This document shows positions 1 to 64,000 of a stretch of 64,000 nt of DNA, one piece after another. The stretch's first letter is position 1; every line of letters starts with the position of its first letter. The notes under the pieces are model-generated. The model was not told the DNA's origin and did not search any database. It was given only the letters and a program-made list of their open reading frames with translations. Source of the stretch: Rhodanobacter sp. OK091 (lineage in GTDB: Bacteria > Pseudomonadota > Gammaproteobacteria > Xanthomonadales > Rhodanobacteraceae); assembly GCF_900142825.1 (NCBI RefSeq), contig NZ_FRCH01000002.1:62001-126000 (forward strand). Reading direction: 5' to 3'. A program made the position numbers and the translations under genes.

Positions 1-1
1 C

Positions 2-919
2 GTGTTCCGTCTGCCGCATGAAATCCATATCGTGCCGTCGGTCAGGCTGGAGCGCGAGCGGGTGGCGGTGGATGACGCGGTCAAGCCGCCGTTCCTGAGC
101 CGCCCATTGATCGATGAAGCGGATGCGCGCACGGTGCCGCTGCTGGGGCTGGGCATCGGCAACGACTTCGGTCACGGCAACGAGACCTACTTCAACGTGT
201 CGCAGGGCTGGCGGCCGCTGCGCTATTTCGACATGGCTTCGCCCTTCGCCAATATCGTGCCGGGCCGTGCACCGGATCCGTCGAAGGCGCTGTCATGGGA
301 GGCGGGTGTGCACGGCGTGCCGGTCACTGGTTTGTACTACGACGTCAGCCTGTTCTGGATCGACTTCAAGAATCGCATCGAGGCGCAGCACATCAATGCC
401 ACCGATGTGATCGAGGTGAATACCGGCGACACCCGCCATCGCGGCCTGGAAGGTCAGCTCAACTACGACTTCTTGGCAGCCACCGCGCTGTCCGATCGCG
501 GCGAGCATCTGGAGGCGTTTGCCAATATCAGCCTGCTCGATGCGCGCTTCACCGCCAGCACCATCCCAGGGCAGGTCGGCAAGGTGCCGGCCTATGCACC
601 GCGCTATCTGGCCAAGGCGGGGGTGACCTGGCGCGTCGAGCAGCGGGTGAAGCTCAGCCTCACCGCGGTGTCGGCAGCGGCGCAGTATTGGCAGGATTCC
701 GACCAGGCGTTCGGCAGCGGTACCAGCTATCTGCCGGCGCGCATCCCGGCTTACACGGTGATCGACGTGGCCGGTGACTGGCAGCTCAATCGCAACCTGC
801 GGTTGCTCGCCGGCATCAGCAACCTCGCCGACAGGCATTACTACGATCGCGTCTGGCAGACCGGGCTGGAACCGGCGATCGGACGCGCCTGGTACACCGG
901 GATCGCACTGACGTTGTGA
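2..919 (+). CDS. TonB-dependent receptor, C-terminal part (5' end outside window)
   Basis: Only the last ~305 residues of an outer-membrane beta-barrel receptor are inside the window; the plug domain and N-terminus lie to the left. The visible part has alternating hydrophobic/aromatic strands typical of the barrel, including YFNVSQGWRP, LSWEAGVHG, HRGLEGQLNYDF and a final AWYTGIALTL. The pattern resembles FecA-like siderophore or ferric-citrate receptors, which import iron chelates with TonB energy. The reading frame is open from the left edge and ends at TGA 917-919. The substrate cannot be told from this fragment. The next gene starts 113 bases downstream on the same strand; I see no terminator between them. 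Confidence 0.85.
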   Translation: MFRLPHEIHIVPSVRLERERVAVDDAVKPPFLSRPLIDEADARTVPLLGLGIGNDFGHGNETYFNVSQGWRPLRYFDMASPFANIVPGRAPDPSKALSWEAGVHGVPVTGLYYDVSLFWIDFKNRIEAQHINATDVIEVNTGDTRHRGLEGQLNYDFLAATALSDRGEHLEAFANISLLDARFTASTIPGQVGKVPAYAPRYLAKAGVTWRVEQRVKLSLTAVSAAAQYWQDSDQAFGSGTSYLPARIPAYTVIDVAGDWQLNRNLRLLAGISNLADRHYYDRVWQTGLEPAIGRAWYTGIALTL

Positions 920-1032
920 TCGATCCATACCCGCTCGGGCACACCCATACCCGCCACTGCAGTATCTTCACCCACTGCCATGTCGCGTGCCGCCATGGAC
1001 ATCCATCACGAATCCACCGCGGGAGCTGCATC

Positions 1033-4000
1033 ATGTCGGTCCGTCATGCTTTCCACTCCACGGTCGTACTCGGCGGGCTGTTGCTGCTTGGTGCGGCGCC
1101 GACGCTTCGTGCAGCAGAGCCGCCGCAGCCCGGCAGTGTGTCCGACGCGCTCGAATGGCGACTGGTCGGACCGTTCCGCGGCGGCTGGGCGACCATGGCG
1201 GCAGGCGTTCCGGATCGGCCCGACACGTTCTATATCGGTGCGGCCGGCGGTGGCGTGTGGAAGACCGCCGATGCCGGACGTACCTGGCAGTCGCTGTTCG
1301 ACAAGCAGCCGGCCGCACCGGTCGGCGCGCTGGCGGTAGCACCCTCGAATCCCGACATCATGTACGTGGGCACCGGCCAGGTCGCCGCGCGCTACGACGT
1401 GGCCGCCGGCAATGGCGTATACCGCTCGAGCGATGGTGGCCAGCACTGGCAGCATGTGGGCCTGGAGCAGACCCGCCACATCGGCAGGATCCTGGTCGAT
1501 CCGCAGCACCCCGATACCTTGCTGGTCGGCGCGCTCGGCCACTACTACGGGCCGAACCACGAGCGCGGTGTGTTCCGCTCCACCGACGGCGGCAAGAGTT
1601 GGCAGCAGACGCTGTTCATCGATGCCGACACCGGCGTGGTGGATCTGGCCGCCGATCCGGCCAACCCCTCCATCATCTACGCGGCTGCCTGGCAGGTGCG
1701 CAACTATCCGTGGCTGTCGTACTTTCAACCGAACGCGGGACCTGGCAGCGGGCTGTATCGCTCCAGCGATGGCGGTGCGACCTGGTCGCGCATCAGCGGC
1801 CACGGCTGGCCGACCGGCTCGCTCGGTCGCATCGGTCTGGCCACGGCCAGTGGCGGCCGCGTCTATGCGGTGATCAATGCCGCGCCGAACAGCGGCAACG
1901 TTCCGCATGCCGCGTCGAAGAATCAGGGTGGCTTGTACCGTTCGGACGACAGCGGTGCGACGTGGCAGCTGGTCAGCCAGGAAGGCTGGCTGGAAAACGA
2001 CTACTTCAGCCGCATCACGACCGACCCCAGCGACCGCGACCGCATCTATTCGGCGGGCCAGTCGATCCGCCGTTCCGACGATGGCGGCCAGCACTGGACC
2101 ATCTTCAAGGGCGCGCCCGGTGGCGACGACTACCATTTCCTGTGGATCAACCCGAAAAACACGCAGCGGATGATTACCGCCAGCGACCAGGGTGCGGTGG
2201 TCAGCGTCAACGGTGGCCGGAGCTGGAGCAGCTGGTACAACCAGCCGACCGGCCAGTTCTATCACCTCGGCGCCGACAACCAGTTTCCGTACTGGATCTA
2301 TTCCGGCCAGCAGGACTCCGGCACCGTCGGTATCGCCAGCCGCAGCGACTACGGCTCGATCTCGTACCGCGACTGGCGTCCGGTCGGCGGTGACGAGCGC
2401 GATTACGACCTGCCTGATCCGGCCGATCCGAACATCGTGTACGGCTCGGGTCTGGGCGGCCGCGTGTCGCGCTGGAACCGCACCACCGGCGTGGTGCAGA
2501 ACGTCACGCCGTGGCCGGTCAACAGTTACGGCCAGCGTCCCACCGAATACAAATACCACTACACCTGGATCACCCCGATCGCATTCGCGGCCAAGCCGCC
2601 GTATGCGTTGTACCTGGGGGCGCAGGTGCTGTTCCGCAGCACCGACCAAGGCCAGCACTGGGATGTCATCAGCCCCGAATTGAACGGCAAGGTCGCCGGC
2701 GCTACGCATTGCGACGGCAACCCCACCCCGGCGCAGGCGCGCGATTGCGGTTACGGCGTGATCTACAGCATCGCGCCGTCGCCACGCAGCAACGACGAGA
2801 TCTGGATCGGCACCGACGATGGGCTGGTCCAGCTCACCCGAGATGGCGGCAAGAGCTGGCACAACGTCACCCCCAAAGGCTTGCCCGCGTGGGCCATGAT
2901 CAGCACGCTCGATGTTTCCGCACTGCAGGCGGGAACCGCTTATGCCGCGGTGAACAATCATCGCCAGGATGATTTCCGCCCCCACGTGTGGCGCACTCAT
3001 GACTATGGCGCGAACTGGACGGACATCGCTGCCGGCCTGCCGCCCTCCAGTTTCGTCGATGTGGTGCGCGCCGATCCGGTCAAGGCAGGCCTGCTTTACG
3101 CCGGCACCGAGACGGGGGTGTTCGTCTCGCTCGACGACGGCGCGCACTGGCAGGCGCTGCAGAAAAACCTGCCGACCGCCTGGGTGCGCGATCTGCTGGT
3201 GCACGGCAACGACTTGATCGCCGCCACCCAGGGCCGCGCGATCTGGGTCCTCGACGATGTGTCGTCGCTGCGCCAGACCAGCGCTGCGATCATGCGCGAG
3301 CCCGCCCACTTGTACACGCCAGCACCCGCCGTGCGTGTGCGCGCCAACGAGAACAAGGACACGCCGCTGCCGCCGGAGACCGCGCTGGGTCAGAACCCAC
3401 CCAGTGGCGCGGTGATCGATTACCGGCTCGCGGCTGCCGCGAAGGGACCGGTGACGCTGGACATCCTCGACAGCAAGGGCCAGCTGGTGCGCCATTACGC
3501 CAGCAACGACAAACCCGAGAAGCTCGATGCCGATCGCTATTTCGAGGAGGGCTGGTTGCGCCCGGGCGCGCCGTTGTCGGCCGCGGCCGGCACGCATCGT
3601 TTCGTGTGGGACCTGCATTATCCGCGGCCGCCGGCGATCGAATACGGCTACAGCATCGCCGCCACTTGGGATTCGGACACACCACTCACGCCTGGCGGTG
3701 CGCTTGCGCTGCCCGGCACCTATCAAGTGGTGCTGAAAGTCGACGGCAAGACGTACCGTGTGCCGCTGCAGGTCACCGCGGACCCGCGCGGGCATGTCAG
3801 CGAAAGCGAGCTCGCCGCCGGACTCGCGTTCTCGCAGCATATCGGCCAAACGTTGCAACAGGTGTGGCAGAACTACGGCGACGTGCAGTCCGTGCGCAAG
3901 CAGCTGGATGCGTTGCATGAGAAGTTGGGCAAGGACAGCGCACGGCAGCCGTTGCTGACCGGTGTGGACGCGCTGCGCGCGAAAACCCAGCCGCTGGTCA

Positions 4001-4290
4001 GCGGCAGCGGCGAAACCTCGTCCAACCTGCACGCGATGAGCGACGCACTCACCGCGATCGCCACCGATGTGGAAGGCGCGGACAGCGCACCGACCACCGG
4101 CCAGCAGCAGGCGCTTGCCGAGTACGAGTCCAATCTCGACAAGGCGCTGGCGCAGTGGCAGACGTTGCGCACCACCGATCTGCCGAAGCTCAACGGGCAA
4201 CTGCACGATGCGGGCATCGCCACGATCGTGCTGCAGGCACCGGGCCAGGTACACGCCGATGAACCCGGCGAGTCGCAAGACATGCCATGA
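1033..4290 (+). CDS. Secreted VPS10/BNR Asp-box beta-propeller protein
   Basis: About 1085 residues. I chose ATG 1033 because it gives a clear Sec signal peptide (residues 1-26, hydrophobic VVLGGLLLLGAA, cleavage near LRAA-EPP) with GGGAG upstream; the open frame extends further up without a signal. The mature protein carries about eleven Asp-box motifs (S-x-D-x-G-x-x-W type, such as SSDGGQHW, STDGGKSW, TRDGGKSW, SLDDGAHW), the hallmark of sortilin/VPS10 and BNR sialidase-like propellers. The ~300 C-terminal residues form a separate region lacking Asp boxes. Such proteins are often labelled glycosyl hydrolase, but Asp boxes are structural and I see no sialidase catalytic set, so activity is unknown. 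Probably periplasmic or secreted. Confidence 0.85.
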   Translation: MSVRHAFHSTVVLGGLLLLGAAPTLRAAEPPQPGSVSDALEWRLVGPFRGGWATMAAGVPDRPDTFYIGAAGGGVWKTADAGRTWQSLFDKQPAAPVGALAVAPSNPDIMYVGTGQVAARYDVAAGNGVYRSSDGGQHWQHVGLEQTRHIGRILVDPQHPDTLLVGALGHYYGPNHERGVFRSTDGGKSWQQTLFIDADTGVVDLAADPANPSIIYAAAWQVRNYPWLSYFQPNAGPGSGLYRSSDGGATWSRISGHGWPTGSLGRIGLATASGGRVYAVINAAPNSGNVPHAASKNQGGLYRSDDSGATWQLVSQEGWLENDYFSRITTDPSDRDRIYSAGQSIRRSDDGGQHWTIFKGAPGGDDYHFLWINPKNTQRMITASDQGAVVSVNGGRSWSSWYNQPTGQFYHLGADNQFPYWIYSGQQDSGTVGIASRSDYGSISYRDWRPVGGDERDYDLPDPADPNIVYGSGLGGRVSRWNRTTGVVQNVTPWPVNSYGQRPTEYKYHYTWITPIAFAAKPPYALYLGAQVLFRSTDQGQHWDVISPELNGKVAGATHCDGNPTPAQARDCGYGVIYSIAPSPRSNDEIWIGTDDGLVQLTRDGGKSWHNVTPKGLPAWAMISTLDVSALQAGTAYAAVNNHRQDDFRPHVWRTHDYGANWTDIAAGLPPSSFVDVVRADPVKAGLLYAGTETGVFVSLDDGAHWQALQKNLPTAWVRDLLVHGNDLIAATQGRAIWVLDDVSSLRQTSAAIMREPAHLYTPAPAVRVRANENKDTPLPPETALGQNPPSGAVIDYRLAAAAKGPVTLDILDSKGQLVRHYASNDKPEKLDADRYFEEGWLRPGAPLSAAAGTHRFVWDLHYPRPPAIEYGYSIAATWDSDTPLTPGGALALPGTYQVVLKVDGKTYRVPLQVTADPRGHVSESELAAGLAFSQHIGQTLQQVWQNYGDVQSVRKQLDALHEKLGKDSARQPLLTGVDALRAKTQPLVSGSGETSSNLHAMSDALTAIATDVEGADSAPTTGQQQALAEYESNLDKALAQWQTLRTTDLPKLNGQLHDAGIATIVLQAPGQVHADEPGESQDMP

Positions 4291-4299
4291 GTCGGAGGG

Positions 4300-4335
4300 C
4301 TTCTTAAGCGCTTCATAAGCGGATCACCGGATAAT
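4300..4335 (+). promoter_or_regulatory. Response-regulator direct repeat and -10 element upstream of the two-component operon
   Basis: Two 11-base direct repeats sit back to back: CTTCTTAAGCG (4300-4310) and CTTCATAAGCG (4311-4321). Inside them CTTAAG-N5-CATAAG (4303-4319) matches the PmrA/QseB-type box YTTAAK-N5-YTTAAK with one mismatch. A good -10 hexamer, GATAAT, lies at 4330-4335, ten bases downstream, and there is no recognisable -35, as expected for an activator-dependent promoter. The GTG start of the regulator is 63 bases beyond. Autoregulation by the downstream regulator is inferred. Confidence 0.6.
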
Positions 4336-4398
4336 CCGCCACATAGACGCGATGTCGTCACGCCGGTCATCGCGTGACGCGGCCGCAGGAGTCCGTTC

Positions 4399-5064
4399 GT
4401 GCACATCATCCTGGTGGAAGATGATCCTCAGCTCGGCGCCGCCATCCAGCGTGCGCTGGAGCGTCTCGCCTATACGGTGAGCTGGCTGCGCGATGGCCGC
4501 GAGGCGTTGCTGGCGTTGCGCGACGAGACCGCCGACCTGGTGCTGCTCGATCTGGGCCTGCCCGGCAAGGATGGACTGGACGTGCTGATCGAGGCGCGGC
4601 GCGCCCACGTGAAGACACCGGTGATCGTGATGACGGCGCGCGACGGCCTGGAAGCCCGCGTCCATGGCCTGGACGCCGGCGCCGACGATTACCTGATCAA
4701 GCCGTTCCATCTCGACGAGCTGGGTGCGCGCATCCGCTCGCTGACCCGGCGCGCCCACGGTCTGGCCGCGAACCGCATCGAAGTCGGCGCACTGAGCATC
4801 GACCTGGGCACGTCCGAAGTGGCCTTTCGCGGCGAGCGCATCGAACTGACCCGGCGCGAATTCTCCTTGTTGCAGATTCTGATGGAGCGCGCCGGCCGGC
4901 TGGTGCGCCGCGAGAGCCTGGAGAATTCGCTGTACGGTATCGACAACATGGTGGGCAGCAGTGCGCTGGAGGTACTGGTGCACACGCTGCGCCGCAAGCT
5001 GAGTTTCGACACGATCCAGACCGTGCGGGGATTCGGCTACATGATTCCGCGTGAGCCGAAGTGA
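4399..5064 (+). CDS. OmpR/PmrA-family response regulator
   Basis: 221 residues: N-terminal receiver domain (1-115) with acidic pair D8-D9, phospho-acceptor D51 (LLDLGLPGKDG), T79 and K101 (LIKPFH), followed by a winged-helix DNA-binding domain (about 125-220; ELTRREFSLL, TVRGFGYMI). Start GTG 4399 is preceded by GCAGGAG and gives a standard N-terminus. Its stop overlaps the GTG of the kinase gene by four bases (GTGA), so the two are translationally coupled partners. The repeat in its own promoter fits PmrA/QseB relatives. A similar repeat precedes the RND efflux operon at 13.1 kb, making that operon a likely target. Confidence 0.93.
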   Translation: MHIILVEDDPQLGAAIQRALERLAYTVSWLRDGREALLALRDETADLVLLDLGLPGKDGLDVLIEARRAHVKTPVIVMTARDGLEARVHGLDAGADDYLIKPFHLDELGARIRSLTRRAHGLAANRIEVGALSIDLGTSEVAFRGERIELTRREFSLLQILMERAGRLVRRESLENSLYGIDNMVGSSALEVLVHTLRRKLSFDTIQTVRGFGYMIPREPK

Positions 5065-6455
5065 AACTGGACAGCCTGCATGCGAGGCTGCGCTGGCTGA
5101 TCATCCTGGTGATCGCCGCGGTGCTGCTGCCGCTCGGGCTGTACAGCTATCACCGGACCATCCACGAAGTGGACGAGCTGTCCGACGGCCGGCTGGCGCA
5201 GTCGGCGCGGACGCTGCAGGTGCTGGTCGAGCATGCCGGCACCAGCGCGCTTCGCGGCCAGGCTGCCGAAGGGATACTGGTGCCGATCGAGACCGGCGTT
5301 GCGCGCTCGCACAACGCTCGCGACCATACCTATGAATCCGAGGTCGGTTTCCAGATCTTCGGCCGCTCGGGACACATGACGCTGGCAACCGCCAATCTGG
5401 CGTCGCTGCCGCCGCCGGCAGCGGACGACGCCCCTTTCCGCGATGTGCAGCAGGACGGCTACACCTGGCGCGTATTCACGCTGCAAGACCCCGCCGATGG
5501 CATCGTGATCCGCACTGGTGAGCGCTACGACAGCCGCCACGACATCACGCGTGCCTTGTGGGTGGAGCACGGCCTGCCGCTGCTGATCATCCTGCCGCTG
5601 CTTGCCGTGCTGGTGGGTTGGGCGATACGGCGCGGACTGCGTCCGCTGGAATCGCTGACCCGGACTTTGTCCATCAGGAAACCAGGAAGCCACGAACCCG
5701 TGCTGCTGCCTGACGCGCCGCTGGAATTGCAGCCGGTGCTGACGGCATTGAATGGGCAGCTGGTGAGCCTGGAGGATGCGCTGGAGCGCGAACGCCGTTT
5801 CAGCGCGGACGTTGCGCACGAGCTGCGCACACCGTTGGCCGCGGTCATGATCAATCTCGAGAGCGCGATGACGACGACCGATCCGGCCGAAGTGAACGCG
5901 ACCCTGACCAACGCCCAGCACGGTGTCGCCGCACTGGCACGGCGCATCGAGCAGCTGCTGGCATTGGCCCGGCTGGAATCGGGCGCGGCATCGGGCCAGC
6001 GCACGGCTGTCGATCTGATTGCCGTCGCCATGGATGTAGTCGAGGAACTGGCGCCGGTGATTGCCGAGAGCGGCGTGGAGTTGAGCGTGGCGCCGCTGGC
6101 GCCGCAGGTGATCATCCATGGCTACGAAGCGGCGATCGCGGCGTTGTTGCGCAACCTGCTGGAAAATGCCTTGCGCCACGTCCCTGCCGGCGGACAGGTA
6201 CAACTGTCCATCGAACAAGGTGAGCATGACGCGCTGGTGGATGTCGTCGACGATGGTCCCGGCATTCCGGCGGAACGCCGGGCCAGCGTGTTCGCGCGCT
6301 TCCATCGCGAAGCCGGCAGCCGCGGCGATGGTTTCGGACTGGGCTTGTCGATCGTGCAGCGTGCGGCGCAATTGCATGGCGCCACGATCGAGCTGCTCGA
6401 TTCACCTTACGGCCAGGGCCTGCGGGTGCGTGTGGTGATCCCGCTGTCGTCGTGA
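5061..6455 (+). CDS. Membrane sensor histidine kinase (QseC/PmrB type)
   Basis: 464 residues. Two membrane segments (about 13-30 and 172-190) bracket a ~140-residue periplasmic sensor region. A short HAMP-like linker follows, then the HisKA helix with H253 in VAHELRTPLAA and the ATPase domain with an N box (RNLLENALRH), DDGPGIP and GFGLGLSIVQ. It autophosphorylates and passes phosphate to the regulator encoded just upstream; the start codon GTG overlaps that gene's stop. The periplasmic domain is the 1-kinase-sensor size seen in QseC/TctE relatives; the signal is unknown. The gene ends 38 bases before a converging gene. Confidence 0.92.
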   Translation: MKLDSLHARLRWLIILVIAAVLLPLGLYSYHRTIHEVDELSDGRLAQSARTLQVLVEHAGTSALRGQAAEGILVPIETGVARSHNARDHTYESEVGFQIFGRSGHMTLATANLASLPPPAADDAPFRDVQQDGYTWRVFTLQDPADGIVIRTGERYDSRHDITRALWVEHGLPLLIILPLLAVLVGWAIRRGLRPLESLTRTLSIRKPGSHEPVLLPDAPLELQPVLTALNGQLVSLEDALERERRFSADVAHELRTPLAAVMINLESAMTTTDPAEVNATLTNAQHGVAALARRIEQLLALARLESGAASGQRTAVDLIAVAMDVVEELAPVIAESGVELSVAPLAPQVIIHGYEAAIAALLRNLLENALRHVPAGGQVQLSIEQGEHDALVDVVDDGPGIPAERRASVFARFHREAGSRGDGFGLGLSIVQRAAQLHGATIELLDSPYGQGLRVRVVIPLSS

Positions 6456-6492
6456 ACGAAGTCCGCGACGACAGCACTCGCGTGACGCCGGC

Positions 6493-7533
6493 TCAGTGAT
6501 GCCCGACGGTGAGGACGCTGAAGCTGTCCGGTTCGATCGTCGGCCGGCCATTGGCCTGTTTGGCGGTACCGAAGCGTGCTGCCGAGAGATACAGCCGGTG
6601 CAGCTTCGGATCGAGCGCGAGCGTGCGCGCGCTGGTCTGGGTGGGGATGGTCGCCGCCACCGTGTAGTGGTCCGGATCGTTCTCGTGCACCGCGGTGATC
6701 GTGCCGCTCTCGCCATTGGAGCTGTAGACCATGGAAGTGGCATCGTCGAACACCACCGCATCCGGGCCGTCGCCGATCGCGACGGTAGCCACCTGATGAC
6801 CGTTTGTGGCATCGGTGACCGCCATCGTGCGGTTGTCGCAGACCGAGAACAGCCGGTGATGCGCCGCGTCGATGGCCAGACCGCTGGGCGATTCGCACGG
6901 CGCCAGCGGCCAGGTCTGCAGCACCTTGCTGCTGGCCGAGTCGATCTGCACCAGTTCGGACTTGTCCTCGATGTTCACGTAGACATGTCCCGCGCCATCG
7001 GAGACCGCGAACTCCGGCTTGCCGGGCAGCGCAATCGTGCCGATCACGGCATTTTTTGCCGGATCGATCACGCTGGCGTTGCCGCTCTTGCCGTTGAGGG
7101 TAAACACGTGGTGCGAAGCGCTGTCGTAGACGATCGCATCGGGCTTCTCGCCGGTGCCGGTAATGGTCGCGACGGTTTTCAGCGAGCCCAGGTCGAACAC
7201 GGTCACCGAGGCGTTCTTGCCGTCGCTGGTGTAGCCGCGCTGCAGGTCCGGCGCGATCGCGATGCCATGCACGCCCTGGGTGTCGGCAATCGTGCCGATC
7301 TGCTTGTGTTGGTCGACGTCGATCACCAGCACGCGGTCGCCGCGGCTGACGAAGAGATGGCGGTGCTGCGCATCGAAACTCAGGTAATCCCAGCCACCGG
7401 CGCCGGCCAGCGGCAGTCGCGAAAGCACCTGATAGGCCGTGCCTGGCGCCGTTGCCGTGGCGGCTGCAGCCACTTGCGGAAGGCAAGCCAGCGCGAGCAG
7501 CGCCGGAAGGAAACTGCTTGGCCGTAATTGCAT
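6493..7533 (-). CDS. Exported YncE-like (YVTN) beta-propeller protein
   Basis: 346 residues with a signal peptide (about 1-24, LPALLALACLPQVAAA). The rest is a row of ~45-residue propeller blades with YVTN/PQQ-like repeats (RVLVIDVDQHKQIGTI, VTVFDLGSLKTVATI, ASVIDPAKNAVIGTIALPG). No enzyme motif is visible. Family members (YncE-like) are periplasmic and poorly understood; some bind DNA or other ligands. It starts 72 bases downstream of the RND permease gene on the same strand, preceded by an AGGTG-type ribosome site, so it may be the last gene of the efflux operon. A role with the pump is only a guess from position. Confidence 0.8.
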   Translation of the reverse strand: MQLRPSSFLPALLALACLPQVAAAATATAPGTAYQVLSRLPLAGAGGWDYLSFDAQHRHLFVSRGDRVLVIDVDQHKQIGTIADTQGVHGIAIAPDLQRGYTSDGKNASVTVFDLGSLKTVATITGTGEKPDAIVYDSASHHVFTLNGKSGNASVIDPAKNAVIGTIALPGKPEFAVSDGAGHVYVNIEDKSELVQIDSASSKVLQTWPLAPCESPSGLAIDAAHHRLFSVCDNRTMAVTDATNGHQVATVAIGDGPDAVVFDDATSMVYSSNGESGTITAVHENDPDHYTVAATIPTQTSARTLALDPKLHRLYLSAARFGTAKQANGRPTIEPDSFSVLTVGHH

Positions 7534-7605
7534 GGTGACACCTCGAATAAGCAGGGAAGGGCGGGTATCGCTGCAGCAGGATGCAGGCGCAGGCTTACGC
7601 CGTCC

Positions 7606-10600
7606 TTAGCTGCTCTTTTTCGCGCCATTGCGCCGCAACAGCGAATACAGCACCGGCATCACCAGCAGCACCAGCGGCAGCTGCACCAGCATGCCGGCGA
7701 TGATGGCCACCGCCAGGGGTTGCTGCATCTGCGAACCCTGGCCGAGCGCCAGCGCCAGCGGCAGCAAGGTGAGGATCGCGGCCAGCGTGGACATCACGAT
7801 CGGTCGCGTGCGGTGCTGCCCGGCTTCATGCAACGCGTCGTGCAGCGCCATGCTGTTCTCCGCGTCCTGCAGTTCGGAGAAGTAGAAGATCGCCACTTCG
7901 GTGACGATGCCGACGATCATCGTCATGCCCATCATCGAGGAGATGTTCAGCTCGATGCCGGTCAGCCACAGGCCGGCGAACACTGCCGGGAGCGCCAGCA
8001 GCGGCATGGCCAGAATGGTCAGCGCTACGCGAAAACTCTCATACAGGAACAGCAGCAGGGTGAATACCAGCGCGATCGCCGCCAGCATCACGATGGTGAG
8101 GCCGCGGAACGCCTGCTGCTGCTGCTGATACAGGCCGCCGAGCTGGACGAACATGCCTTTCGGCAGCAAGCCCGGCTTGGCCAGTACTTTCTTGATGTCG
8201 CCGATGGTGGAACCGAGGCTGCGTCCGCTGATCAGGCCGGTAACGGCGACCATTCGCTTGAGATTGTCGCGGGTGATTTCCGGCTGGCCCTGCACCTGCA
8301 ACAGCGTGGCCACCCGCGATAGCGGCAGCAGATGGCCGTCGCCTGCGCGTATCGGCAGCGCAGCGACCTGTTCCAACTGCTGATGCGAATTCTCCGGCAG
8401 GCGCACGCGCACGCCGACCAGCTTGTTGCCCTCCGGCAGTTGGGCGGCCACCGTGCCATCGATCGCCGCGTCGACCTGATCGATGACGCTGGTCGGATCG
8501 AGTCCCTCCAGTGCGGCCTTGGCCGGATCGACTTGCACGGTCAGCGCGTCGCCGGCGGGATTGATGCCGTTGCGCACGCCGACCACGCCCGTGACCTTGC
8601 CGATCGCGTCGGCGACCTTGCCGGCGGCGGCATTCAACTCCACCGGATCGTCGCTGTAGAGTTGAACCTCGATCGGCTGCGGCACCGCCACCAGATCGCC
8701 GATCAGATCCTCCATCAGCTGCGACAACTCGATATCCAGTCCCGGCACTTTCTGCTCGACTTCGGTACGTACTTGCGTCATCACCTCTTCGGTCGAGGGG
8801 CGCGAGCCGTTTTTCAGGCGCACGAAGAAGTCGCCCTGATTCGCTTCGGTGAGGCCGCCGCCCAGCTGCAGGCCGGTGCGTCGCGAGTAGGTGTCTACGG
8901 ACGGGTTCGCGCGGATGATCGTCTCCACCTGCCGCAGCAAGCGGTCGGTCTCCTCCAGCGAGGTGCCGGGCTTGGACAGGTAGTCGAGGATGAAGCCGCC
9001 CTCATCCATTTTCGGCATGAAACCGGTGCCGACCTGCGTATAGGCCACGCCGCCCAGCACCAGCAATGGCACGATCAGCAGCAACACCAGCACCGGCCGT
9101 TTCAGCCAGCGCTGCAGCACGTTTTGATAGCGCTCCATCATGCCTTTGGTAAAGCGGCCTTGCGGGTGTTCGGCCGAATGACGCTTGTCCAGGAAGCGTT
9201 CGGCCAGCAGCGGCACCGCGATCCAGGTCAGCAGATAGGAAATGATCAGCGCGCTGGCCATGGTCAGCGACAGCGCCTTGAAGAACGCACCGGTGACGCC
9301 GGTCAGGAACGCCAGCGGCAGGAAGATCACCACGGTAGCGGCGCTGGAACCGGTCAACGGCCGGGTGAACTCCCATGCCGCGCCGGCGATGCGCTCGTGC
9401 ACTTCGCCTTCGCCCTGATTGAGCCGGCGCATGATGTGTTCGAGCATCACGATGACGTCGTCGATGATCAAGCCGACCGCCGCGGCCATGCCGCCGAGCG
9501 TCATCATGTTGAAGCTCATGCCCAGCACGGACAGCAGCAGCACGGTGATCGCCAGCACCGCCGGCACCACGATCAGCGCGACCAGGATCACCCGCGTATT
9601 GCGCAGGAACACGAACAGCACCAGACCGGCCAGCATGATGCCGATCAGGATCGCGTCGCGCACGCTGGCGGCCGCGCCGGTCACCAGCTGGGTCTGGTCG
9701 TACCAGTTGGCGATCTGTACGCCGGCCGGCATCTGCGGCGCGTAGTCGGCCAGGCGCTGTTTCACTTCGCTGGCGATCTGCACACTGTTGCCGTCGGGCT
9801 GCTGATAGACCTGCAGCAGCACGGCGTTCTGGCCGTCCGCATTGACGCGGATCCACTGCGGCACATGATCGAGGCTGACCGTCGCGACGTCGCCGAGATG
9901 CACGATGCCGGCCGCGCCGGCGCGAACCACGATGGCGCGCAGCGCGGCAACGGTAGTGGGCTGGTTGTTCGCCAGCAGCAGATACAGCTTGTAGTGGTCG
10001 GAAACGCGGCCCATCGCCTGGATCGTCGCCGCATGGCTTACCGCGGCGGCGACGTCGCTCAGGCTCAGGTTCGATGCACGCAACCTGCCAGGATCGACGT
10101 CGGCATGGAACTCGGCCACCTCGCCACCTTGCACCTGGACCTGGGCGACGCCGCTGATGCCGCTCAGCAGCGGGCGCAGCTGGTATTCGGCCAGATCATG
10201 CAGCGCACCCGGCGACTGCGTGTGCGAACGCAGGCTGTAGGCCAGCACCGGAAACGTGGTCGGGTCCATGCGCCGGGTGGACAACTGGGTGCCGGCAGGC
10301 AGCTGCGGCAGGATCTGTCCGGCCGCCCCGTTCACCTCCTGCAGCGCCGCGGCCATGTCCGCGCCCCAGTCGAACGTCACCGCGACATCGGCGCTGCCGC
10401 GACTGGTGGTGGAACGCACGTCGCGCACGCCACGCACGCGACGGATGGCCTCTTCCACCGGGGTGGTCACCTCGATCGCCATCTGGTCGGCCGGGCGGTC
10501 GCCCGCATCCAGGGTCACCTGCACGCGGGGGAACGCCACGTTCGGAAACAGCGCCACCGGCATCCACAGCGCGCTGGCGATGCCGCCGATGGTCAGCATC

Positions 10601-10656
10601 AAGGCGAGAAACAACAACGAGCGACGATGTCGTTGCATCCATGCGGTGATGCTCAC
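7606..10656 (-). CDS. RND efflux transporter permease
   Basis: 1016 residues, normal for inner-membrane RND pumps. Seen: a first membrane helix near 12-33, a large periplasmic loop, a TM4 proton-relay Asp pair (GLIIDDVIVMLEH), a second periplasmic loop, and a C-terminal helix bundle with EVAIFYFSEL. The start is GTG 10656, whose GTGA overlaps the adaptor stop by four bases. With the adaptor and outer-membrane factor upstream it forms a tripartite pump driven by proton motive force. The order outer-membrane factor, adaptor, permease is like the CusCBA/CzcCBA type, but I see no methionine- or histidine-rich metal site, so drugs or other organics are equally possible substrates. Confidence 0.93.
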   Translation of the reverse strand: MSITAWMQRHRRSLLFLALMLTIGGIASALWMPVALFPNVAFPRVQVTLDAGDRPADQMAIEVTTPVEEAIRRVRGVRDVRSTTSRGSADVAVTFDWGADMAAALQEVNGAAGQILPQLPAGTQLSTRRMDPTTFPVLAYSLRSHTQSPGALHDLAEYQLRPLLSGISGVAQVQVQGGEVAEFHADVDPGRLRASNLSLSDVAAAVSHAATIQAMGRVSDHYKLYLLLANNQPTTVAALRAIVVRAGAAGIVHLGDVATVSLDHVPQWIRVNADGQNAVLLQVYQQPDGNSVQIASEVKQRLADYAPQMPAGVQIANWYDQTQLVTGAAASVRDAILIGIMLAGLVLFVFLRNTRVILVALIVVPAVLAITVLLLSVLGMSFNMMTLGGMAAAVGLIIDDVIVMLEHIMRRLNQGEGEVHERIAGAAWEFTRPLTGSSAATVVIFLPLAFLTGVTGAFFKALSLTMASALIISYLLTWIAVPLLAERFLDKRHSAEHPQGRFTKGMMERYQNVLQRWLKRPVLVLLLIVPLLVLGGVAYTQVGTGFMPKMDEGGFILDYLSKPGTSLEETDRLLRQVETIIRANPSVDTYSRRTGLQLGGGLTEANQGDFFVRLKNGSRPSTEEVMTQVRTEVEQKVPGLDIELSQLMEDLIGDLVAVPQPIEVQLYSDDPVELNAAAGKVADAIGKVTGVVGVRNGINPAGDALTVQVDPAKAALEGLDPTSVIDQVDAAIDGTVAAQLPEGNKLVGVRVRLPENSHQQLEQVAALPIRAGDGHLLPLSRVATLLQVQGQPEITRDNLKRMVAVTGLISGRSLGSTIGDIKKVLAKPGLLPKGMFVQLGGLYQQQQQAFRGLTIVMLAAIALVFTLLLFLYESFRVALTILAMPLLALPAVFAGLWLTGIELNISSMMGMTMIVGIVTEVAIFYFSELQDAENSMALHDALHEAGQHRTRPIVMSTLAAILTLLPLALALGQGSQMQQPLAVAIIAGMLVQLPLVLLVMPVLYSLLRRNGAKKSS

Positions 10657-11717
10657 TTGGCAGACTCCCGCACCGCATCGCCATCAGCCAGCTCGTAGGC
10701 ACCGAGCACGATCACCTTGGCCTGCGCACCGAGGGCGCCTTGCACGCCGACGACATCGCCGTCGGGGCTGCGTAGCGTCACGCCGACGCGTTTGGCGTGA
10801 CCGCGTTCGACCTGGAACAAGTAGTCGCCGTGTTCGTCATGCAGCACCGCGGCGCGCGGGACGGCCCATGCGCTGAAATCGGCCGTGCGGATCTGCGCGT
10901 CGACGGCGGTGCCGGCCACCAGCGTCGCGCTGGCTTCGGCGGGAAGCTCGACCTGGGCACTCAGCAGATGGCTCTGCGAATCCACCGATTGTCCGATCAT
11001 CCGCAGCGTACCGGTAAACCCGGCCGCGCCATACACATTGCGCAGTTGTACCGGCATGCCCGCATGCAGTTTCGCCGCATCCTCCGGCTGCACGCCGAGC
11101 TGGGCGACCAGAGCATGCGCAGGGGTGAAGCCGAGCAGCGGCGCATTCGCCGCAAAGCGATCGCCCAGTCCCACGCTGAGCGTCGTGACGACGCCATCGG
11201 CAGGCGCCGTGACGGCTTCCTGGGCCGTGCCGCCGCCCAGCGCGTGCTGTGCGTCGAGAGCCGTCCGGGCATCGGCCAGCGCCTTGCGCGCGGTGGCCAG
11301 TTGCGACTGCGTGGCCAGCTGTTGTGCGGCCAGTTGTTCGGTGCGCTGGAGCTCGCCTTCGGCCAGAGTCAGCGCACTCTGCGCCTGCTGATAAGTATTC
11401 CGCGCCGCGGGATCGGGCGTGACCGTCAGCAGTGGCTGGCCTCGCTTGACGGTTTGTCCAGCGGCTACGCTCACGGCGATCACCTGGCCACCATGCGCGA
11501 GACTGATCGTGCGCGCATGCTGCGGATCGCCGGTGGCGCTGCCCCAGGCTTCGACGGTGTCGTGGAAAGTTTGCTGCACCGGCGTCGCGGTGGTTACCGC
11601 GACCTGGCCGGGCGGGGCGGCGGCGTCTTCGTCGTCCGCGGCGCCATGGCTGCAGCCGGCCAGCAACCCGGCCAGCAACAGCGCGCACAGATTCGGCAAA
11701 AGAGTTGAACGATTCAT
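10653..11717 (-). CDS. RND efflux periplasmic adaptor (membrane fusion) lipoprotein
   Basis: 354 residues from ATG 11717. This start gives a lipoprotein signal (LLAGLLAGC) and overlaps the stop of the upstream outer-membrane factor gene (ATGA); a longer open frame exists but would destroy the signal. The protein shows the usual adaptor order: lipoyl-like half motif near residue 75 (VAAGQTVKRGQPLLTV), a coiled-coil hairpin (QQAQSALTLAEGELQRTEQL), the second lipoyl half (APADGVVTTLSVGLGDRF), beta-barrel and membrane-proximal domains. It links the permease (7606-10656) to the outer-membrane channel. No His/Met metal-binding extension is present. Confidence 0.92.
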   Translation of the reverse strand: MNRSTLLPNLCALLLAGLLAGCSHGAADDEDAAAPPGQVAVTTATPVQQTFHDTVEAWGSATGDPQHARTISLAHGGQVIAVSVAAGQTVKRGQPLLTVTPDPAARNTYQQAQSALTLAEGELQRTEQLAAQQLATQSQLATARKALADARTALDAQHALGGGTAQEAVTAPADGVVTTLSVGLGDRFAANAPLLGFTPAHALVAQLGVQPEDAAKLHAGMPVQLRNVYGAAGFTGTLRMIGQSVDSQSHLLSAQVELPAEASATLVAGTAVDAQIRTADFSAWAVPRAAVLHDEHGDYLFQVERGHAKRVGVTLRSPDGDVVGVQGALGAQAKVIVLGAYELADGDAVRESAK

Positions 11718-13123
11718 GGCGTGGCTGCTTTGACGGAGACGGGATGGGCGGTGGCGAGGTCGGTGTTGCCGAGCAGGGCTTCCAGCGCAATCGCCTGGGT
11801 GGCCTGCTGCTGTTGCAGGTCGAGCAGATCGAGGTCGGCGCTCAGCGCATTGCTGCGGATGGCCAGGTACGTCGGCCAATCCAGCAGGCGTTGCTGCCAC
11901 GCTGCCTCGGCGGCATGACGGGCTGTATCCAGTTGCTGCGCATGAGCGGCCAGCGCCGCGCGCTGCTGGGTCAGCGTGGCGAGATCGGCGACCAGCCGCT
12001 GCATGTCGCTGCGGGTATCCAGCACGCGCGCCTCGTAGTCGTCCTTCAGCTGTTGTCGCGTGGCCTTCTCGATCGCGATATTGCCGCGATTGCGGTCGAA
12101 CAGCGGCAGCGTGATGCCGATGCTGAAGCCGTGGGTGGTGACGTTGCTGGTATCGCGTGCGGTATTGAAGCCGATGTTCAACGCCGGAAACTGGGCCAGC
12201 ACGGCCGCGCGCAGCTTCGCCTCCTGCGACTGGTAGCCGGCTTGCAGCGCGAGCAGATCAGGTCGCCGCCGCGGCAGGTCGGCCAGCGCCTGTTGCGCCT
12301 GCTCCGGCGTCGGGCTGGTCTGATAGGGCGTGCCGACCAATTCAAGCGGCGCGTCCGGTGCCAGCCCCAGCAGGACATGCAGATCCGTCTCTGCCTGATG
12401 CAGCGCGATCGCCGAGTCGGCCAGCCGTTTGCGCACATCCGCGCCGGCATTGAGGCCGGCGCTGGCACTGTCGTAAGTGAGATTGCCGGCACGCAGGGCC
12501 GTGCTGATGGAGGGTTCGAGCGGGGCCAGCGCGGCCAGCTCGGTCGTGAGCCGCGCCTGCTGAGCGCGCAGGGTCAGCACCTGATCGAACAGCAACCGCG
12601 CCTGGGCCACGCTCTGCCATTCCGCCCACAACAGGTCGAGATTCACTTGCTCGGCCTGGCTGCGCGCGGCGGCACGCCGTGACGAGCGCGTCAGCAACGC
12701 GGTGATGTCCTCGCTGAGGCCGAGGCTGTACGCGCTGCTCGTGCCGGCATCGGTGTGACCGGGGAAATCCTCGCTGAAACTCAGCTGCGGATCGGGCAGC
12801 AAACCGGCGGCAAACGCTTGCGCGCGGGCGATGCCGAGTTCGTCGCGCTTGACCTTCAGGGCCGGACTGTTGATCACGGCCAGCATCGCCACTTCAGTGA
12901 CATCGAGCCCGTCCGAGGGATCGAAACGATGATCCGGTAGCGCCAGCGCCGGCATCGCTGCTATCGGTGCGGTCAGGTGCATCACGCTGGGTGCGCCTTG
13001 ACCGCTACCGAGCGGAAGAGGCGTGTACGTGGCACAACCGGTCAAAGCCAGTCCGACGCCGATACCCAGCATCCAGAGAGAGGCGTGAGGCAGGCACCAA
13101 CGCGAGAGACGTTGAAGCGGCAT
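11714..13123 (-). CDS. TolC/CusC-family outer-membrane efflux factor (lipoprotein)
   Basis: About 469 residues from ATG 13123, with a lipoprotein signal (GIGVGLALTGC). An in-frame ATG at 13159 would add 12 residues, but the likely promoter -10 at 13165-13170 places transcription start at or after that codon, so I prefer 13123. Neither start has a strong Shine-Dalgarno. The mature protein has two OEP repeats rich in long Ala/Gln/Leu helices (AEWQSVAQARLLFDQV, QLDTARHAAEAAWQQRLL), as in channel-tunnel proteins. It is first in the operon; its stop overlaps the adaptor start. It forms the exit duct of the pump. Confidence 0.88.
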   Translation of the reverse strand: MPLQRLSRWCLPHASLWMLGIGVGLALTGCATYTPLPLGSGQGAPSVMHLTAPIAAMPALALPDHRFDPSDGLDVTEVAMLAVINSPALKVKRDELGIARAQAFAAGLLPDPQLSFSEDFPGHTDAGTSSAYSLGLSEDITALLTRSSRRAAARSQAEQVNLDLLWAEWQSVAQARLLFDQVLTLRAQQARLTTELAALAPLEPSISTALRAGNLTYDSASAGLNAGADVRKRLADSAIALHQAETDLHVLLGLAPDAPLELVGTPYQTSPTPEQAQQALADLPRRRPDLLALQAGYQSQEAKLRAAVLAQFPALNIGFNTARDTSNVTTHGFSIGITLPLFDRNRGNIAIEKATRQQLKDDYEARVLDTRSDMQRLVADLATLTQQRAALAAHAQQLDTARHAAEAAWQQRLLDWPTYLAIRSNALSADLDLLDLQQQQATQAIALEALLGNTDLATAHPVSVKAATP

Positions 13124-13164
13124 GGCACAGGGATGTCGCTGCTGACGAGTATGGCGCATGAGCC

Positions 13165-13198
13165 ATTCTGACGGCAGGCCGCTTAGTTTTCTCTTAAG
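13165..13198 (-). promoter_or_regulatory. Probable promoter with PmrA/QseB-like box for the RND efflux operon
   Basis: On the plus strand CTTAGT-N5-CTTAAG at 13182-13198 matches YTTAAK-N5-YTTAAK with one mismatch. Read on the minus strand it is followed after 11 bases by CAGAAT (13170-13165), a 4/6 match to a -10 hexamer. The layout mirrors the box-to--10 spacing (10 bases) in front of the two-component genes at 4.3 kb. Control by that regulator is inferred from the shared motif and geometry. Confidence 0.5.
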
Positions 13199-13237
13199 AA
13201 TTTCCGATCAGCGTCCTGTGCAAAATATACGAAGGCG

Positions 13238-13861
13238 TCATTTGAAGTGGTGTATGAAGCCGACCTGGAAACCGCCCGGCAGCCAGCCGATGATCAGCGG
13301 CGAATTGCGATGGGCCGACCATAGCCCGACGCCAGTGCCGATGGCGGCACCGATCAGCACGTCGCTCTGCCAGTGGGCGCGAACCTTCATGCGCGCCACC
13401 GCGTCGTAGGCCGGCAGCAGGGCCAGCGCATAGACGGCAGGATGATCCTCGCCGTAGTTGGCAATGAATGGCGTCACCGCGGCCGAAATGGCCGCCACTT
13501 CGCCACTCGGAAAACTCTTCGCGTGCGATCCGGCAAAGAAACGGTCGGGGTTGCTGGTTTGCGAAGGCCGTTCGCGCTGAAAAGCGTACTTCATCGCCTC
13601 GGTACCGACGCTGGTGATGACCAGCGCATCCACGGACCGCCAGAACGTGTCGCCCAGCTTGTCCTGATCGCCGAAGGCCAGGGCGCCGCCGGCGACCGTG
13701 AAGATGGTGCCGTACATCAGCGCGTTCTGGTTGGTGCGTTTCCAGATGCCGCTGTCGTCGTAATGGAGGCGGTGGTCGATGCCGAGCGGGCCACCGGAGG
13801 CACAGGCACTCCCCGAAGCCAGAATGGCGACGCTGAACACCCAGGATCGCAATGCGGGCAT
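13238..13861 (-). CDS. PAP2-family (acid phosphatase-like) exported protein with altered motif
   Basis: 207 residues with an N-terminal signal or anchor (about 1-22, ending ASGSACASGG). PAP2 motifs are visible: motif 1 in KYAFQRERPS, motif 2 as SFPSGEVAAIS, and motif 3 as ARMKVRAHWQSDVLIG. In motif 2 the usual PSGH is PSGE: the codon is GAA, so the histidine normally acting as general acid is replaced by glutamate. Motif 3 His and Asp are kept. Typical PAP2 proteins dephosphorylate lipid phosphates such as undecaprenyl diphosphate at the membrane. Activity here is uncertain because of the substitution. Single gene; divergent from the phosphatase at 14053. Confidence 0.8.
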   Translation of the reverse strand: MPALRSWVFSVAILASGSACASGGPLGIDHRLHYDDSGIWKRTNQNALMYGTIFTVAGGALAFGDQDKLGDTFWRSVDALVITSVGTEAMKYAFQRERPSQTSNPDRFFAGSHAKSFPSGEVAAISAAVTPFIANYGEDHPAVYALALLPAYDAVARMKVRAHWQSDVLIGAAIGTGVGLWSAHRNSPLIIGWLPGGFQVGFIHHFK

Positions 13862-14052
13862 GTCACGGCTCCCACACGGCAGGCACGGGCCTGTCTTCGC
13901 ACCGAAAAACTACGCCGGTCAGCTTTCGGTTTCCTTATCAAGGCGGCCATCGGCGGCGATCGAAGGGCTGGTGACCCGAGGACGGGAAAGGACACCGAAA
14001 GGCAGGGTTTCTACCCTGCACGGTATCGTTATTGGATTGGCGTGAGTTTCTG

Positions 14053-14754
14053 ATGTCCGAATCTGGCTGGACCATTCTGTGTGATTTCGACGGCACGATT
14101 TCCGTCGAGGACGTGATCGACTCGCTGCTCGACCGTTTCGGCCGCCCGGGCTGGGAAGTGCTGGAGCAGGACTGGCGCGCCGGCCGCATCGGCTCGCGCG
14201 AGTGCATGTCGGGCCAGGTCGATCTGCTGCAGATGACCCGCGCGGAACTCGATGCGCATCTGGGCGAGCTGTGGATCGACCATGCGTTTCCGGGTTTCGT
14301 GGCGAAGACGCGCGAACTGAACGTGCCGATCCGCGTGGTCAGCGACGGTCTCGATTATGCGATCCACAAGATTCTCGGCCGTTACGGCCTGGACACGCTG
14401 CCGCTGGCGGCGAACCACCTGTCGCCGGCCGAACCGCCGAAGCAGTGGCAGCTGACCTCGCCGTTCCAGGCCGACGGCTGCCGCAGCGGCACCTGCAAGT
14501 GCGCCTGCGTGGCGCAGGCCCGCAAGACCGGTGCGAAAACCTTGCTGATCGGCGACGGCGCCTCGGATTTCTGCGCCGCCGACCGCGTCGATTTCGTGTT
14601 CGCCAAGCATCGCCTGATCGAGCATTGCCGCGCCACCGGCATCGACTACGTGCCGATCACCGGTTTCGAGGATGCGCTGGAGTTCCTGCCTAAGCTGCTC
14701 GACGGCAGCCTGGCCAGCCATTGGCACCATGAGCCGGCGCACGCGCTTCCCTGA
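14053..14754 (+). CDS. MtnX-like HAD-IB family phosphatase
   Basis: 233 residues. HAD motif I is DFDGT (nucleophile D11, acid D13), motif II the Ser/Thr region near RVVSDG, and motif IV IGDGASDFCAADR. The length and motifs match the phosphoserine-phosphatase-like HAD-IB group that includes MtnX. Start ATG 14053 is preceded by GTGAG; a TTG 21 bases upstream is possible but less likely. A small stem (14002-14007 with 14014-14019) lies in the leader; its role is unknown. The gene is followed after 63 bases by a class III aminotransferase on the same strand, so they probably form a two-gene unit. Substrate unknown; a phosphorylated amino or hydroxy acid is plausible. Confidence 0.85.
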   Translation: MSESGWTILCDFDGTISVEDVIDSLLDRFGRPGWEVLEQDWRAGRIGSRECMSGQVDLLQMTRAELDAHLGELWIDHAFPGFVAKTRELNVPIRVVSDGLDYAIHKILGRYGLDTLPLAANHLSPAEPPKQWQLTSPFQADGCRSGTCKCACVAQARKTGAKTLLIGDGASDFCAADRVDFVFAKHRLIEHCRATGIDYVPITGFEDALEFLPKLLDGSLASHWHHEPAHALP

Positions 14755-14817
14755 TCGCGTCGCACGCCGTACTTTTTCCTGCATCTGTACTCCCCGAATC
14801 ATTCCGGATCATTCCCC

Positions 14818-16218
14818 ATGAAAATCGACAAGACCGCCGCCGGTTTCATCGACGACGCGCAGCTGCTCGCCGACGAAGCCAAGTACAGCTCGTTCGGCGA
14901 CACCGTGCATTACGTGGACCCGCCGAAGATCTTTCGCCACGGCGAAGGCAGCTACATGTACGACACCGCCGGCACGCCGTTCCTCGACCTGCAGATGTGG
15001 TATTCGGCGGTCAATTTCGGCTACGGCAACCCGCGCCTCAACCATGTGCTGAAAGAGCAGATCGACCGTCTGCCGCAGGTGGCCAGCCAGTACCTGCACC
15101 AGACCCGCATCGAGCTGGCCAAGACGGTGGCGCTGGATGCGAAGAAGAAGTTCGGACTGGACGGCCGTGTGCACTTCAACGTGGGCGGTGCGCAGGCGAT
15201 CGAGGATTCGCTGAAGATCGTGCGCAACGCCAGCAACGGCAAGAGCCTGATGTTCGCGTTCGAGGGCGGCTACCACGGCCGCACCCTGGGCGCCTCGTCG
15301 ATCACGTCGAGCTATCGCTACCGTCGCCGCTTCGGCCACTTCGGCGAGCGCGCGATGTTTATCCCGTTCCCGTATCCGTTCCGCCGCCCGAAGGGCATGA
15401 CGCCGGAAGAATATTCGGACGCTTGCGTGCGCCAGTTCGCCCGCCTGTTCGAAACCGAATACAACGGTGTGTGGGATCCGAAGGTGAACCAGGCCGAATA
15501 CGCCGCGTTCTACGTCGAGCCGATCCAGGGCACCGGCGGCTACGTGATCCCGCCGATGAATTTCTTCAAGGACTTGAAGAAGGTGCTGGATCAGTACGGT
15601 ATCCTGATGGTGGTCGACGAAATCCAGATGGGTTTCTGGCGCACCGGCAAGCTGTGGTCGATCGAGCACTTCGGCGTGACGCCTGATGTCTTGGTGTTCG
15701 GCAAGGCGTTGACCAACGGCTTGAATCCGCTATCCGGCCTGTGGGCGCGCGAAGAGCTGATCAATCCGACCATCTTCCCGCCGGGCTCGACCCATTCCAC
15801 GTTCAACTCCAATCCGCTGGGTACCGCGCTGGGCCTGGAAGTGATCAAGATGGGTTACGAGCTGGACTACGAGACCAGCGTGCCGAAGAAGGGCGCGCAT
15901 TTCCTCGAAGGCCTGCGCGACCTGCAGAAGCGCCACAAGGAAATCGGCGACGTCGACGGCCTCGGCCTGGCGCTGCGCGCCGAGATCTGCACCGACGACG
16001 GCTTCACGCCGAACAAGGCGCTGCTCGACAAGATGGTCGACATCGGCCTGGCCGGCGACCTCGAGCACAACGGCAAGAAGATCGGCCTCGTGCTGGACGT
16101 GGGCGGCTGGTACAAGAACGTGATCACCTTCGCGCCGTCGCTGGAGATCACCCATGAGGAGATCGACCTGGCGATCGCCTTGCTCGATCAGCTGCTGACC
16201 AAAGCCAAGAAGGGTTGA
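14818..16218 (+). CDS. Class III PLP-dependent aminotransferase
   Basis: 466 residues of the acetylornithine/omega-amino-acid aminotransferase fold. Seen: the EGGYHGRTLGA phosphate-binding region (about 149-159), DEIQ (267-270) that contacts the PLP ring nitrogen, and the Schiff-base lysine K296 in FGKALTNGLNP. The start ATG 14818 fits the family N-terminus. Enzymes of this class move an amino group between a terminal or side-chain amine and a keto or aldehyde group; some relatives are phospho-lyases, which would suit the phosphatase gene upstream. Actual substrate unknown. It ends 42 bases before a strong bidirectional terminator. Confidence 0.9.
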   Translation: MKIDKTAAGFIDDAQLLADEAKYSSFGDTVHYVDPPKIFRHGEGSYMYDTAGTPFLDLQMWYSAVNFGYGNPRLNHVLKEQIDRLPQVASQYLHQTRIELAKTVALDAKKKFGLDGRVHFNVGGAQAIEDSLKIVRNASNGKSLMFAFEGGYHGRTLGASSITSSYRYRRRFGHFGERAMFIPFPYPFRRPKGMTPEEYSDACVRQFARLFETEYNGVWDPKVNQAEYAAFYVEPIQGTGGYVIPPMNFFKDLKKVLDQYGILMVVDEIQMGFWRTGKLWSIEHFGVTPDVLVFGKALTNGLNPLSGLWAREELINPTIFPPGSTHSTFNSNPLGTALGLEVIKMGYELDYETSVPKKGAHFLEGLRDLQKRHKEIGDVDGLGLALRAEICTDDGFTPNKALLDKMVDIGLAGDLEHNGKKIGLVLDVGGWYKNVITFAPSLEITHEEIDLAIALLDQLLTKAKKG

Positions 16219-16260
16219 GCCTGGCCGTGCGTGGGCCAGGCATCATGGGGGCTGGCGCAA

Positions 16261-16292
16261 AAAGAACCCGGCGACATGTCGCCGGGTTCTTT
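16261..16292. terminator. Bidirectional rho-independent terminator (perfect 32-base palindrome)
   Basis: The sequence from AAAGAACCCGGCGACA to its exact reverse complement is a perfect 32-base inverted repeat with GC core and A/T ends. A-run on the left and T-run on the right allow it to end transcripts from both directions. It lies between the converging aminotransferase (stop 16218) and ketosynthase (stop 16317) genes. Confidence 0.9.
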
Positions 16293-16316
16293 GGTTTGTT
16301 GCGCGGTGGAATGCCG

Positions 16317-17552
16317 TTACGGTGCGCGCTTGAGCGCGAGCACCGCGTTGAGTCCGCCGAACGCGAACGAGTTGCTCAGTGCGGCACGCACCGGCATCTC
16401 CCGGGCGACATTCGGCACGTAATCCAGATCGCAGGCCGGATCGACCTTGTCCAGGTTTGCGGTGGGCGGCACCACGCTGTCACGCAAGGCGCCAACCACC
16501 GCCACCAGCTCCAGCGCGCCGGACGCGCCCAGCGCATGGCCATGCATCGACTTGGTCGAGGACACTGCAAGGCGATCGGCATGCGCGCCGAACGCAAGAC
16601 GGATCGCCTTGGACTCGGTGACATCGTTGGCGAGAGTGCCGGTGCCATGGGCGTTGATGTAGTCGACGTCCTCCGGAGCGAGAGCGGCATCGGCGAGCGC
16701 CTGGCGCATCGCGCTGGCCGCTCCGTCCGCGCTGGGCATCACGATGTCGGTGGCATCGGCGGTCATGCCGCTGCCGGCCAGTTCGGCGAGGATGGTCGCG
16801 CCGCGTGCTTGAGCATGTTCCAGCGATTCCAGCACGAAGATGCCGGCGCCCTCGCCGAGCACCAGGCCGCGCCGGTTGATGCTGAACGGGCGGCAGGTGT
16901 CGTCGGCCAGCACGCGCATCGCCTCCCACGCTCGCAAGGCGCCATACGTGATGCACGCTTCGGTGCCGCCGGTGATGGCTGCATCGACCATGCCGTAGCG
17001 GATCATCATGGCGGCCTGGATGATCGCGTGGTTCGCCGAGGCGCAGGCGCTGGCCACCGCATAGGTGGGTCCGCGCAGGCCATAGGCGATGCTGATCTGG
17101 CTGGCCGAGGCGTTGGTCATCAGGCGCACGATGGTGAGCGGATGCGCGCGTTGGGAATTCTCCCCGTACAGCCGCTTGCTCTGCTCGTCCTGGGTGGTTT
17201 CGCCGCCGACGCCGGTGCCGACCACGCACGCCGTGCGCACGCCGAGACCGTTCTGGCGAAACTCCAGTCCGGATTGCGTGATCGCCTCACGCGCCGCATG
17301 CAGCGCGAATTCCGAGGTGCGGTCGAGCATCGGCAGGATGCGTTCGTCGATATTCGCTGCAGGGTCGAAACTCGCCGGCACCTGGGCGGCGATCTTCACA
17401 CGCAGGCGCGCTGCATCCGGATGGTTCAGCGGACCGATCGCACTGCGGCCTTCGCGCAGGCCTTGCCACAGCGCCTCGGCACCGACGCCGAGCGGGCTGA
17501 TCGCGCCCATGCCGGTGATCACCACGCGGCGCATCAGTGGAACCGTGGACAT
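16317..17552 (-). CDS. Beta-ketoacyl-ACP synthase, FabF-like (KAS II type)
   Basis: 411 residues, full length for FabF. The catalytic triad is complete: C170 in VASACASANHA, H302 in NAHGTGT, and H339 in SMHGHALGASG with K334 before it. It condenses an acyl group with a malonyl-type unit on an acyl carrier protein. The start ATG 17552 shares one base with the stop of the upstream acyl-carrier-protein gene (TGATG). This is not the fatty-acid fabF locus: no fabD, fabG or fabH is nearby. Neighbours are aminotransferases, an acyltransferase and exporters, so a dedicated secondary role is likely. No chain-length-factor partner or reductase is present in the window. Confidence 0.92.
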   Translation of the reverse strand: MSTVPLMRRVVITGMGAISPLGVGAEALWQGLREGRSAIGPLNHPDAARLRVKIAAQVPASFDPAANIDERILPMLDRTSEFALHAAREAITQSGLEFRQNGLGVRTACVVGTGVGGETTQDEQSKRLYGENSQRAHPLTIVRLMTNASASQISIAYGLRGPTYAVASACASANHAIIQAAMMIRYGMVDAAITGGTEACITYGALRAWEAMRVLADDTCRPFSINRRGLVLGEGAGIFVLESLEHAQARGATILAELAGSGMTADATDIVMPSADGAASAMRQALADAALAPEDVDYINAHGTGTLANDVTESKAIRLAFGAHADRLAVSSTKSMHGHALGASGALELVAVVGALRDSVVPPTANLDKVDPACDLDYVPNVAREMPVRAALSNSFAFGGLNAVLALKRAP

Positions 17553-17824
17553 CAGTTCGATCCTTCGCCCGCGGCGGCCTTGTCATCCAGCGCCTTCTGC
17601 ACCGCGTCGACCAGGCTCTGCGTCGTGTCGGTGTCGAAGTTGGCCCCTTGCTGGTCCGGGAAGGTGATGTTGAAGTGTTCCTCGATGTCGAAGATCAATT
17701 CGATCGCCTCCAGCGAAGCGATGCCCAGATCCTTCAAGGTGGATTCGGGCTTGATCGTGGCCACGTCGATCTTGGCCTGCTTGGCAATGAGATCGAAAAT
17801 CTGTTGCTGGGTTGTATCGGTCAT
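17552..17824 (-). CDS. Acyl carrier protein, dedicated to the adjacent ketosynthase
   Basis: 90 residues of a four-helix phosphopantetheine-binding carrier. The attachment serine is S37 in LGIASLEAIEL. The usual D-S-L is A-S-L here; the aspartate before the serine, normally conserved in AcpP, is missing, which suggests a specialised partner set. The C-terminus has a short Ala/Gly tail (DDKAAAGEGSN). The gene is the first of a two-gene unit with the ketosynthase (1-base overlap) and is divergent from the acyltransferase gene at 17893. The 68-base gap between them must hold both promoters; I could not assign hexamers with confidence. Confidence 0.9.
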   Translation of the reverse strand: MTDTTQQQIFDLIAKQAKIDVATIKPESTLKDLGIASLEAIELIFDIEEHFNITFPDQQGANFDTDTTQSLVDAVQKALDDKAAAGEGSN

Positions 17825-17892
17825 GACGAGTAGGCTCCTGGCTGCGCACGACAGTGTTACATATCAACCAGTCTAGGCAGATTTGCTTACTC

Positions 17893-18963
17893 ATGCCTTT
17901 CATTTCGCAATTGGAACCGGACGCACTGCTCGCGCATTTCATGGCGCAGCCGCCGATCGGGTTTGCCGTTGAACTCTCGCCGCAGGGCATGCCGAGTTTC
18001 GTGGCGCCGTTCGACCTGCTGACCACCGCGGACGATGAACTGCGCCGTCGAGTGACGCACTTGCCGCTGTATCGCTGGTGGGGGCGCCTGCTGCGCTGGC
18101 GCACGCGCTTTGCCGGTACCACCGTGTCCGAGTATGCGCCGCTGCCTCCGGGCGTGACGCCAGCCGAACTGGCGCAGGGCCTGAAGGCCGCGTACGGGCG
18201 TGAATGCCGGTTGCTGATCGTCAAGGACATCGCGCAGGACTCACCCCTGCTCAGCGACGCCGACAACGCCTATGCGCAAGCATTCGCCAGCGCCTGCGAA
18301 GCCGAGGGCTATGTGCTGCTCGAAGGTCAGGCGCTGGCTTGGGTGCCGATCGATTTCGCCTCGGGCGACGAGTATCTGGCGCGACTGTCGTCCGGCCGAC
18401 GGAAGAACATCCGGCGCAAGCTGCGTTCCCGCGCCGACCTCGAGATCGAGATGGTGCACACCGGTGATGCACGCTTCAGCGACGCGGCGACCCTGGCGGC
18501 GTTCTATGCGCTGTTCGACAACGTGTACGCGCAAAGCGAGATCCACTTCGACCGGCTGAGCGCGGCATTCTTTCGGGAGGTGCTGCAGGACGGCGGCAGC
18601 GGCGGCGTGGTGTTCGTCTACCGGCATGCCGGGCAGATGATCGGCTGGAATCTCTGTTACGAACATGGCGGCAAGCTGATCGACAAATACGTCGGCTTCG
18701 CCTACCCGCAGGCACGTGAGCACAACCTGTACTTCGTCAGCTGGATGCACAATCTCGACTACGCGCGGCAGCGCGGCCTGAGCCATTACGTAGCCGGCTG
18801 GACCGACCCCGAAGTCAAATCCTTTCTGGGCGCAAGCATGACTTTTACCCGTCATGCGGTATATGCCCGCAACCCGCTGTTGCGTGCGCTGCTGCGCCGA
18901 CTCGGCAGCCATTTCGAGAGTGATCGCAGCTGGCAGGCGGCCACGGAGGCTACCAATGAATAA
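17893..18963 (+). CDS. FemAB/GNAT-like N-acyltransferase (COG3146-like)
   Basis: About 356 residues. The middle and C-terminal part fit the double-GNAT fold of FemAB-type or 'peptidogalycan' acyltransferases: SSGRRKNIRRKLR, then FYALFDNVYAQSEIHFDRL, GGVVFVYRHAGQMIGWNL and LIDKYVGFAYPQAREHNLYF. Such proteins transfer acyl or aminoacyl groups to amines. I chose ATG 17893; a GTG at 17854 is possible but has no better ribosome site. The last 8 bases overlap the start of the ureohydrolase-like gene, so the two are coupled. Next to a ketosynthase and carrier protein it may use an acyl-ACP as donor, which is inference. Confidence 0.75.
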   Translation: MPFISQLEPDALLAHFMAQPPIGFAVELSPQGMPSFVAPFDLLTTADDELRRRVTHLPLYRWWGRLLRWRTRFAGTTVSEYAPLPPGVTPAELAQGLKAAYGRECRLLIVKDIAQDSPLLSDADNAYAQAFASACEAEGYVLLEGQALAWVPIDFASGDEYLARLSSGRRKNIRRKLRSRADLEIEMVHTGDARFSDAATLAAFYALFDNVYAQSEIHFDRLSAAFFREVLQDGGSGGVVFVYRHAGQMIGWNLCYEHGGKLIDKYVGFAYPQAREHNLYFVSWMHNLDYARQRGLSHYVAGWTDPEVKSFLGASMTFTRHAVYARNPLLRALLRRLGSHFESDRSWQAATEATNE

Positions 18964-19837
18964 CCTGGCGAACCGGCCTGTCGTGCTCGACATCGACCAA
19001 TCGGTGGGGCCGTTGCCCGACCGATTGGTGCTGCCGCTGGCGCACTGGCAGGAATCGATCCGCTTCGGCTCGTCGCTGGCGACGATGCGGCGCTTCGGCT
19101 TGATGCTCGACGAATTGCTGCCGGCCGAGTACGGCACTGTATTCCTGGGCAGTGGCGACTTCCATCACCTGAGCTGGCCATTGATCGCACGCCTGCCATC
19201 GCGCACGCCGTTCCAGGTCGTGGTACTCGACAACCACCCGGACAACATGCGCTTTCCGTTCGGCGTGCATTGCGGTTCGTGGGTGCGTCGCGTGGCGATG
19301 CTGCCGCAGGTCAGTCACGTGCATGTGCTCGGCATCACTTCGAGCGATATCGGTGGCGGTCATGCGTGGGAGAACTATCTGACCCCGTTGCGGCGCGGCA
19401 AGCTGAGCTATTGGAGCATCGGCGTGGACACCGGCTGGTCGCGCCGGCTTGGGCTGGCGCATGCATTCCATGGTTTCGACTCGCCCGAAGCGATGGTCGA
19501 TGCGTTCGTCGAAGCGCAGCGCACGCAAACGGTGCCGAGCTACCTGTCGATCGACAAGGATGCGTTCTCACCGGAGGTGGCGCATACCAACTGGGATCAA
19601 GGCCGGCTGCTGACCGATCACGCGCTGGCGTTGATCGGCAGTCTGCGTCACGGCCTGGTCGGCAGCGACATCAACGGCGAGGTTTCGCACTACCGCTACC
19701 AGAGCTGGTGGAAGCGCCGGCTATCGGCGATGGACGAGCAGCCCGAGATCGATCCGGCGCAACTGGCCGGCTGGCAGGCGCAGCAGCATGCGTTGAATCT
19801 GCAGTTGCTGGCGGCGATTGCGGCAAAGTCCGGCTGA
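18956..19837 (+). CDS. Arginase/ureohydrolase-fold protein
   Basis: 293 residues. Dinuclear metal motifs of the arginase-agmatinase-deacetylase fold are visible: GSGDFHH (H70/H71), LDNHPDN (D92, H94, D96) and SIDKDAFSP (D200, D202). The overall order and spacing match ureohydrolases, which cleave guanidino groups (arginine, agmatine, formiminoglutamate), but the substrate loops are not ones I recognise. It overlaps the upstream acyltransferase gene by 8 bases and ends one base before a converging aminotransferase gene. Its place in this cluster suggests processing of a guanidino or amide group in the product; that is inferred. Confidence 0.78.
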   Translation: MNNLANRPVVLDIDQSVGPLPDRLVLPLAHWQESIRFGSSLATMRRFGLMLDELLPAEYGTVFLGSGDFHHLSWPLIARLPSRTPFQVVVLDNHPDNMRFPFGVHCGSWVRRVAMLPQVSHVHVLGITSSDIGGGHAWENYLTPLRRGKLSYWSIGVDTGWSRRLGLAHAFHGFDSPEAMVDAFVEAQRTQTVPSYLSIDKDAFSPEVAHTNWDQGRLLTDHALALIGSLRHGLVGSDINGEVSHYRYQSWWKRRLSAMDEQPEIDPAQLAGWQAQQHALNLQLLAAIAAKSG

Positions 19838-19838
19838 C

Positions 19839-21050
19839 TCAGCCAAGGACGGTTTCCAGAGTGCGGCAGACCGTCTCGAAATCCTCGTCAGTCACCCACG
19901 GGCTGTTGCTGATGCTCAGGCTGCGCGCCGCGAAATCGCGCGCATGCGGCACGTCCTGCGGCGGCACCACGCCAGCGAGATAGGCATAGTCGGGCAGGGC
20001 GTGGATGAACAGGCGGCTGACGCCGAGACCGGATTGCCACAACTCGGTCAGTGCGGCATCGCGGCGTCGTTGGTCGGGCAGCATCAGCAATAAAAACGGC
20101 CAGGTGCCGTGCGCGCCGACAGGATCGTCGAGGACCTCGACGCCATCGATACGGCGCAGTCGGGGCAATCGTTGTTGCGCTTGCGCAGACAGCAGATCGA
20201 GAAACGTCGGCAGTCGGGTCGCGGCATGCGCGCCGACGGCCTGGCGCCAGTGGCCGACGCGATGCAGCGGTATCGTCAGCGGAAAGTCATCGCCCACCGC
20301 GGCAACCGGATCGCCGCGGCGCAGGGCGCGACGCAACGGATTGCCATATGCCAGACGCAGACCGCGTGGTCGATATAACGCGGCGTAGCCGAGCAGTTCG
20401 ATGCTGCGTTTCCATTCCCAGGCGAAGCTGTGCGGCACGATGCGGGCGGCGGTGCGGGCGAGGCGTTCGCGCATGACGGGGTCGCGCGCCAGCAGCAGCC
20501 CGCCTTCGTAGATCGACAACCCTTTGCCGGCGGCCAGGCTGAAAAAGCCGATATCGCCTGACAGGCCCACGCTGACATGGTCGCGGCGTGCGCCCAGTGC
20601 CTGCGCGGCATCCTCGATCACGTAGGCGCCCACGTTGCGCGCCACGGCGAGCGCATCGTCGACATCGGCGACGCGGCCGGCCAGATGGGTGGGAATGATC
20701 GCCAGCGTGCGTTCGTCACAGGCGGCACGCAAGGCGGCCGGATCCATGTCGTAGTGGCTGGCGCGCAGATCGCACAGCTGCAATTCGAGCCCGGCCTGCT
20801 GCACGGCGATCGCCACCAGCGGACAGGTGAACGCGGGAACCACGACGCGCCGGCGCTGCGGCTGCAGTTCGCGCAGCGTCGTCAGCGCGATCAGCAGTGA
20901 CGCAGTGCCGGAGCACTCCAGTTGTAGCGGCGGCGTGCCCAGCTGTGCGGCGATGTCGGCGGCCAGGGTGGCTGCGCCCGGACGCAGGTCGGCCAGTCGC
21001 AACGGCAGGCCGGCGGTGGGTGGCAGTTCGTGGGGGCGGCGGGACAGCAT
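19839..21050 (-). CDS. DegT/DnrJ/EryC1/StrS-family PLP aminotransferase
   Basis: 403 residues. Fold type I PLP features: CSGTASLLIAL (about 46-56) for phosphate binding, VIEDAAQALGA with D147, and FSLAAGKGLSIYEGG with Schiff-base lysine K176. The family makes amino sugars (ArnB, StrS) or related amines. It is the last gene of the long minus-strand run; it starts 20 bases after the stop of the small transporter gene at 21071. The ribosome site is weak. An ArnB-like enzyme beside an ArnE/ArnF-like pair is striking, but no other Arn gene is present, so a lipid-amine or unknown sugar substrate is as likely. Confidence 0.87.
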   Translation of the reverse strand: MLSRRPHELPPTAGLPLRLADLRPGAATLAADIAAQLGTPPLQLECSGTASLLIALTTLRELQPQRRRVVVPAFTCPLVAIAVQQAGLELQLCDLRASHYDMDPAALRAACDERTLAIIPTHLAGRVADVDDALAVARNVGAYVIEDAAQALGARRDHVSVGLSGDIGFFSLAAGKGLSIYEGGLLLARDPVMRERLARTAARIVPHSFAWEWKRSIELLGYAALYRPRGLRLAYGNPLRRALRRGDPVAAVGDDFPLTIPLHRVGHWRQAVGAHAATRLPTFLDLLSAQAQQRLPRLRRIDGVEVLDDPVGAHGTWPFLLLMLPDQRRRDAALTELWQSGLGVSRLFIHALPDYAYLAGVVPPQDVPHARDFAARSLSISNSPWVTDEDFETVCRTLETVLG

Positions 21051-21070
21051 GCGCGCAGCTTAGCCGGTGC

Positions 21071-21466
21071 TCAGGCTTCGGCCGGTTCCGGCACGTGCTC
21101 GCGGCTCTCGGCCATGCCCAGGCAGACGATGCCGGCGATGATCGCGATCGCACCCAGCACACGGGCGGCGTTGAGGTGTTCGTCGAACAACCACACGGAC
21201 AGCAGCATCACCGACACCACTTCCAGATGCGAAGCGGCGAAGGCGGGGCCGATCGGCGCGTGCTTGAGCAAGGCCATCCAGGTGAAGAAAGCGCCGATAT
21301 AGCCGATCACGGCACCGTAGACCCATGGCTGACCGAACACGCGCAACACCCATTCGAGGCTGGCGGCGACGGGCAGTGCCTGCGTGCCGGCATACTTGAA
21401 GCTGATCTGCGCAAGGGTGTCGAAACCCATCAGCAACAGGAAGCCGAACAGATAGAAGCGTTTCAT
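21071..21466 (-). CDS. Small EamA/SMR-type transporter subunit (ArnF-like), second of pair
   Basis: 131 residues with four predicted membrane helices. The first helix contains GFDTLAQISFKYAG, resembling the GQ..K signature of ArnE/ArnF and other short EamA proteins. The start ATG 21466 overlaps the stop of its sister gene (ATGA); the longer open frame upstream belongs to the sister's coding region. The C-terminus is a short soluble tail (AESREHVPEPAEA). Such half-size proteins work as heterodimers that flip lipid-linked or cationic substrates across the inner membrane. It precedes the DegT aminotransferase gene by 20 bases. Confidence 0.8.
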   Translation of the reverse strand: MKRFYLFGFLLLMGFDTLAQISFKYAGTQALPVAASLEWVLRVFGQPWVYGAVIGYIGAFFTWMALLKHAPIGPAFAASHLEVVSVMLLSVWLFDEHLNAARVLGAIAIIAGIVCLGMAESREHVPEPAEA

Positions 21467-21843
21467 CCGCCGACTCCCACGATCACCACACCGAGCGTGA
21501 CCAGCAGGATGCCGGTGACTCGCAGCCGGGTCAGTTTCTCGCCGAACAGGAAACGGCCGGCGACCATGATCGCGACGATATTGATCGAGCCCAGCAGCAC
21601 GCCTTCGGACAGCGGAATCAGCGACAGGAACGCGATCCACACCAGAAACTCGATCACGTAGCTGGCGATACCCAGCCACAACCACGGCCGTGACGCCATG
21701 TGCTTCCAGCGCGCCAGGCCGTCACCGGCGGCCTCATCGCCGGCGGCCGCCTTGAATGCCAGCTGGCCGCCGGTGTCGAGCACGATGTTGAGCAGCCACA
21801 GGCCTGCCACCAGGCTGGAGATGGAACCCTCCGCCGGCATCAT
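21463..21843 (-). CDS. Small EamA/SMR-type transporter subunit (ArnE-like), first of pair
   Basis: 126 residues, four predicted membrane helices. The first contains LDTGGQLAFKAAAG, the same Q-x-x-F-K pattern as its neighbour; later segments include LGIASYVIEFLVWIAFLSLIPLSEGVLL split by a loop. Start ATG 21843 shares one base with the esterase stop (TGATG); a second ATG follows at 21840. Its stop overlaps the start of the next subunit. Two unequal short SMR-like proteins in tandem are the usual sign of an obligate heterodimer (ArnEF, EbrAB, YkkCD). Likely role: flippase for the product or an intermediate of this cluster. Confidence 0.8.
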   Translation of the reverse strand: MMPAEGSISSLVAGLWLLNIVLDTGGQLAFKAAAGDEAAGDGLARWKHMASRPWLWLGIASYVIEFLVWIAFLSLIPLSEGVLLGSINIVAIMVAGRFLFGEKLTRLRVTGILLVTLGVVIVGVGG

Positions 21844-22679
21844 CAGGCAGCGATGCGCTGCGTGCCGGTCGACGCGGCGATGTCGTCGAAGAACGCGGCC
21901 GAGCGATCGATCAAGGTGCGGCGCTCCCGGTCGATCGTGATCATGTGGTAGCTGTCCTTGAGCAGCAGTAGCTCGGCCGGCGCACTGACTTCGCGCATCA
22001 CGAGTTCGGCATTTTTCAGGCTGGCGACGTCGTCCTCGCTGGCATGCGCGACCAGGCAGGGCGCGGTCACCTGCGGCAACTGGCTGCGCACCTCGGCAGC
22101 GAGGTGATACATCTCGGCCAGCGAATACCACGGGTTGCCGGGCAGGCCGGCAGCGGCACTGTCGCCGCTGAGCATCGCCGTGCTGACCTGCGCGCGCAGG
22201 CGCTCGTCACGGATGCCGTACGGCGGTTGTTCCATGAAACTGAAGTTGCGGCCGATGCCGAGCTTCTTCAGCAGCGGCAGCATGAATGACAGTCGCGCAG
22301 CCCACGGAATGCTCCAGCCGTCATAGCGGAAGGTAGCGCCATACACGCCGACGCCAGCGACCTGCTGCGGCCGATCCGCCGCCAGCTTGAGCGCCAGCAG
22401 CGCGCCCATCGACAGTCCGCCCACGAACAGGTGGTCGACCTTTTTCAGCATGTCGTCGGCGGCTTTCTCGACGCTGGCGTACCAGTCGCGCCAGCCGGTG
22501 GCGAGCAGATCCTCGACGTTGCCGCAGTGACCGGCCAGCTGCATGCCATGCACGGTGAAGCCGGCACGGTTCAGGCCCTTGCCGAGCAACCGCATTTCCA
22601 TCGGTGTGCCGGTCAGGCCATGGATCAGCAGCACGCCGCTGCGGCCGCCCTCGAAGAAGAAATCAGTTTGCTGGATCAC
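21843..22679 (-). CDS. Est30-like carboxylesterase / monoacylglycerol-lipase-type hydrolase
   Basis: 278 residues from GTG 22679, chosen because AGGG lies 8 bases upstream and homology-like sequence starts there (IQQTDFFFEGG); the open frame runs on but reads into a hairpin. Alpha/beta hydrolase motifs: oxyanion region LIHGLTGTP, nucleophile S90 in GGLSMGAL, and the acid and His in ASEDD and KDSYHMITIDRE, the latter typical of Est30-type carboxylesterases. No signal peptide, so cytoplasmic. In a ketosynthase/carrier-protein setting it could act as a thioesterase or deacylase. It leads the esterase-SMR-SMR-DegT part of the run. Confidence 0.83.
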   Translation of the reverse strand: MIQQTDFFFEGGRSGVLLIHGLTGTPMEMRLLGKGLNRAGFTVHGMQLAGHCGNVEDLLATGWRDWYASVEKAADDMLKKVDHLFVGGLSMGALLALKLAADRPQQVAGVGVYGATFRYDGWSIPWAARLSFMLPLLKKLGIGRNFSFMEQPPYGIRDERLRAQVSTAMLSGDSAAAGLPGNPWYSLAEMYHLAAEVRSQLPQVTAPCLVAHASEDDVASLKNAELVMREVSAPAELLLLKDSYHMITIDRERRTLIDRSAAFFDDIAASTGTQRIAA

Positions 22680-22698
22680 GCGGTAGCCCTGTGCGGTG

Positions 22699-22726
22699 AA
22701 ACCGCGGCGATTCGCTGGCCGCGGTT
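22699..22726 (-). other. Stem-loop between adaptor and esterase genes
   Basis: AACCGCGGC (22700-22708) pairs exactly with GCCGCGGTT (22718-22726) around a 9-base loop. On the minus strand it falls 80 bases or less after the adaptor stop and just before the ribosome site of the esterase gene, followed by only three Ts. It could weaken read-through (partial terminator) or modulate translation, splitting the exporter genes from the downstream enzymes. Confidence 0.45.
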
Positions 22727-22759
22727 CTTCAGGCCTAAGGATCGCAGAACGCGGTTTCC

Positions 22760-23743
22760 TCAGCCTTTCGGCGCGGTACGGGGCGGTGTCGTGGCGGCGC
22801 CAAAGCGCACCATCACACGCTGGCCGATGCGCAGGTTCTTGGTTTGATCGGAGGTGGGTTCGTCGAATGCCAGCACACATTCCACCGTGCGCGCGTTGGC
22901 GCGCACCTGCGGGTCGTTTTCCAGCGTAGCCGGGCCGTACACCCGGCCGATGCGCAGCACGTGCGCGCTCCAGCGGGTATCGTCGCGGCCGCTGTCCGGC
23001 ACCACCTCGGCAGGCATGCCCGGCTGGATCACGCCGACGAAACTGTCGTTGAGTTCGGCACGGACGATCCGCGGTTTCTGCGGCAACAAGGTGAACAGCG
23101 GGCCGGAGGTGGGCGATACGCTGGCACCGGGTTGCGCCGACACCTGCACCACGTCGGCGTCGAACGGCGCGAGCAGGCTGCGCTGCTTCAATTCGTAGCG
23201 GGCTTCGTCCAGCTTCTGACTGGCCATGCTCAGCGCCGCGCGGGTGCTTTGCTGTTCGGCATCGAGTTGGGCGGCCGCTTCGCGAGCGTCGTCGGCGCTC
23301 TGACCGTCGCCGGCACCCGCGGCGACGGCAGCGGCCAGTCGCTGGGCACGCTGCTTTGCCCCAACCTGTTTGACCGCGATCAACTTCAGTTGCGCCTGTA
23401 TCTGTTCCAGTTGCGCCTGGGCGGCTTCGATGGCCAGCGTGGCCGGCTGGGTGTCCAGCGCGGCGAGCAGCTGACCCTGCTTGACGTGGTCGCCTTCATG
23501 CACGGCGACCTTGGCAAGGGTGCCTTCGCGCGGCATCGACAGCGTCAGCAAGCCCCCTTCGATGTCGACCTTGCCGCGCGCCACGGCGGCGTAGGCGGCG
23601 GGCGGCGCGGTGGCGTTGGTCGATTCGTCGGCGGATCGTGAGCAGCCTACCAGCAGACACGTCAGCGTCAGCGCGATGCCACCAAGCCGGATCAGCCGCG
23701 GGCCGTATGAGTATCGCGGCGTAGGGTATGCGGGCGGCTTCAT
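22760..23743 (-). CDS. ABC-exporter periplasmic adaptor (HlyD/DevB/MacA-like lipoprotein)
   Basis: 327 residues from ATG 23743, with AAGGA 9 bases upstream and a lipoprotein signal (LTLTCLLVGC). Adaptor features in order: first lipoyl half (VHEGDHVKQGQLLAALD), a long coiled coil (AIEAAQAQLEQIQAQLKLI to the second helix), second lipoyl half (LLAPFDADVVQVSAQPG), then beta domains. The start overlaps the ATPase stop (ATGA). The set permease-ATPase-adaptor matches DevBCA/MacAB exporters, where the adaptor joins the inner-membrane transporter to a TolC-like channel; the channel gene starts this operon. Confidence 0.88.
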   Translation of the reverse strand: MKPPAYPTPRYSYGPRLIRLGGIALTLTCLLVGCSRSADESTNATAPPAAYAAVARGKVDIEGGLLTLSMPREGTLAKVAVHEGDHVKQGQLLAALDTQPATLAIEAAQAQLEQIQAQLKLIAVKQVGAKQRAQRLAAAVAAGAGDGQSADDAREAAAQLDAEQQSTRAALSMASQKLDEARYELKQRSLLAPFDADVVQVSAQPGASVSPTSGPLFTLLPQKPRIVRAELNDSFVGVIQPGMPAEVVPDSGRDDTRWSAHVLRIGRVYGPATLENDPQVRANARTVECVLAFDEPTSDQTKNLRIGQRVMVRFGAATTPPRTAPKG

Positions 23744-24495
23744 GACTTGTTTTCCTTGTTGTCGACGAGCGGTGCATGGGTGTGCCGGTCGCTCAGAATG
23801 CGGCCATCTTCCATCGCCAGGACACGGTCGGCGTGGACGACCAGACGCGGATCGTGGCTGACGCACAGCACCGTGGTGCCGTGGGTATGGGCGATCCGGT
23901 GCAGGATATCGATGATCATCTGGCCGTTGGCTGCGTCCAGCGCACTGGTCGGTTCGTCGGCGAACAACAGCTCTGGTTCCTTGGCCAGCGCGCGGGCGAT
24001 CGCCACGCGTTGCTTCTCGCCGCCGGACAGTTCGGATGGCCGCAAACGCATGCGGTGCGCCAGGCCGACCTCCTCCAGCGATTGCTGTGCACGGCGGCGA
24101 GCCTCGTTGCGCGACAAACCCATGTGATTCAGCGGCAACTCGACCTGCTCGAAGGCGCTCAGTGCGGGGAACAGATTGAAGCCCTGGAACACGAAGCCGG
24201 TGTGCTGCAGGCGGAAGCGTTCGAGCGCGCGCAGGTCGAGCTGGCCCAGCTCACTGCCGAGCGCCTGCACGCGCCCGCTATCGACCTTCTGCAGCCCGCT
24301 GAGTATGGCCAGCAAGGTGCTTTTGCCGCAGCCGGACGGGCCGGAGATCAGGGTCAGTTCGCCGGCTTCGATACTCAGCGTGAGGCCATCCAGCACCTGG
24401 GTGCGCTGCTGACCTGAAACGAACGCCTTGCAGATGTTTTCCGCCAGCAGAGCAGGCGTCCGTACAGGTTCGGTGGCGGCGGCGGGATGTGTCAC
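23740..24495 (-). CDS. ABC-exporter ATPase (LolD/MacB/DevA-like)
   Basis: 251 residues from GTG 24495, which has GAGG a few bases upstream and lies just past the permease stop; a much longer open frame in the record is read-through into the permease region. Walker A GPSGCGKST (52-60), Q loop VFQGFN, signature LSGGEKQR (from 156), Walker B LLFADE (176-181) and H-switch CVSHDPR are all intact. It powers the permease encoded upstream. Family members serve exporters of lipoproteins, macrolides, or in DevBCA glycolipids. Confidence 0.92.
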   Translation of the reverse strand: MTHPAAATEPVRTPALLAENICKAFVSGQQRTQVLDGLTLSIEAGELTLISGPSGCGKSTLLAILSGLQKVDSGRVQALGSELGQLDLRALERFRLQHTGFVFQGFNLFPALSAFEQVELPLNHMGLSRNEARRRAQQSLEEVGLAHRMRLRPSELSGGEKQRVAIARALAKEPELLFADEPTSALDAANGQMIIDILHRIAHTHGTTVLCVSHDPRLVVHADRVLAMEDGRILSDRHTHAPLVDNKENKS

Positions 24496-24497
24496 GA

Positions 24498-25628
24498 CTA
24501 CCTCAGCAACGTGGCGGGATCGGCGCGGCGCAGGCTGCGCATCGCGGCCAGCCCGGAGACGGCGGCCAGCCCCATGACCAGAATGATGCAGGCCAGCGCC
24601 GCCGGCACGTTCAGCACCACCGGCACGTCCTGGCTGCGCGCCAGCATCATCAGCACGATGCCCAACGCGCTGGCGCCAAGCAGGCCCAGCGCACCGACCC
24701 AGAACGCCTGCTCCAGCACCACCCTGCGCAATGCCGCCACGCCTACGCCGAGCGCGTTGAGGGTGGCATATTCGCGTACCGAGCCGTTGACTGCGGCGAT
24801 CAGGGTCTGGCTGGTGATCACCGCACCGACCAGGAACACGATGCCCGCCAGGAACAGCACGCCGGCGCCGGCGCCGGTATCGAACAACCAGTACAGCACC
24901 GAGCGCCGTGCAAAATCTTTGGCGCTCCAGGTGGTGTACGGGCCGAACGCTGTGTCGCCACGCAGGCGCGCGGCGACCGCATTGGCCTGGGACGAATCGC
25001 GCAGCTTGGCGACCAGATAAGTCGGGCCACTGTCGGCCGGATCGTCGTTCAGCCGCCGCGCGGTATCCAGCGAGCACAGCACGTTGACGCCGCCCAGCGC
25101 ACGCAGGCCGCTACTGATGCCGACCACACGCACCGGATGGCCGTTGATGGTGGCGGTCTGGCCGATGGTGACGCCGAGCTGGTCCAGCACGGAGCGGTCG
25201 ACGACGACGGCGTCCGGTTCGGCCAGCCGCGCACGCAATCCGGCCGGCAATGCCTTGGAGAACATCAGGCCATTGGCACTCGGATCGATACCGGAGACGA
25301 ACACCGAAACGCCGCCGGTTTCACCAGCGCCGCGCCAGTCGCCGTCGACCCAGATATACGGTTCGACCCGCTGCACCGCCGGATCCATCAGTACATGCGA
25401 TTCCACGTCGGCACTGATGGTGCGGCCCGAACCCACGCTCTGGGTGCCGGGATAACCCACCCATACGTCAGCCGAGGAACCGGTGATGTACAGGCTGGTG
25501 CTGCCGAAGATGCCCAGCACCAGAGCGATCTGCAGCAACTGCAACAAGCCGGCGAAGCCTACCGCCAGCATGGCCGGCAGAAAGCGCCGCCATTCGTAGA
25601 TCAGTGTCTTGCGCGCGAGGGCCACCAT
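24498..25628 (-). CDS. ABC-exporter permease (MacB/DevC/FtsX-type)
   Basis: 376 residues from ATG 25628, which shares one base with the stop of the outer-membrane factor gene. One N-terminal membrane helix (about 14-38), a ~230-residue periplasmic MacB-type core domain (YITGSSADVWVGYPG, VVGISSGLRALGG), then three C-terminal helices with the FtsX cytoplasmic loop (REYATLNALGVG). This is the four-helix DevC/MacB architecture with a separate ATPase. It stands two bases from the start of the ATPase gene. It would drive substrate from the periplasmic leaflet through the adaptor and outer-membrane channel. Confidence 0.9.
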   Translation of the reverse strand: MVALARKTLIYEWRRFLPAMLAVGFAGLLQLLQIALVLGIFGSTSLYITGSSADVWVGYPGTQSVGSGRTISADVESHVLMDPAVQRVEPYIWVDGDWRGAGETGGVSVFVSGIDPSANGLMFSKALPAGLRARLAEPDAVVVDRSVLDQLGVTIGQTATINGHPVRVVGISSGLRALGGVNVLCSLDTARRLNDDPADSGPTYLVAKLRDSSQANAVAARLRGDTAFGPYTTWSAKDFARRSVLYWLFDTGAGAGVLFLAGIVFLVGAVITSQTLIAAVNGSVREYATLNALGVGVAALRRVVLEQAFWVGALGLLGASALGIVLMMLARSQDVPVVLNVPAALACIILVMGLAAVSGLAAMRSLRRADPATLLR

Positions 25629-27091
25629 CAGCGGCGCGCTCCGTCGGGAGTGGATGCATCTTGCTGCTGCGTATCCGTCTCGGCGACGGTCGGCAACGGT
25701 GCGCCGCCGAGGGCCTTGAACAGTGCCACGTAGGCCAGGCTGTGCCCGGCCCGGGCATCGGTCAATTCGATCGCGGCCTGATCGGCGGCTATGCGGCTCT
25801 CGGCAAAATCGAGCGGACTGCCCAGGCGCAGGTTCACCCGCGTTTGTGCGGCCTGATCGACGCGCTGCAGCGCCTGCCATGCGAGCAGGCTGTGCTGTTC
25901 ACGCTGCTGCTGCTGCTGCACGGCTCCCAGTGCGGTTTCCACCTCGGTCACACCTTGCAGCACCGCTTGCCGGTAAGCCAGCACGCTGGCTTTCAGCTCG
26001 TGATCCTTCGCATGCTTGGCAGCCAGCCGGATACCCCAGTCGAACAAGGGAATATTGAGTTCCGGCCCTATCGAGACGATCGAATTGGGGGTATTGGCAT
26101 ATCTGTGGTTGTTGTCGATGTCGGTCGACCAGTCGATCGAACCGCCCAGGCCGATGCTGGGAAACAGATCGGCATGCGCCAGCGCCAGTGCGCCGGCGGC
26201 CTGCAGCACGTCCGCTTCTGCGCGGGCAATCTCCGGCCGCGTGCGGACCAGGTCGGCCGGGGCGCTGGCGAGCTGCCATGCGCCCAGTTCGGGCTGCATG
26301 CCCGGTTGCAGCCATGCGGCGTCGGGCTGGTTCCGGCCGAGCAGCATGGCCAGTCGCTGGGCACTGGCCGTAATGGCCTGCCGAGGCGCCGCCAGGGCGG
26401 CCGTGGATTGCGCGAATGCGGCCTGGGCTTGATCCACCGTCCCGGGTGCTACCAGTTGCAGGCGCTGGCGTACCTGCTGCAACTGCCATTCGTGCTCGCG
26501 GGCCTGGTTGATCCCCAGCAGCAGCTTTTCCTGCTGTTGGGCGCTGCGCAGCTCGATCCACTCACGCACGACTTCGGCGACCAGCGAGACCTGCGCGCTG
26601 CGCAGGTCGGCGAGGCCGGCATCCAGTGCTCCCTGGGCTTCCCGCCGGGTGCCCTCGGCCCGGCCAAACAGGCCAAACTCCCAGCTGGCATCGAAGCCGA
26701 GCAGCAGGTAGGAAGCACTTGCGCTCGGTTCGACCACGTCGTTGGTGCTCGCACGCAGCGACGGCAGGTAGCGCGCCTGGGAGCGGTCGCGCAGCGCACG
26801 TACGGCGCGCAGTCGCTCGACCGCCTGGGCCACATCGAGATTGTTGGCCAACGCACGGTCGACCAGAGCATCGAGTTCGGAATCGCCGAAGGCATGCCAC
26901 CAGCCATGCAGATCGGTCGGCTTGGCCGGATCCGAGGCCATCGCGTGCTGCCATTGGGCTGGCACGGGCGGCGTCAACTTGGGCAGCGGTGCAGCGCAAC
27001 CGGCGAGCCCGCACAGCGCGGCGCCCAGCATGCATGCGCGCAGCCGGTTGCCGGGAGTTGCCTTGCTCAGTCGAAATGGCACGGGGTGCAT
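25628..27091 (-). CDS. NodT-family outer-membrane efflux lipoprotein
   Basis: 487 residues from ATG 27091, giving a lipoprotein signal (GAALCGLAGC). Longer open frames upstream lack a signal and read into the gap behind the kinase gene. The protein has the RND/ABC outer-membrane-factor pattern: WWHAFGDSELDALVDRAL near the N-terminus, two repeats with long helices, and PELNIPLFDWG in the second repeat. It is the first gene of the exporter operon, 169 bases after the sensor kinase stop. I saw no convincing promoter in that gap, so it may be co-transcribed with the two-component genes or have its own regulated start. Confidence 0.88.
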   Translation of the reverse strand: MHPVPFRLSKATPGNRLRACMLGAALCGLAGCAAPLPKLTPPVPAQWQHAMASDPAKPTDLHGWWHAFGDSELDALVDRALANNLDVAQAVERLRAVRALRDRSQARYLPSLRASTNDVVEPSASASYLLLGFDASWEFGLFGRAEGTRREAQGALDAGLADLRSAQVSLVAEVVREWIELRSAQQQEKLLLGINQAREHEWQLQQVRQRLQLVAPGTVDQAQAAFAQSTAALAAPRQAITASAQRLAMLLGRNQPDAAWLQPGMQPELGAWQLASAPADLVRTRPEIARAEADVLQAAGALALAHADLFPSIGLGGSIDWSTDIDNNHRYANTPNSIVSIGPELNIPLFDWGIRLAAKHAKDHELKASVLAYRQAVLQGVTEVETALGAVQQQQQREQHSLLAWQALQRVDQAAQTRVNLRLGSPLDFAESRIAADQAAIELTDARAGHSLAYVALFKALGGAPLPTVAETDTQQQDASTPDGARR

Positions 27092-27260
27092 TTTTCCATG
27101 GTGATGCCTTGACGCCGGTATATCCGTCGGTTCTCGGTGACGGCTCTCGCGCGTCATGATCGTGGTCCGGTACCTGCTTATTCTGAGGGCATCGGGCGAG
27201 ATCGCAAAACCGGACCGGTCAGCGCTAGGCGGTATACAGCGAAGCATGCGCCGATCAGGC

Positions 27261-28664
27261 TCATGCGGGGCGGGTCGCGGGGGAGATTGACGGCGGCGGG
27301 AAGCGCACTTCCACCACCAGCCCATGTTCCTCGGCTAGCCGATAAATCACCTCGGCGTGATGCCGTTCGGCAATCCGCTGGACGATCGCCAGCCCCAGCC
27401 CGCTGCCTTCCTCGCCATTGTCGGCAGCGCGGAAAAAGCGCTCGTGCAGGCGCGGCAGCAGTTCGGGTGGCACGCCGGGCCCGTTGTCCTCGACTCGGAG
27501 GCTGGCGCCGCCATCGGCGCTGGCCTCCAGATTGACGGTGACGGTACTGCCACGACCGGCGTACCGCATGGCGTTGTCGATCAGATTGTCCAGCAGATCC
27601 AGCACGCTGGCCGCGTCGCCATCGATATATAGCGGTCGGGTGAGGCCCTCGTAGCCCAGATCGATCCCGGCGCGGATCGCCTCATGGATGCGCTGCGCTA
27701 CTGCTTCGGGAATCAATCGACCCAGGTCGAGCAGGCCGCGCTCTACGTTATCCAACGGCGCTGCCTGCGCACGGGTCAGCGCCAGCAGTTGCGACGATGT
27801 ACGCGCGGCGCGCTGGGTCAACCGCTGGATGTGGACGAGTGCGTCGGTCACCGTTTCGGGTCGCGGATCGGCCAGCGCGCGGTCGACATGCAGGCTCAAC
27901 CCGGTCAGTGGCGTGCGCAGCTGATGGGCGGCATCGGCGATGAAACGGTCATGCAAGGCCAGCATGCCGCGCAGGCGGCCGAACAACGCGTCGATGGTGC
28001 GTGTCAGCGGCTGGATTTCCTGCGGCACATCGGGGCCGTCGATCGGAGTCAGTTCATGCGAACGGGCCGCCAATCGGGCTGTCAGTGGGTCGATGACGCG
28101 CAGGCCGCGGCTGACCCCGAACCAGACCAGCGACAGCACGCAAACGATCAGCAAGGTCTGCATCAGGATCGCCAGCAGCAAGATTTCCCGTGCTTGTTCA
28201 CGTCGATCGCGCAGGGTTTCGGCGACGGTGATGATCAGGCTGTCACCGGGGTCGCGGGGCGATGCAGTGCGGACCGTCGCCACCCGCAGGCTGTGTTTGT
28301 CGAGCCTGCTGTCGTACAGCCTCGGTGCGGCGCCGAGTGGAGGCGCCTGCGCGAGCTGCGGCAGCTGCCCGTTGCCGGCCAGCAGGCCGTGTCGCATGCT
28401 GATTATGCTGAAGTAGCTGCGACCTCCCGGATCGTATTCGAGCAGGAACCGCGCTTGCGGTGTCAGCTCGCTGCCCAGCTGGTCGTTACCGAGCATCTTC
28501 GCCACGGTCAGCGCATCGTCGCTCAGGTCACGGTCGTGCACCCGGTTGGCATAGGTCAGCGCCACGCCATAGGTCAGCAGCGCGTCCAGCAACAGCAGGG
28601 CAGCCATCGGAATCAGCAGGAAAATCAGCAGGCGGCGACGCAAGCTGGGACGCAGGCGACTCAT
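27261..28664 (-). CDS. Membrane sensor histidine kinase (TctE/QseC-like)
   Basis: 467 residues from ATG 28664, overlapping the response-regulator stop (ATGA). Membrane helices near 12-34 and 162-185 flank a ~125-residue periplasmic domain; then HAMP, the H box with H247 (DAAHQLRTPL), N box (LDNLIDNAMRYAG), EDNGPGVPPELL and GEEGSGLGLAIVQR. The periplasmic region fits the two-component sensor kinase N-terminal domain of TctE-like proteins, some of which sense carboxylates. It lies directly upstream of the ABC exporter operon in the same direction, so that operon is the natural target. Confidence 0.92.
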   Translation of the reverse strand: MSRLRPSLRRRLLIFLLIPMAALLLLDALLTYGVALTYANRVHDRDLSDDALTVAKMLGNDQLGSELTPQARFLLEYDPGGRSYFSIISMRHGLLAGNGQLPQLAQAPPLGAAPRLYDSRLDKHSLRVATVRTASPRDPGDSLIITVAETLRDRREQAREILLLAILMQTLLIVCVLSLVWFGVSRGLRVIDPLTARLAARSHELTPIDGPDVPQEIQPLTRTIDALFGRLRGMLALHDRFIADAAHQLRTPLTGLSLHVDRALADPRPETVTDALVHIQRLTQRAARTSSQLLALTRAQAAPLDNVERGLLDLGRLIPEAVAQRIHEAIRAGIDLGYEGLTRPLYIDGDAASVLDLLDNLIDNAMRYAGRGSTVTVNLEASADGGASLRVEDNGPGVPPELLPRLHERFFRAADNGEEGSGLGLAIVQRIAERHHAEVIYRLAEEHGLVVEVRFPPPSISPATRPA

Positions 28665-29350
28665 GCGGAACTGCCCGCGGATTCCGCCACTTCTTCCAGC
28701 AAATAGCCGAGGCCGCGGATCGTGCGCACGCCGGTGCCGCTGCCTTGCAGCTTGCGGCGCAAGCGGTGGATCGCGATGTCCAGGCCGTTGTCGGTCAACT
28801 CTTGATCCCAGTCGCACAGCGCCTCGATCAGCTGGGCACGACTGGTGACGCGATCGGCACGCAATGCCAGCGCTTCCAACAGGCTGAATTCGCGCGCAGT
28901 CAATTCCAGTGGCGACCGGTCGATCCACGCGCGGTGTCCAGGCAGATCCAGCCGCAGCCGGCCCAACTCCAGCTCCGGCTTGCCCTGACTGCTGGCCCGG
29001 CGCAGCAGGGCACGCACACGTGCCTCGAACTCGGCCAGCGCGAAGGGCTTCACCAGATAATCATCGGCGCCCAGGTCGAGCACGCGGATGCGTTCGGGCA
29101 GGCCGTCGCGGGCGGTTACTACCAGCACCGGCATCACCGTGCCGCGACTGCGCAGGCGGCGCAGCACCTCGCTGCCATCGAGCGAGGGCAGGCCAAGGTC
29201 CAGTACCAGCAGGTCGTAGTCGTGATCGCGCAGGGCTGCGTCAGCCAGACTGCCACTGGTCACATGGTCCACGGCATGCCCACCGTGCCGCAGCGATGCG
29301 CAAATCGCACCGGCGATGGAAGGGTCGTCTTCGGCCAGCAAAATGCGCAT
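28661..29350 (-). CDS. OmpR-family response regulator (TctD/QseB-like)
   Basis: 229 residues: receiver with acidic pair D8-D9, phospho-acceptor D51 (VLDLGLPSLDG), conserved T and K (VTARDGL, YLVKPFA), then winged helix (LTAREFSLLEAL, LDIAIHRLRRKL, IRGLGYLL). Start ATG 29350 is at the edge of a divergent intergenic region. Its stop overlaps the kinase start. I looked for the PmrA-type repeat found near the other TCS and did not see it here or before the exporter operon, so the two systems probably read different sites. Confidence 0.92.
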   Translation of the reverse strand: MRILLAEDDPSIAGAICASLRHGGHAVDHVTSGSLADAALRDHDYDLLVLDLGLPSLDGSEVLRRLRSRGTVMPVLVVTARDGLPERIRVLDLGADDYLVKPFALAEFEARVRALLRRASSQGKPELELGRLRLDLPGHRAWIDRSPLELTAREFSLLEALALRADRVTSRAQLIEALCDWDQELTDNGLDIAIHRLRRKLQGSGTGVRTIRGLGYLLEEVAESAGSSA

Positions 29351-29615
29351 CGTGGATTATGGGCTCCGTATGGATTGAGGTGGCCGATGCCGCCGACAAC
29401 AAGGCTTTGGCCGGAATGGTTTCTAGATTCTAGTGGGTGCTTGATGGGCGCGGTCAGCGTCGTCGGAATCTGCGGCCCTGCGCCCCTCCTGACCATTCAT
29501 GGCGGCTGCAGTTCCCACGATCGGGTATTTACGCGCCGACGGCATGACCTCTGGCCTATGCTGCATGAGCCGGTTGCGTGCACTCTCCGTGAATTGCCCG
29601 GGGGGAGTAGCAAGC

Positions 29616-31868
29616 ATGCGGCCAGTTGTACGCAAATGGGGTTATCTGTGTGCCGTGACCATGTCGGTTGCGGTGTGTCCGTTGACGTTGATGGCGCAGT
29701 CGAGCCTCCCAACCAAGGCTGCCAGCACGCCGCCCAGTGCGGCTTCGGCGCCGGCCAGCTCCAGTACAGCCGTCCTCCCCGACATCCCGTTTGCCGCCGC
29801 CAACGCGGCCGCCCCATCGGCGCCCAGCACTGCAGATGCGTGGGGTGGCGAGCGTACGGGCAACGAAGCAACCTTGTCCGATCGCGTGGTGAGCTACCGG
29901 ATCGACGCCGAGCTGGATGCCGCGAAGCATGCGGTGACCGGCAAAGAGCGCATGACCTGGCGCAATCGCAGCGATCGCCCGGTCAGTCGCGTTTATTTCC
30001 ATCTGTACCTCAACGGATTCCAGAACGAGGGCAGCACCTGGTTCACCGAACGCAAAGTGCTGACGGCGCACGGCCGTTCGCGCGGTGCGGCCGCGCTGAA
30101 GAAAGGCGAATGGGGTTGGATCGATCTGCAGCAGGTCAAGCAAGGTGATGCGGCGCTGAAGTGGACCTTCGTGCAGCCCGATGGCGGTCCGGCCACCGAC
30201 CAGACCGTGGTGCGCATCGATCTGGCCGAACCGGTTGCGGCCGGCGCCACCTTGACGCTGGATATCGACTTCCTCAGCCAGTTGCCGCGGGTGGTCGAGC
30301 GCACCGGCTGGTTCGGCGATTTCAACCTGGTCGGGCAATGGTTCCCCAAGATCGGCGTGCTGGAACTGGCGGGTGAGCGTGGCGCCACCGCGCCGCGCTG
30401 GAACGTGCACGAGTTCCATTTCAACAGCGAGTTCTACGCTGACTTCGGCCTGTACGACGTGAGCCTGACGGTGCCCAGCGATTACACCGTCGGCGCGGTC
30501 GGCCAGTTGCAGGAGCAACCGCAGGTGGCGAACGGCAAGACCACGTATCACTTCGTGCAAGGCGACGTGCACGATTTCGCCTGGGTGGCGGCCAAGGGTT
30601 ACCAGACGCTGGACGGTAGCTGGCAGGGGCCGGGTAGCCCGAAGGTGGCGTTGAAGGTGCTGTATCCGCCCGAGTACGTCGGTAGCGCGCAGCCCCAGCT
30701 CAAGGCCAGCATCGATTCGCTGGACTACTTCTCGAAGACGCTGGGCGCGTACCCGTACCGCACGCTCACCGTGGTGGTACCGCCGTACAACGCCAGCGAG
30801 GCGGGTGGCATGGAATATCCGACGTTCTACACCACCGAGGGCTACACCAAGGTCGAGCCGGGCACGCTTGATCAGTTCGGTTCCGACTTTGTCACCATCC
30901 ACGAGTTCGGCCACGGTTACTTCTACGGCATTCTCGCCTCGAACGAATTCGAGGAGCCGATGCTCGATGAAGGCCTCAACGAATACTGGGACCAGCGCAT
31001 GCTGCGCGAGCGCGGGCAGAACATCGATCTCACCACACCGATGCTGCGCCGGCTGGGTTTTTCGCCATCGTTCCCCGGCTTTGCGATGGAGCGCATGGCT
31101 TCAGGCCTGAAGCAGCCGGCCGATCCGCTCGGCGAGAATGCATGGGATCGTTTTTCCAGCAGCAGCTATGGCACGGTGTATTCGCGCACCGCCACGGCGA
31201 TGCACGATCTGGAAGAGCGCCTGGGTAAAGAGGTGACGGAGCGTGCCTTCCACGAGTACTACAAACGCTGGCACTTCCGGCATCCATCCGCGGCCGATCT
31301 GCGGACCACCCTGATCGATGTCTCCGGCAACGCGAAGGCGGTCAACGAGATCTTCGGCCAGTATGTGTATGGCACCGCGCGCATCGATGACCGTGTCGCC
31401 AGCATCGACACAGTCGAAGTGCTGCCACAGATCGGCAGCGTGCTGAAGGATGGCAAGCGCACCGAGTTCAACAGCAGCGAGCTCGACAAGCAGATCGACA
31501 AGCAGCGTGAGGATTGGGCCAAGGCTCATCCGAAAGCGAAGCCGGGCAGCGGGCCATTTCCGTGGACCAGCACGGTGACCGTGTCGCGCGACGGCGCTCA
31601 GGTGCCGCAGCTGTTGCGTGTGAAATTTGCCGATGGCAGCAGCGAGGACGTGAAGTGGAATGACGACCGGCGCTGGGCCCGCTTCGTCTTCACCAAGCCG
31701 GCCAAGGTGATTTCGGCTGCCCTCGATCCCGAGCAGAAGGTTTATCTGGATTCGAACAAGCTCAACGACAGCCTGACCACCAAGGCCGACGGCACCGCCT
31801 CGCGTCGCTGGAGCGCGGATGTCGCCTCTTTGCTGCAGACTTTCTATGCCTTGGTGGGGTCACTCTGA
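29616..31868 (+). CDS. Exported M1-family (gluzincin) metallopeptidase
   Basis: 750 residues from ATG 29616, chosen for the GGGGGAG site 9 bases upstream and the N-terminal signal (about 1-28, YLCAVTMSVAVCPLTLMAQ). Zinc site HEFGH at H429 followed by E after 18 residues (H-E-x-x-H-x18-E), plus GGMEYP, the counterpart of the GxMEN exopeptidase motif. M1 enzymes remove N-terminal residues from peptides; this one is periplasmic or secreted. A Ser/Ala/Pro-rich linker (residues 30-75) separates signal and enzyme. The last base of the stop is the first of the next gene's start, so they are coupled. Confidence 0.88.
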   Translation: MRPVVRKWGYLCAVTMSVAVCPLTLMAQSSLPTKAASTPPSAASAPASSSTAVLPDIPFAAANAAAPSAPSTADAWGGERTGNEATLSDRVVSYRIDAELDAAKHAVTGKERMTWRNRSDRPVSRVYFHLYLNGFQNEGSTWFTERKVLTAHGRSRGAAALKKGEWGWIDLQQVKQGDAALKWTFVQPDGGPATDQTVVRIDLAEPVAAGATLTLDIDFLSQLPRVVERTGWFGDFNLVGQWFPKIGVLELAGERGATAPRWNVHEFHFNSEFYADFGLYDVSLTVPSDYTVGAVGQLQEQPQVANGKTTYHFVQGDVHDFAWVAAKGYQTLDGSWQGPGSPKVALKVLYPPEYVGSAQPQLKASIDSLDYFSKTLGAYPYRTLTVVVPPYNASEAGGMEYPTFYTTEGYTKVEPGTLDQFGSDFVTIHEFGHGYFYGILASNEFEEPMLDEGLNEYWDQRMLRERGQNIDLTTPMLRRLGFSPSFPGFAMERMASGLKQPADPLGENAWDRFSSSSYGTVYSRTATAMHDLEERLGKEVTERAFHEYYKRWHFRHPSAADLRTTLIDVSGNAKAVNEIFGQYVYGTARIDDRVASIDTVEVLPQIGSVLKDGKRTEFNSSELDKQIDKQREDWAKAHPKAKPGSGPFPWTSTVTVSRDGAQVPQLLRVKFADGSSEDVKWNDDRRWARFVFTKPAKVISAALDPEQKVYLDSNKLNDSLTTKADGTASRRWSADVASLLQTFYALVGSL

Positions 31869-32788
31869 TGATCAGTAAACATGCTTCCCGCCGGGTGGAT
31901 TTCGGTGCCGCCGCGCGCGCGCCGTTGATGGCGATGCAATGGCGCCTGCTGTTGCTGTGGATACTGTTTTTGCTGCTGCCGACGGCGGTGGTCAGCATGC
32001 CGCTATGGCGCGCACTGAGCGGTTTGCTCGATCACTCGGTACACGCGCAGGCGTGGGCTGCACAGTTCAGCCCGTTGATGTTTGGCGACACCATGTCGGC
32101 GCTGAGCGACAGCGCCGGCTGGTTCAATGGCGTAGCGTTGTTAGGCCTGCTGTTGACCGTGCTGCTGTCGCCGTTCCTCAACGGTATGGTGATCGGCAGC
32201 GGGCGCGCCGGACGCGTGCTGGGCTTCAGTCACCTGCTTCAGTGCGGCATCGTCGAATATGGCCGCATGTTCCGCCTGATGCTGTGGTCGATCCTGCCGT
32301 ATGCGGTGGCGGCGGCGCTGATCGGTGTCGTGTTCCATGCGGTGGACGGGATCGAAAGCAAGGCGGTGCTGGAATCGAAGGTGGACAACGTGTCGCATAT
32401 CGCCATCGGGGTGGCTGTGCTGCTGTTCGTGCTGGCGCAGGCCATCGTGGAGTCGGGCCGTGCCGCGTTCATCGCGGACAATGGTTTGCGCTCGGCCACG
32501 CGTGCGTTCGGCCGCGGCTTCATGCAGCTGCTGCGCCGGCCGTTCAGCACCTTGCTGTGCTACCTGCTGATCAGCCTGGTCGGTTATGCGATCGCGCTGG
32601 CGCTCGGCGTGGGCCGTGTGCATACCACGGCGATTGGCGTGGGGGGCCTGGTGCTGGCCGTGTTGCTGGCGCAGCTGGTGGTACTGGTACTCGGCTGGGT
32701 TCGAGTGGCCCGGTTGTTTGCGCTGGCCGAGGTGGCGCGTTCGCTGTCGTCATCGCGCCGCGGCAGCGGGTTGCCGCCCGCCTTGTGA
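31868..32788 (+). CDS. Multi-pass membrane protein of unknown function, coupled to M1 peptidase
   Basis: 306 residues with about six hydrophobic segments (near 25-48, 85-102, 137-155, 175-195, 230-252, 258-280). I do not recognise a family motif. The N-terminus is basic and cytoplasmic-looking (MISKHASRRVDFG); the C-terminus ends in a Ser/Arg-rich tail. Its ATG shares one base with the stop of the M1 peptidase gene (TGATG), which implies co-translation and a functional link, perhaps anchoring or regulating the peptidase. A stem-loop follows the stop. Confidence 0.7.
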   Translation: MISKHASRRVDFGAAARAPLMAMQWRLLLLWILFLLLPTAVVSMPLWRALSGLLDHSVHAQAWAAQFSPLMFGDTMSALSDSAGWFNGVALLGLLLTVLLSPFLNGMVIGSGRAGRVLGFSHLLQCGIVEYGRMFRLMLWSILPYAVAAALIGVVFHAVDGIESKAVLESKVDNVSHIAIGVAVLLFVLAQAIVESGRAAFIADNGLRSATRAFGRGFMQLLRRPFSTLLCYLLISLVGYAIALALGVGRVHTTAIGVGGLVLAVLLAQLVVLVLGWVRVARLFALAEVARSLSSSRRGSGLPPAL

Positions 32789-32798
32789 TGAATGCGGT

Positions 32799-32821
32799 CC
32801 CTGCCGGCGCAGCCGGCAGGG
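32799..32821. terminator. GC-rich stem-loop between converging genes
   Basis: CCCTGCCGGC pairs perfectly with GCCGGCAGGG around a 3-base loop, midway between the converging membrane-protein and acetyltransferase genes. There is no T-run on either side, so it is a candidate terminator only. Confidence 0.4.
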
Positions 32822-32837
32822 CGACCGTCTGGTCGTA

Positions 32838-33377
32838 CTAGCCGTAGGCTCGGCGGTGCTCGCGGTGCGGCGGGTAGTAGGCGAACACGTGGCTGTGGCT
32901 GCCGTAGAAATCCATGTCTTCGATGTGCTCGCCGCCGAGGCGCTCGGCCACCCGGTCGGAAGCCTCGTTGCCGATCCGCACCAGGCTGATCACCCGCGGG
33001 GCATGCAGATGCTTCCAGGCGAATTCGAGTACGGCATTGCCTGCTTCGGTGGCATAGCCTTGATGGCGATGTTCCGGTTTCAGCATCCAGCCCAGCTCCA
33101 GATCGGGCCAGCCATCGGGGTACATCAGGCCGGCACGGCCGATGAATTCGCCCGTGGATTTCAGTTCCAGCGCCCACATGCCGAACCCGCGCAACTGCCA
33201 GTGACCCAGCAGCATCGCCAGTGAGCGCCAGGCATTGGTGCGGTCCAGCGGCTGGCCATCGCCGATCCAGCGCGTGCTGTCCGGGTCGGCGAGCATCGCG
33301 GCGTAGTCGTTGAAATGCTGTTCGGTCAGCGCGGTAAGGCGCAGGCGCGCCGTTTCAAGAGTAGGGATATCAAACAT
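32838..33377 (-). CDS. GNAT acetyltransferase, RimJ/RimL type
   Basis: 179 residues. Typical RimJ/RimL pattern: N-terminal LETARLRLTALTEQHF, middle strand GFGMWALELKSTGEFIGRAGL, acetyl-CoA loop region HRHQGYATEAGNAVLEFA, and VISLVRIGNEASDRVAERLG. Family members acetylate N-terminal amines of ribosomal proteins, amino acids or antibiotics; the substrate here is unknown. Convergent with the membrane-protein gene and 6 bases from the end of the SET-domain gene on the same strand (which lies upstream of it), so they could be co-transcribed. Confidence 0.87.
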   Translation of the reverse strand: MFDIPTLETARLRLTALTEQHFNDYAAMLADPDSTRWIGDGQPLDRTNAWRSLAMLLGHWQLRGFGMWALELKSTGEFIGRAGLMYPDGWPDLELGWMLKPEHRHQGYATEAGNAVLEFAWKHLHAPRVISLVRIGNEASDRVAERLGGEHIEDMDFYGSHSHVFAYYPPHREHRRAYG

Positions 33378-33383
33378 TTACGA

Positions 33384-33857
33384 TCAACGGTAGGTGGCAC
33401 CCAGCAGTTCGGCCAGTGCACGGGTACTGCTGGCGAGACTCTCTTGCCAGGACAAGCCGGCGATTATCTCACCTGTGACCGAATCGACAAAATCCTCGGC
33501 CTGACCCGGCGGCAGCAGGTGCCGGTAGTCCACGGTGATCTCGGTGCCGGGCGGCAGCTCGGACAGCGCAAACACGAAGCCCAGGTGCCACAGCCCGTTC
33601 GGCGTGAAGCTGTGGTTGATGTAGCACTCGTCCGGCCAGTCGGGCGACAGCGTGTAGCGATCCTCGAACCAGCGCGCGCTGGCGTGGAACTGCGCGCTGA
33701 GCTCGGGTGAGGCGATGATGTCGGCGTGCCGAAAGGTCTGCTCGATGCCGTCCGGGGCGGTGATGATGCGTCCCGCTGCCACGGTTTCATCGAGAAACAG
33801 GCCGTTACCGGCGCCGTGGATAGTGGAAGCGGCGATGTGGTAACGCGGCAGGATCAT
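33384..33857 (-). CDS. SET-domain protein (putative lysine methyltransferase)
   Basis: 157 residues from ATG 33857. SET motifs are visible: HGAGNGLFLDE near the N-terminus (G-x-G cofactor loop), YINHSFTPNG (the NHS-x-x-PN motif), and PGTEITVDYRHL (the GEEI-x-x-DY-like motif). These bind S-adenosylmethionine and place the substrate lysine. The start has no good Shine-Dalgarno; an upstream in-frame ATG would add an Arg/Ala-rich stretch, so I chose the start where the fold begins. Bacterial SET proteins may modify histone-like or ribosomal proteins; the target is unknown. It lies just upstream of the GNAT gene. Confidence 0.75.
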   Translation of the reverse strand: MILPRYHIAASTIHGAGNGLFLDETVAAGRIITAPDGIEQTFRHADIIASPELSAQFHASARWFEDRYTLSPDWPDECYINHSFTPNGLWHLGFVFALSELPPGTEITVDYRHLLPPGQAEDFVDSVTGEIIAGLSWQESLASSTRALAELLGATYR

Positions 33858-33956
33858 GGAGGGACGACGGCTGGATGGGCGCGCGAGTGTAACGCAAGCG
33901 GCGCGGCCCGCCATGGATCGCGCCGCCGGCTTCCCGTCCATGGCGGGAGGTCCTGC

Positions 33957-34319
33957 CTACTCTTCAGCCGTGGCTTCTTCGACGACAGCCTTCTTGCTCT
34001 TGTACGCAGCCTTGGCCGGGGCGTCCGTTTTGGCGACGGTGCCCGGCGTGTCGTCACCCAGCAGGATCGCGTCGCGATTGCGCTCGATCGTGGCCTTGCC
34101 GATGCCTTTGACGCGGCGCAGGTCATCGGCCTTCTTGAACGGCCCGTGCGCTGTGCGCCAATCCACGATGGCTTGGGCTCTGGACTGGCCGATGCCATCC
34201 AGCGACTTGGCGATGGTGGCTGCGTCGGCCTGGTTGATGTTGACCGGTGTGGCGGCCAGCAAGAGCCCCGGTGCGGCGAGGGTCAGTGCAAAGGCGAGTG
34301 CGGCAAGCTTGTTGAACAT
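33957..34319 (-). CDS. ComEA-like helix-hairpin-helix exported protein
   Basis: 120 residues: signal peptide (about 1-22, ALAFALTLAAPGLLLAA) followed by two helix-hairpin-helix motifs (VNINQADAATIAKSLDGIG and FKKADDLRRVKGIG) and a Lys/Ala/Glu-rich tail. ComEA-type proteins bind double-stranded DNA in the periplasm during uptake for natural transformation. The compact size matches the Gram-negative versions. No other competence genes are nearby, which is normal for this family in proteobacteria. Divergent from the M20 peptidase; the ~205-base gap between them shows nothing I can name. Confidence 0.87.
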   Translation of the reverse strand: MFNKLAALAFALTLAAPGLLLAATPVNINQADAATIAKSLDGIGQSRAQAIVDWRTAHGPFKKADDLRRVKGIGKATIERNRDAILLGDDTPGTVAKTDAPAKAAYKSKKAVVEEATAEE

Positions 34320-34524
34320 GGCCTTTCTCCTTGAGCGCGAATAATGAGGCGGCGAGATACCGCGACTTCACTGTGCGTGGCCGTGGCGAAGCGCGCAGTC
34401 GGGTGTGCCGCAATGACGGCGTGCGGCATGCGCGTCGGCGCCTGTGGGGACTTCCTGATGCCGTGTCAGTGCCGATGGACCGCACTGCTACAATGCGAAT
34501 CTGACCGCCTGATGGAGTTTGACT

Positions 34525-35949
34525 ATGGATACTGCTCGCCTCTCCCGCTTCGTCAGCGGCCTGTGGGACGACGAAATCGTGCCGCAGCTGGTCGAGTACA
34601 TCCGTATTCCGAACAAGTCGCCGATGTTCGATGCCAAGTGGGTCGAGCATGGCTACATGGACGCCGCGGTCAAGCTGATGGAGACCTGGGCACGTTCCAA
34701 GCTGGCCGCGTTGCCGGGTGCGACACTGGAAGTGGTGCGGCTGGAAGGGCGCACGCCACTCATCTATATCGAAGTGCCGGGCCAGGGCGACGATACCGTC
34801 ATGCTGTACGGCCACTTGGACAAGCAGCCGGAGATGACCGGCTGGGCGGAGGGGCTGGGGCCGTGGACGCCGGTGATCAAGGGCGACAAGCTGTACGGCC
34901 GCGGCGGCGCCGACGATGGCTATGCGATCTTCGGCTCGCTGGCCGCGCTGCTGGCGCTGCACGAGCAAGGCGTCCCGCATGCGCGTTGCGTGGTGATGAT
35001 CGAGGCCTGCGAAGAATCCGGCAGCTACGACCTTCCGTACTACGTCGATCATCTGGCCGCGCGCATCGGCAGCCCGTCCCTGGTGGTGTGCCTGGATTCC
35101 GGCTGCGGCAACTACGACCAGTTGTGGCTGACCACTTCGCTGCGCGGCATGACCGGCGGCAACCTCACCGTTCAAGTGCTGGAAGAGGGCGTGCATTCGG
35201 GTGACGCTTCCGGCGTGGTGCCGTCGAGCTTCCGCATCCTGCGCGAGCTGCTGTCGCGATTGGAAGATCCGGTTACCGGCCAGATCAAGCCGAAGGAGCT
35301 GTACGTCGAGATCCCGGCGCAGCGGGTCGAGCAGGCCAAGCTCTCGGCCGGCGTGCTGGGCTCCGATATCTACGACAAATTTCCGTGGGCTGGAGACACC
35401 CAGCCGGTCACCCACGATCTGGCGGAACTCGTGCTCAACCGCACTTGGCGCCCGCAGCTGGCAGTGACCGGGATCGGCGGCATGCCGCCGCTGGACAGCG
35501 CCGGCAACGTGTTGCGGCCGCAGACCTCGGTGAAGCTGAGCCTGCGCGTACCGCCCACGCTCAACGGCGCCAAGGCCGGTGAGTTCCTCAAGCAACTGCT
35601 GGAAAAGGATCCGCCGTACGGCGCGAAAGTCACCTTCGCGCTGGAGAAAGATGGCAGCGGTTGGAATGCGCCGCAGCTGTCGCCGTGGCTGGAGCAGGCG
35701 GTTGGCGATGCCTCGCAGCACTACTTCGGCGCGCCGGCGACCTACATGGGCGAGGGCGGCAGCATTCCGTTCATGGGCATGCTGGGCGAGAAGTTCCCGA
35801 AGGCGCAATTCCTGATCACCGGCGTGCTCGGCCCGCATTCCAACGCGCATGGCCCGAACGAGTTCCTGCACATCCCCACCGGCAAGAAAGTGACCATGGT
35901 GGTGGCCGAGGTAGTGGCGCGGCACCACGAACAGAGTGCCAAGGCCTGA
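34525..35949 (+). CDS. M20-family metallopeptidase (dipeptidase-like)
   Basis: 474 residues from ATG 34525, with GGAG 7 bases upstream. M20 zinc and catalytic motifs: LYGHLDKQPE (His, Asp), RGGADDGYA (bridging Asp), EACEESGS (catalytic Glu pair), and SGCGN near the third ligand. A ~110-residue dimerisation lid is inserted in the middle. No signal peptide, so cytoplasmic. It probably hydrolyses dipeptides or acyl-amino acids. The stop is 16 bases before the yggS gene; the two may be co-transcribed. Confidence 0.88.
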   Translation: MDTARLSRFVSGLWDDEIVPQLVEYIRIPNKSPMFDAKWVEHGYMDAAVKLMETWARSKLAALPGATLEVVRLEGRTPLIYIEVPGQGDDTVMLYGHLDKQPEMTGWAEGLGPWTPVIKGDKLYGRGGADDGYAIFGSLAALLALHEQGVPHARCVVMIEACEESGSYDLPYYVDHLAARIGSPSLVVCLDSGCGNYDQLWLTTSLRGMTGGNLTVQVLEEGVHSGDASGVVPSSFRILRELLSRLEDPVTGQIKPKELYVEIPAQRVEQAKLSAGVLGSDIYDKFPWAGDTQPVTHDLAELVLNRTWRPQLAVTGIGGMPPLDSAGNVLRPQTSVKLSLRVPPTLNGAKAGEFLKQLLEKDPPYGAKVTFALEKDGSGWNAPQLSPWLEQAVGDASQHYFGAPATYMGEGGSIPFMGMLGEKFPKAQFLITGVLGPHSNAHGPNEFLHIPTGKKVTMVVAEVVARHHEQSAKA

Positions 35950-35965
35950 GCCCGATGGTCGGCGC

Positions 35966-36703
35966 ATGAGCACGGATACCGCCTATCTGGCCGCGAACTG
36001 GGCGCAAATCCGTAGGCGCGTCGATGATGCCTGCCGCGAAGCGGGCCGCGACCCGGGCGAGGTGAACATCCTGCCGGTCAGCAAAACCTTCGGCCCGGAG
36101 CTGATCCGGGCCGCGGTCGGGCTGGGCCTGCACCGCTTCGGCGAGAACAAGGTGCAGGAGATCCGCGACAAGGCGCCGCCGCTGGCCGACTGCGGCATAG
36201 CTTGGGTGATGATCGGCCACCTGCAGACCAACAAGGTCAAAGACGTGGCGCGGCTGGCCAGCGAAGTGCAATCGCTGGACCGGCTGGAACTGGCCGAGGC
36301 GCTGGATCGGCGGCTGCAGCACGAGGGGCGTGCGATCGACGTCCTGGTGCAGGTGAAGACCTCGTCCGAACCCAGCAAATACGGGTTGCCGCCCGAACAG
36401 CTAGGCGGTTTCCTGGATACCTTGCGCGGCTACGACACTTTGCGCGTGCGCGGCCTGATGACCTTGGCGATCCAATCCACCGACCCGGCTGAAGTGCGTG
36501 GCTGCTTCCGGCTGCTGCGCGAGCTGCGTGATCGAGCTATCGCGCAAGGCCATGACATCCCTCGGCTTTCCATGGGCATGAGCGGCGATTTTCCGCTCGC
36601 CATCGCCGAGGGCGCGACCGAAGTGCGCATCGGCACCGCGATCTTCGGCAGCCGGTCCTATCCGGATTCGCATGACTGGCCGGAAACGCCGTCAAAGGCA
36701 TAA
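35966..36703 (+). CDS. yggS: YggS/PROSC-type pyridoxal-phosphate homeostasis protein
   Basis: 245 residues, a single-domain alanine-racemase-like TIM barrel. K40 in ILPVSKTFGP is the PLP lysine; other family marks are FGENKVQEI, WVMIGHLQTNKV, VKTSSEPSKYGL, and the phosphate-binding SMGMSGDFPLAI near the C-terminus. The protein carries PLP and balances B6 vitamers and some amino-acid pools rather than catalysing transamination. In many proteobacteria yggS sits next to proC or pilT; here it follows an M20 peptidase by 16 bases, so that context is not kept. Confidence 0.93.
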   Translation: MSTDTAYLAANWAQIRRRVDDACREAGRDPGEVNILPVSKTFGPELIRAAVGLGLHRFGENKVQEIRDKAPPLADCGIAWVMIGHLQTNKVKDVARLASEVQSLDRLELAEALDRRLQHEGRAIDVLVQVKTSSEPSKYGLPPEQLGGFLDTLRGYDTLRVRGLMTLAIQSTDPAEVRGCFRLLRELRDRAIAQGHDIPRLSMGMSGDFPLAIAEGATEVRIGTAIFGSRSYPDSHDWPETPSKA

Positions 36704-36886
36704 ATGACGTTGAATCAATGAGTTGGGCGAAATGTGCGCTCTGTCGCCGTTTTTTGAAACGCCAGAGTTCAGTTAACCTCAATCCAACATCCACACGCCG
36801 TCTTCTTGTTAAGTTCACTACTTCGTCACGTCGTCAGCTTCTGCAGGCGGCCGAATGCAGCGACATTAGCAAGGGATTTCCCCCGC

Positions 36887-37858
36887 ATGCCGATCAACCG
36901 ATTGACCGCCTTTTCCGTGCTCGCTGCAGCCTTGTTCGTGATGGCACCCGTACAGGCAACGACCAGCAAGACGCACGGCAAGTCGGTCCCGGCGAAACAC
37001 GTGCAGCAGGGGAAGCACACGCAAGGCAAGCTGGTTCATCACAAGCAGACGCAGACCCGACACACAGCGACGCACAAATCCATTCATTCCAAGTCGACGG
37101 CATCCGTCGCCAGCGTTGCAGACACCTCCAGCCCCGCCACCACGAATGTCGCAGTGGTCTTTGAGATGAAGCCGGCGCTGCCGGTTTTCGCTTCGTTACA
37201 GCCCAGCCCCTTCGCGCTGGATGGCGCCCAGGCCGCCGCCAAAGCCATGCCGTCATGGCTGAACCAGGCGCCGACCTTCAGCCCCGCACCGATGCTGCTG
37301 GGCCAGGGCCTCGTTTCCGCCCGTCCGCAGACCTTGCTGCGCAGCAGTGAAGCGGTCGGGAACGGCGATACGGAAGTCGACAACACCGCCGCTACCACCC
37401 AGGTTGAAGGTGACGAGCTGGCGACGGCTCTCGACGGTACCGAAAGCGCTACCGATCTGCGCAAGTCGCTGATCGCGATGGCGATGAAATTGCGCGATAT
37501 CCGTTACGTGCGCGGTGGCCATGATCCCTCCACCGGCTTCGATTGCAGCGGCTTCGTCCGCTACGTGTTTGCCCATGCGATCGGCATGCAGTTGCCGAAC
37601 AACTCGGCCTCGCAGTTCCTGGCCGGTCTCAAGGTCAAGCGTGCCGACATGAAGCCGGGCGACCTGGTGTTCTTCCGTACCCATGGCAAGCGGAACATTT
37701 CGCACGTGGGGATCTACATTTCGAATGGCCGCTTCATTCATTCGCCCAACACCGGCAAGTCGGTGGAGATTTCCAGTCTCGACGAGGGCTACTGGGCCAA
37801 GCGCTTTGCCGGTGCCAAGCGGCCGGAAGCGATAGCCATGGTGGCGAACAAGGGTTGA
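36887..37858 (+). CDS. NlpC/P60 cell-wall hydrolase with His/Lys-rich N-terminal region
   Basis: 323 residues from ATG 36887 (AAGGGA 10 bases upstream; the open frame further up has no signal). Signal peptide about 1-25. Residues 28-70 are unusually rich in His, Lys, Gln and Thr (about ten His), then a ~110-residue low-complexity linker. The C-terminal NlpC/P60 domain (about 192-315) has catalytic C220 (FDCSGFVRYVF), H273 (ISHVGIYI) and H285. It should cleave peptide stems of peptidoglycan. The basic stretch may hold the enzyme at the wall. A terminator follows the gene. Confidence 0.88.
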   Translation: MPINRLTAFSVLAAALFVMAPVQATTSKTHGKSVPAKHVQQGKHTQGKLVHHKQTQTRHTATHKSIHSKSTASVASVADTSSPATTNVAVVFEMKPALPVFASLQPSPFALDGAQAAAKAMPSWLNQAPTFSPAPMLLGQGLVSARPQTLLRSSEAVGNGDTEVDNTAATTQVEGDELATALDGTESATDLRKSLIAMAMKLRDIRYVRGGHDPSTGFDCSGFVRYVFAHAIGMQLPNNSASQFLAGLKVKRADMKPGDLVFFRTHGKRNISHVGIYISNGRFIHSPNTGKSVEISSLDEGYWAKRFAGAKRPEAIAMVANKG

Positions 37859-37883
37859 GCAAACCCGCTACTATCCACGTCGG

Positions 37884-37905
37884 AAGCCGCCGCAGGGCGG
37901 CTTTT
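37884..37905 (+). terminator. Rho-independent terminator after the NlpC/P60 gene
   Basis: AAGCCGCC pairs with GGCGGCTT around a GCAG loop and runs into TTTT, 26 bases after the stop codon. Confidence 0.85.
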
Positions 37906-38049
37906 GCGTTTACTGCGCTCACATCGTGCCGCGTTGCGCCGGTCCTGGAGGAACGATTTCCGCCAGGCACAGTCAGCATCGGGATGTCATCGCTGGCGGC
38001 TTCTCGCCGCCGTCGCTACGCTGGCCGTTGACCTTCCGGAAACCATCCG

Positions 38050-38715
38050 ATGCCTTTTGATTTGCCCCCTGTCACGCGCAATCTGCTGATTGCCAATGTT
38101 GTCGTATTCCTGCTGCAACTAATGCTGCGCGACCAGACGAGCCTGGCGCTGACGCAGCATTTCGCGTTATGGCCGCTCGGCCCGGATATCTCCGGCGAGA
38201 CGCCCGACGGCAATGTCATCACTGCGGGTTTCCGCGTCTGGCAGGTGGTGACGTACGCCTTCATGCATGGCAGCTTCACGCATATCCTGTTCAACATGTT
38301 CGGCCTGTACATGTTCGGCGGGACGATCGAGCGCACCTTCGGTGCGCGTCATTTCCTGATCTATTACTTTGTCTGCGCGATCGTGGCGGCCATTGCCCAG
38401 CTGATCGTGGTGCACTGGTTCACTCACGGCTTCTACCCCACGCTGGGTGCGTCGGGTGCGCTGTTCGGCATACTGCTTGCCTTCGGCATGCTGTATCCGC
38501 AGGAAAAGATGATGCTGATCTTTCTGCCGGTGCCGATGCCGGCATGGTTGTTCGTGACGGGTTACGCCGTGGTCGAACTGGTGCAAGGCGTTACCGGCAC
38601 CCAGGCCGGCATCGCCCATTTCGCCCATCTGGGCGGTATGCTCGGCGGCTACGTGCTGATCGAGTACTGGCGCGGACGGCTGCCGTTCAAGCCAAAGCGG
38701 CGCCTGATGCGTTGA
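38050..38715 (+). CDS. Rhomboid-family intramembrane serine protease
   Basis: 221 residues with six membrane helices. Catalytic dyad S135 in TLGASGALFG and H193 in IAHFAHLGGMLGG; oxyanion residues H78 and N82 (THILFNMFGLYMFG) are kept. The layout is the basic six-helix rhomboid found in proteobacteria. It cuts transmembrane proteins within the membrane. It sits between a terminator and the amino-acid permease gene, which starts 35 bases downstream and could share its transcript. Confidence 0.93.
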   Translation: MPFDLPPVTRNLLIANVVVFLLQLMLRDQTSLALTQHFALWPLGPDISGETPDGNVITAGFRVWQVVTYAFMHGSFTHILFNMFGLYMFGGTIERTFGARHFLIYYFVCAIVAAIAQLIVVHWFTHGFYPTLGASGALFGILLAFGMLYPQEKMMLIFLPVPMPAWLFVTGYAVVELVQGVTGTQAGIAHFAHLGGMLGGYVLIEYWRGRLPFKPKRRLMR

Positions 38716-38750
38716 CCGATGCCCATCGTACCCATCCATGAGCGGAAACC

Positions 38751-40118
38751 ATGTCTGAATCCCTGCAACGCCGGCTGACCCCGCGCCACATCACTTTCAT
38801 GGCGCTGGGCATGGCGATCGGCGCCGGCCTGTTCCTCGGCTCGGCCAGCACGATCAAGCTGGCCGGCCCGTCGGTGCTGTTCGCCTACCTGTTCGGTGGC
38901 GCGATGATCTTCATCATCATGCGCGCGCTCGGCGAAATGGCGGTGCAAGATCCGGTGGCCGGCTCGTTCAGCACGTATGCGCACAAGTATCTCGGGCCGT
39001 TCGCCGGCTATCTCACCGGCTGGAACTACTGGATCCTGATGATGGGTGTGGGCATCGCGGAGAGCACGGCGGTCGGCATCTACATGAAGCAGTGGTATCC
39101 CGATCTGCCGCAGTGGATCTGGACCTTCGGCAGCGTGGCGATGATCGGTGGACTGAACCTGATGGCGGTGAAGGTCTATGGCGAGCTGGAGTTCTGGTTC
39201 GCGCTGGTCAAGGTGCTCACGGTGGTGCTGATGATTCTCGGCGGCGCCACCATCATCTGGCTCGGCTGGGGCAATGGGGGCCATCCGGTGGGTCTGTCCA
39301 ATCTGTGGACGCACGGCGGCTGGTTTCCGAACGGAGTGACCGGCATGGTGCTGGCGCTGCCGGTGCTGGTGTTCTCGTTCGGCGGCATCGAGACGATCGG
39401 CATGGCGGCGGCCGAGGCGGCGCAGCCGGAGCGCACGATCCCGCGTGCGGTGAACTCGGTGATCTGGCGCATCCTGATTTTCTATGTCGGCGCATTGTTC
39501 GTGATCATGGCGATCTATCCGTGGGACGAGCTGGGCACGCAAGGCAGCCCGTTCGTGGTGACCTTCGCCAAGCTCGGCATCCCGCAGGCGGCCGGGCTGA
39601 TCAATTTCGTGGTCATCACCGCGGCACTGTCGAGCTTCAACTCCACCACCTTCAGCGGCAGCCGCATGCTGTACAGCCTGTCGACCAAGCGGCAGGCGCC
39701 CATTGCGTTGCAGCGTTTGAGCAAGCACGGCGTACCGGTGCGCGGCGTGCTGGTGACCATGGCCTGCCTGATGGTGGGCGTGCTGCTGAACTATCTAGTG
39801 CCCGAGCGCATCTTCGGCATGATGATGTCGATCCTCGCCTTCAATACCGTGTGGACGTGGGGCATGGTGCTGATCGCGCACTGGCGTTTCCGCCGGCAGC
39901 AGACGGGCGCACTGGCGTTCCAGCTGCGCTGGTGGCCGCTGAGCAGCGTGGTGTGCCTCGCGTTTCTCGCGTTTGTGCTGGTGATGCTCGGCTACAGCCC
40001 GGATACCCGGGTGGCGCTGTATGTGGGTGTGGCGTGGGTACTGTTGCTGACGCTTGCGTACAAGGTGTTTGGCGTCGACCGCCGCTTGCTGGCGGTACAG
40101 AACGTACCCGTCGGCTGA
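38751..40118 (+). CDS. APC-family amino-acid permease
   Basis: 455 residues, twelve predicted membrane helices. The family mark GMAIGAGLFLGSA (TM1 unwound binding loop) is near the start, with GEMAVQDPVAGSFSTYA (TM2-3), VFSFGGIETIGMAAAEAAQPERTIP (TM6, split here by the binding break) and RMLYSLSTKRQAP. This is the AroP/ProY/GabP branch: proton-coupled import of amino acids or GABA. The specific substrate cannot be read. Start ATG 38751 has GCGGAAA upstream. Confidence 0.9.
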   Translation: MSESLQRRLTPRHITFMALGMAIGAGLFLGSASTIKLAGPSVLFAYLFGGAMIFIIMRALGEMAVQDPVAGSFSTYAHKYLGPFAGYLTGWNYWILMMGVGIAESTAVGIYMKQWYPDLPQWIWTFGSVAMIGGLNLMAVKVYGELEFWFALVKVLTVVLMILGGATIIWLGWGNGGHPVGLSNLWTHGGWFPNGVTGMVLALPVLVFSFGGIETIGMAAAEAAQPERTIPRAVNSVIWRILIFYVGALFVIMAIYPWDELGTQGSPFVVTFAKLGIPQAAGLINFVVITAALSSFNSTTFSGSRMLYSLSTKRQAPIALQRLSKHGVPVRGVLVTMACLMVGVLLNYLVPERIFGMMMSILAFNTVWTWGMVLIAHWRFRRQQTGALAFQLRWWPLSSVVCLAFLAFVLVMLGYSPDTRVALYVGVAWVLLLTLAYKVFGVDRRLLAVQNVPVG

Positions 40119-40178
40119 TCACTAGGCAGCAGCACAGCAACGGGGTTTGCGACCGGCGGTCGCCGCAGCGCCGCCGGC

Positions 40179-43019
40179 TCAGCGCAGCGCGAGGAAATCC
40201 GGGCTGACCACGAAACGCACCGCGTCCAGACGCAGGCGGGATAGCGGCAACGCAGCCAGCAAGCGGGTGCGTTCGTCGGCCACGGCGGTGATTTCCGTTT
40301 CGCTGACCGACGGGTTCACTGCGTGCAATGCAAGCAGGCGTGATAGTTCGGCATCCAGCGTCTCGGTGGCAAGGCTCACCGCTTCGTCGATGCTGGCCTG
40401 TCCCCGCGCCGTGGCGAGTGTCTCGGCGCGGGCCAGCATCGGCGGCACCAGCTTGCCGAGGAACTTGCGGTAGCGCACGACTTCGATATTCCGATCGGCG
40501 GCCTTGCGCAAGGCAATGTCGCTGGGGACGAAATCGGCGCGCTCGGCCAATCGGGTATCGACGGTGACCACGATAGGCAGGGTCGGCAGGAAGCGCTCGG
40601 CGTCGAGTCGGCGATCGGCCACGCATTCGAGTACATAGATGGCCTGCAGCAAGGCAGTGCGCGCCGGCAATACATCGTCGACCATGAAAGCCGCATTGCC
40701 TTGTTCACCGGACAGCGCCAGATCCATCGCGCCGGCGACCAACGGGTGATCCAGCCGCAGCAGCGGCAACTCTTCGCGCGCCAGGGCCACGTCGCGGGCG
40801 AACGTCACCGATTGCGGGCCCTCCGCGAAGCCGGGCAGGGCGTCGGTGGAAAGGTATTGCGGATCGAGCAGCAGCACCTGGCCGCCGAGCTCCTCGGCGT
40901 GGATGCCGAAGGCTTCGAGCAGGCGCTGCACGAACGCGTCGCGGCCCGGATCGACATCCTCGCGGGCGAACGCCTGCTGCAGTTCGTCGGCATGCAGGTC
41001 GCGGCTGGCGGCCAGCTCCAGCAGATGATCGCGGCCGCCGCGTATCAGTTCGGCCATCTGTTCGTGACTGGCACGGGTTTCGGCCAGCAGCACGTCCAGT
41101 TCCTGGTCGCGGTTGTCGTCGCCGCGCGCATGTTCGTCGGCCAGCCGGGCCAGCGGTTCGCCATAGCGGCGCAACAGCTCGCGGCCGTCGGCCGGACTGA
41201 CGCGGAACGCGTCGATCCCTTCGTCGTACCAGCGCGCCAGCACGTGCTGTGCGCTGTCGGCGACGACCAGGATATGGATGTTGATGTCGTGTTTCTGGCC
41301 GATCCGGTCGAGGCGGCCTATGCGCTGTTCGAGCAGGTCCGGATCCAGTGGCAGATCCCACAGGATCAGCCGGTGCGCGAACTGGAAGTTGCGTCCTTCC
41401 GAGCCGATCTCCGAACACAGCAGCAGGCGCGCGCCGTCAGGCTGGGCGAAATACGCGGCATTGCGGTCGCGCTGCACGATGCCGAGGCCTTCGTGGAAGC
41501 GGGCCACGGCGACACCGCTGCGTGTGCGCAGTACGTCTTCCAATGCCAGCACCTTGGCGTGGCTGCGGCAGATCAGCAGGAATTTGTCCTGCGGGTGCTG
41601 ATCGAGCAACGCGATCAAGGTGTCGATGCGCGGGTCGGTGCTGTAGTCGACCTCGATCAGCGGCGATGGCTGCTGGATGTCGGCGTGGAATTCGGCCAGC
41701 AGCGACTGGCGAGTGTTCTCCTGCAGCGTTTCGGCATCGAGCAGGTGCCATTCGGGTTGGCGCTTGGGAAAGCCGCCGACGCCGGCGCGGTTGTTGCGGA
41801 ACATCGCACGACCGGTGCCATGGCGGTCGATCAGCGCGGCGAGCAGGTCGCGCGCGTTCGCCGGTTTGGTCGATTCGGCCAGCTGCGCGATGAGCGACTC
41901 GTCGCCGTGGAAGGCTTCGGCGAGGGTAGCGCGCTGGGCGTCGTCGAGCGCGTTGCCGTCGAGCAGCCGATCGGCGATCTTCGACAGTGCCTGATAGGCG
42001 TCGGCTTCGGCCAGATAGCCGTCCAGGTCGTAATAACGCTGTGGGTCGAGCAGGCGAAGGCGGGCGAAGTGGCCGCTGCGGCCGAGCTGTTCCGGTGTGG
42101 CGGTGAGCAGAATCACGCCGGGGACGGCGGCAGCGAGCCGTTCCACCATCGTGTAGCGCGGGCTGGCGGTCTCGGGCGACCACGCCAGATGGTGCGCCTC
42201 GTCGACCACCAGCAGATCCCACGGTGCATCCAGTAATTGCTGCGCGTGTTTCGGCGAATTTTCGAGAAAGCCGAAGTCGGCGATTACCAGCTGCTCGTCC
42301 TCGAACGGGTTGCTGTCGTCGCCGGATTGTTCCAGCGCCTCGCAACGCTCCTCGTCATAGATCGCGAAACTGAGATTGAAGCGGCGCAGCAGCTCGACGA
42401 ACCACTGGTATACCAACGTGTCGGGCAACAGCAGCAGCACACGCGAAGCGCGACCGGTGGCGAGCTGGCGGGCGATGATCATGCCGGCCTCGATGGTCTT
42501 GCCCAAGCCGACTTCGTCGGCCAGCAGTACCCGTGGTGGCCGGCGCGCGGAGGCAATGCCGGCCACGCGCAGCTGGTGCGGCACCAGCCCGATCCGCGCG
42601 GCGCCGAGGCCCCACATCGGCGAACGGCGTGCTTCCGCACGCCGCTTGAGGCCTTCCAGGCGCAGTTCGAACTGCGCGACGGCATCCGTGCGGCCGCCGA
42701 TCAGCCGGTCGTCGGCCTGGCTCACGCTCTGCTCGTCGTCGAGCTGGCCTTCTTCCAGCTCACGGCCTTCGCCGCGGTAGATCAGCAGCTCGTCGCGAAT
42801 TTCCACCCGCTCGACCAGGAACGCGATGCCCTTGCCGGCCACGCGCTGGCCGGCGCGGAACTCGGCGCGCAGCAGCGGTGCCGAGTCGATGGCGTAAGGG
42901 CGCAGCACGCCGGCCTTGGCGAACAGCACCTGCACGCCGCGTCCTTCGACGCGCAATACGGTGCCGAGGCCGAGCTCGGGTTCGGCAGAGGAGATCCAGC
43001 GTTGACCAGGTACGAACAT
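40179..43019 (-). CDS. rapA: RNA polymerase-associated ATPase RapA (HepA)
   Basis: 946 residues, the length of E. coli RapA (968). The N-terminal Tudor-like start FVPGQRWISSAEPELGLG is diagnostic. SNF2 ATPase motifs: LADEVGLGKTIEAGM (motif I), VVDEAHHLAWS (motif II), LLTATPEQLG (motif III), and in the second lobe ERIGRLDRIGQKHD type motif VI (EQRIGRLDRIGQ). It binds core RNA polymerase and promotes its recycling after termination. Single gene on its strand; the 122-base gap upstream separates it from piuC. Confidence 0.95.
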   Translation of the reverse strand: MFVPGQRWISSAEPELGLGTVLRVEGRGVQVLFAKAGVLRPYAIDSAPLLRAEFRAGQRVAGKGIAFLVERVEIRDELLIYRGEGRELEEGQLDDEQSVSQADDRLIGGRTDAVAQFELRLEGLKRRAEARRSPMWGLGAARIGLVPHQLRVAGIASARRPPRVLLADEVGLGKTIEAGMIIARQLATGRASRVLLLLPDTLVYQWFVELLRRFNLSFAIYDEERCEALEQSGDDSNPFEDEQLVIADFGFLENSPKHAQQLLDAPWDLLVVDEAHHLAWSPETASPRYTMVERLAAAVPGVILLTATPEQLGRSGHFARLRLLDPQRYYDLDGYLAEADAYQALSKIADRLLDGNALDDAQRATLAEAFHGDESLIAQLAESTKPANARDLLAALIDRHGTGRAMFRNNRAGVGGFPKRQPEWHLLDAETLQENTRQSLLAEFHADIQQPSPLIEVDYSTDPRIDTLIALLDQHPQDKFLLICRSHAKVLALEDVLRTRSGVAVARFHEGLGIVQRDRNAAYFAQPDGARLLLCSEIGSEGRNFQFAHRLILWDLPLDPDLLEQRIGRLDRIGQKHDINIHILVVADSAQHVLARWYDEGIDAFRVSPADGRELLRRYGEPLARLADEHARGDDNRDQELDVLLAETRASHEQMAELIRGGRDHLLELAASRDLHADELQQAFAREDVDPGRDAFVQRLLEAFGIHAEELGGQVLLLDPQYLSTDALPGFAEGPQSVTFARDVALAREELPLLRLDHPLVAGAMDLALSGEQGNAAFMVDDVLPARTALLQAIYVLECVADRRLDAERFLPTLPIVVTVDTRLAERADFVPSDIALRKAADRNIEVVRYRKFLGKLVPPMLARAETLATARGQASIDEAVSLATETLDAELSRLLALHAVNPSVSETEITAVADERTRLLAALPLSRLRLDAVRFVVSPDFLALR

Positions 43020-43141
43020 TATTCAGCCGCGTTGCATCAAGGGCCGACGATTATCCGCCCCACGGCGCGTGGTGGGAACAGCTGGCGACGCAGAGTCAGT
43101 GGCGGTGGAGGCAATCGCTGCTATAAGGGTGCCCTAAGTGC

Positions 43142-43822
43142 TCAGGTTTCGGCCCACTGGCGCAGCAGGTTGTGATAGACGCCGGTCAGCTGCAGCACCG
43201 CAGCGGCATCGGCGCCGGATTGGGTCAGGGCCTGGATCGACGTATCCAGCTCGAACAACAGCCGGCGCCGGCTGTCGTCGCGGATCAGGCTTTGCACCCA
43301 GAAGAATGCGGCCAGCCGCGCCCCGCGCGTCACCGGTTGCACCCGATGCAGACTGCTGGAGGGATAGACGATCAAGTCGCCGGCCGGCAGTTTCACCTCA
43401 TGCTCGCCGTAGGTGTCGCTGACGATCAGCTCGCCGCCGTCGTAGTCGTCCGGTTCGCTGAGGAACAGCGTGCAGGAGATGTCGCTGCGCAGCTGGCCGG
43501 CGTCGACGGGGAGTGCCATGACCGCGCCGTCGACATGGAAGCCGTAGTGGCCGCCGCCCTCGTAGCGGTTGAAGCGCGGCGGCAGGGTACGCAGCGGCAA
43601 CGTTGCCGCGTGATAGAGCGGATGTTTCGCCAGCGCCGACAGCACGGTCTGGCCCAACTGCTGGCGCAGTGGCGACGTATCCGGCAGCTGCTGATTGCGT
43701 TTCACCCGGGCGCCTTGTGTACCGACGGTTTGGCGGCCATCGGTCCAGTTGGCGCCGTCGAGCGCGGCACGCATCTGGATGACTTGTTCGCGGTCGATGA
43801 CGTCGGGGATGTGCAACAGCAT
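43142..43822 (-). CDS. piuC: PiuC/YbiX-type Fe(II)/2-oxoglutarate PKHD hydroxylase
   Basis: 226 residues. Iron ligands H96 and D98 (YGFHVDGAV) and H159 ([10 protein letters not shown]), with R169 for 2-oxoglutarate, define the PKHD-type hydroxylase. The gene pair with a Fiu-type receptor is well known in Pseudomonas (piuA-piuC) and E. coli (fiu-ybiX), where both are iron-regulated. Here piuC begins 62 bases after the receptor stop, across a terminator-like hairpin. The role of PiuC in catechol siderophore use is not settled. No strong Shine-Dalgarno before ATG 43822. Confidence 0.9.
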
Positions 43823-43840
43823 GAGGAGAGTTCCAACATG

Positions 43841-43870
43841 AAAATTCCCCTTCTCCCAAGCGGAGAAGGG
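43841..43870 (-). terminator. Terminator-like hairpin between fiu and piuC
   Basis: CCCTTCTCC and GGAGAAGGG form a 9-base-pair stem with a 5-base loop (43848-43870); on the minus strand it is followed by AATTTT. It sits between the receptor stop and piuC start and may lower piuC expression relative to the receptor. Confidence 0.65.
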
Positions 43871-43884
43871 CTCGAAAGCAAACG

Positions 43885-46218
43885 TCAGAAGCGGAAGTTG
43901 ACGGTGAGCATCGCCGAACGTGGCGTGCCGGGGGTGTAACGGTAGCCGCTCTTGTTGATCGCCGCGACGTAGTCCTTGTCGAACAGGTTGTACAGGTTCA
44001 ACTGCAGATCGAGCTGCTTGTTGAGCGGATAGCTGGCCATCGCATCGAACACCCAGTACGCCTCGGTGAAGGCCGGCGTGCCGATCGCGCTGTCGGTGCC
44101 GCGCTTCATCTCGCCGGCATAGCGGGCACCGCCGCCGATAGTGAGGTTGAACGGCAGGCGCCAGGTGGTCCAGGCGGTGAACGCGCTTTTCGGCGTATAG
44201 GCCAGATCGCTGGAGCCATCGTTGGCCACCGCGCTGCCGTTGATCACCTTGGCATCCATCGTGGTGTAGCCGGCGCTGACCGCCCAGTTGTCGGTGAGCT
44301 TGCCGACTGCGCTCAGCTCGATGCCTTGCACGCGCTTTTTGCCGACCTGGTAGTACTGCAGGTCGACCGGATCCTGCACCAGGTCGTTGCTGACGGTGGT
44401 GCGGTACAGCGCGCCGGTCAGCAGCAGCTTTTCATCGAGCAAGTCCCATTTGGTGCCGAACTCGATCGTGCGTGCCTTCTGCGGATCGAGGTTGGGGTTG
44501 TCGGCACTGTTGGCGGCGGCGCTGAAGGTCAGCGTATTGCCGCCCGGCGGCTCCTGCGATACGGCGAAGTTCGCATAGATGCTGCCGATGGCGGCCGGCT
44601 TGTACAACACACCGAGCTTGTAGTTGGGCAGGTTGCCGGATTTGCTGGCGTCCACGCCGGGCAGCACGCTGCCGGCCGGCAACGCGCCGCAGGCCGGGCC
44701 GTTGCGGGCACCGCAGACCACCAGGCTGTTGAAGTCGGTGGTGTAGTGATCCAGCCGTACGCCGGCGTTGACCTGCCATTGTTCGTTGAACTTCAGCGTA
44801 TCGAACAGGTAGGCCGCCATAGTGTTCGTCTTGCCCTGGCTGCCGGCGCCGGTTGGGCCGTAGATCAGGCCGCCGACATCGGAGCTCGGGTCATACAGGT
44901 TGGCAGCCGGCCACGCGCTTCGCGTACCAAGACCCACCGTGCCCGCCTTCTCCTGGCTCAGCTCGACACCGGCACTGAGGCTGTGCGTGAAGCTGCCGGT
45001 GGCTATCGTTGCCGTGATATTGGTCTGATTGGTCAGGATGCGGTTGACCTGCTGCTTGAAGGTCGGATTGCTGCGCGCAATCGTCCAGGTCGACGGATCG
45101 GCTGGGTTCGGTGTGAGCAGATTGGCAGAGCTGCCCATGAACGAAGTCAGCAGGTAGTTCTGCCGTGTGCGGCCCCAGCGCGTGGTGTTGTGCAAGGTGA
45201 TGTTGGGCGAGAAGTCGTGTTCGACGATGGCGGTGAACATGTCCGCCTGCACATCGTCGTGATCGCTGTCGGTGCCGTAGAAGTTCTCGGGATCGACCCT
45301 GGCGGCGCTGGTAAGGAACCGGCGGTTCGAGTCCGGGCTGCTGTAGCCGGGCAGGCCGATGGTCGGCACGCCGCCGTCGGGAACATTGCTCTGCTTCACA
45401 TGCAGGAAGTCGAGGTACACGCGCGTAGGTGTCTGCAGGCCGAAGGCCAGGGAGGGAGCGATGCCCCAGCGGTTGTTCTCGACCTTGTCGCGTCCCGGTA
45501 CGCCGCTGTCCTGGCCCATCACGTTGAGGCGGAAGGCGGAGTGGCTGCCCAGCGTCTGGTTCCAGTCGGCGGTGGCGCGCTTATGCTGGGCGCTGCCGTA
45601 GGCTACCGAGCCTGAAACGCCATCGCCCAGCTGCGGTTGCTTGCTGACCAGGTTCACCGAACCGGTGGGCGCGGTGCGGCCGTTGTCGGTGCCGGCTGGC
45701 CCTTTGGTGACCTCGACCTGCTCGATATTGAATATGTCGCGTGAGATCGAGCCGAGGTCACGCACACCATCGACGAAGATGCTGCCCGAGGTGTCGAAGC
45801 CGCGCATATAGATGCCGTCGCCGGTGGTGGTGGCGCCGTTTTCACCGACAAAAAAAGTACCCACGCCCGGGCTGTTGCGCAGCGCTTCGGTCAGCGTGGT
45901 GGCGCCTTGCTGCTGGATCAGCTCCTTGGTGATCACGTTGACTGTCTGCGTGGTGTCGAGCAGTGGCTGGGTGAATTTCGGGGAGGAGAGGCGGTCGACG
46001 CGATAGTCGTTGCTGGTGGCTTCCACTTTCACGCCAGGCAGGTTCTTCGCATTGGCGACCTGGGCGTCGCTGGACGGTGTGGATGCAGGCGTGTCCATGG
46101 CGGCTGCAGGAAGGGCCAATGCCAGACCGGTGAGCAAGGTGGCGGCGCTCGCCAAACCGGATGCCGAAGAGGACTTGCGAGGAGCGATCGGGTGCTTGCA
46201 GCTGTTGATGAAGGCCAT
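43885..46218 (-). CDS. fiu: TonB-dependent catecholate siderophore receptor (Fiu-like)
   Basis: 777 residues from ATG 46218 (AGGA 5 bases upstream). Signal peptide about 1-40 ([16 protein letters not shown]). The plug has [32 protein letters not shown], shown here in pieces: [23 protein letters not shown], and [36 protein letters not shown] marks the plug end. The 22-strand barrel closes with [10 protein letters not shown], ending in the terminal Phe needed for assembly. The Fiu family imports iron-catecholate compounds. A Fur-box promoter lies ~150 bases upstream and piuC follows, both supporting iron control. Confidence 0.92.
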
Positions 46219-46369
46219 GGGGATCCTGATGAGTGGCTTTTTCGGGCCAGCAGAAAGCACGCACAGCGGGGTGGCTGTGTGGGCGATTGCGTGCCACGGC
46301 GGGCGGGAAGCTGAGCTTTATGAAACGTGCCGGCGATGTCGCTGCGCGAATCGGCCAGGGCGTGCATGT

Positions 46370-46398
46370 ACGATAATTTTAATGAGAATGATTTGCAA
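46370..46398 (-). promoter_or_regulatory. Fur-box promoter of the fiu gene
   Basis: On the minus strand TTGCAA (46398-46393) and TATCGT (46375-46370) are spaced by 17 bases and each match the sigma-70 hexamers in 4 of 6 positions. The spacer and -35 hold TGAGAAT-G-ATTTGCA (plus strand 46383-46397), a 7-1-7 Fur-type inverted repeat, with a further GATAAT at 46372-46377. Iron-bound Fur there would block RNA polymerase. Confidence 0.7.
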
Positions 46399-46463
46399 TA
46401 CCGAAATATCAGAGAGGCATGCCGGCAGCGCAAAACCGTCGGAGGCTGGTGGCACGGCCCACG

Positions 46464-46494
46464 AAAAAGGCCCCGCATTCACATGCGGGGCCTT
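46464..46494 (-). terminator. Rho-independent terminator of the M13 peptidase gene
   Basis: A 12-base-pair stem, AAGGCCCCGCAT with ATGCGGGGCCTT (46467-46494), loop TCAC, followed on the minus strand by TTTTT. It lies 44 bases past the M13 stop codon. Confidence 0.88.
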
Positions 46495-46537
46495 GGTATT
46501 CGTGCCGCGATGATCTGCGGCACTTAGAGGCAGCGGC

Positions 46538-48679
46538 TTACCAGATCTTCACTTGCGTGTCGGCCGAACGCACCATCGCATCGCCGGGCTTGCACTGGAA
46601 CGCGGTGGCGAACGCTTCCATGTTTGTCGGTGCGGCCATGGCGCGGATCGATATCGGTGCGTGCGGGTCGGTGTTGAGCCGCAGCTCCATCTGCTTCTCG
46701 CGCGTGCTGCCGCGCCAGACGCGCGCCCAGTTGAGGAAGAAGCGCTGGTCTTCGGTATAGCCGTCGATCTGCTTGCCGGCTGTGGCCGGATCCGTTTTCA
46801 GCGCGGTCTGCAGAGCGTCATAGGCCACGTTGAGGCCGCCCAGGTCGGCGATGTTCTCGCCCAGGGTCAGCTTGCCGTTGACGTGCAGGTCGGGCTTGTC
46901 CTTGATCGGCGCGTAGGCATTGAACTGGTCCACCAGCTTGCCGGTGCGGGCATTGAACTGGGTCTTGTCATCCTTGGTCCACCAGTCTTTCTGGTTGCCG
47001 TCGCCATCGAACTGGCTCCCTTCGTCGTCGAAGCCATGGCTGGCCTCGTGGCCGATCACGGCGCCGATGCCGCCGTAGTTGATCGCATCGTCGGCCTTGG
47101 CATCGAAGAACGGCGGCTGCAGGATCGCGGCCGGGAAGTTGATCGTGTTGTCGGTCGGGTTGTAATACGCATTGACCGTCTGCGGGGTCATGCCCCATTC
47201 CTTGCGGTCGGTCGGCTTGCCGATCTTGGCGGTGTCGTACTGATAGTTGAACTTGCCGGCGGCTTCGACGTTGGCGTAGTAGTTATCCGGCTTGATGTCC
47301 AGACCGGACCAGTCGCGCCACTTGTCGGGGTAGCCGATCTTCGGCAGGAACTTGTTCCACTTGTCGACCGCCTTGGCCTTGGTGTCGGCGCTCATCCAAT
47401 CGAGGTTCTCGATGCGGGCCTTCAGCGCATTGCGCACGTTGGTGACCAGCTCCTCGGCGCGCTGCTTGGCTTCCGGGGTGAACTCCTTGGCTACGTACAA
47501 CTGGCCCAGGGCCTGGCCCATGCCCTGGTTGACGGCGCCCAGCACGCGCTTCCAGCGTGGTTTCTGTTGCGGTTGTCCAGCCAGCGTGGTGCCGTAGAAC
47601 GCGAACTTGTTGTCCTGGAAATTCTTGCTGAGATACGGTGAGGCATCGTCGATCGCGTGGAAGCGCAGATAAGCCTGCCACTGGCTGACCGGGGTGCTTG
47701 TCAGCATCTTGTCGAACTCGGCGAAGAACTTCGGCTGCGACAGCGAGAAGCCCTTGTCGACGGTCACGCCCTGGGCGGCAAAGAACTTGTCCCAGTGGAA
47801 GTGCGGAGTGACCTTGCCGGCGTCCTTGACGCTGACGAAGTGGTACTGGTTCTTCGGATCGCGTTCTTCCACCGGCGTCAGCGAAGCAGCGGCGAGCTGG
47901 GTTTCAAATTTCAGCACGTCATCGGCCTGCTTCTTCGCATCGGCCTCGGCGACACCCGTCAGTTCGAGCGACTTGGCGATATAGGCGACATAGGCATCGC
48001 GGATCGCCTTGTAGTCCGGCTTGGTGTAGTAGTCCTTGGTCGGCAGACCCAGACCGGCTTCATTGGCATATGCGATCTGCATGTCGGCATGCTGGAAGTC
48101 GGCGCCGGAGCCGAACTGGAACACCTGGCCGTCGCCTTCGGTGTAGCGCTGGGTGATGAAGTCGGCTACATCGCTGCTGCTCTTCAAGCCGGCGATGGCG
48201 TCGAGCTTGGGCTTGAGCGGGTCGAAGCCATTCTTCTCGATGGTCGCCTCGTCCATGCCCGAGTGATAGAGCCAGCCGATCTTCTGCTCGATCGAGCCGG
48301 CTTTGGCGCTGTCCGCGTTCTTGCTGGCTTCGTCGACGATGTCGTGCTGAGTCTTCAGGCTCGCTTCGTTGAGCATATTGAAGGCGCCCCAGCTGGTCTG
48401 ATCGTTCGGGATCGGATTGGCAGCCACCCACTTGGCATTGACGAAGCCGTTGAAGTCCTGGCAGACGTTGATCTTCGGGTCGAGCTCGCTGACGTCGAAG
48501 ATGCTCTTGCCGATGTCGGCTGCCGCCGTGGTGCTGGCGGCAGCCGGGGCGGTACTGGCAGCGCCGGGACTGCTTGCCGGCGCGTTGGCAGCCGGCTCCT
48601 GTTTGCCGCAGGCAGTCAGCGCCAGGCCCAGGCTCACGGCCAGTGCCAACGCCAGGGGCTTCAGATATTGCTTGCTCAT
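46538..48679 (-). CDS. M13-family (neprilysin/PepO-like) metallopeptidase, lipoprotein
   Basis: 713 residues from ATG 48679 (GAGGG 7 bases upstream). Lipoprotein signal LGLALTAC then an Ala/Ser/Pro linker (about 25-60). N-terminal M13 domain begins SELDPKINVCQDFNGFVNAKW; the C-terminal catalytic domain has zinc site GHEASHGFDD with H544, the third ligand region ENIADLGGLN, and it ends in the usual M13 manner (TQVKIW). It cleaves small peptides at the cell surface or periplasm. Downstream of the M14 peptidase gene on the same strand, 137 bases apart. Confidence 0.93.
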   Translation of the reverse strand: MSKQYLKPLALALAVSLGLALTACGKQEPAANAPASSPGAASTAPAAASTTAAADIGKSIFDVSELDPKINVCQDFNGFVNAKWVAANPIPNDQTSWGAFNMLNEASLKTQHDIVDEASKNADSAKAGSIEQKIGWLYHSGMDEATIEKNGFDPLKPKLDAIAGLKSSSDVADFITQRYTEGDGQVFQFGSGADFQHADMQIAYANEAGLGLPTKDYYTKPDYKAIRDAYVAYIAKSLELTGVAEADAKKQADDVLKFETQLAAASLTPVEERDPKNQYHFVSVKDAGKVTPHFHWDKFFAAQGVTVDKGFSLSQPKFFAEFDKMLTSTPVSQWQAYLRFHAIDDASPYLSKNFQDNKFAFYGTTLAGQPQQKPRWKRVLGAVNQGMGQALGQLYVAKEFTPEAKQRAEELVTNVRNALKARIENLDWMSADTKAKAVDKWNKFLPKIGYPDKWRDWSGLDIKPDNYYANVEAAGKFNYQYDTAKIGKPTDRKEWGMTPQTVNAYYNPTDNTINFPAAILQPPFFDAKADDAINYGGIGAVIGHEASHGFDDEGSQFDGDGNQKDWWTKDDKTQFNARTGKLVDQFNAYAPIKDKPDLHVNGKLTLGENIADLGGLNVAYDALQTALKTDPATAGKQIDGYTEDQRFFLNWARVWRGSTREKQMELRLNTDPHAPISIRAMAAPTNMEAFATAFQCKPGDAMVRSADTQVKIW

Positions 48680-48816
48680 GGATATCCCTCTGTGAGTGAT
48701 GTTGCCCGTCGGGCGGTTACGGTGATGCTGGATGGAGCGCGATGTCGTGTCCCCCCGAATCGCGGCCATACCTGTTCACGCTAGGTCAAACGTCATGGGT
48801 CAGACAGTGTCATAGG

Positions 48817-50652
48817 TCAGGGGTTGCCGTCACTCCCAGTCGGGGCGCGATTCGCCGGCAAATGATGCAGTTGCCCGGCATCCAGCCGCAGTACGGGATA
48901 GGCGCCGACGTGCTGGGCGGTGTACCACGGCGAGCGCTCGAAGAAGAACTGCAGACGGGCGCTGCTGTTGGCGGCGAAGGCGGGGTCGTCGTGCAGTTTG
49001 TGCTGGAACCCGGCGTGCAGCGCCGGGTCTTTCGCCAGCATCTCGCGCGCCAGCTGCTCCACCACGCGGGGCTCGCCGTATTCCTTGATCTCGAAGACCG
49101 CATTGAGAAAGCCCCAGTGCAGCAGGGAGTCGGGCGCCTGCGGCTCGAGCAGGTTGATCGCCACGTTGGCGGTGCGCTGGTCCAGCGGCACGATCACCGA
49201 ACCGGCCGGCAGGGTGACTTCACGCGGCGCCGTACGCTGGGTGAAGTCGCGCAGCATCAAGTGGCCTTCGAACGGCTTGCCCGCCCAGCTCGGATCATCG
49301 AGCTGGTAGCCCTCCGCGTGGATCGTCACCGGCCGGTCGATGCGCTGGTAGCGGATGCCATGCGCGTCGAGCTTGTCGATGATTGCGGTCCATTGCGCCG
49401 GCACCGCGTAGGCGGCCGGCGGGGTGATCGACAGGTCCGGCAACAAGCCGTTCCAGTTGTCGATGGTGTAGCTCTGCGGTCGACTCGGGTCGTACTGGAT
49501 CCAGTGGCTGCCGGAGATGTCGCTGTGGCTGATCGTGAACGCGTAGCCCTTGAGTTCGTAAGGCGTCGATTGCGGATCCGGCTTGAATGTCAGCGGTACC
49601 GACGAGTGCGGATGATGGGCACGGGCGACGGTGTCGGCATCGGCCCTGGCGGTAGTGGCCAGCAGCGCCACCGGGTGCTGGTTGATTTGCTCCAGCATCA
49701 ATTCGACCAGGTCATAGGTGGCATGCACGCGGTTCGCGTATGGCTTCAGCATGTGCGTTTCGATAAGCAGCGCGGGGCGGTTCTGCAACGCCGCGTAGCC
49801 GGTGGAGAAACGCGTGCCGGAGCCGAAATTCGCTATCCCCTTGCGCGGATCGCGGCCGTCCTTGAACTCCAGATAGATCGAGGCGAGGTGGCCGCGCTTC
49901 TCATACGCGGGTATCGCGTGGTTGAAGATCGCGTCGTGCTGCCACTCGTTCACGGCCGGATTGAGCTTGTGCGGATCCTCGGTATACCAGGTCAGGTCGT
50001 ATTGATAGTCGGCACCGTCGGTGGTGTGCACGTCGATCAGGAAATCCGGCAGCCAGCGCTGCCACAGCTTCAGCCACGCGCGCATCTCCGGCGCATCGGC
50101 CTTGACGTAGTCGCGGTTGAGGTTGAGGTATTGCGACTGGCCGCGGAAGCCCATGCTGTCCGGGCCGTTCTGGTTGATGCGGTGGTACGGCGACGAGTTC
50201 TCGTGGCCGTCCACGCTGAACACTGGGATATACACCAGCACCAGATGATCGAGCAGGTGCGGGTACTTGCCGGTGACCGCGATATCGCGCAACAGCATCA
50301 GCCCAGCATCCTTGCCCTCGATCTCGCCCGGATGGATGCCGGCCTGCAACAGCACCACCGGCTTGCCGGCCTTGCGTGCGGCGGCGGGATCGAACGTGCC
50401 GTCACCGCTGGCGATCACCACCGTCATCGGCCGGCCTTGCGGCGTGGTGCCGAACGTAGCCACGCGGATCACGTTCGGCGCCGCCAGCTGCAGGCGTTCC
50501 AGATAGGCCAGCGTATCGGCATAGCTGGGTGTCGTACGGAATTGCGCAGCCTCCGCCGGCGTGGTCCAGTCGATGGCGTTCGAATCGGCGGCATGCGTGG
50601 TCATGGCGGCAACTCCAAGCAAAGCGGACAGCAGGACGTGACGCAGACTCAT
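48817..50652 (-). CDS. Exported M14-family carboxypeptidase-like protein
   Basis: 611 residues with a signal peptide (about 1-21, LLSALLGVAAMTTHA). Zinc ligands H107 and E110 in AGIHPGEIEG and H209 in IDVHTTDG; R180 in LNLNRDY is the substrate-carboxylate or transition-state contact; LLIETHML holds the candidate catalytic Glu. About 230 residues after the peptidase domain form a separate C-terminal region. Its ATG overlaps the DUF502 gene stop (ATGA), so the two are coupled. Substrate unknown. Confidence 0.88.
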   Translation of the reverse strand: MSLRHVLLSALLGVAAMTTHAADSNAIDWTTPAEAAQFRTTPSYADTLAYLERLQLAAPNVIRVATFGTTPQGRPMTVVIASGDGTFDPAAARKAGKPVVLLQAGIHPGEIEGKDAGLMLLRDIAVTGKYPHLLDHLVLVYIPVFSVDGHENSSPYHRINQNGPDSMGFRGQSQYLNLNRDYVKADAPEMRAWLKLWQRWLPDFLIDVHTTDGADYQYDLTWYTEDPHKLNPAVNEWQHDAIFNHAIPAYEKRGHLASIYLEFKDGRDPRKGIANFGSGTRFSTGYAALQNRPALLIETHMLKPYANRVHATYDLVELMLEQINQHPVALLATTARADADTVARAHHPHSSVPLTFKPDPQSTPYELKGYAFTISHSDISGSHWIQYDPSRPQSYTIDNWNGLLPDLSITPPAAYAVPAQWTAIIDKLDAHGIRYQRIDRPVTIHAEGYQLDDPSWAGKPFEGHLMLRDFTQRTAPREVTLPAGSVIVPLDQRTANVAINLLEPQAPDSLLHWGFLNAVFEIKEYGEPRVVEQLAREMLAKDPALHAGFQHKLHDDPAFAANSSARLQFFFERSPWYTAQHVGAYPVLRLDAGQLHHLPANRAPTGSDGNP

Positions 50653-51326
50653 GCCTGATCTTCCGCGGCGTCATGATGCAACGCTGCGGGCGAAGCGGGC
50701 AGCGTATCGGGCGCTACCGCACCTCCGGAAATGATGAAGGCCATGGCTTGATCCATCGTCCAATCGGTGGGCGTCAGTTCGCCCAGCGGCAGCACGACGA
50801 GATAACCGCCGGTGGGATTCGGTGTAGTCGGAACGAACACGGCGGCCATCTCGCGGCCGGTGCCGTCCTCGACCATCACTCGGGTGACGAAGCCCACCAC
50901 TTTCATGCCGCGGCGCGGGAATTCCACCAGCACCACGCGCTGTACGCCGGACGGCTTGTTCTGCAATACCGCCATCAACTTCTTGGTACCGCCGTAGATC
51001 GTCTGCACCACCGGGATGCGCGCGAGCAGGCCGTCGAACGCGTTGATGAAACGCTGGCCGATCACCCGGTTAGCCAGCCAGCCGAGCAGGTACAGCGCCA
51101 GCAGCGTAATCAGCAGCGCGATGATGAAGGTCAGCCATTGCGTGTTGAGCGTATCGGCCGCACGCGGCGCCACCAGCGCCAGCGCGCCCAGCAGTGCGTT
51201 GACCAGTGGTGCGCCGATGCCGGCCAGCATGCCCAGCACGAACTTGAACACCAGCCAGGTCACCCACAACGGAATGAAGGTGAGCAGGCCGGTGAGCAGG
51301 TAGCGTTTGAGGCGCAGGGGGCGCAT
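50649..51326 (-). CDS. DUF502-family inner-membrane protein
   Basis: 225 residues with two membrane segments (about 9-34 and 66-90) and the DUF502 core: RIPVVQTIYGGTKKLMAVL, then VVLVEFPRRGMKVVGFVT and VFVPTTPNPTGGYLVVLP. Function is not known; plant and bacterial relatives are membrane proteins. Its stop overlaps the M14 peptidase start. Divergent from the ECF sigma gene with ~198 bases between, in which I see no clear element. Confidence 0.9.
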   Translation of the reverse strand: MRPLRLKRYLLTGLLTFIPLWVTWLVFKFVLGMLAGIGAPLVNALLGALALVAPRAADTLNTQWLTFIIALLITLLALYLLGWLANRVIGQRFINAFDGLLARIPVVQTIYGGTKKLMAVLQNKPSGVQRVVLVEFPRRGMKVVGFVTRVMVEDGTGREMAAVFVPTTPNPTGGYLVVLPLGELTPTDWTMDQAMAFIISGGAVAPDTLPASPAALHHDAAEDQA

Positions 51327-51524
51327 GGCGGATTCAGCTGGAGAGGGGGAGAGTCATTCATTCTAGAGGACGGCGCTAAGGTAGCGGCATAGCTGCCTGC
51401 CGGCACAGTTGGCGACGATGACGGGGCAGGTGGGATCATCAATCGCAGCTGCTGCTGCAGGTCGCTGTGATTTTTTTCGCGGCCGTGCGAATCATGTGGT
51501 GAATCGCAGGGAACATCGACGTCC

Positions 51525-52052
51525 ATGACCGCCAGACAACATCAGCAACGCTTCGAATCGCTGTTGCGCGAACATCGCAGGATAGTCTTCAAGGTGGCCT
51601 GTCTGTACAGCCGCAGCGCCGCCGATCGCGAAGACCTGGTGCAGGAGATAAGCGCGCAGTTGTGGCGCTCGTTTGGCGGCTACGACCAGGCCCGGGCGAA
51701 GTTCTCCACCTGGATGTACCGCATTGCGTTGAACGTGGCGATTTCGCAGGCGCGGCGTGAACACTGGTCGGAGGCCAGCCGCTTCGAGCCGCTGGAGGCG
51801 CACCACCTAGAAACCATCAGCGGGGGCGAGCCGATTGCCGAACAGGACGAGCGGCTGCAGGCGCTGTACGCGTTCATCGGCCAGCTCGATCCGCTCAACC
51901 GCGCGCTGATCCTGCTGTACCTGGAAGACCGCGGCTACGCCGATATAGCCGAGATCCTCGGCATCAGCGAAACCAATGTAGCGACCAAGATCGGCCGCAT
52001 CAAACAGAAACTGCGCGGGCAGATGACCGCCGCGGAGACTACCGGAGCATGA
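51525..52052 (+). CDS. ECF-type RNA polymerase sigma factor
   Basis: 175 residues. Sigma region 2: AACLYSRSAADREDLVQEI core with EDLVQEISAQLW, and FSTWMYRIALNVAISQAR for -10 recognition. Region 4: LDPLNRALILLYLEDRGYADIAEILGISETNVATKI, seen as LEDRGYADIAEILG and SETNVATKIGRIKQKL helix-turn-helix. No region 1 or 3, as in extracytoplasmic-function sigmas. The stop overlaps the start of the membrane protein gene (ATGA). No classical zinc anti-sigma (H-x3-C-x2-C) is encoded next to it. Confidence 0.92.
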   Translation: MTARQHQQRFESLLREHRRIVFKVACLYSRSAADREDLVQEISAQLWRSFGGYDQARAKFSTWMYRIALNVAISQARREHWSEASRFEPLEAHHLETISGGEPIAEQDERLQALYAFIGQLDPLNRALILLYLEDRGYADIAEILGISETNVATKIGRIKQKLRGQMTAAETTGA

Positions 52053-52705
52053 GCATGGAATTGGACGAGATGAAAATCGCCTGGCAGGCGCTGGATCGCC
52101 GGCTGGAACAGCAGCACACATTGAGCCTGCAACTATTTCGCGATGGCCGCCTGGACAAGCTGCGGCGCGGATTACGGCCGCTGGCATGGGGACAGGCGAT
52201 CCAGATGGCGATCGGCGTACTCGGCTTGTTGGTGCTGGCGCCGATCTGGATCGCTCACTGGCGCGATCCCGCCGTGCTGATTGCCGGTGTGGTGATGCAT
52301 GCTTATTGCGTGGGTCTGATCATCGTGGGTGCGGCGGTGCAGACGCAGGTCGCCCGCATCGACTATGGCGCGCCGGTGCTGGCGATCCAGCGCCAGTTGC
52401 TGCGATTGCGGCGAACCTATGCATTCTGGGGTGCGGTAGCGGTCGGTTTGCCATGGTGGTTTCTGACAGCGCCGTTGCTGGTGGTATTGAGTCGCGGTGC
52501 GATCATGACCAATGCGCCACTGGCGATCTGGGCCCAGCTGGCGATCGGCGCGGTTGGCTTGTTTGCGACGTGGAGGTTCCATCGCTGGTCGCGTCGGCCG
52601 GAACGTGCAGTGCTGGCACGCAAGCTCGACGATGCCAACTCCGGTGGCAGCATCCGCCGTGCGCAGGCGGCGCTGGACGAGGTCGCGCGATTCGAGCAGG
52701 AATGA
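52049..52705 (+). CDS. Four-helix membrane protein coupled to ECF sigma (putative regulator)
   Basis: 218 residues; the ATG overlaps the sigma stop, and a second ATG two codons on is possible. A ~45-residue N-terminal cytoplasmic region (ELDEMKIAWQALDRRLEQQ) precedes four membrane helices (about 48-72, 75-100, 122-148, 152-172) and a short basic C-terminal part. The N-terminal amphipathic helix could hold the sigma factor, as in membrane anti-sigmas, but there is no ZAS motif. Function inferred from coupling only. A hairpin follows the stop. Confidence 0.7.
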   Translation: MSMELDEMKIAWQALDRRLEQQHTLSLQLFRDGRLDKLRRGLRPLAWGQAIQMAIGVLGLLVLAPIWIAHWRDPAVLIAGVVMHAYCVGLIIVGAAVQTQVARIDYGAPVLAIQRQLLRLRRTYAFWGAVAVGLPWWFLTAPLLVVLSRGAIMTNAPLAIWAQLAIGAVGLFATWRFHRWSRRPERAVLARKLDDANSGGSIRRAQAALDEVARFEQE

Positions 52706-52707
52706 CA

Positions 52708-52728
52708 CGCCTTGTAGAAGACAAGGCG
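52708..52728. terminator. Hairpin after the sigma/membrane-protein pair
   Basis: CGCCTTGT pairs with ACAAGGCG around a 5-base loop just after the stop at 52705, between converging genes. No T-run, so the terminator role is tentative. Confidence 0.45.
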
Positions 52729-52798
52729 CGAAGAACCTGAGGTATGCGGTGTCCCCTACCGACAGCTTTGCCGTTTGAAGGAGGGGGCAAACTCAGGA

Positions 52799-53251
52799 TC
52801 AGCGCGCTTTCGGCTTCAGCCGCACGTAGATTTGCTTGCGCACGATGGCGATGACCTCGCCGGAGGCGGTCTTCACTTCGGTCTCGAACCAGCGCAGCAC
52901 TTTCTCGCCGCCCGCGGCCGCTGCACGAAGCTCGTCGACCACGACGGGTTCCAGTTTGAAATGGGCGTAGACATCCTCGCGCCCCGGCGCGATGAAATCG
53001 ATCGCACCGGCCTTGTCCCACACGTAGTAATCGTTGCCGAGCTGATGCATCACCAGCAGCATCCAGAACGGATCGGTCATCGAGAACAGGTTGCCGCCGA
53101 ACTGGCTGCGCACGTAATTCCGGTTCCACGGGCGCAGCCGCAGTACCACCCGCGCCTCGCCATAGTCGTCGCTGAGCGCCTGTACACGGATGGAGTTGCA
53201 CAGGAACGGCGGCCACAGGTTGAGCAGGCGGCGGAAAGTGGATGCGCGCAT
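52799..53251 (-). CDS. DUF4442 hotdog-fold (thioesterase-like) protein
   Basis: 150 residues matching the DUF4442 hotdog family: FLCNSIRVQALSDDYGEARVVL, NRNYVRSQFGGNLFSMTDPF (helix over the substrate tunnel), and a C-terminal VIAIVRKQIYVRLK strand. Proteins of this kind are thought to act on acyl-thioesters, but activity here is unproven. No signal peptide. Convergent with the sigma partner gene and separated from the upstream thioredoxin gene by a REP pair. Confidence 0.82.
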   Translation of the reverse strand: MRASTFRRLLNLWPPFLCNSIRVQALSDDYGEARVVLRLRPWNRNYVRSQFGGNLFSMTDPFWMLLVMHQLGNDYYVWDKAGAIDFIAPGREDVYAHFKLEPVVVDELRAAAAGGEKVLRWFETEVKTASGEVIAIVRKQIYVRLKPKAR

Positions 53252-53274
53252 GTGTCGGAATCCGGGCAGTGACT

Positions 53275-53342
53275 GTGGGAGCGACTTCGGTCGCGATGCT
53301 TTTCCAGCCTTGAAAGCATCGCGACTGAAGTCGCTCCTACAT
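53275..53342. repeat. REP doublet (REPIN/BIME-like inverted pair)
   Basis: Left unit TGTGGGAGCGACTTCGGTCG... (53275-53303) and right unit (53313-53342) are inverted copies of one another with two or so mismatches. Each also holds its own small palindrome (GCGAC-TTCG-GTCGC and GCGAC-TGAA-GTCGC). The GTAGGAGCGACTTCAGTCGCG core is a common extragenic palindrome of xanthomonads and pseudomonads, spread by RAYT transposases. Only one doublet is seen in this window. Confidence 0.82.
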
Positions 53343-53379
53343 GATGGGGATGAGCGGGCGAGCGCCGCGGTGGCGGTGC

Positions 53380-54246
53380 TCAGAACAGCAACGAAGCCAT
53401 CTTGCGCCGATAGCGGCCGACCAGCTCGGCATCGTCGAGCGTGGCAAACGCGGCGAGCAGGCGTTTCCTGGCTTGACCTTCATTCCAGTCGCGAGCTTTC
53501 TGCAGGATGAGCAGGAACTGTTCTAGGCCGGCTTCGGCATCGCCTTCGAGCAGCAGGCGAACCCCCAACTGATCACGCGCAGCCCAGTCGCCGGCGTCGG
53601 TCTGCAAGCGTTGCTGCAATTCAGCCCGTGTGGGCGCATCTTTCAGCGCATGAGCCAGGTCCAGCTCGCTGCGCAGACGTACCGCGCGTGCATCGATGGC
53701 GAGATTGGCGGGCAGCGCCATCAAGGCTGCTTCGGCAGCATCGGTCTGGCCGGCGTGCATCAGTGCCAGGGCCAGTTCGAGTTTCAGTTCGGACTTGCCC
53801 GGCTCGGCGGCGATCGCCTGCTGCAGCCGGTCGATGGCCTGCTCCGGATTTTCCGGCACGGCTTCTTGTTCGATGGCTTGTTCGGCCGCTTCCAGCGGTT
53901 GCACATGGCGCGACAGGAATTCGCGCAGCTGGCCCTCAGGCAACGCGCCGGCGAAACCATCGAGTACCTGGCCGTCCTTCACCAGCACCACCGTGGGCAC
54001 GCTGCGAATGCCGAACATGCCGGCCAGTTCCTGCTGTTTGTCCACATCGACTTTGCCGAGCCGGAACGCGCCGTTGTATTCGGCGGCGAGCTTTTCCAGC
54101 ATCGGGCCGAGTGTCTTGCACGGTTCGCACCAGGTCGCCCAGAAATCCACCAGCACCGGTGTGGTCAGGGAAGCCTGAAGCACCTCGGTTTCAAAGGTTT
54201 GCTGATCGACATCGAAGACATGATCGGTGAGGGTGGCATCGGTCAC
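53380..54246 (-). CDS. cnoX: Thioredoxin-TPR chaperone-like protein (CnoX/YbbN)
   Basis: 288 residues from GTG 54246, chosen because GGAG lies 8 bases upstream; an ATG at 54288 would add 14 residues with a poorer site. Thioredoxin domain (about 10-115) with W39-C40-E-P-C43, and SVPTVVLVKDG cis-Pro loop; then tetratricopeptide-like helices to the end (PENPEQAIDRLQQAIAAEP). CnoX protects unfolded proteins under oxidative stress and passes them to GroEL or DnaK. E. coli CnoX lacks the usual Cys pair, while this one keeps CEPC, so it may also reduce disulfides. Divergent from pqiA. Confidence 0.88.
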   Translation of the reverse strand: MTDATLTDHVFDVDQQTFETEVLQASLTTPVLVDFWATWCEPCKTLGPMLEKLAAEYNGAFRLGKVDVDKQQELAGMFGIRSVPTVVLVKDGQVLDGFAGALPEGQLREFLSRHVQPLEAAEQAIEQEAVPENPEQAIDRLQQAIAAEPGKSELKLELALALMHAGQTDAAEAALMALPANLAIDARAVRLRSELDLAHALKDAPTRAELQQRLQTDAGDWAARDQLGVRLLLEGDAEAGLEQFLLILQKARDWNEGQARKRLLAAFATLDDAELVGRYRRKMASLLF

Positions 54247-54374
54247 GGGAAACTCCAGCTCGGCGGATGCCGGTTCAGATCGGGGCATTGCCCAGCATAT
54301 CAAGCCGTTTACCGCGTTCACCTCAGATTTGCGAGAATCCACGCATCGTCACGCCAGAGCAAGGCATCGGCTGC

Positions 54375-54992
54375 ATGAGCACGGCCTCACCAGGAACGCT
54401 GTTGATCTGCGAGCACTGCGACACGGTTTACCGTCGCCGCACGCTGGAGCGTGGTGAAGTGGCGCGCTGCGCATGCTGCCTGGCGGAGCTGGAGCGGCAT
54501 CAGCCGCTGGGCGTGAACGCGCTGCTGGCGCTGGTGCTGACCGCGATGATCGTGTTCGTGCAGGCGAACATGTGGCCCATCGTCACGCTGGGACTGAACG
54601 GGCAATATAGCGGCACCACGCTATGGGGCATGATCATCGCGATGTGGCAGCAGCAGGCGCAGGTGGTGTCGGTGCTGGCCGCCGTCACCTTGTTCTTTTT
54701 TCCGTTGACGAAGATGCTGGTGCTCGGCTGGCTGCTGTGGTTTGCCCGGGCGGGCCGGCGCGCGCCGGGGTTCGTGCGGCTGATGGTGGTGCTGCATCAT
54801 GTCGGGCCGTGGACGATGAGTGAGGTGTTCGTGCTCGGTGCGCTGGTGGCCATCGTCAAGGCACACACCTATTTCGACGTGGTGGCGGATCCGGGCATCT
54901 ATGCCTATGCCGCGCTGACCTTGCTGATCACCATCTTCGCCGGTGTCGATCTGCGCCAGCTGTGGGATCTCACACGGGAGGATCCGGCATGA
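54375..54992 (+). CDS. pqiA: PqiA-domain membrane protein, first half
   Basis: 205 residues: a short N-terminal zinc-ribbon (C12-E-H-C15 and C32-A-C-C35) and four membrane helices (about 48-70, 95-125, 145-168, 172-192) of one PqiA domain. E. coli PqiA has two such domains in one ~417-residue chain; here they are split into two genes with an ATGA overlap. Start ATG 54375 gives the natural zinc-ribbon start. PqiA works with PqiB and PqiC in lipid movement across the envelope. Confidence 0.88.
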   Translation: MSTASPGTLLICEHCDTVYRRRTLERGEVARCACCLAELERHQPLGVNALLALVLTAMIVFVQANMWPIVTLGLNGQYSGTTLWGMIIAMWQQQAQVVSVLAAVTLFFFPLTKMLVLGWLLWFARAGRRAPGFVRLMVVLHHVGPWTMSEVFVLGALVAIVKAHTYFDVVADPGIYAYAALTLLITIFAGVDLRQLWDLTREDPA

Positions 54993-55630
54993 GCGCGTTT
55001 CCGCGCGCTGCGGAACTCGGCTTGATCGGCTGCCACGTGTGCGGACTGACTTGCCGTAGCGGGCCTGGCGACGAGTATCTTGAAGGCGGCCACATGGTTT
55101 GCCCGCGTTGCGGCTCGGCGCTGCACCGGCGCAAGCCGAACAGCTTTGTGCGCACCTGGGCGCTGCTGATCACCGGATTCCTGCTGTACATCCCGGCCAA
55201 TGTGCTGCCGATCATGCGCACGGCCAGCTTGAACGACATCGACGACAACACCATCATCAGCGGCGTGGTCGAGTTGTGGGTCAAGGGCTCACCGGATCTG
55301 GCGGTCATCGTGTTCACCGCCAGCATCGTGGTGCCGATGCTGAAATTCCTTTCGATGGGTACGCTGCTACTGAGCAGCCAGCGCGGCAGCGACTGGGCAC
55401 GGCCACAGCGTGCCAAGCTCTACCGGCTGGTCGAGTTCATCGGCTACTGGTCGATGCTGGATGTATTCGTGGTGGCGCTGCTGACGGCATTGGTGCGTTT
55501 CGGCCTGTTGAGTCTGGTCGAACCGCTGCCTGGCGTGATCTTTTTCGGCCTGACCGTGGTGCTGACCATGCTGGCCTCGATGAGTTTCGACCCCCGGTTG
55601 ATCTGGGATGGCAGGGATACAGATGACTGA
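54989..55630 (+). CDS. pqiA: PqiA-domain membrane protein, second half
   Basis: 213 residues, also with its own zinc-ribbon (C15-H-V-C18 and C38-P-R-C41) and four membrane helices (about 52-75, 98-125, 150-175, 180-200). It carries the typical PqiA string YIPANVLPIM and VEFIGYWSMLDVFVVALLTALV region, cited here as WSMLDVFVVALL. It overlaps the first half by four bases and pqiB by eight. The pair probably assembles as one eight-helix PqiA. Confidence 0.88.
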   Translation: MSAFPRAAELGLIGCHVCGLTCRSGPGDEYLEGGHMVCPRCGSALHRRKPNSFVRTWALLITGFLLYIPANVLPIMRTASLNDIDDNTIISGVVELWVKGSPDLAVIVFTASIVVPMLKFLSMGTLLLSSQRGSDWARPQRAKLYRLVEFIGYWSMLDVFVVALLTALVRFGLLSLVEPLPGVIFFGLTVVLTMLASMSFDPRLIWDGRDTDD

Positions 55631-57317
55631 CGACAGCCACATTGAACCGCCTCCCCCGAACGACGGCGAGCTGCCGCGGCCGGTAGTGAAGCGGCGGCGC
55701 TTCAATGCCTCGCTGATCTGGCTGGTGCCGGCGCTGGCGGCGCTGGTGGGTCTCTCGCTGGTGGTCAACTACTGGCTGCAGGCTGGCCCGCAGATCAGCA
55801 TCAGCTTTCAAAGCGCCGAGGGCCTGGATGCGGGCAAGACGCCGGTGAAGTACAAGAATGTGGTGATCGGCAAGGTGCAGAAGATCCGCCTCAGCGCCGA
55901 TCACAAGCGCGTGGTGGTCACCGTGGCGCTGGAGAAGAGCGCCGAGAGTTTCGCCACCGAAGGCACACGCTATTGGGTGGTGCGTCCGCGTATCGGGCTG
56001 GGCGGCGTATCCGGCATCGACACCTTGTTGTCCGGCTCTTTCATCGGCGTCGACGTGGGCGACTCCTCGACGCCGCAGGAAGACTTCAAGGGACTGGAAA
56101 CGCCGCCGTCGGTGAACCACGGTGCGCCGGGCCGCAGCTATGTGCTGCATACCGACGACCTCGGTTCGCTGGATATCGGCTCGCCGGTTTATTACCGGCG
56201 CATCCAGGTCGGCCGGGTGGTGTCCTACGACCTGGACAAGGACGGCAAGGGCATCTCGATAGGTATTTTCGTGGATGGTCCCAACGACAAGTTCGTCACC
56301 GTTTCCACCCGCTTCTGGAACGCCAGCGGTATCGATCTGTCGCTTGGAGCCCAAGGCCTCAAGGTCAACACCCAGTCACTAGCCTCGGTGCTGGCCGGCG
56401 GCATCGCGTTTCTCGATCCGCGCGGCCCGCATGACAGCACGCCGGCCGCCGAGCTGACCTCGTACCAGCTGTTTGCCGATCAGACGACGGCGATGGCGCC
56501 GCCCGATGGCGAGCCGCATTATTTCCGCATGCGTTTCGAGCAATCGGTACGGGGGATGGCGGTGGATGCGCCGGTAGAGTTCCTCGGTATCAATATCGGC
56601 AAGGTGGTGTCGGTCAATCTCGACTACGACGAAAAGACCCAGCGTTTCCCGGTGATCGTGGGCGCGGTGGTATATCCGCAGCGCCTCGGCAAGGCCTACG
56701 ACAAGCTGGTGGCACTGGCCAAGGCGCGTGGCGAGAATCCCGATCTGTCGCAATTGCTCGGACGCATGGTCGGGCAGGGCCTGCGCGCGCAGGCTCGCAC
56801 CGGCAACCTGCTGACCGGCCAGTTGTACGTGGCGCTCGATTTCGTGCCGCGCGCGGCGCCAGTGGTGTTCGATCCCAACGCCAAACCGCTGCTGATACCC
56901 ACCGTTCCGGGCAGCTTCGACAAGTTGCAGGAGCAGATGGCCAGCATCGTCGACAAGCTCGACAAGATTCCGTTCGACAGCATAGGCAGGAATCTGGACC
57001 AGACCCTGGCCGGGCTCAACGCTACGCTGAAGCAGGTCAACGGCCAGACCTTGCCAGCATTCAACGACACCTTGAAGGGCGTGCAGAAAACCATGGGCAC
57101 GGCCAGCGATGCGCTGTCCGGCGACTCGCCGCTGCAGCAGAACCTGGGCACCACACTGGAGCAGGTGCAGCGCATGGCGCGTTCGCTGCGGGTACTTACC
57201 GATTACCTGGGCGAGCATCCGGAGGCGCTGGTCCGCGGCCGCCGGCCCGATGACAAGCCTGCCACCAACACGCCGCCGGCAGCGGCTGCCAAACCGTCGC
57301 AAGGGAGCCAGCCATGA
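55623..57317 (+). CDS. pqiB: PqiB, MCE-domain envelope lipid-transport protein
   Basis: 564 residues from ATG 55623 (8-base overlap with pqiA second half). One N-terminal membrane helix (about 30-52), then three MCE domains near 57-148, 170-240 and 305-395, each with the V-x-Y-K/R-x-x-x-I-G-K/R-V pattern (VKYKNVVIGKV, VYYRRIQVGRV, VEFLGINIGKV). A long helical C-terminal segment (about 450-530) would form the needle that spans the periplasm. The three-MCE layout is the PqiB type. It moves lipids between the membranes together with PqiA and PqiC. Confidence 0.93.
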   Translation: MTDDSHIEPPPPNDGELPRPVVKRRRFNASLIWLVPALAALVGLSLVVNYWLQAGPQISISFQSAEGLDAGKTPVKYKNVVIGKVQKIRLSADHKRVVVTVALEKSAESFATEGTRYWVVRPRIGLGGVSGIDTLLSGSFIGVDVGDSSTPQEDFKGLETPPSVNHGAPGRSYVLHTDDLGSLDIGSPVYYRRIQVGRVVSYDLDKDGKGISIGIFVDGPNDKFVTVSTRFWNASGIDLSLGAQGLKVNTQSLASVLAGGIAFLDPRGPHDSTPAAELTSYQLFADQTTAMAPPDGEPHYFRMRFEQSVRGMAVDAPVEFLGINIGKVVSVNLDYDEKTQRFPVIVGAVVYPQRLGKAYDKLVALAKARGENPDLSQLLGRMVGQGLRAQARTGNLLTGQLYVALDFVPRAAPVVFDPNAKPLLIPTVPGSFDKLQEQMASIVDKLDKIPFDSIGRNLDQTLAGLNATLKQVNGQTLPAFNDTLKGVQKTMGTASDALSGDSPLQQNLGTTLEQVQRMARSLRVLTDYLGEHPEALVRGRRPDDKPATNTPPAAAAKPSQGSQP

Positions 57318-57937
57318 TTCGTATCGCCATGCGCCTGCTGGGCACGGGAGCCGCGCTGGCGCTGGCCGCCTGCGCGTCGGCACCGCTGCATTACTACACG
57401 TTGGTTGCGCCGGCTGACGAGTCAGCCGGCGGGCTGGTTGCGCAGCCGGCCACGCCATCGCTACCGTTCGAATTGCTGCCGGTCAGCGTGCCGGCGCAGG
57501 TCGACCAGCCACAACTCGTGGTGCGCGAAGGCGGGCAGGGCGTGGCCTTGCTCGGCAGCGAACGCTGGATCGCACCGCTCAACGACGAAGTGCGCAGTGC
57601 GTTGTCGGCGGATCTGGCGCGCGAGCTGCACAGCCAGGACGTCAGTGGCTTGCCCGGCAACGACAAACCGTTGCTGCGGATCAAGCTGGATTTGCGCCGA
57701 TTCGACTCGCAGCCGGGCAGTTACGCGCTGATCGAGGGAGCGTGGAGTGTGCGGCTGTTGCGCGGACAACATCCCGCTGCACTGGCCTGCACCAGCCGTA
57801 TCAATGAAACGGTCGGGCCGGGGTACGACGCGCTGGTGCAGGGGCACCAGCGTGCGATCGGCGCGTTGGCGGCACAGATCGCCACGGCGGCGCGCCTGCT
57901 CGGCAATGGCCAGACTCCCGTCTGCCCGGCCGGCTGA
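57314..57937 (+). CDS. pqiC: PqiC outer-membrane lipoprotein
   Basis: 207 residues; lipoprotein signal ALALAAC with the modified Cys near 19, then the DUF330/ABC-type auxiliary fold (HYYTLVAPAD, FELLPVSVPAQVDQPQLVVR, SERWIAPLNDEV). It is anchored in the outer membrane and caps the PqiB needle. The ATG overlaps the pqiB stop (ATGA), closing the operon. Next gene leuS starts 100 bases later; I see no strong terminator in the gap. Confidence 0.92.
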   Translation: MIRIAMRLLGTGAALALAACASAPLHYYTLVAPADESAGGLVAQPATPSLPFELLPVSVPAQVDQPQLVVREGGQGVALLGSERWIAPLNDEVRSALSADLARELHSQDVSGLPGNDKPLLRIKLDLRRFDSQPGSYALIEGAWSVRLLRGQHPAALACTSRINETVGPGYDALVQGHQRAIGALAAQIATAARLLGNGQTPVCPAG

Positions 57938-58037
57938 GGGTCTCACGCTTGGCGCCCGGCTCGCGCTGGGCTAGTCTGACCAGTTCGCCGCAGCCGGCTT
58001 CGTCGGCCTGCACCAACCGCATTACGGCACCGGAATC

Positions 58038-60692
58038 ATGCAGGACATTCATCAAGACCCGAACTCTTCCGATCAGGGCAGCACGCCGGAGGGCTATGCG
58101 CCGCAGGCGGTAGAGGCCGCTGCGCAGCTGTACTGGAACGCGCAGCATGCGTACGAGGTGAAGGAGGACAACTCGCGGCCGAAGTTCTTCTGCCTGTCGA
58201 TGCTGCCTTACCCGTCGGGCGCGCTGCACATGGGGCATGTGCGCAACTACACGATCGGCGACGTGATCAGCCGCTACCAGCGCATGCAGGGCAAGAACGT
58301 GCTGCAGCCGATGGGCTGGGACGCGTTCGGCCTGCCCGCCGAGAACGCGGCGATCAAGAACCAGACCGCGCCTGCGAAATGGACGTACGCCAATATCGAC
58401 CACATGCGCAGCCAGCTGAAGTCGCTGGGCTACGCGATCGACTGGTCGCGCGAGTTCGCCACCTGCCGCCCGGACTATTACCGCTGGGAACAGCTGATGT
58501 TCACCCGCCTGCTGAAGAAAGGCATGGCGTACCGCAAGAACGCGGTGGTGAACTGGGATCCGATCGACCAGACCGTGCTGGCCAACGAGCAAGTCGTCGA
58601 CGGTCGCGGCTGGCGCTCCGGCGCGGTGGTGGAAAAGCGCGAGATTCCGCAGTGGTTCCTGCGGATTACCGACTACGCACAGGAACTGCTGGACGGGCTG
58701 GACACGCTGCCGGGTTGGCCCGACGCGGTCAAGACCATGCAGCGCAACTGGCTGGGCCGCAGCGAAGGGCTGGAAATCCATTTTGCTGTCGAGGGCGAAG
58801 CCGAGCCGCTGACGGTATTCACTACCCGTCCGGATACGCTGATGGGTGTCACCTTCGTCTCGATCGCCAGCGAGCATCCCCTGGCGGTCAAGGCGGCGCA
58901 GGGCAATGCGAAGCTGGCTGCCTTCCTCGATGAGCTGAAACATGGCGGCGTCTCCGAGGCCGAGCTGGAGACGCAGGAAAAGCGCGGCATGGCTACTGGC
59001 CTGTTCGCCGTGCATCCGGTCAGTGGCGAAAAAGTACCGGTATGGGTCGCCAATTTCGTGCTGATGGGCTATGGCACCGGTGCGGTGATGGCGGTGCCCG
59101 GGCACGATCAGCGCGATTTCGAGTTCGCGCACAAGTACGGCTTGCCGATCAAGCAGGTGATCGCGGTCGCTGGTGCGGACGCCGACTACGATCCGGACCA
59201 GTGGAAGGACTGGTACTCCGACAAGACCCGCGCCGACATGCGCGTGGTGAATTCCGGCGAACTGGACGGCAAGACGTATCGCGAGGCATTCGACTTTCTT
59301 GCCGCCAGGCTGGAAGGCGACGACAAGGGTCAGCGCCGGGTCAACTGGCGCCTGCGCGACTGGGGCGTCAGCCGCCAGCGTTACTGGGGCTGTCCGATCC
59401 CGGTGATCTACTGTCCCAAGTGCGAAGCGGTGCCGGTACCGGAAGATCAGCTGCCGGTGGTGCTGCCCGAGGACGTGGCGTTCTCCGGCGTGCAATCGCC
59501 GATCAAGGCCGATCCGGAATGGCGCAAGTGCGTATGCCCGCAATGCGGCGGCCCGGCCGAGCGCGAGACCGATACCTTCGATACCTTCATGGAGTCGAGC
59601 TGGTACTACGCGCGCTACACCAGCCCCGGTGCGAACGCGCAGATCGACGAGCGCGCGAACTACTGGCTGCCGGTCGACCAGTACGTCGGCGGCATCGAAC
59701 ACGCGATCATGCATCTGCTGTACTTCCGCTTCTATCACAAGCTGCTGCGTGACGCGGGCATGGTGCATTCGGACGAGCCGGCGCAGAACCTGCTGTGCCA
59801 GGGCATGGTGATCGCCGAGACGTTCTATCGCGACAGCGCCGATGGCTCGAAGGACTGGATCAATCCCTCGGCGGTCGAGATCCTGCGCGACGACAAGGCG
59901 CGCGTGATCGGCGCGACACTCAAGGCGGACGGCCAGCCGGTGCATATCGGCGGCACCGAGAAGATGTCCAAGTCGAAGAACAACGGCATCGACCCGCAGA
60001 CCATGGTGGACAAGTACGGCGCCGACACGGTGCGGCTGTTCTCGATGTTCGCCGCCCCGCCGGAGCAGTCGCTGGAATGGAGCGAGGCCGGTGTCGAAGG
60101 CATGGCGCGCTTCCTCAAGCGGCTGTGGCGCGAAGTGACCGCGCATGCCGCGAGCCCGGATCACCCGGTCACCGATCCATCGGTGCTGGATGCGGGTCAG
60201 AAGACGTTGCGTCGCCAACTGCACGAGACGATCCAGAAGGTCAGCGACGATTTCGGCCGGCGCCATGCGTTCAACACCGCGATCGCCGCGCTGATGGAAT
60301 TGCTTAACGCGCTGAGCAAATTCGGCGATCAGAGCGAGCAAGGCCGCGCGGTACGCCATGACGCGCTGGAAGCGATGGTGCTGCTGCTCAATCCGGTGGT
60401 GCCGCACATCAGCCATGCGCTGTGGCAGGTGCTTGGTCACGCCGAAACAGTGCTGGAGGATCAGCCCTGGCCCAAGGCCGACCCGGCCGCGCTGGTGCGC
60501 GACAGCGTCACGCTGGCGGTGCAGATCAACGGCAAGTTGCGCGCTACCATCGAACTGGCCGCGAATGCCTCGAAGGAAGAAGCCGAGGCTGCAGCACGTG
60601 CGCTGCCGCAGGTGGCGCATTTCCTGGAAGGCATGAGTGTGCGCAAGGTCATCGTGGTTCCCGGCAAGATCGTCAACATCGTCGCAGGATGA
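58038..60692 (+). CDS. leuS: Leucyl-tRNA synthetase
   Basis: 884 residues, normal bacterial length. Class I motifs HMGH ([19 protein letters not shown], cited in part) and KMSKS ([12 protein letters not shown]); the CP1 editing domain with [12 protein letters not shown] and [14 protein letters not shown]; the zinc-type insertion [10 protein letters not shown] and CPQCGG. It charges tRNA-Leu. First gene of the leuS-lptE-holA-nadD operon typical for gammaproteobacteria. Confidence 0.98.
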
Positions 60693-60697
60693 AATCC

Positions 60698-61246
60698 ATG
60701 AGCTTCATGAAAGCGCGTCGCCTGTTCCAAGCCCCATTGCTGCTGGTCACGGCGCTCGCGCTGAGCGCCTGCGGCTTTCATCTGCGTGAGAACGCTAGCT
60801 TGCCGCCGCAGATGCAGCGGGTGCATCTCACCGTCAGCGGTGGCGGCGAGCTTCAGCGCCATCTGACGCGCGCACTGGAAACCTCCGGGGTCACAGTCGA
60901 AGACAACAGCGGCGCAGGCATCGCCGAACTGCGCGTGCCGGTGGCAGCGTTCAGCAGCGACACGCTGAGTGCCGGCGGCTATGTGCGCATCACCGAATAC
61001 GCCGTGCGCTATCAGGTGCAGTTCGACGTGGCCGACGCCGAGGGCCGTACGCTGGTGCCGCACCAGCGCATCGACATGTCCCGCGAATACAGCTACGACG
61101 CCACCAACACCGTCGGCAATGCGTCGCAGGTGCAGGAGATCCAGCGCAGCCTCAACGACGACATGGTGCAGGCGATCCTGTTCCGCTTGCAGGCCGCAGC
61201 CAAACACGAGCTGGCTGCACCGGCGACCGCCTCCAGCACGCACTGA
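60698..61246 (+). CDS. lptE: LPS-assembly lipoprotein LptE
   Basis: 182 residues from ATG 60698, which has AGGA 8 bases upstream; an ATG at 60689 overlapping the leuS stop (ATGA) would add three residues and is a fair alternative. Lipoprotein signal LLVTALALSAC then GFHLRENASLPPQMQRVHL, the LptE hallmark. It plugs the LptD barrel and helps place lipopolysaccharide in the outer leaflet. Its stop shares one base with the holA start. Confidence 0.93.
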   Translation: MSFMKARRLFQAPLLLVTALALSACGFHLRENASLPPQMQRVHLTVSGGGELQRHLTRALETSGVTVEDNSGAGIAELRVPVAAFSSDTLSAGGYVRITEYAVRYQVQFDVADAEGRTLVPHQRIDMSREYSYDATNTVGNASQVQEIQRSLNDDMVQAILFRLQAAAKHELAAPATASSTH

Positions 61247-62256
61247 TGCCACTCAGTTCCGGCCAGTGGCAGAAGGCGTTGGCGGCAGACAGTCTGCAGC
61301 CGGTATATCTGCTCGCCGGCGAACAACTGCTGGTGCTGGAAGCAGCCGATGCGCTGCGCGCGCAGGCCCGAAAGCTGGGTTACAGCGAACGTGAAGTGCT
61401 CGACGTCGGCCAGCATTTCGACTGGAACGATCTGGCCCGCGCCGCTGCAGGCATGTCGCTGTTCGCCACCCGCCGGCTGATCGACTTGCGCCTGCCCACC
61501 GGCCGTCCCGGCACCGAGGGTGCCAAGGCGATCAACGCGTTCTGCGCCGACCCGCCGCCGGATGTCACCCTGCTCGTCACCGCGATGGAGTGGAGCAACA
61601 AGCACGACGGCGCGTGGAGCAAGAAGCTCGATGCCAGCGGCGCCATGGTGGTGTTCAACTCGCCGCGGCCGGATCAATGGGGTGCATGGATCACGGCGCG
61701 ACTCGCCACGCGCGGCCTGTCCGCCACGCCCGACGCCGCCGCATTGCTGGCCGAGCGTGTCGAAGGCAATCTGCTCGCCGCCGCGCAGGAAATCGACAAG
61801 CTTGCCGTGTTGCATGGGCAAGGTCGCATCGATGCGGCGGAGATGGAAAACCTGGTGGCCGACAGCGCCCGCTACGACGTGTTCAAGCTCACCGATGCCG
61901 CGTTCGTCGGCGATGGCGCCCGCGCGCTGCGCATTCTGGCCGGGCTGCGTTCCGAGGGCGACGAACTGCTGGCGCTGATGGGCTGGCTGGTCAACCAATT
62001 GCAACTGGCATTGCGCCTGGCCAATGCCCATGATCTTGCCGCGCAGATCCGTGCCGAACACCTGTGGCAGGCGCGCGAACAATTGTTCCGTCAGGCGCTG
62101 CGCCGCGCGCCGCGCGAACACTGGCTGCAATGCCTGGCACGGGCTTCGCGCATCGACCGCATGGTCAAGGGCCGCGAGCAGGGCAATCCTTGGCAGGAAG
62201 CCGAGCGGCTGATCGCCGCGATCGCCGAACCGCGCGCGGCCAAGGCGTTGGCGTGA
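61246..62256 (+). CDS. holA: DNA polymerase III subunit delta
   Basis: 336 residues. Typical HolA pattern: PVYLLAGEQLLVLEAADALR near the N-terminus (AAA+-like domain without a working Walker A), VTLLVTAMEWS, NLLAAAQEIDKLAVL, and the C-terminal collar helices (GWLVNQLQLALRLA). It is the clamp-loader subunit that opens the beta clamp. ATG overlaps the lptE stop by one base; stop overlaps the nadD start by four. Confidence 0.96.
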   Translation: MPLSSGQWQKALAADSLQPVYLLAGEQLLVLEAADALRAQARKLGYSEREVLDVGQHFDWNDLARAAAGMSLFATRRLIDLRLPTGRPGTEGAKAINAFCADPPPDVTLLVTAMEWSNKHDGAWSKKLDASGAMVVFNSPRPDQWGAWITARLATRGLSATPDAAALLAERVEGNLLAAAQEIDKLAVLHGQGRIDAAEMENLVADSARYDVFKLTDAAFVGDGARALRILAGLRSEGDELLALMGWLVNQLQLALRLANAHDLAAQIRAEHLWQAREQLFRQALRRAPREHWLQCLARASRIDRMVKGREQGNPWQEAERLIAAIAEPRAAKALA

Positions 62257-62891
62257 AACCGCTCGCCCTCTTTGGCGGCACGTTCGATCCGGTGCACCAG
62301 GGGCATTTGAGTGTGGCGTGGGAAGCGTCCGAGCTGCTCGATGCCGATGTGCGCCTGATGCCCGCCAGCATGCCGCCGCATCGGCCCGTGCCGATCGCGT
62401 CGGCAGCGCAGCGCGTGGCGATGCTGCGTGCCGCGCTGCAGGGCCAGTCGCGACTGACACTGGATACTCGCGAGCTGGAGCGCGACGGCCCGTCGTACAC
62501 GATCGACACCTTGATCGAATTGCGGGCAGAGCAAGGTACGCGTCCGCTGGTATTGCTGATCGGCGCCGATGCGTTCGCCGGCTTGCCCGGCTGGCATCGC
62601 TGGCGCGAGCTGTTCGATCTGGCGCATATCGGAATTTTGAGCCGGCCCGGTGTAGCGGCCGCGTTGCCCGATGAGTTGCAGCGCGAGATCGCTGATCGCC
62701 GCGTCGACGCAGCTGCCGTGTGGCGTGAAGCCAGCGCGGGCAGCGTGATCGACCTGGCGGTCACTCCGCTGGAGATCTCCGCCACCCGTATCCGCGAGCT
62801 GCTCGCCAGCGGACGCGAGCCGCGTTACCTGTTGCCGGCGGGGTTGTTCGACGACTACGAGTTGTTGTCGCCATATCGCTCGCGCAGATAG
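62253..62891 (+). CDS. nadD: Nicotinate-mononucleotide adenylyltransferase
   Basis: 212 residues from GTG 62253 (GTGA overlap with holA). Nucleotidyltransferase motif GGTFDPVHQGHL at the N-terminus and ISATRIRELL near the C-terminus are diagnostic; PASMPPHRP binds the nicotinate. It makes deamido-NAD from NaMN and ATP. In related genomes rsfS and rlmH usually follow; here the next gene converges 13 bases away, so the operon ends at nadD. Confidence 0.97.
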   Translation: MKPLALFGGTFDPVHQGHLSVAWEASELLDADVRLMPASMPPHRPVPIASAAQRVAMLRAALQGQSRLTLDTRELERDGPSYTIDTLIELRAEQGTRPLVLLIGADAFAGLPGWHRWRELFDLAHIGILSRPGVAAALPDELQREIADRRVDAAAVWREASAGSVIDLAVTPLEISATRIRELLASGREPRYLLPAGLFDDYELLSPYRSRR

Positions 62892-62904
62892 CCGCGCAGT
62901 CGTA

Positions 62905-64000
62905 TCAGGTGCGGCCCTCCAATTGCTCCTGCACCTCGTTGATCGAATCGCGGATGCGCTTGCTGAAGACCGAGTCGTCGTGGTGGATCAGCAGCAGGTG
63001 TTCGGTGGCGCGGGTCATCGCGACGTAGAGCAGGCGCGCCTCGTCGGCCTCGCTCTGGCCGGGTTTGGGCAGCGAGCCCAGGCCAGGGATGATCACGAAC
63101 GGGAACTCCAGGCCCTTGCTGGAATGCATGGTGACCAGCTTGACGCTGTCCTCGACCACGAACAAGGCGTGCTTGCCGGTGTTGTCGGCAAGCCGGCTGG
63201 GGATGCCGATGCGTTGCAAGGCCTCGTGCAGTTTTTCGCCTTCCCACTGGTTGCGGAACAGTACCGCCATGTCCGAATACGGCCGGCCGTGGGCGTGCTC
63301 GTCGCGCAGCCGCGCAATCAGCAGGTCGAGCTGGGCGCCGGCGGTATCGGTGCGCACCAGTTCGGGCAGCGCGCCGCGTCGGCCGGCGCTCTGCGGCGCG
63401 ATCAACGGCACGCCGTCGTCATCGTCGCCGCGTGATTCGAGCAGTTCCTGGGCGAAGCCGCGCGCGACCGAGAGGATTTCCAGCGTGTTGCGGTAATTGA
63501 GCTTGAGAATGGTGGTGCGGCCCTGCGCCTGCACGCCCAGGCTCTTCCAGCTGATCTTGCGGCGGTCGGCCTGGCCGTAGATGTTCTGCGCGTCGTCGTA
63601 CAGCACCAGCAGCGAATTGGTGGCCGGATCGATCATCTGCACGATCAGCTTGTACCAGTCCGGCTCGAAGTCGTGGCCTTCGTCGATCAGCACGGCGCCA
63701 TATTGGAAACGCGGAATCTGGCCGCTATCCACGCCGGCGATCACCGCGGGCGGCAACGCTTCGAAGAACGCCTTGTCTTTGCCGGACGGCAGCGGCACGT
63801 GGTACGCCACCAGCATCTTGCGGCACCACTTGTGGAAGTTGTAGACCTGCACCTTCTCGCTGAGGCCGCGCTCGCCGATCAGCTGCTCAAGCCGCGCGGC
63901 CAGCGTCTTGTTGTAGCAGAGCACCAGGATGGGCTTGCCCAGCTCGCGCGCGAGCTGCATCGCGCGGAAGCCGAGGATCATCGTCTTGCCGGAGCCGGCA
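62905..64000 (-). CDS. UvrD/Rep-like superfamily I helicase, C-terminal part (5' end outside window)
   Basis: About 365 residues visible; the frame is open to the right edge, where the end of the Walker A motif (AGSGKT) is read just before MILGFRAMQLA. Other SF1 motifs: Ia LVLCYNKTLA, II LIDEGHDF, III LLVLYDDAQNIYG, IV region KLNYRNT, V VTMHSSKGLEFPFVII, VI LLYVAMTRATEHLLLI. Order and spacing fit UvrD/Rep or NERD-linked helicases; the N-terminal domain that would tell them apart is outside. It converges on nadD with 13 bases between. Confidence 0.88.
   Translation of the reverse strand, partial: AGSGKTMILGFRAMQLARELGKPILVLCYNKTLAARLEQLIGERGLSEKVQVYNFHKWCRKMLVAYHVPLPSGKDKAFFEALPPAVIAGVDSGQIPRFQYGAVLIDEGHDFEPDWYKLIVQMIDPATNSLLVLYDDAQNIYGQADRRKISWKSLGVQAQGRTTILKLNYRNTLEILSVARGFAQELLESRGDDDDGVPLIAPQSAGRRGALPELVRTDTAGAQLDLLIARLRDEHAHGRPYSDMAVLFRNQWEGEKLHEALQRIGIPSRLADNTGKHALFVVEDSVKLVTMHSSKGLEFPFVIIPGLGSLPKPGQSEADEARLLYVAMTRATEHLLLIHHDDSVFSKRIRDSINEVQEQLEGRT

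What the first reader, a model, noticed from the sequence alone, without database searches (positions are those of the whole stretch)
14053..29350. Candidate amine-lipid biosynthesis and export locus
Seen: within 15 kb lie a HAD phosphatase, class III aminotransferase, complete ketosynthase with its own carrier protein, FemAB/GNAT-like acyltransferase, ureohydrolase-fold protein, DegT aminotransferase, Est30-like esterase, a paired ArnE/F-like transporter, a full DevBCA/MacAB-like exporter with outer-membrane channel, and a two-component system. Known: ketosynthase plus carrier protein build acyl chains; DevBCA exports glycolipids in cyanobacteria. Inference: the locus makes an acylated amine or amino-sugar product, flips it by the small-transporter pair and exports it. 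There is no reductase, acyltransferase (AT), phosphopantetheinyl transferase or adenylation domain in the window, so it must borrow fatty-acid enzymes. I do not recognise this gene set as a described pathway.
Basis: partly seen in the sequence, partly recalled or inferred. Interest (0 to 1): 0.85.

Follow-up and report, generated by a model that had tools for sequence, protein, structure and literature searches.

The report
Conserved bacterial amine-lipid assembly locus
A Rhodanobacter-type soil bacterium carries a set of genes, kept together in many distantly related bacteria but apparently undescribed, that probably builds and moves to the cell surface a positively charged fat-like molecule, possibly by taking an amino acid from the cell's protein-making machinery.

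Summary
In detail: all 16 genes lie at 14053-29350. Linkage is not chance. The FemAB-like and arginase-like genes (FEM-ARG) are neighbours in 80 of 80 named loci. Both occur in the same 38 of 200 same-order genomes, 37 of which also carry the class III aminotransferase AT3. The set recurs in alpha- and betaproteobacteria and is split into two distant loci in five sampled genomes. Comparison separates layers: a core (HAD phosphatase, AT3, alpha/beta hydrolase); ketosynthase+carrier only in some lineages; a small transporter pair; and FEM-ARG. In some other lineages the operon also carries a desaturase and/or cyclopropane-fatty-acid synthase, supporting a lipid product. FEM's predicted fold is closest to aminoacyl-tRNA-dependent transferases (FemX, MprF); ARG is a ureohydrolase fold with all metal ligands invariant. 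My reading: an envelope amine lipid, aminoacylated from aminoacyl-tRNA (perhaps arginine, then trimmed to ornithine), flipped by the transporter pair and exported. No product is shown; the chemistry is inferred. Five library searches aimed at this gene set found no description.

The parts
14053..14754 (+). HAD: MtnX-like HAD-IB phosphatase, core module
   Evidence: TIGR01489 84.9 bits over its cut-off 81.55, PF12710; motif D11/D13 conserved
14818..16218 (+). AT3: class III PLP aminotransferase, core module, the most conserved enzyme of the set
   Evidence: PF00202 2.6e-72; mean column identity 82% over 10 diverse rows; Lys296 in 121 of 121
16261..16292 (.). palindrome, terminator-like, between convergent AT3 and KS
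   Evidence: 14-pair stem
16317..17552 (-). KS: FabF-like beta-ketoacyl synthase, optional module
   Evidence: TIGR03150 456.8 bits, below equivalog cut-off 493.75; PRK07314 436.4 over 387; Cys-His-His intact
17552..17824 (-). ACP: carrier protein, optional module
   Evidence: PF00550 7e-10; Ser37 at least 95% conserved in 86 sequences
17893..18963 (+). FEM: FemAB-like tandem-GNAT transferase, probably aminoacyl-tRNA-dependent (start chosen from the alignment; longest frame starts 17854)
   Evidence: PF04339 5.8e-13; model pLDDT 93.1; nearest solved folds Sbb17/Sba18, FemX, MprF, A-PGS
18956..19837 (+). ARG: ureohydrolase-fold protein, overlaps FEM by 8 bases
19839..21050 (-). DegT-fold aminotransferase; goes with FEM-ARG in the same-order genomes checked
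   Evidence: PF01041 7.1e-39; of 13 genomes checked, present in 9 of 9 same-order genomes with FEM-ARG, absent in 3 of 3 without, and absent in G431 (another order) although it has FEM-ARG
21071..21466 (-). SMR2: small EamA/SMR transporter subunit
   Evidence: PF00892 over its cut-off; EmrE E 0.001; Asp16/Lys24
21463..21843 (-). SMR1: small EamA/SMR transporter subunit
   Evidence: PF00892 26.9 bits, just below cut-off 28.2; Asp23/Lys31/Glu65
21843..22679 (-). ABH: monoacylglycerol-lipase-like alpha/beta hydrolase, core module
   Evidence: PF12146 2.2e-21; nearest solved: monoacylglycerol lipase 5xks 8.1e-33
22760..23743 (-). MFP: HlyD/RND-type periplasmic adaptor
   Evidence: TIGR01730 82.0 bits, below cut-off 94.9; DevB 54 bits
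23740..24501 (-). ABC ATPase, DevA/LolD-like
   Evidence: TIGR02982 222.1 bits, below cut-off 295.8
24498..25628 (-). ABC permease, DevC-like
   Evidence: TIGR01185 90.7 bits, below cut-off 290.35
25628..27091 (-). OMF: NodT-type outer-membrane channel
   Evidence: TIGR01845 218.9 over 210.05
27261..28664 (-). sensor histidine kinase (QseC/PmrB-like)
   Evidence: best matches QseC 180.2 and heavy-metal sensor 147.9 bits, below cut-offs
28661..29350 (-). response regulator (PmrA-like)
   Evidence: PRK10643 PmrA 211.9 bits, below cut-off 330

Best explanation
A modular, envelope-directed amine-lipid pathway. (1) Core: HAD, AT3 and ABH make an amine-bearing acylated molecule; AT3 puts an amino group on a keto or aldehyde precursor, HAD removes a phosphate, ABH hydrolyses or transfers an acyl group. 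KS+ACP supply or extend the acyl chain in many genomes of the window's order and in one distant family; some rhizobial and Comamonas/Delftia loci instead carry chain tailoring (desaturase, cyclopropane synthase). (2) FEM, using an aminoacyl-tRNA, adds an amino acid to that product or to another lipid; ARG then acts on the guanidino group, so the amino acid is most simply arginine turned into ornithine with release of urea. (3) The SMR1/SMR2 pair flips the cationic product across the inner membrane; the DevBCA-like exporter with its outer-membrane channel (in other lineages a MipA-type outer-membrane protein) serves the outer envelope; a PmrAB/QseBC-like two-component system controls it. Shown here: gene set, linkage, co-occurrence, intact catalytic residues, predicted folds. 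Inferred: lipid nature, amino-acid donor, substrate of ARG, transport, signal.
Confidence: 0.45

Rival explanations
1. A diffusible secondary metabolite (fatty amine, lipo-amino acid or siderophore-like molecule) is made and secreted through the DevBCA-like exporter and outer-membrane channel.
For: KS with its own carrier, two aminotransferases and a full exporter resemble a small biosynthetic cluster; exporter genes in 64 of 148 stretches (some genomes twice).
Against: No adenylation, condensation or tailoring-oxidase family among the 16 proteins; the exporter is missing from many stretches that keep the rest; all 8 same-genus genomes in the sample, own included, carry ARG, FEM and AT3, unlike a sporadic metabolite; AT3 is very conserved; a separate small transporter pair is kept.
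Confidence: 0.22
2. FEM is an ordinary N-acyltransferase and ARG an agmatinase-like enzyme: the pair makes an acylated polyamine (acyl-putrescine type), with no tRNA involved.
For: FEM has a GNAT-type fold that also uses acyl-CoA (mycothiol synthase, N-myristoyltransferase); ARG resembles agmatinase and guanidinopropionase as well as arginase.
Against: The best structural matches of FEM are aminoacyl-tRNA users; basic residues K124, R183, R188, K189, K278, K322 are invariant in 137.
Confidence: 0.18
3. An Arn-like lipid A or undecaprenyl-phosphate amino-sugar modification: DegT makes the amino sugar, the small pair flips it.
For: DegT fold and ArnE/F-size pair; PmrA-like regulator; PAP2 phosphatase next door.
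Against: DegT 66.5 bits against the ArnB cut-off 631, SMR1 30.9 against ArnE 92, SMR2 27.6 against ArnF 99; no glycosyltransferase, formyltransferase or ArnT-type family among the 16 proteins; DegT is not in the alphaproteobacterial stretches, though it is in Roseomonas.
Confidence: 0.1
4. The genes are neighbours without a common pathway.
For: Parts are missing in many loci and rearranged.
Against: Genome-wide co-occurrence even when not linked, in alpha-, beta- and gammaproteobacteria, and joint absence of FEM, ARG and DegT in three genomes.
Confidence: 0.03

Closest known systems
MprF (multiple peptide resistance factor; aminoacyl-phosphatidylglycerol synthase and flippase)
   Same: The nearest folds of FEM include the MprF synthase domain; both systems would pair a transferase with a membrane translocator
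   Different: FEM is a separate protein with no PF09924 match; the translocator would be a small-transporter pair; extra aminotransferase, phosphatase, hydrolase and ureohydrolase; a PF09924 protein of MprF size coexists in the same genome
FemX/FemABX and Sbb17/Sba18 aminoacyl-tRNA-dependent ligases
   Same: Best structural matches
   Different: 10-16% identity; Pfam FemAB_like PF04339 instead; genomic context is lipid-like, not cell wall or streptothricin
Peptide arginases (OspR) and ureohydrolases
   Same: Fold and binuclear-metal ligands; OspR acts on arginine inside a larger molecule
   Different: Motifs here are GSGDFHH, DNHPD, SIDKD; conventional arginases have GGDHS, DAHXD, SXDXDXXDP (PMC10028609); the partner here is a FemAB-like protein
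Arn (Ara4N lipid A) pathway
   Same: DegT aminotransferase, pair of small transporters, PmrA-like regulator
   Different: None reaches the family cut-offs; no other Arn family among the 16 proteins
DevBCA glycolipid exporter
   Same: ATPase and permease match DevA and DevC best; adaptor matches DevB among others
   Different: All three below the Dev cut-offs
Ornithine/glycine/glutamine lipid synthesis (OlsBA, GlsBA; recalled)
   Same: Amino-acid-containing acyl lipids
   Different: No such family among the matches of the 16 proteins; the amine would be built by aminotransferases here

Membership tests
MprF / LPG synthase | PF09924 (LPG_synthase_C) domain | tested here: not met
   FEM matches only PF04339 at E up to 0.01
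MprF / LPG synthase | tandem-GNAT fold of the synthase domain | tested here: met
MprF / LPG synthase | fused membrane flippase domain | tested here: not met
   FEM is 356-369 aa and the model is one mixed alpha/beta fold over its length
MprF / LPG synthase | aminoacyl-tRNA donor, lipid acceptor | not testable with these tools
   needs enzymology
FemABX aminoacyl transferases | Pfam FemAB family proper | tested here: not met
   only FemAB_like PF04339; no FemX by profile search
FemABX aminoacyl transferases | fold | tested here: met
Ureohydrolases | PF00491 over its cut-off | tested here: met
   25.6 against 22; 61 of 61 members of A3 match at E up to 1
Ureohydrolases | six metal ligands | tested here: met
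   H70/H71, D92, H94, D96, D200, D202 invariant in 61 rows; placed by motif, not by superposition
Peptide arginase (OspR type) | Arg to Orn on a bound substrate | not testable with these tools
   analogy from PMC10028609
Arn pathway | ArnB, ArnE, ArnF equivalog cut-offs | tested here: not met
   66.5/631, 30.9/92, 27.6/99 bits
Arn pathway | ArnA, ArnC, ArnD, ArnT elsewhere in the genome | not tested
DevBCA exporter | DevA, DevB, DevC cut-offs | tested here: not met
   222.1/295.8, 54/129, 90.7/290.35 bits
MtnX-like HAD-IB | TIGR01489 subfamily cut-off | tested here: met
   84.9 against 81.55
MtnX (methionine salvage) | equivalog cut-off | tested here: not met
   TIGR03333 79.3 against 303.2
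FabF | equivalog TIGR03150 cut-off | tested here: not met
   456.8 against 493.75; subfamily PRK07314 cut-off is met; its nearest paralogue in the genome shares 45%
SMR (EmrE-type) | PF00893 cut-off | tested here: not met
   SMR2 22.8 against 23.7, SMR1 no match; PF00892 cut-off met by SMR2 only
SMR (EmrE-type) | acidic residue in the first helix at the Glu14 place | tested here: met
   SMR1 Asp/Glu 99 of 99, SMR2 100 of 106; EmrE numbering recalled, place set by spacing to the invariant Lys

The most novel reading that the evidence does not exclude
A previously undescribed, widespread two-step lipid decoration: a stand-alone FemAB-type enzyme charges a dedicated amine lipid with arginine from arginyl-tRNA, and its coupled ureohydrolase partner trims arginine to ornithine on the lipid, an amino acid for which no tRNA exists; a small-transporter pair then flips the cationic lipid under control of an envelope-stress two-component system.
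Probability: 0.25. Interest if true: 0.88.

Novelty: new variant of a known kind. Interest (0 to 1): 0.72.

Why it matters
It could account for some of the 'unidentified aminolipids' of taxonomic descriptions (one example seen, PMC12789092; the wider pattern is recalled), and would give a testable route by which bacteria tune surface charge. It also offers a plausible role for members of PF04339 FemAB_like and for a divergent arginase group.

Tried and rejected
Rejected: (a) KS+ACP as the defining step: not in the alpha or beta stretches opened, and not at the cut-off in 12 of 25 genomes, among them four of the six g9 (Luteibacter-type) genomes checked. (b) The locus as an MprF substitute: MprF co-occurs positively. 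(c) ARG as a histone-deacetylase-like amidohydrolase: the 50 best rows are all ureohydrolases, though absence from that list excludes nothing. (d) UPF0489 membership of ARG: 2 of 61 members match, best E 0.21. (e) Finding further conserved partner genes by raw ORF clustering: swamped by spurious frames at high G+C; replaced by a codon-usage gene caller written here (its starts are approximate). (f) Sigma-70 promoters: 0 found, 2.0 expected by chance, uninformative.

Literature: ten searches of an open-licence library. The five aimed at the gene set itself found no paper on it (35 and 85 listed one paper each, off topic by title and abstract start; the others none), on a guessed Stenotrophomonas link, listed two off-topic papers. 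Subscription papers and preprints are not covered.

Limits: loci overlap (for example L034 and L071 come from one contig), so counts over 148 stretches and residue counts are not independent. Contigs often end inside a stretch, so 'missing' means missing from the stretch unless a whole-genome call is cited. HK, RR and ABC matches include unrelated paralogues. The Fisher test ignores relatedness and is not used as evidence.
Full report
WHAT IS THERE. The window lies in a Rhodanobacter-type genome: the nearest named relative by the ARG protein is Rhodanobacter panaciterrae, 92%; a same-genus genome in the unnamed set, G164, has a contig of the same length as that record. Short names used here: HAD, AT3, KS, ACP, FEM, ARG, DEGT, SMR2, SMR1, ABH, MFP, ABC, PERM, OMF, HK, RR. 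They form HAD-AT3 (+), ACP-KS (-), FEM-ARG (+, overlapping by 8 bases) and a long minus-strand run RR-HK, OMF-PERM-ABC-MFP, ABH-SMR1-SMR2-DEGT with overlaps at several junctions. A perfect 14-pair palindrome separates convergent AT3 and KS.

IS IT A UNIT? Yes. In 200 genomes drawn from the window's order, ARG is in 38, FEM in the same 38 and AT3 in 40, of which 37 are shared. All 8 same-genus genomes in that sample, own included, have all three. Within stretches of at most 20.9 kb, FEM is the matched gene directly before ARG on the same strand in 80 of 80; DEGT is in 61, SMR2 60, AT3 58, SMR1 57, ABH 57, KS 55, ACP 55, HAD 49, MFP 40, PERM 37, OMF 37, HK 29 and RR 25 of 80. Many contigs end inside the stretch, so these are mostly lower bounds, but HK and RR may include paralogues. 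In the plasmid collection AT3 at E <= 1e-100 is in 34 records and ARG is in all 34: Rhizobium, Agrobacterium, Sinorhizobium, Phyllobacterium, Bartonella and Xanthomonas. Thirteen further ARG records (11 Roseomonas, Azospirillum, Aureimonas) lack that AT3; of these I opened three (one Roseomonas, the Azospirillum, the Aureimonas), and each has instead a glutamate-1-semialdehyde-aminomutase-like class III enzyme (annotated so; by similarity).

THE LAYERS. Comparison separates modules. Five genomes (G039, G046, G085, G125, G184) hold HAD-AT3 with the exporter and two-component system in one place and KS-ACP-FEM-ARG far away or on another contig, four of them with the DEGT-SMR-SMR-ABH block directly beside it and G184 with ABH and DEGT about 12 kb off. 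Three genomes (G060, G140, G169) have AT3, HAD, ABH and SMR1 but no FEM, ARG or DEGT; two of them also keep KS. In 398 genomes of the phylum ARG is in 16 and AT3 in 25, the 16 being a subset. The nine AT3-only genomes were opened: eight keep HAD within about 2 kb of AT3; seven of these eight keep ABH (the eighth contig is 4 kb long); four (all family f57) have KS in the same run of genes, three of them with ACP; one (G202) keeps the small transporter pair, exporter and two-component system; the ninth (G229, 54% identity) has none of these and may be a different enzyme. So HAD-AT3-ABH is the widest visible core, KS-ACP an add-on met in two unrelated lineages, and FEM-ARG, with DEGT in many genomes, a second layer. 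ABH was found somewhere in all 13 genomes searched for it.

WHY A LIPID. In Rhizobium leguminosarum and Phyllobacterium plasmids the operon reads HAD-AT3-ARG-SMR1-desaturase-ABH-FEM-SMR2-CFA synthase; Rhizobium sp. BG4 has the desaturase only, and the Agrobacterium loci opened have neither (Pfam PF00487 and PF02353 confirmed for the R. leguminosarum proteins). In seven loci (three Comamonas, one Delftia, three other MAGs) a relative of that CFA synthase follows ARG on the same strand, in two overlapping its stop by 4 bases. Seven Dyella-type stretches also have a CFA synthase, but 8-10 kb away, which I do not count. A desaturase lies beside HAD in L189. ABH is closest to monoacylglycerol lipase, and in 6 of 112 sequences, all six from the Agrobacterium, Rhizobium and Phyllobacterium plasmids, the nucleophile Ser is replaced by Cys in a G-I-C-V-G box, a change known from acyl-transferring enzymes such as PHA synthase (recalled). 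None of this shows a product.

TRANSPORT AND CONTROL. SMR1 and SMR2 carry an acidic residue 8 positions before an invariant Lys (99 of 99 and 100 of 106), the spacing of EmrE Glu14/Lys22 (recalled), which favours a cationic substrate; both are far below the ArnE/ArnF cut-offs. MipA-type proteins are encoded in 51 of 148 stretches and a three-part exporter in 64, either in 94 (redundant set). P. aeruginosa MipA is a polymyxin co-sensor working with the ParRS two-component system (PMC10936184, abstract), and the window's regulator is PmrA-like, so control by envelope stress is a fair guess; but MipA was not found in the window's own genome, and no signal is known.

VERDICT. The ketosynthase is not its heart. 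Best reading: an amine lipid made by HAD-AT3-ABH, decorated by FEM-ARG, moved by the small transporter pair. Against: no product, positive rather than negative association with MprF (30 of 38 against 16 of 162), modular losses, and a donor assignment that rests on fold alone.

Noticed in passing
L032, L151, L152, L153, L154, L155 (ABH genes): The alpha/beta hydrolase has Cys in place of the nucleophile Ser (GICVG) in the six Agrobacterium/Rhizobium/Phyllobacterium plasmid copies and Ser in the other 106 of 112, as in acyl-transferring lipase-like enzymes (recalled).
   Followed up: partly
L197:7420-8157 and L199:7828-8565: A 245-aa protein sits beside ABH in the ACP-KS-HAD-AT3-ABH gene runs of an unnamed distant family; the two copies look alike and the L197 copy has no Pfam match at E 0.001.
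   Followed up: no
window 54402-57937: PqiA/PqiB-like MCE lipid-transport genes 25 kb downstream (MlaD domain PF02470 in 55623-57317; PqiA/PqiC naming recalled); no evidence of a link.
   Followed up: no
window 4399-13159: A separate two-component system and AcrB-type RND efflux pump (PF00873) with adaptor and outer-membrane factor flank the locus on the left.
   Followed up: no
window 13238-13861: PAP2 phosphatase (PF01569) just left of HAD, opposite strand; in Roseomonas an undecaprenyl-diphosphate phosphatase lies beside the cluster (L031:6379-7218).
   Followed up: no
L030:12900-15422: On a Bartonella plasmid AT3-FEM-ARG stand beside an AlgX-like SGNH protein (PF16822) and an annotated MBOAT acyltransferase; an MBOAT relative also lies beside ARG in L070.
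   Followed up: partly
L202 and L176 (genome G431): One genome has two FEM copies: one with ARG and SMR genes, another with HAD-AT3-ABH and a two-component system, on different contigs.
   Followed up: no
G000:C1:824764-851331: Seven ketosynthase matches inside a single open frame of 10771 codons elsewhere in the genome, probably a giant modular polyketide or hybrid synthase.
   Followed up: no
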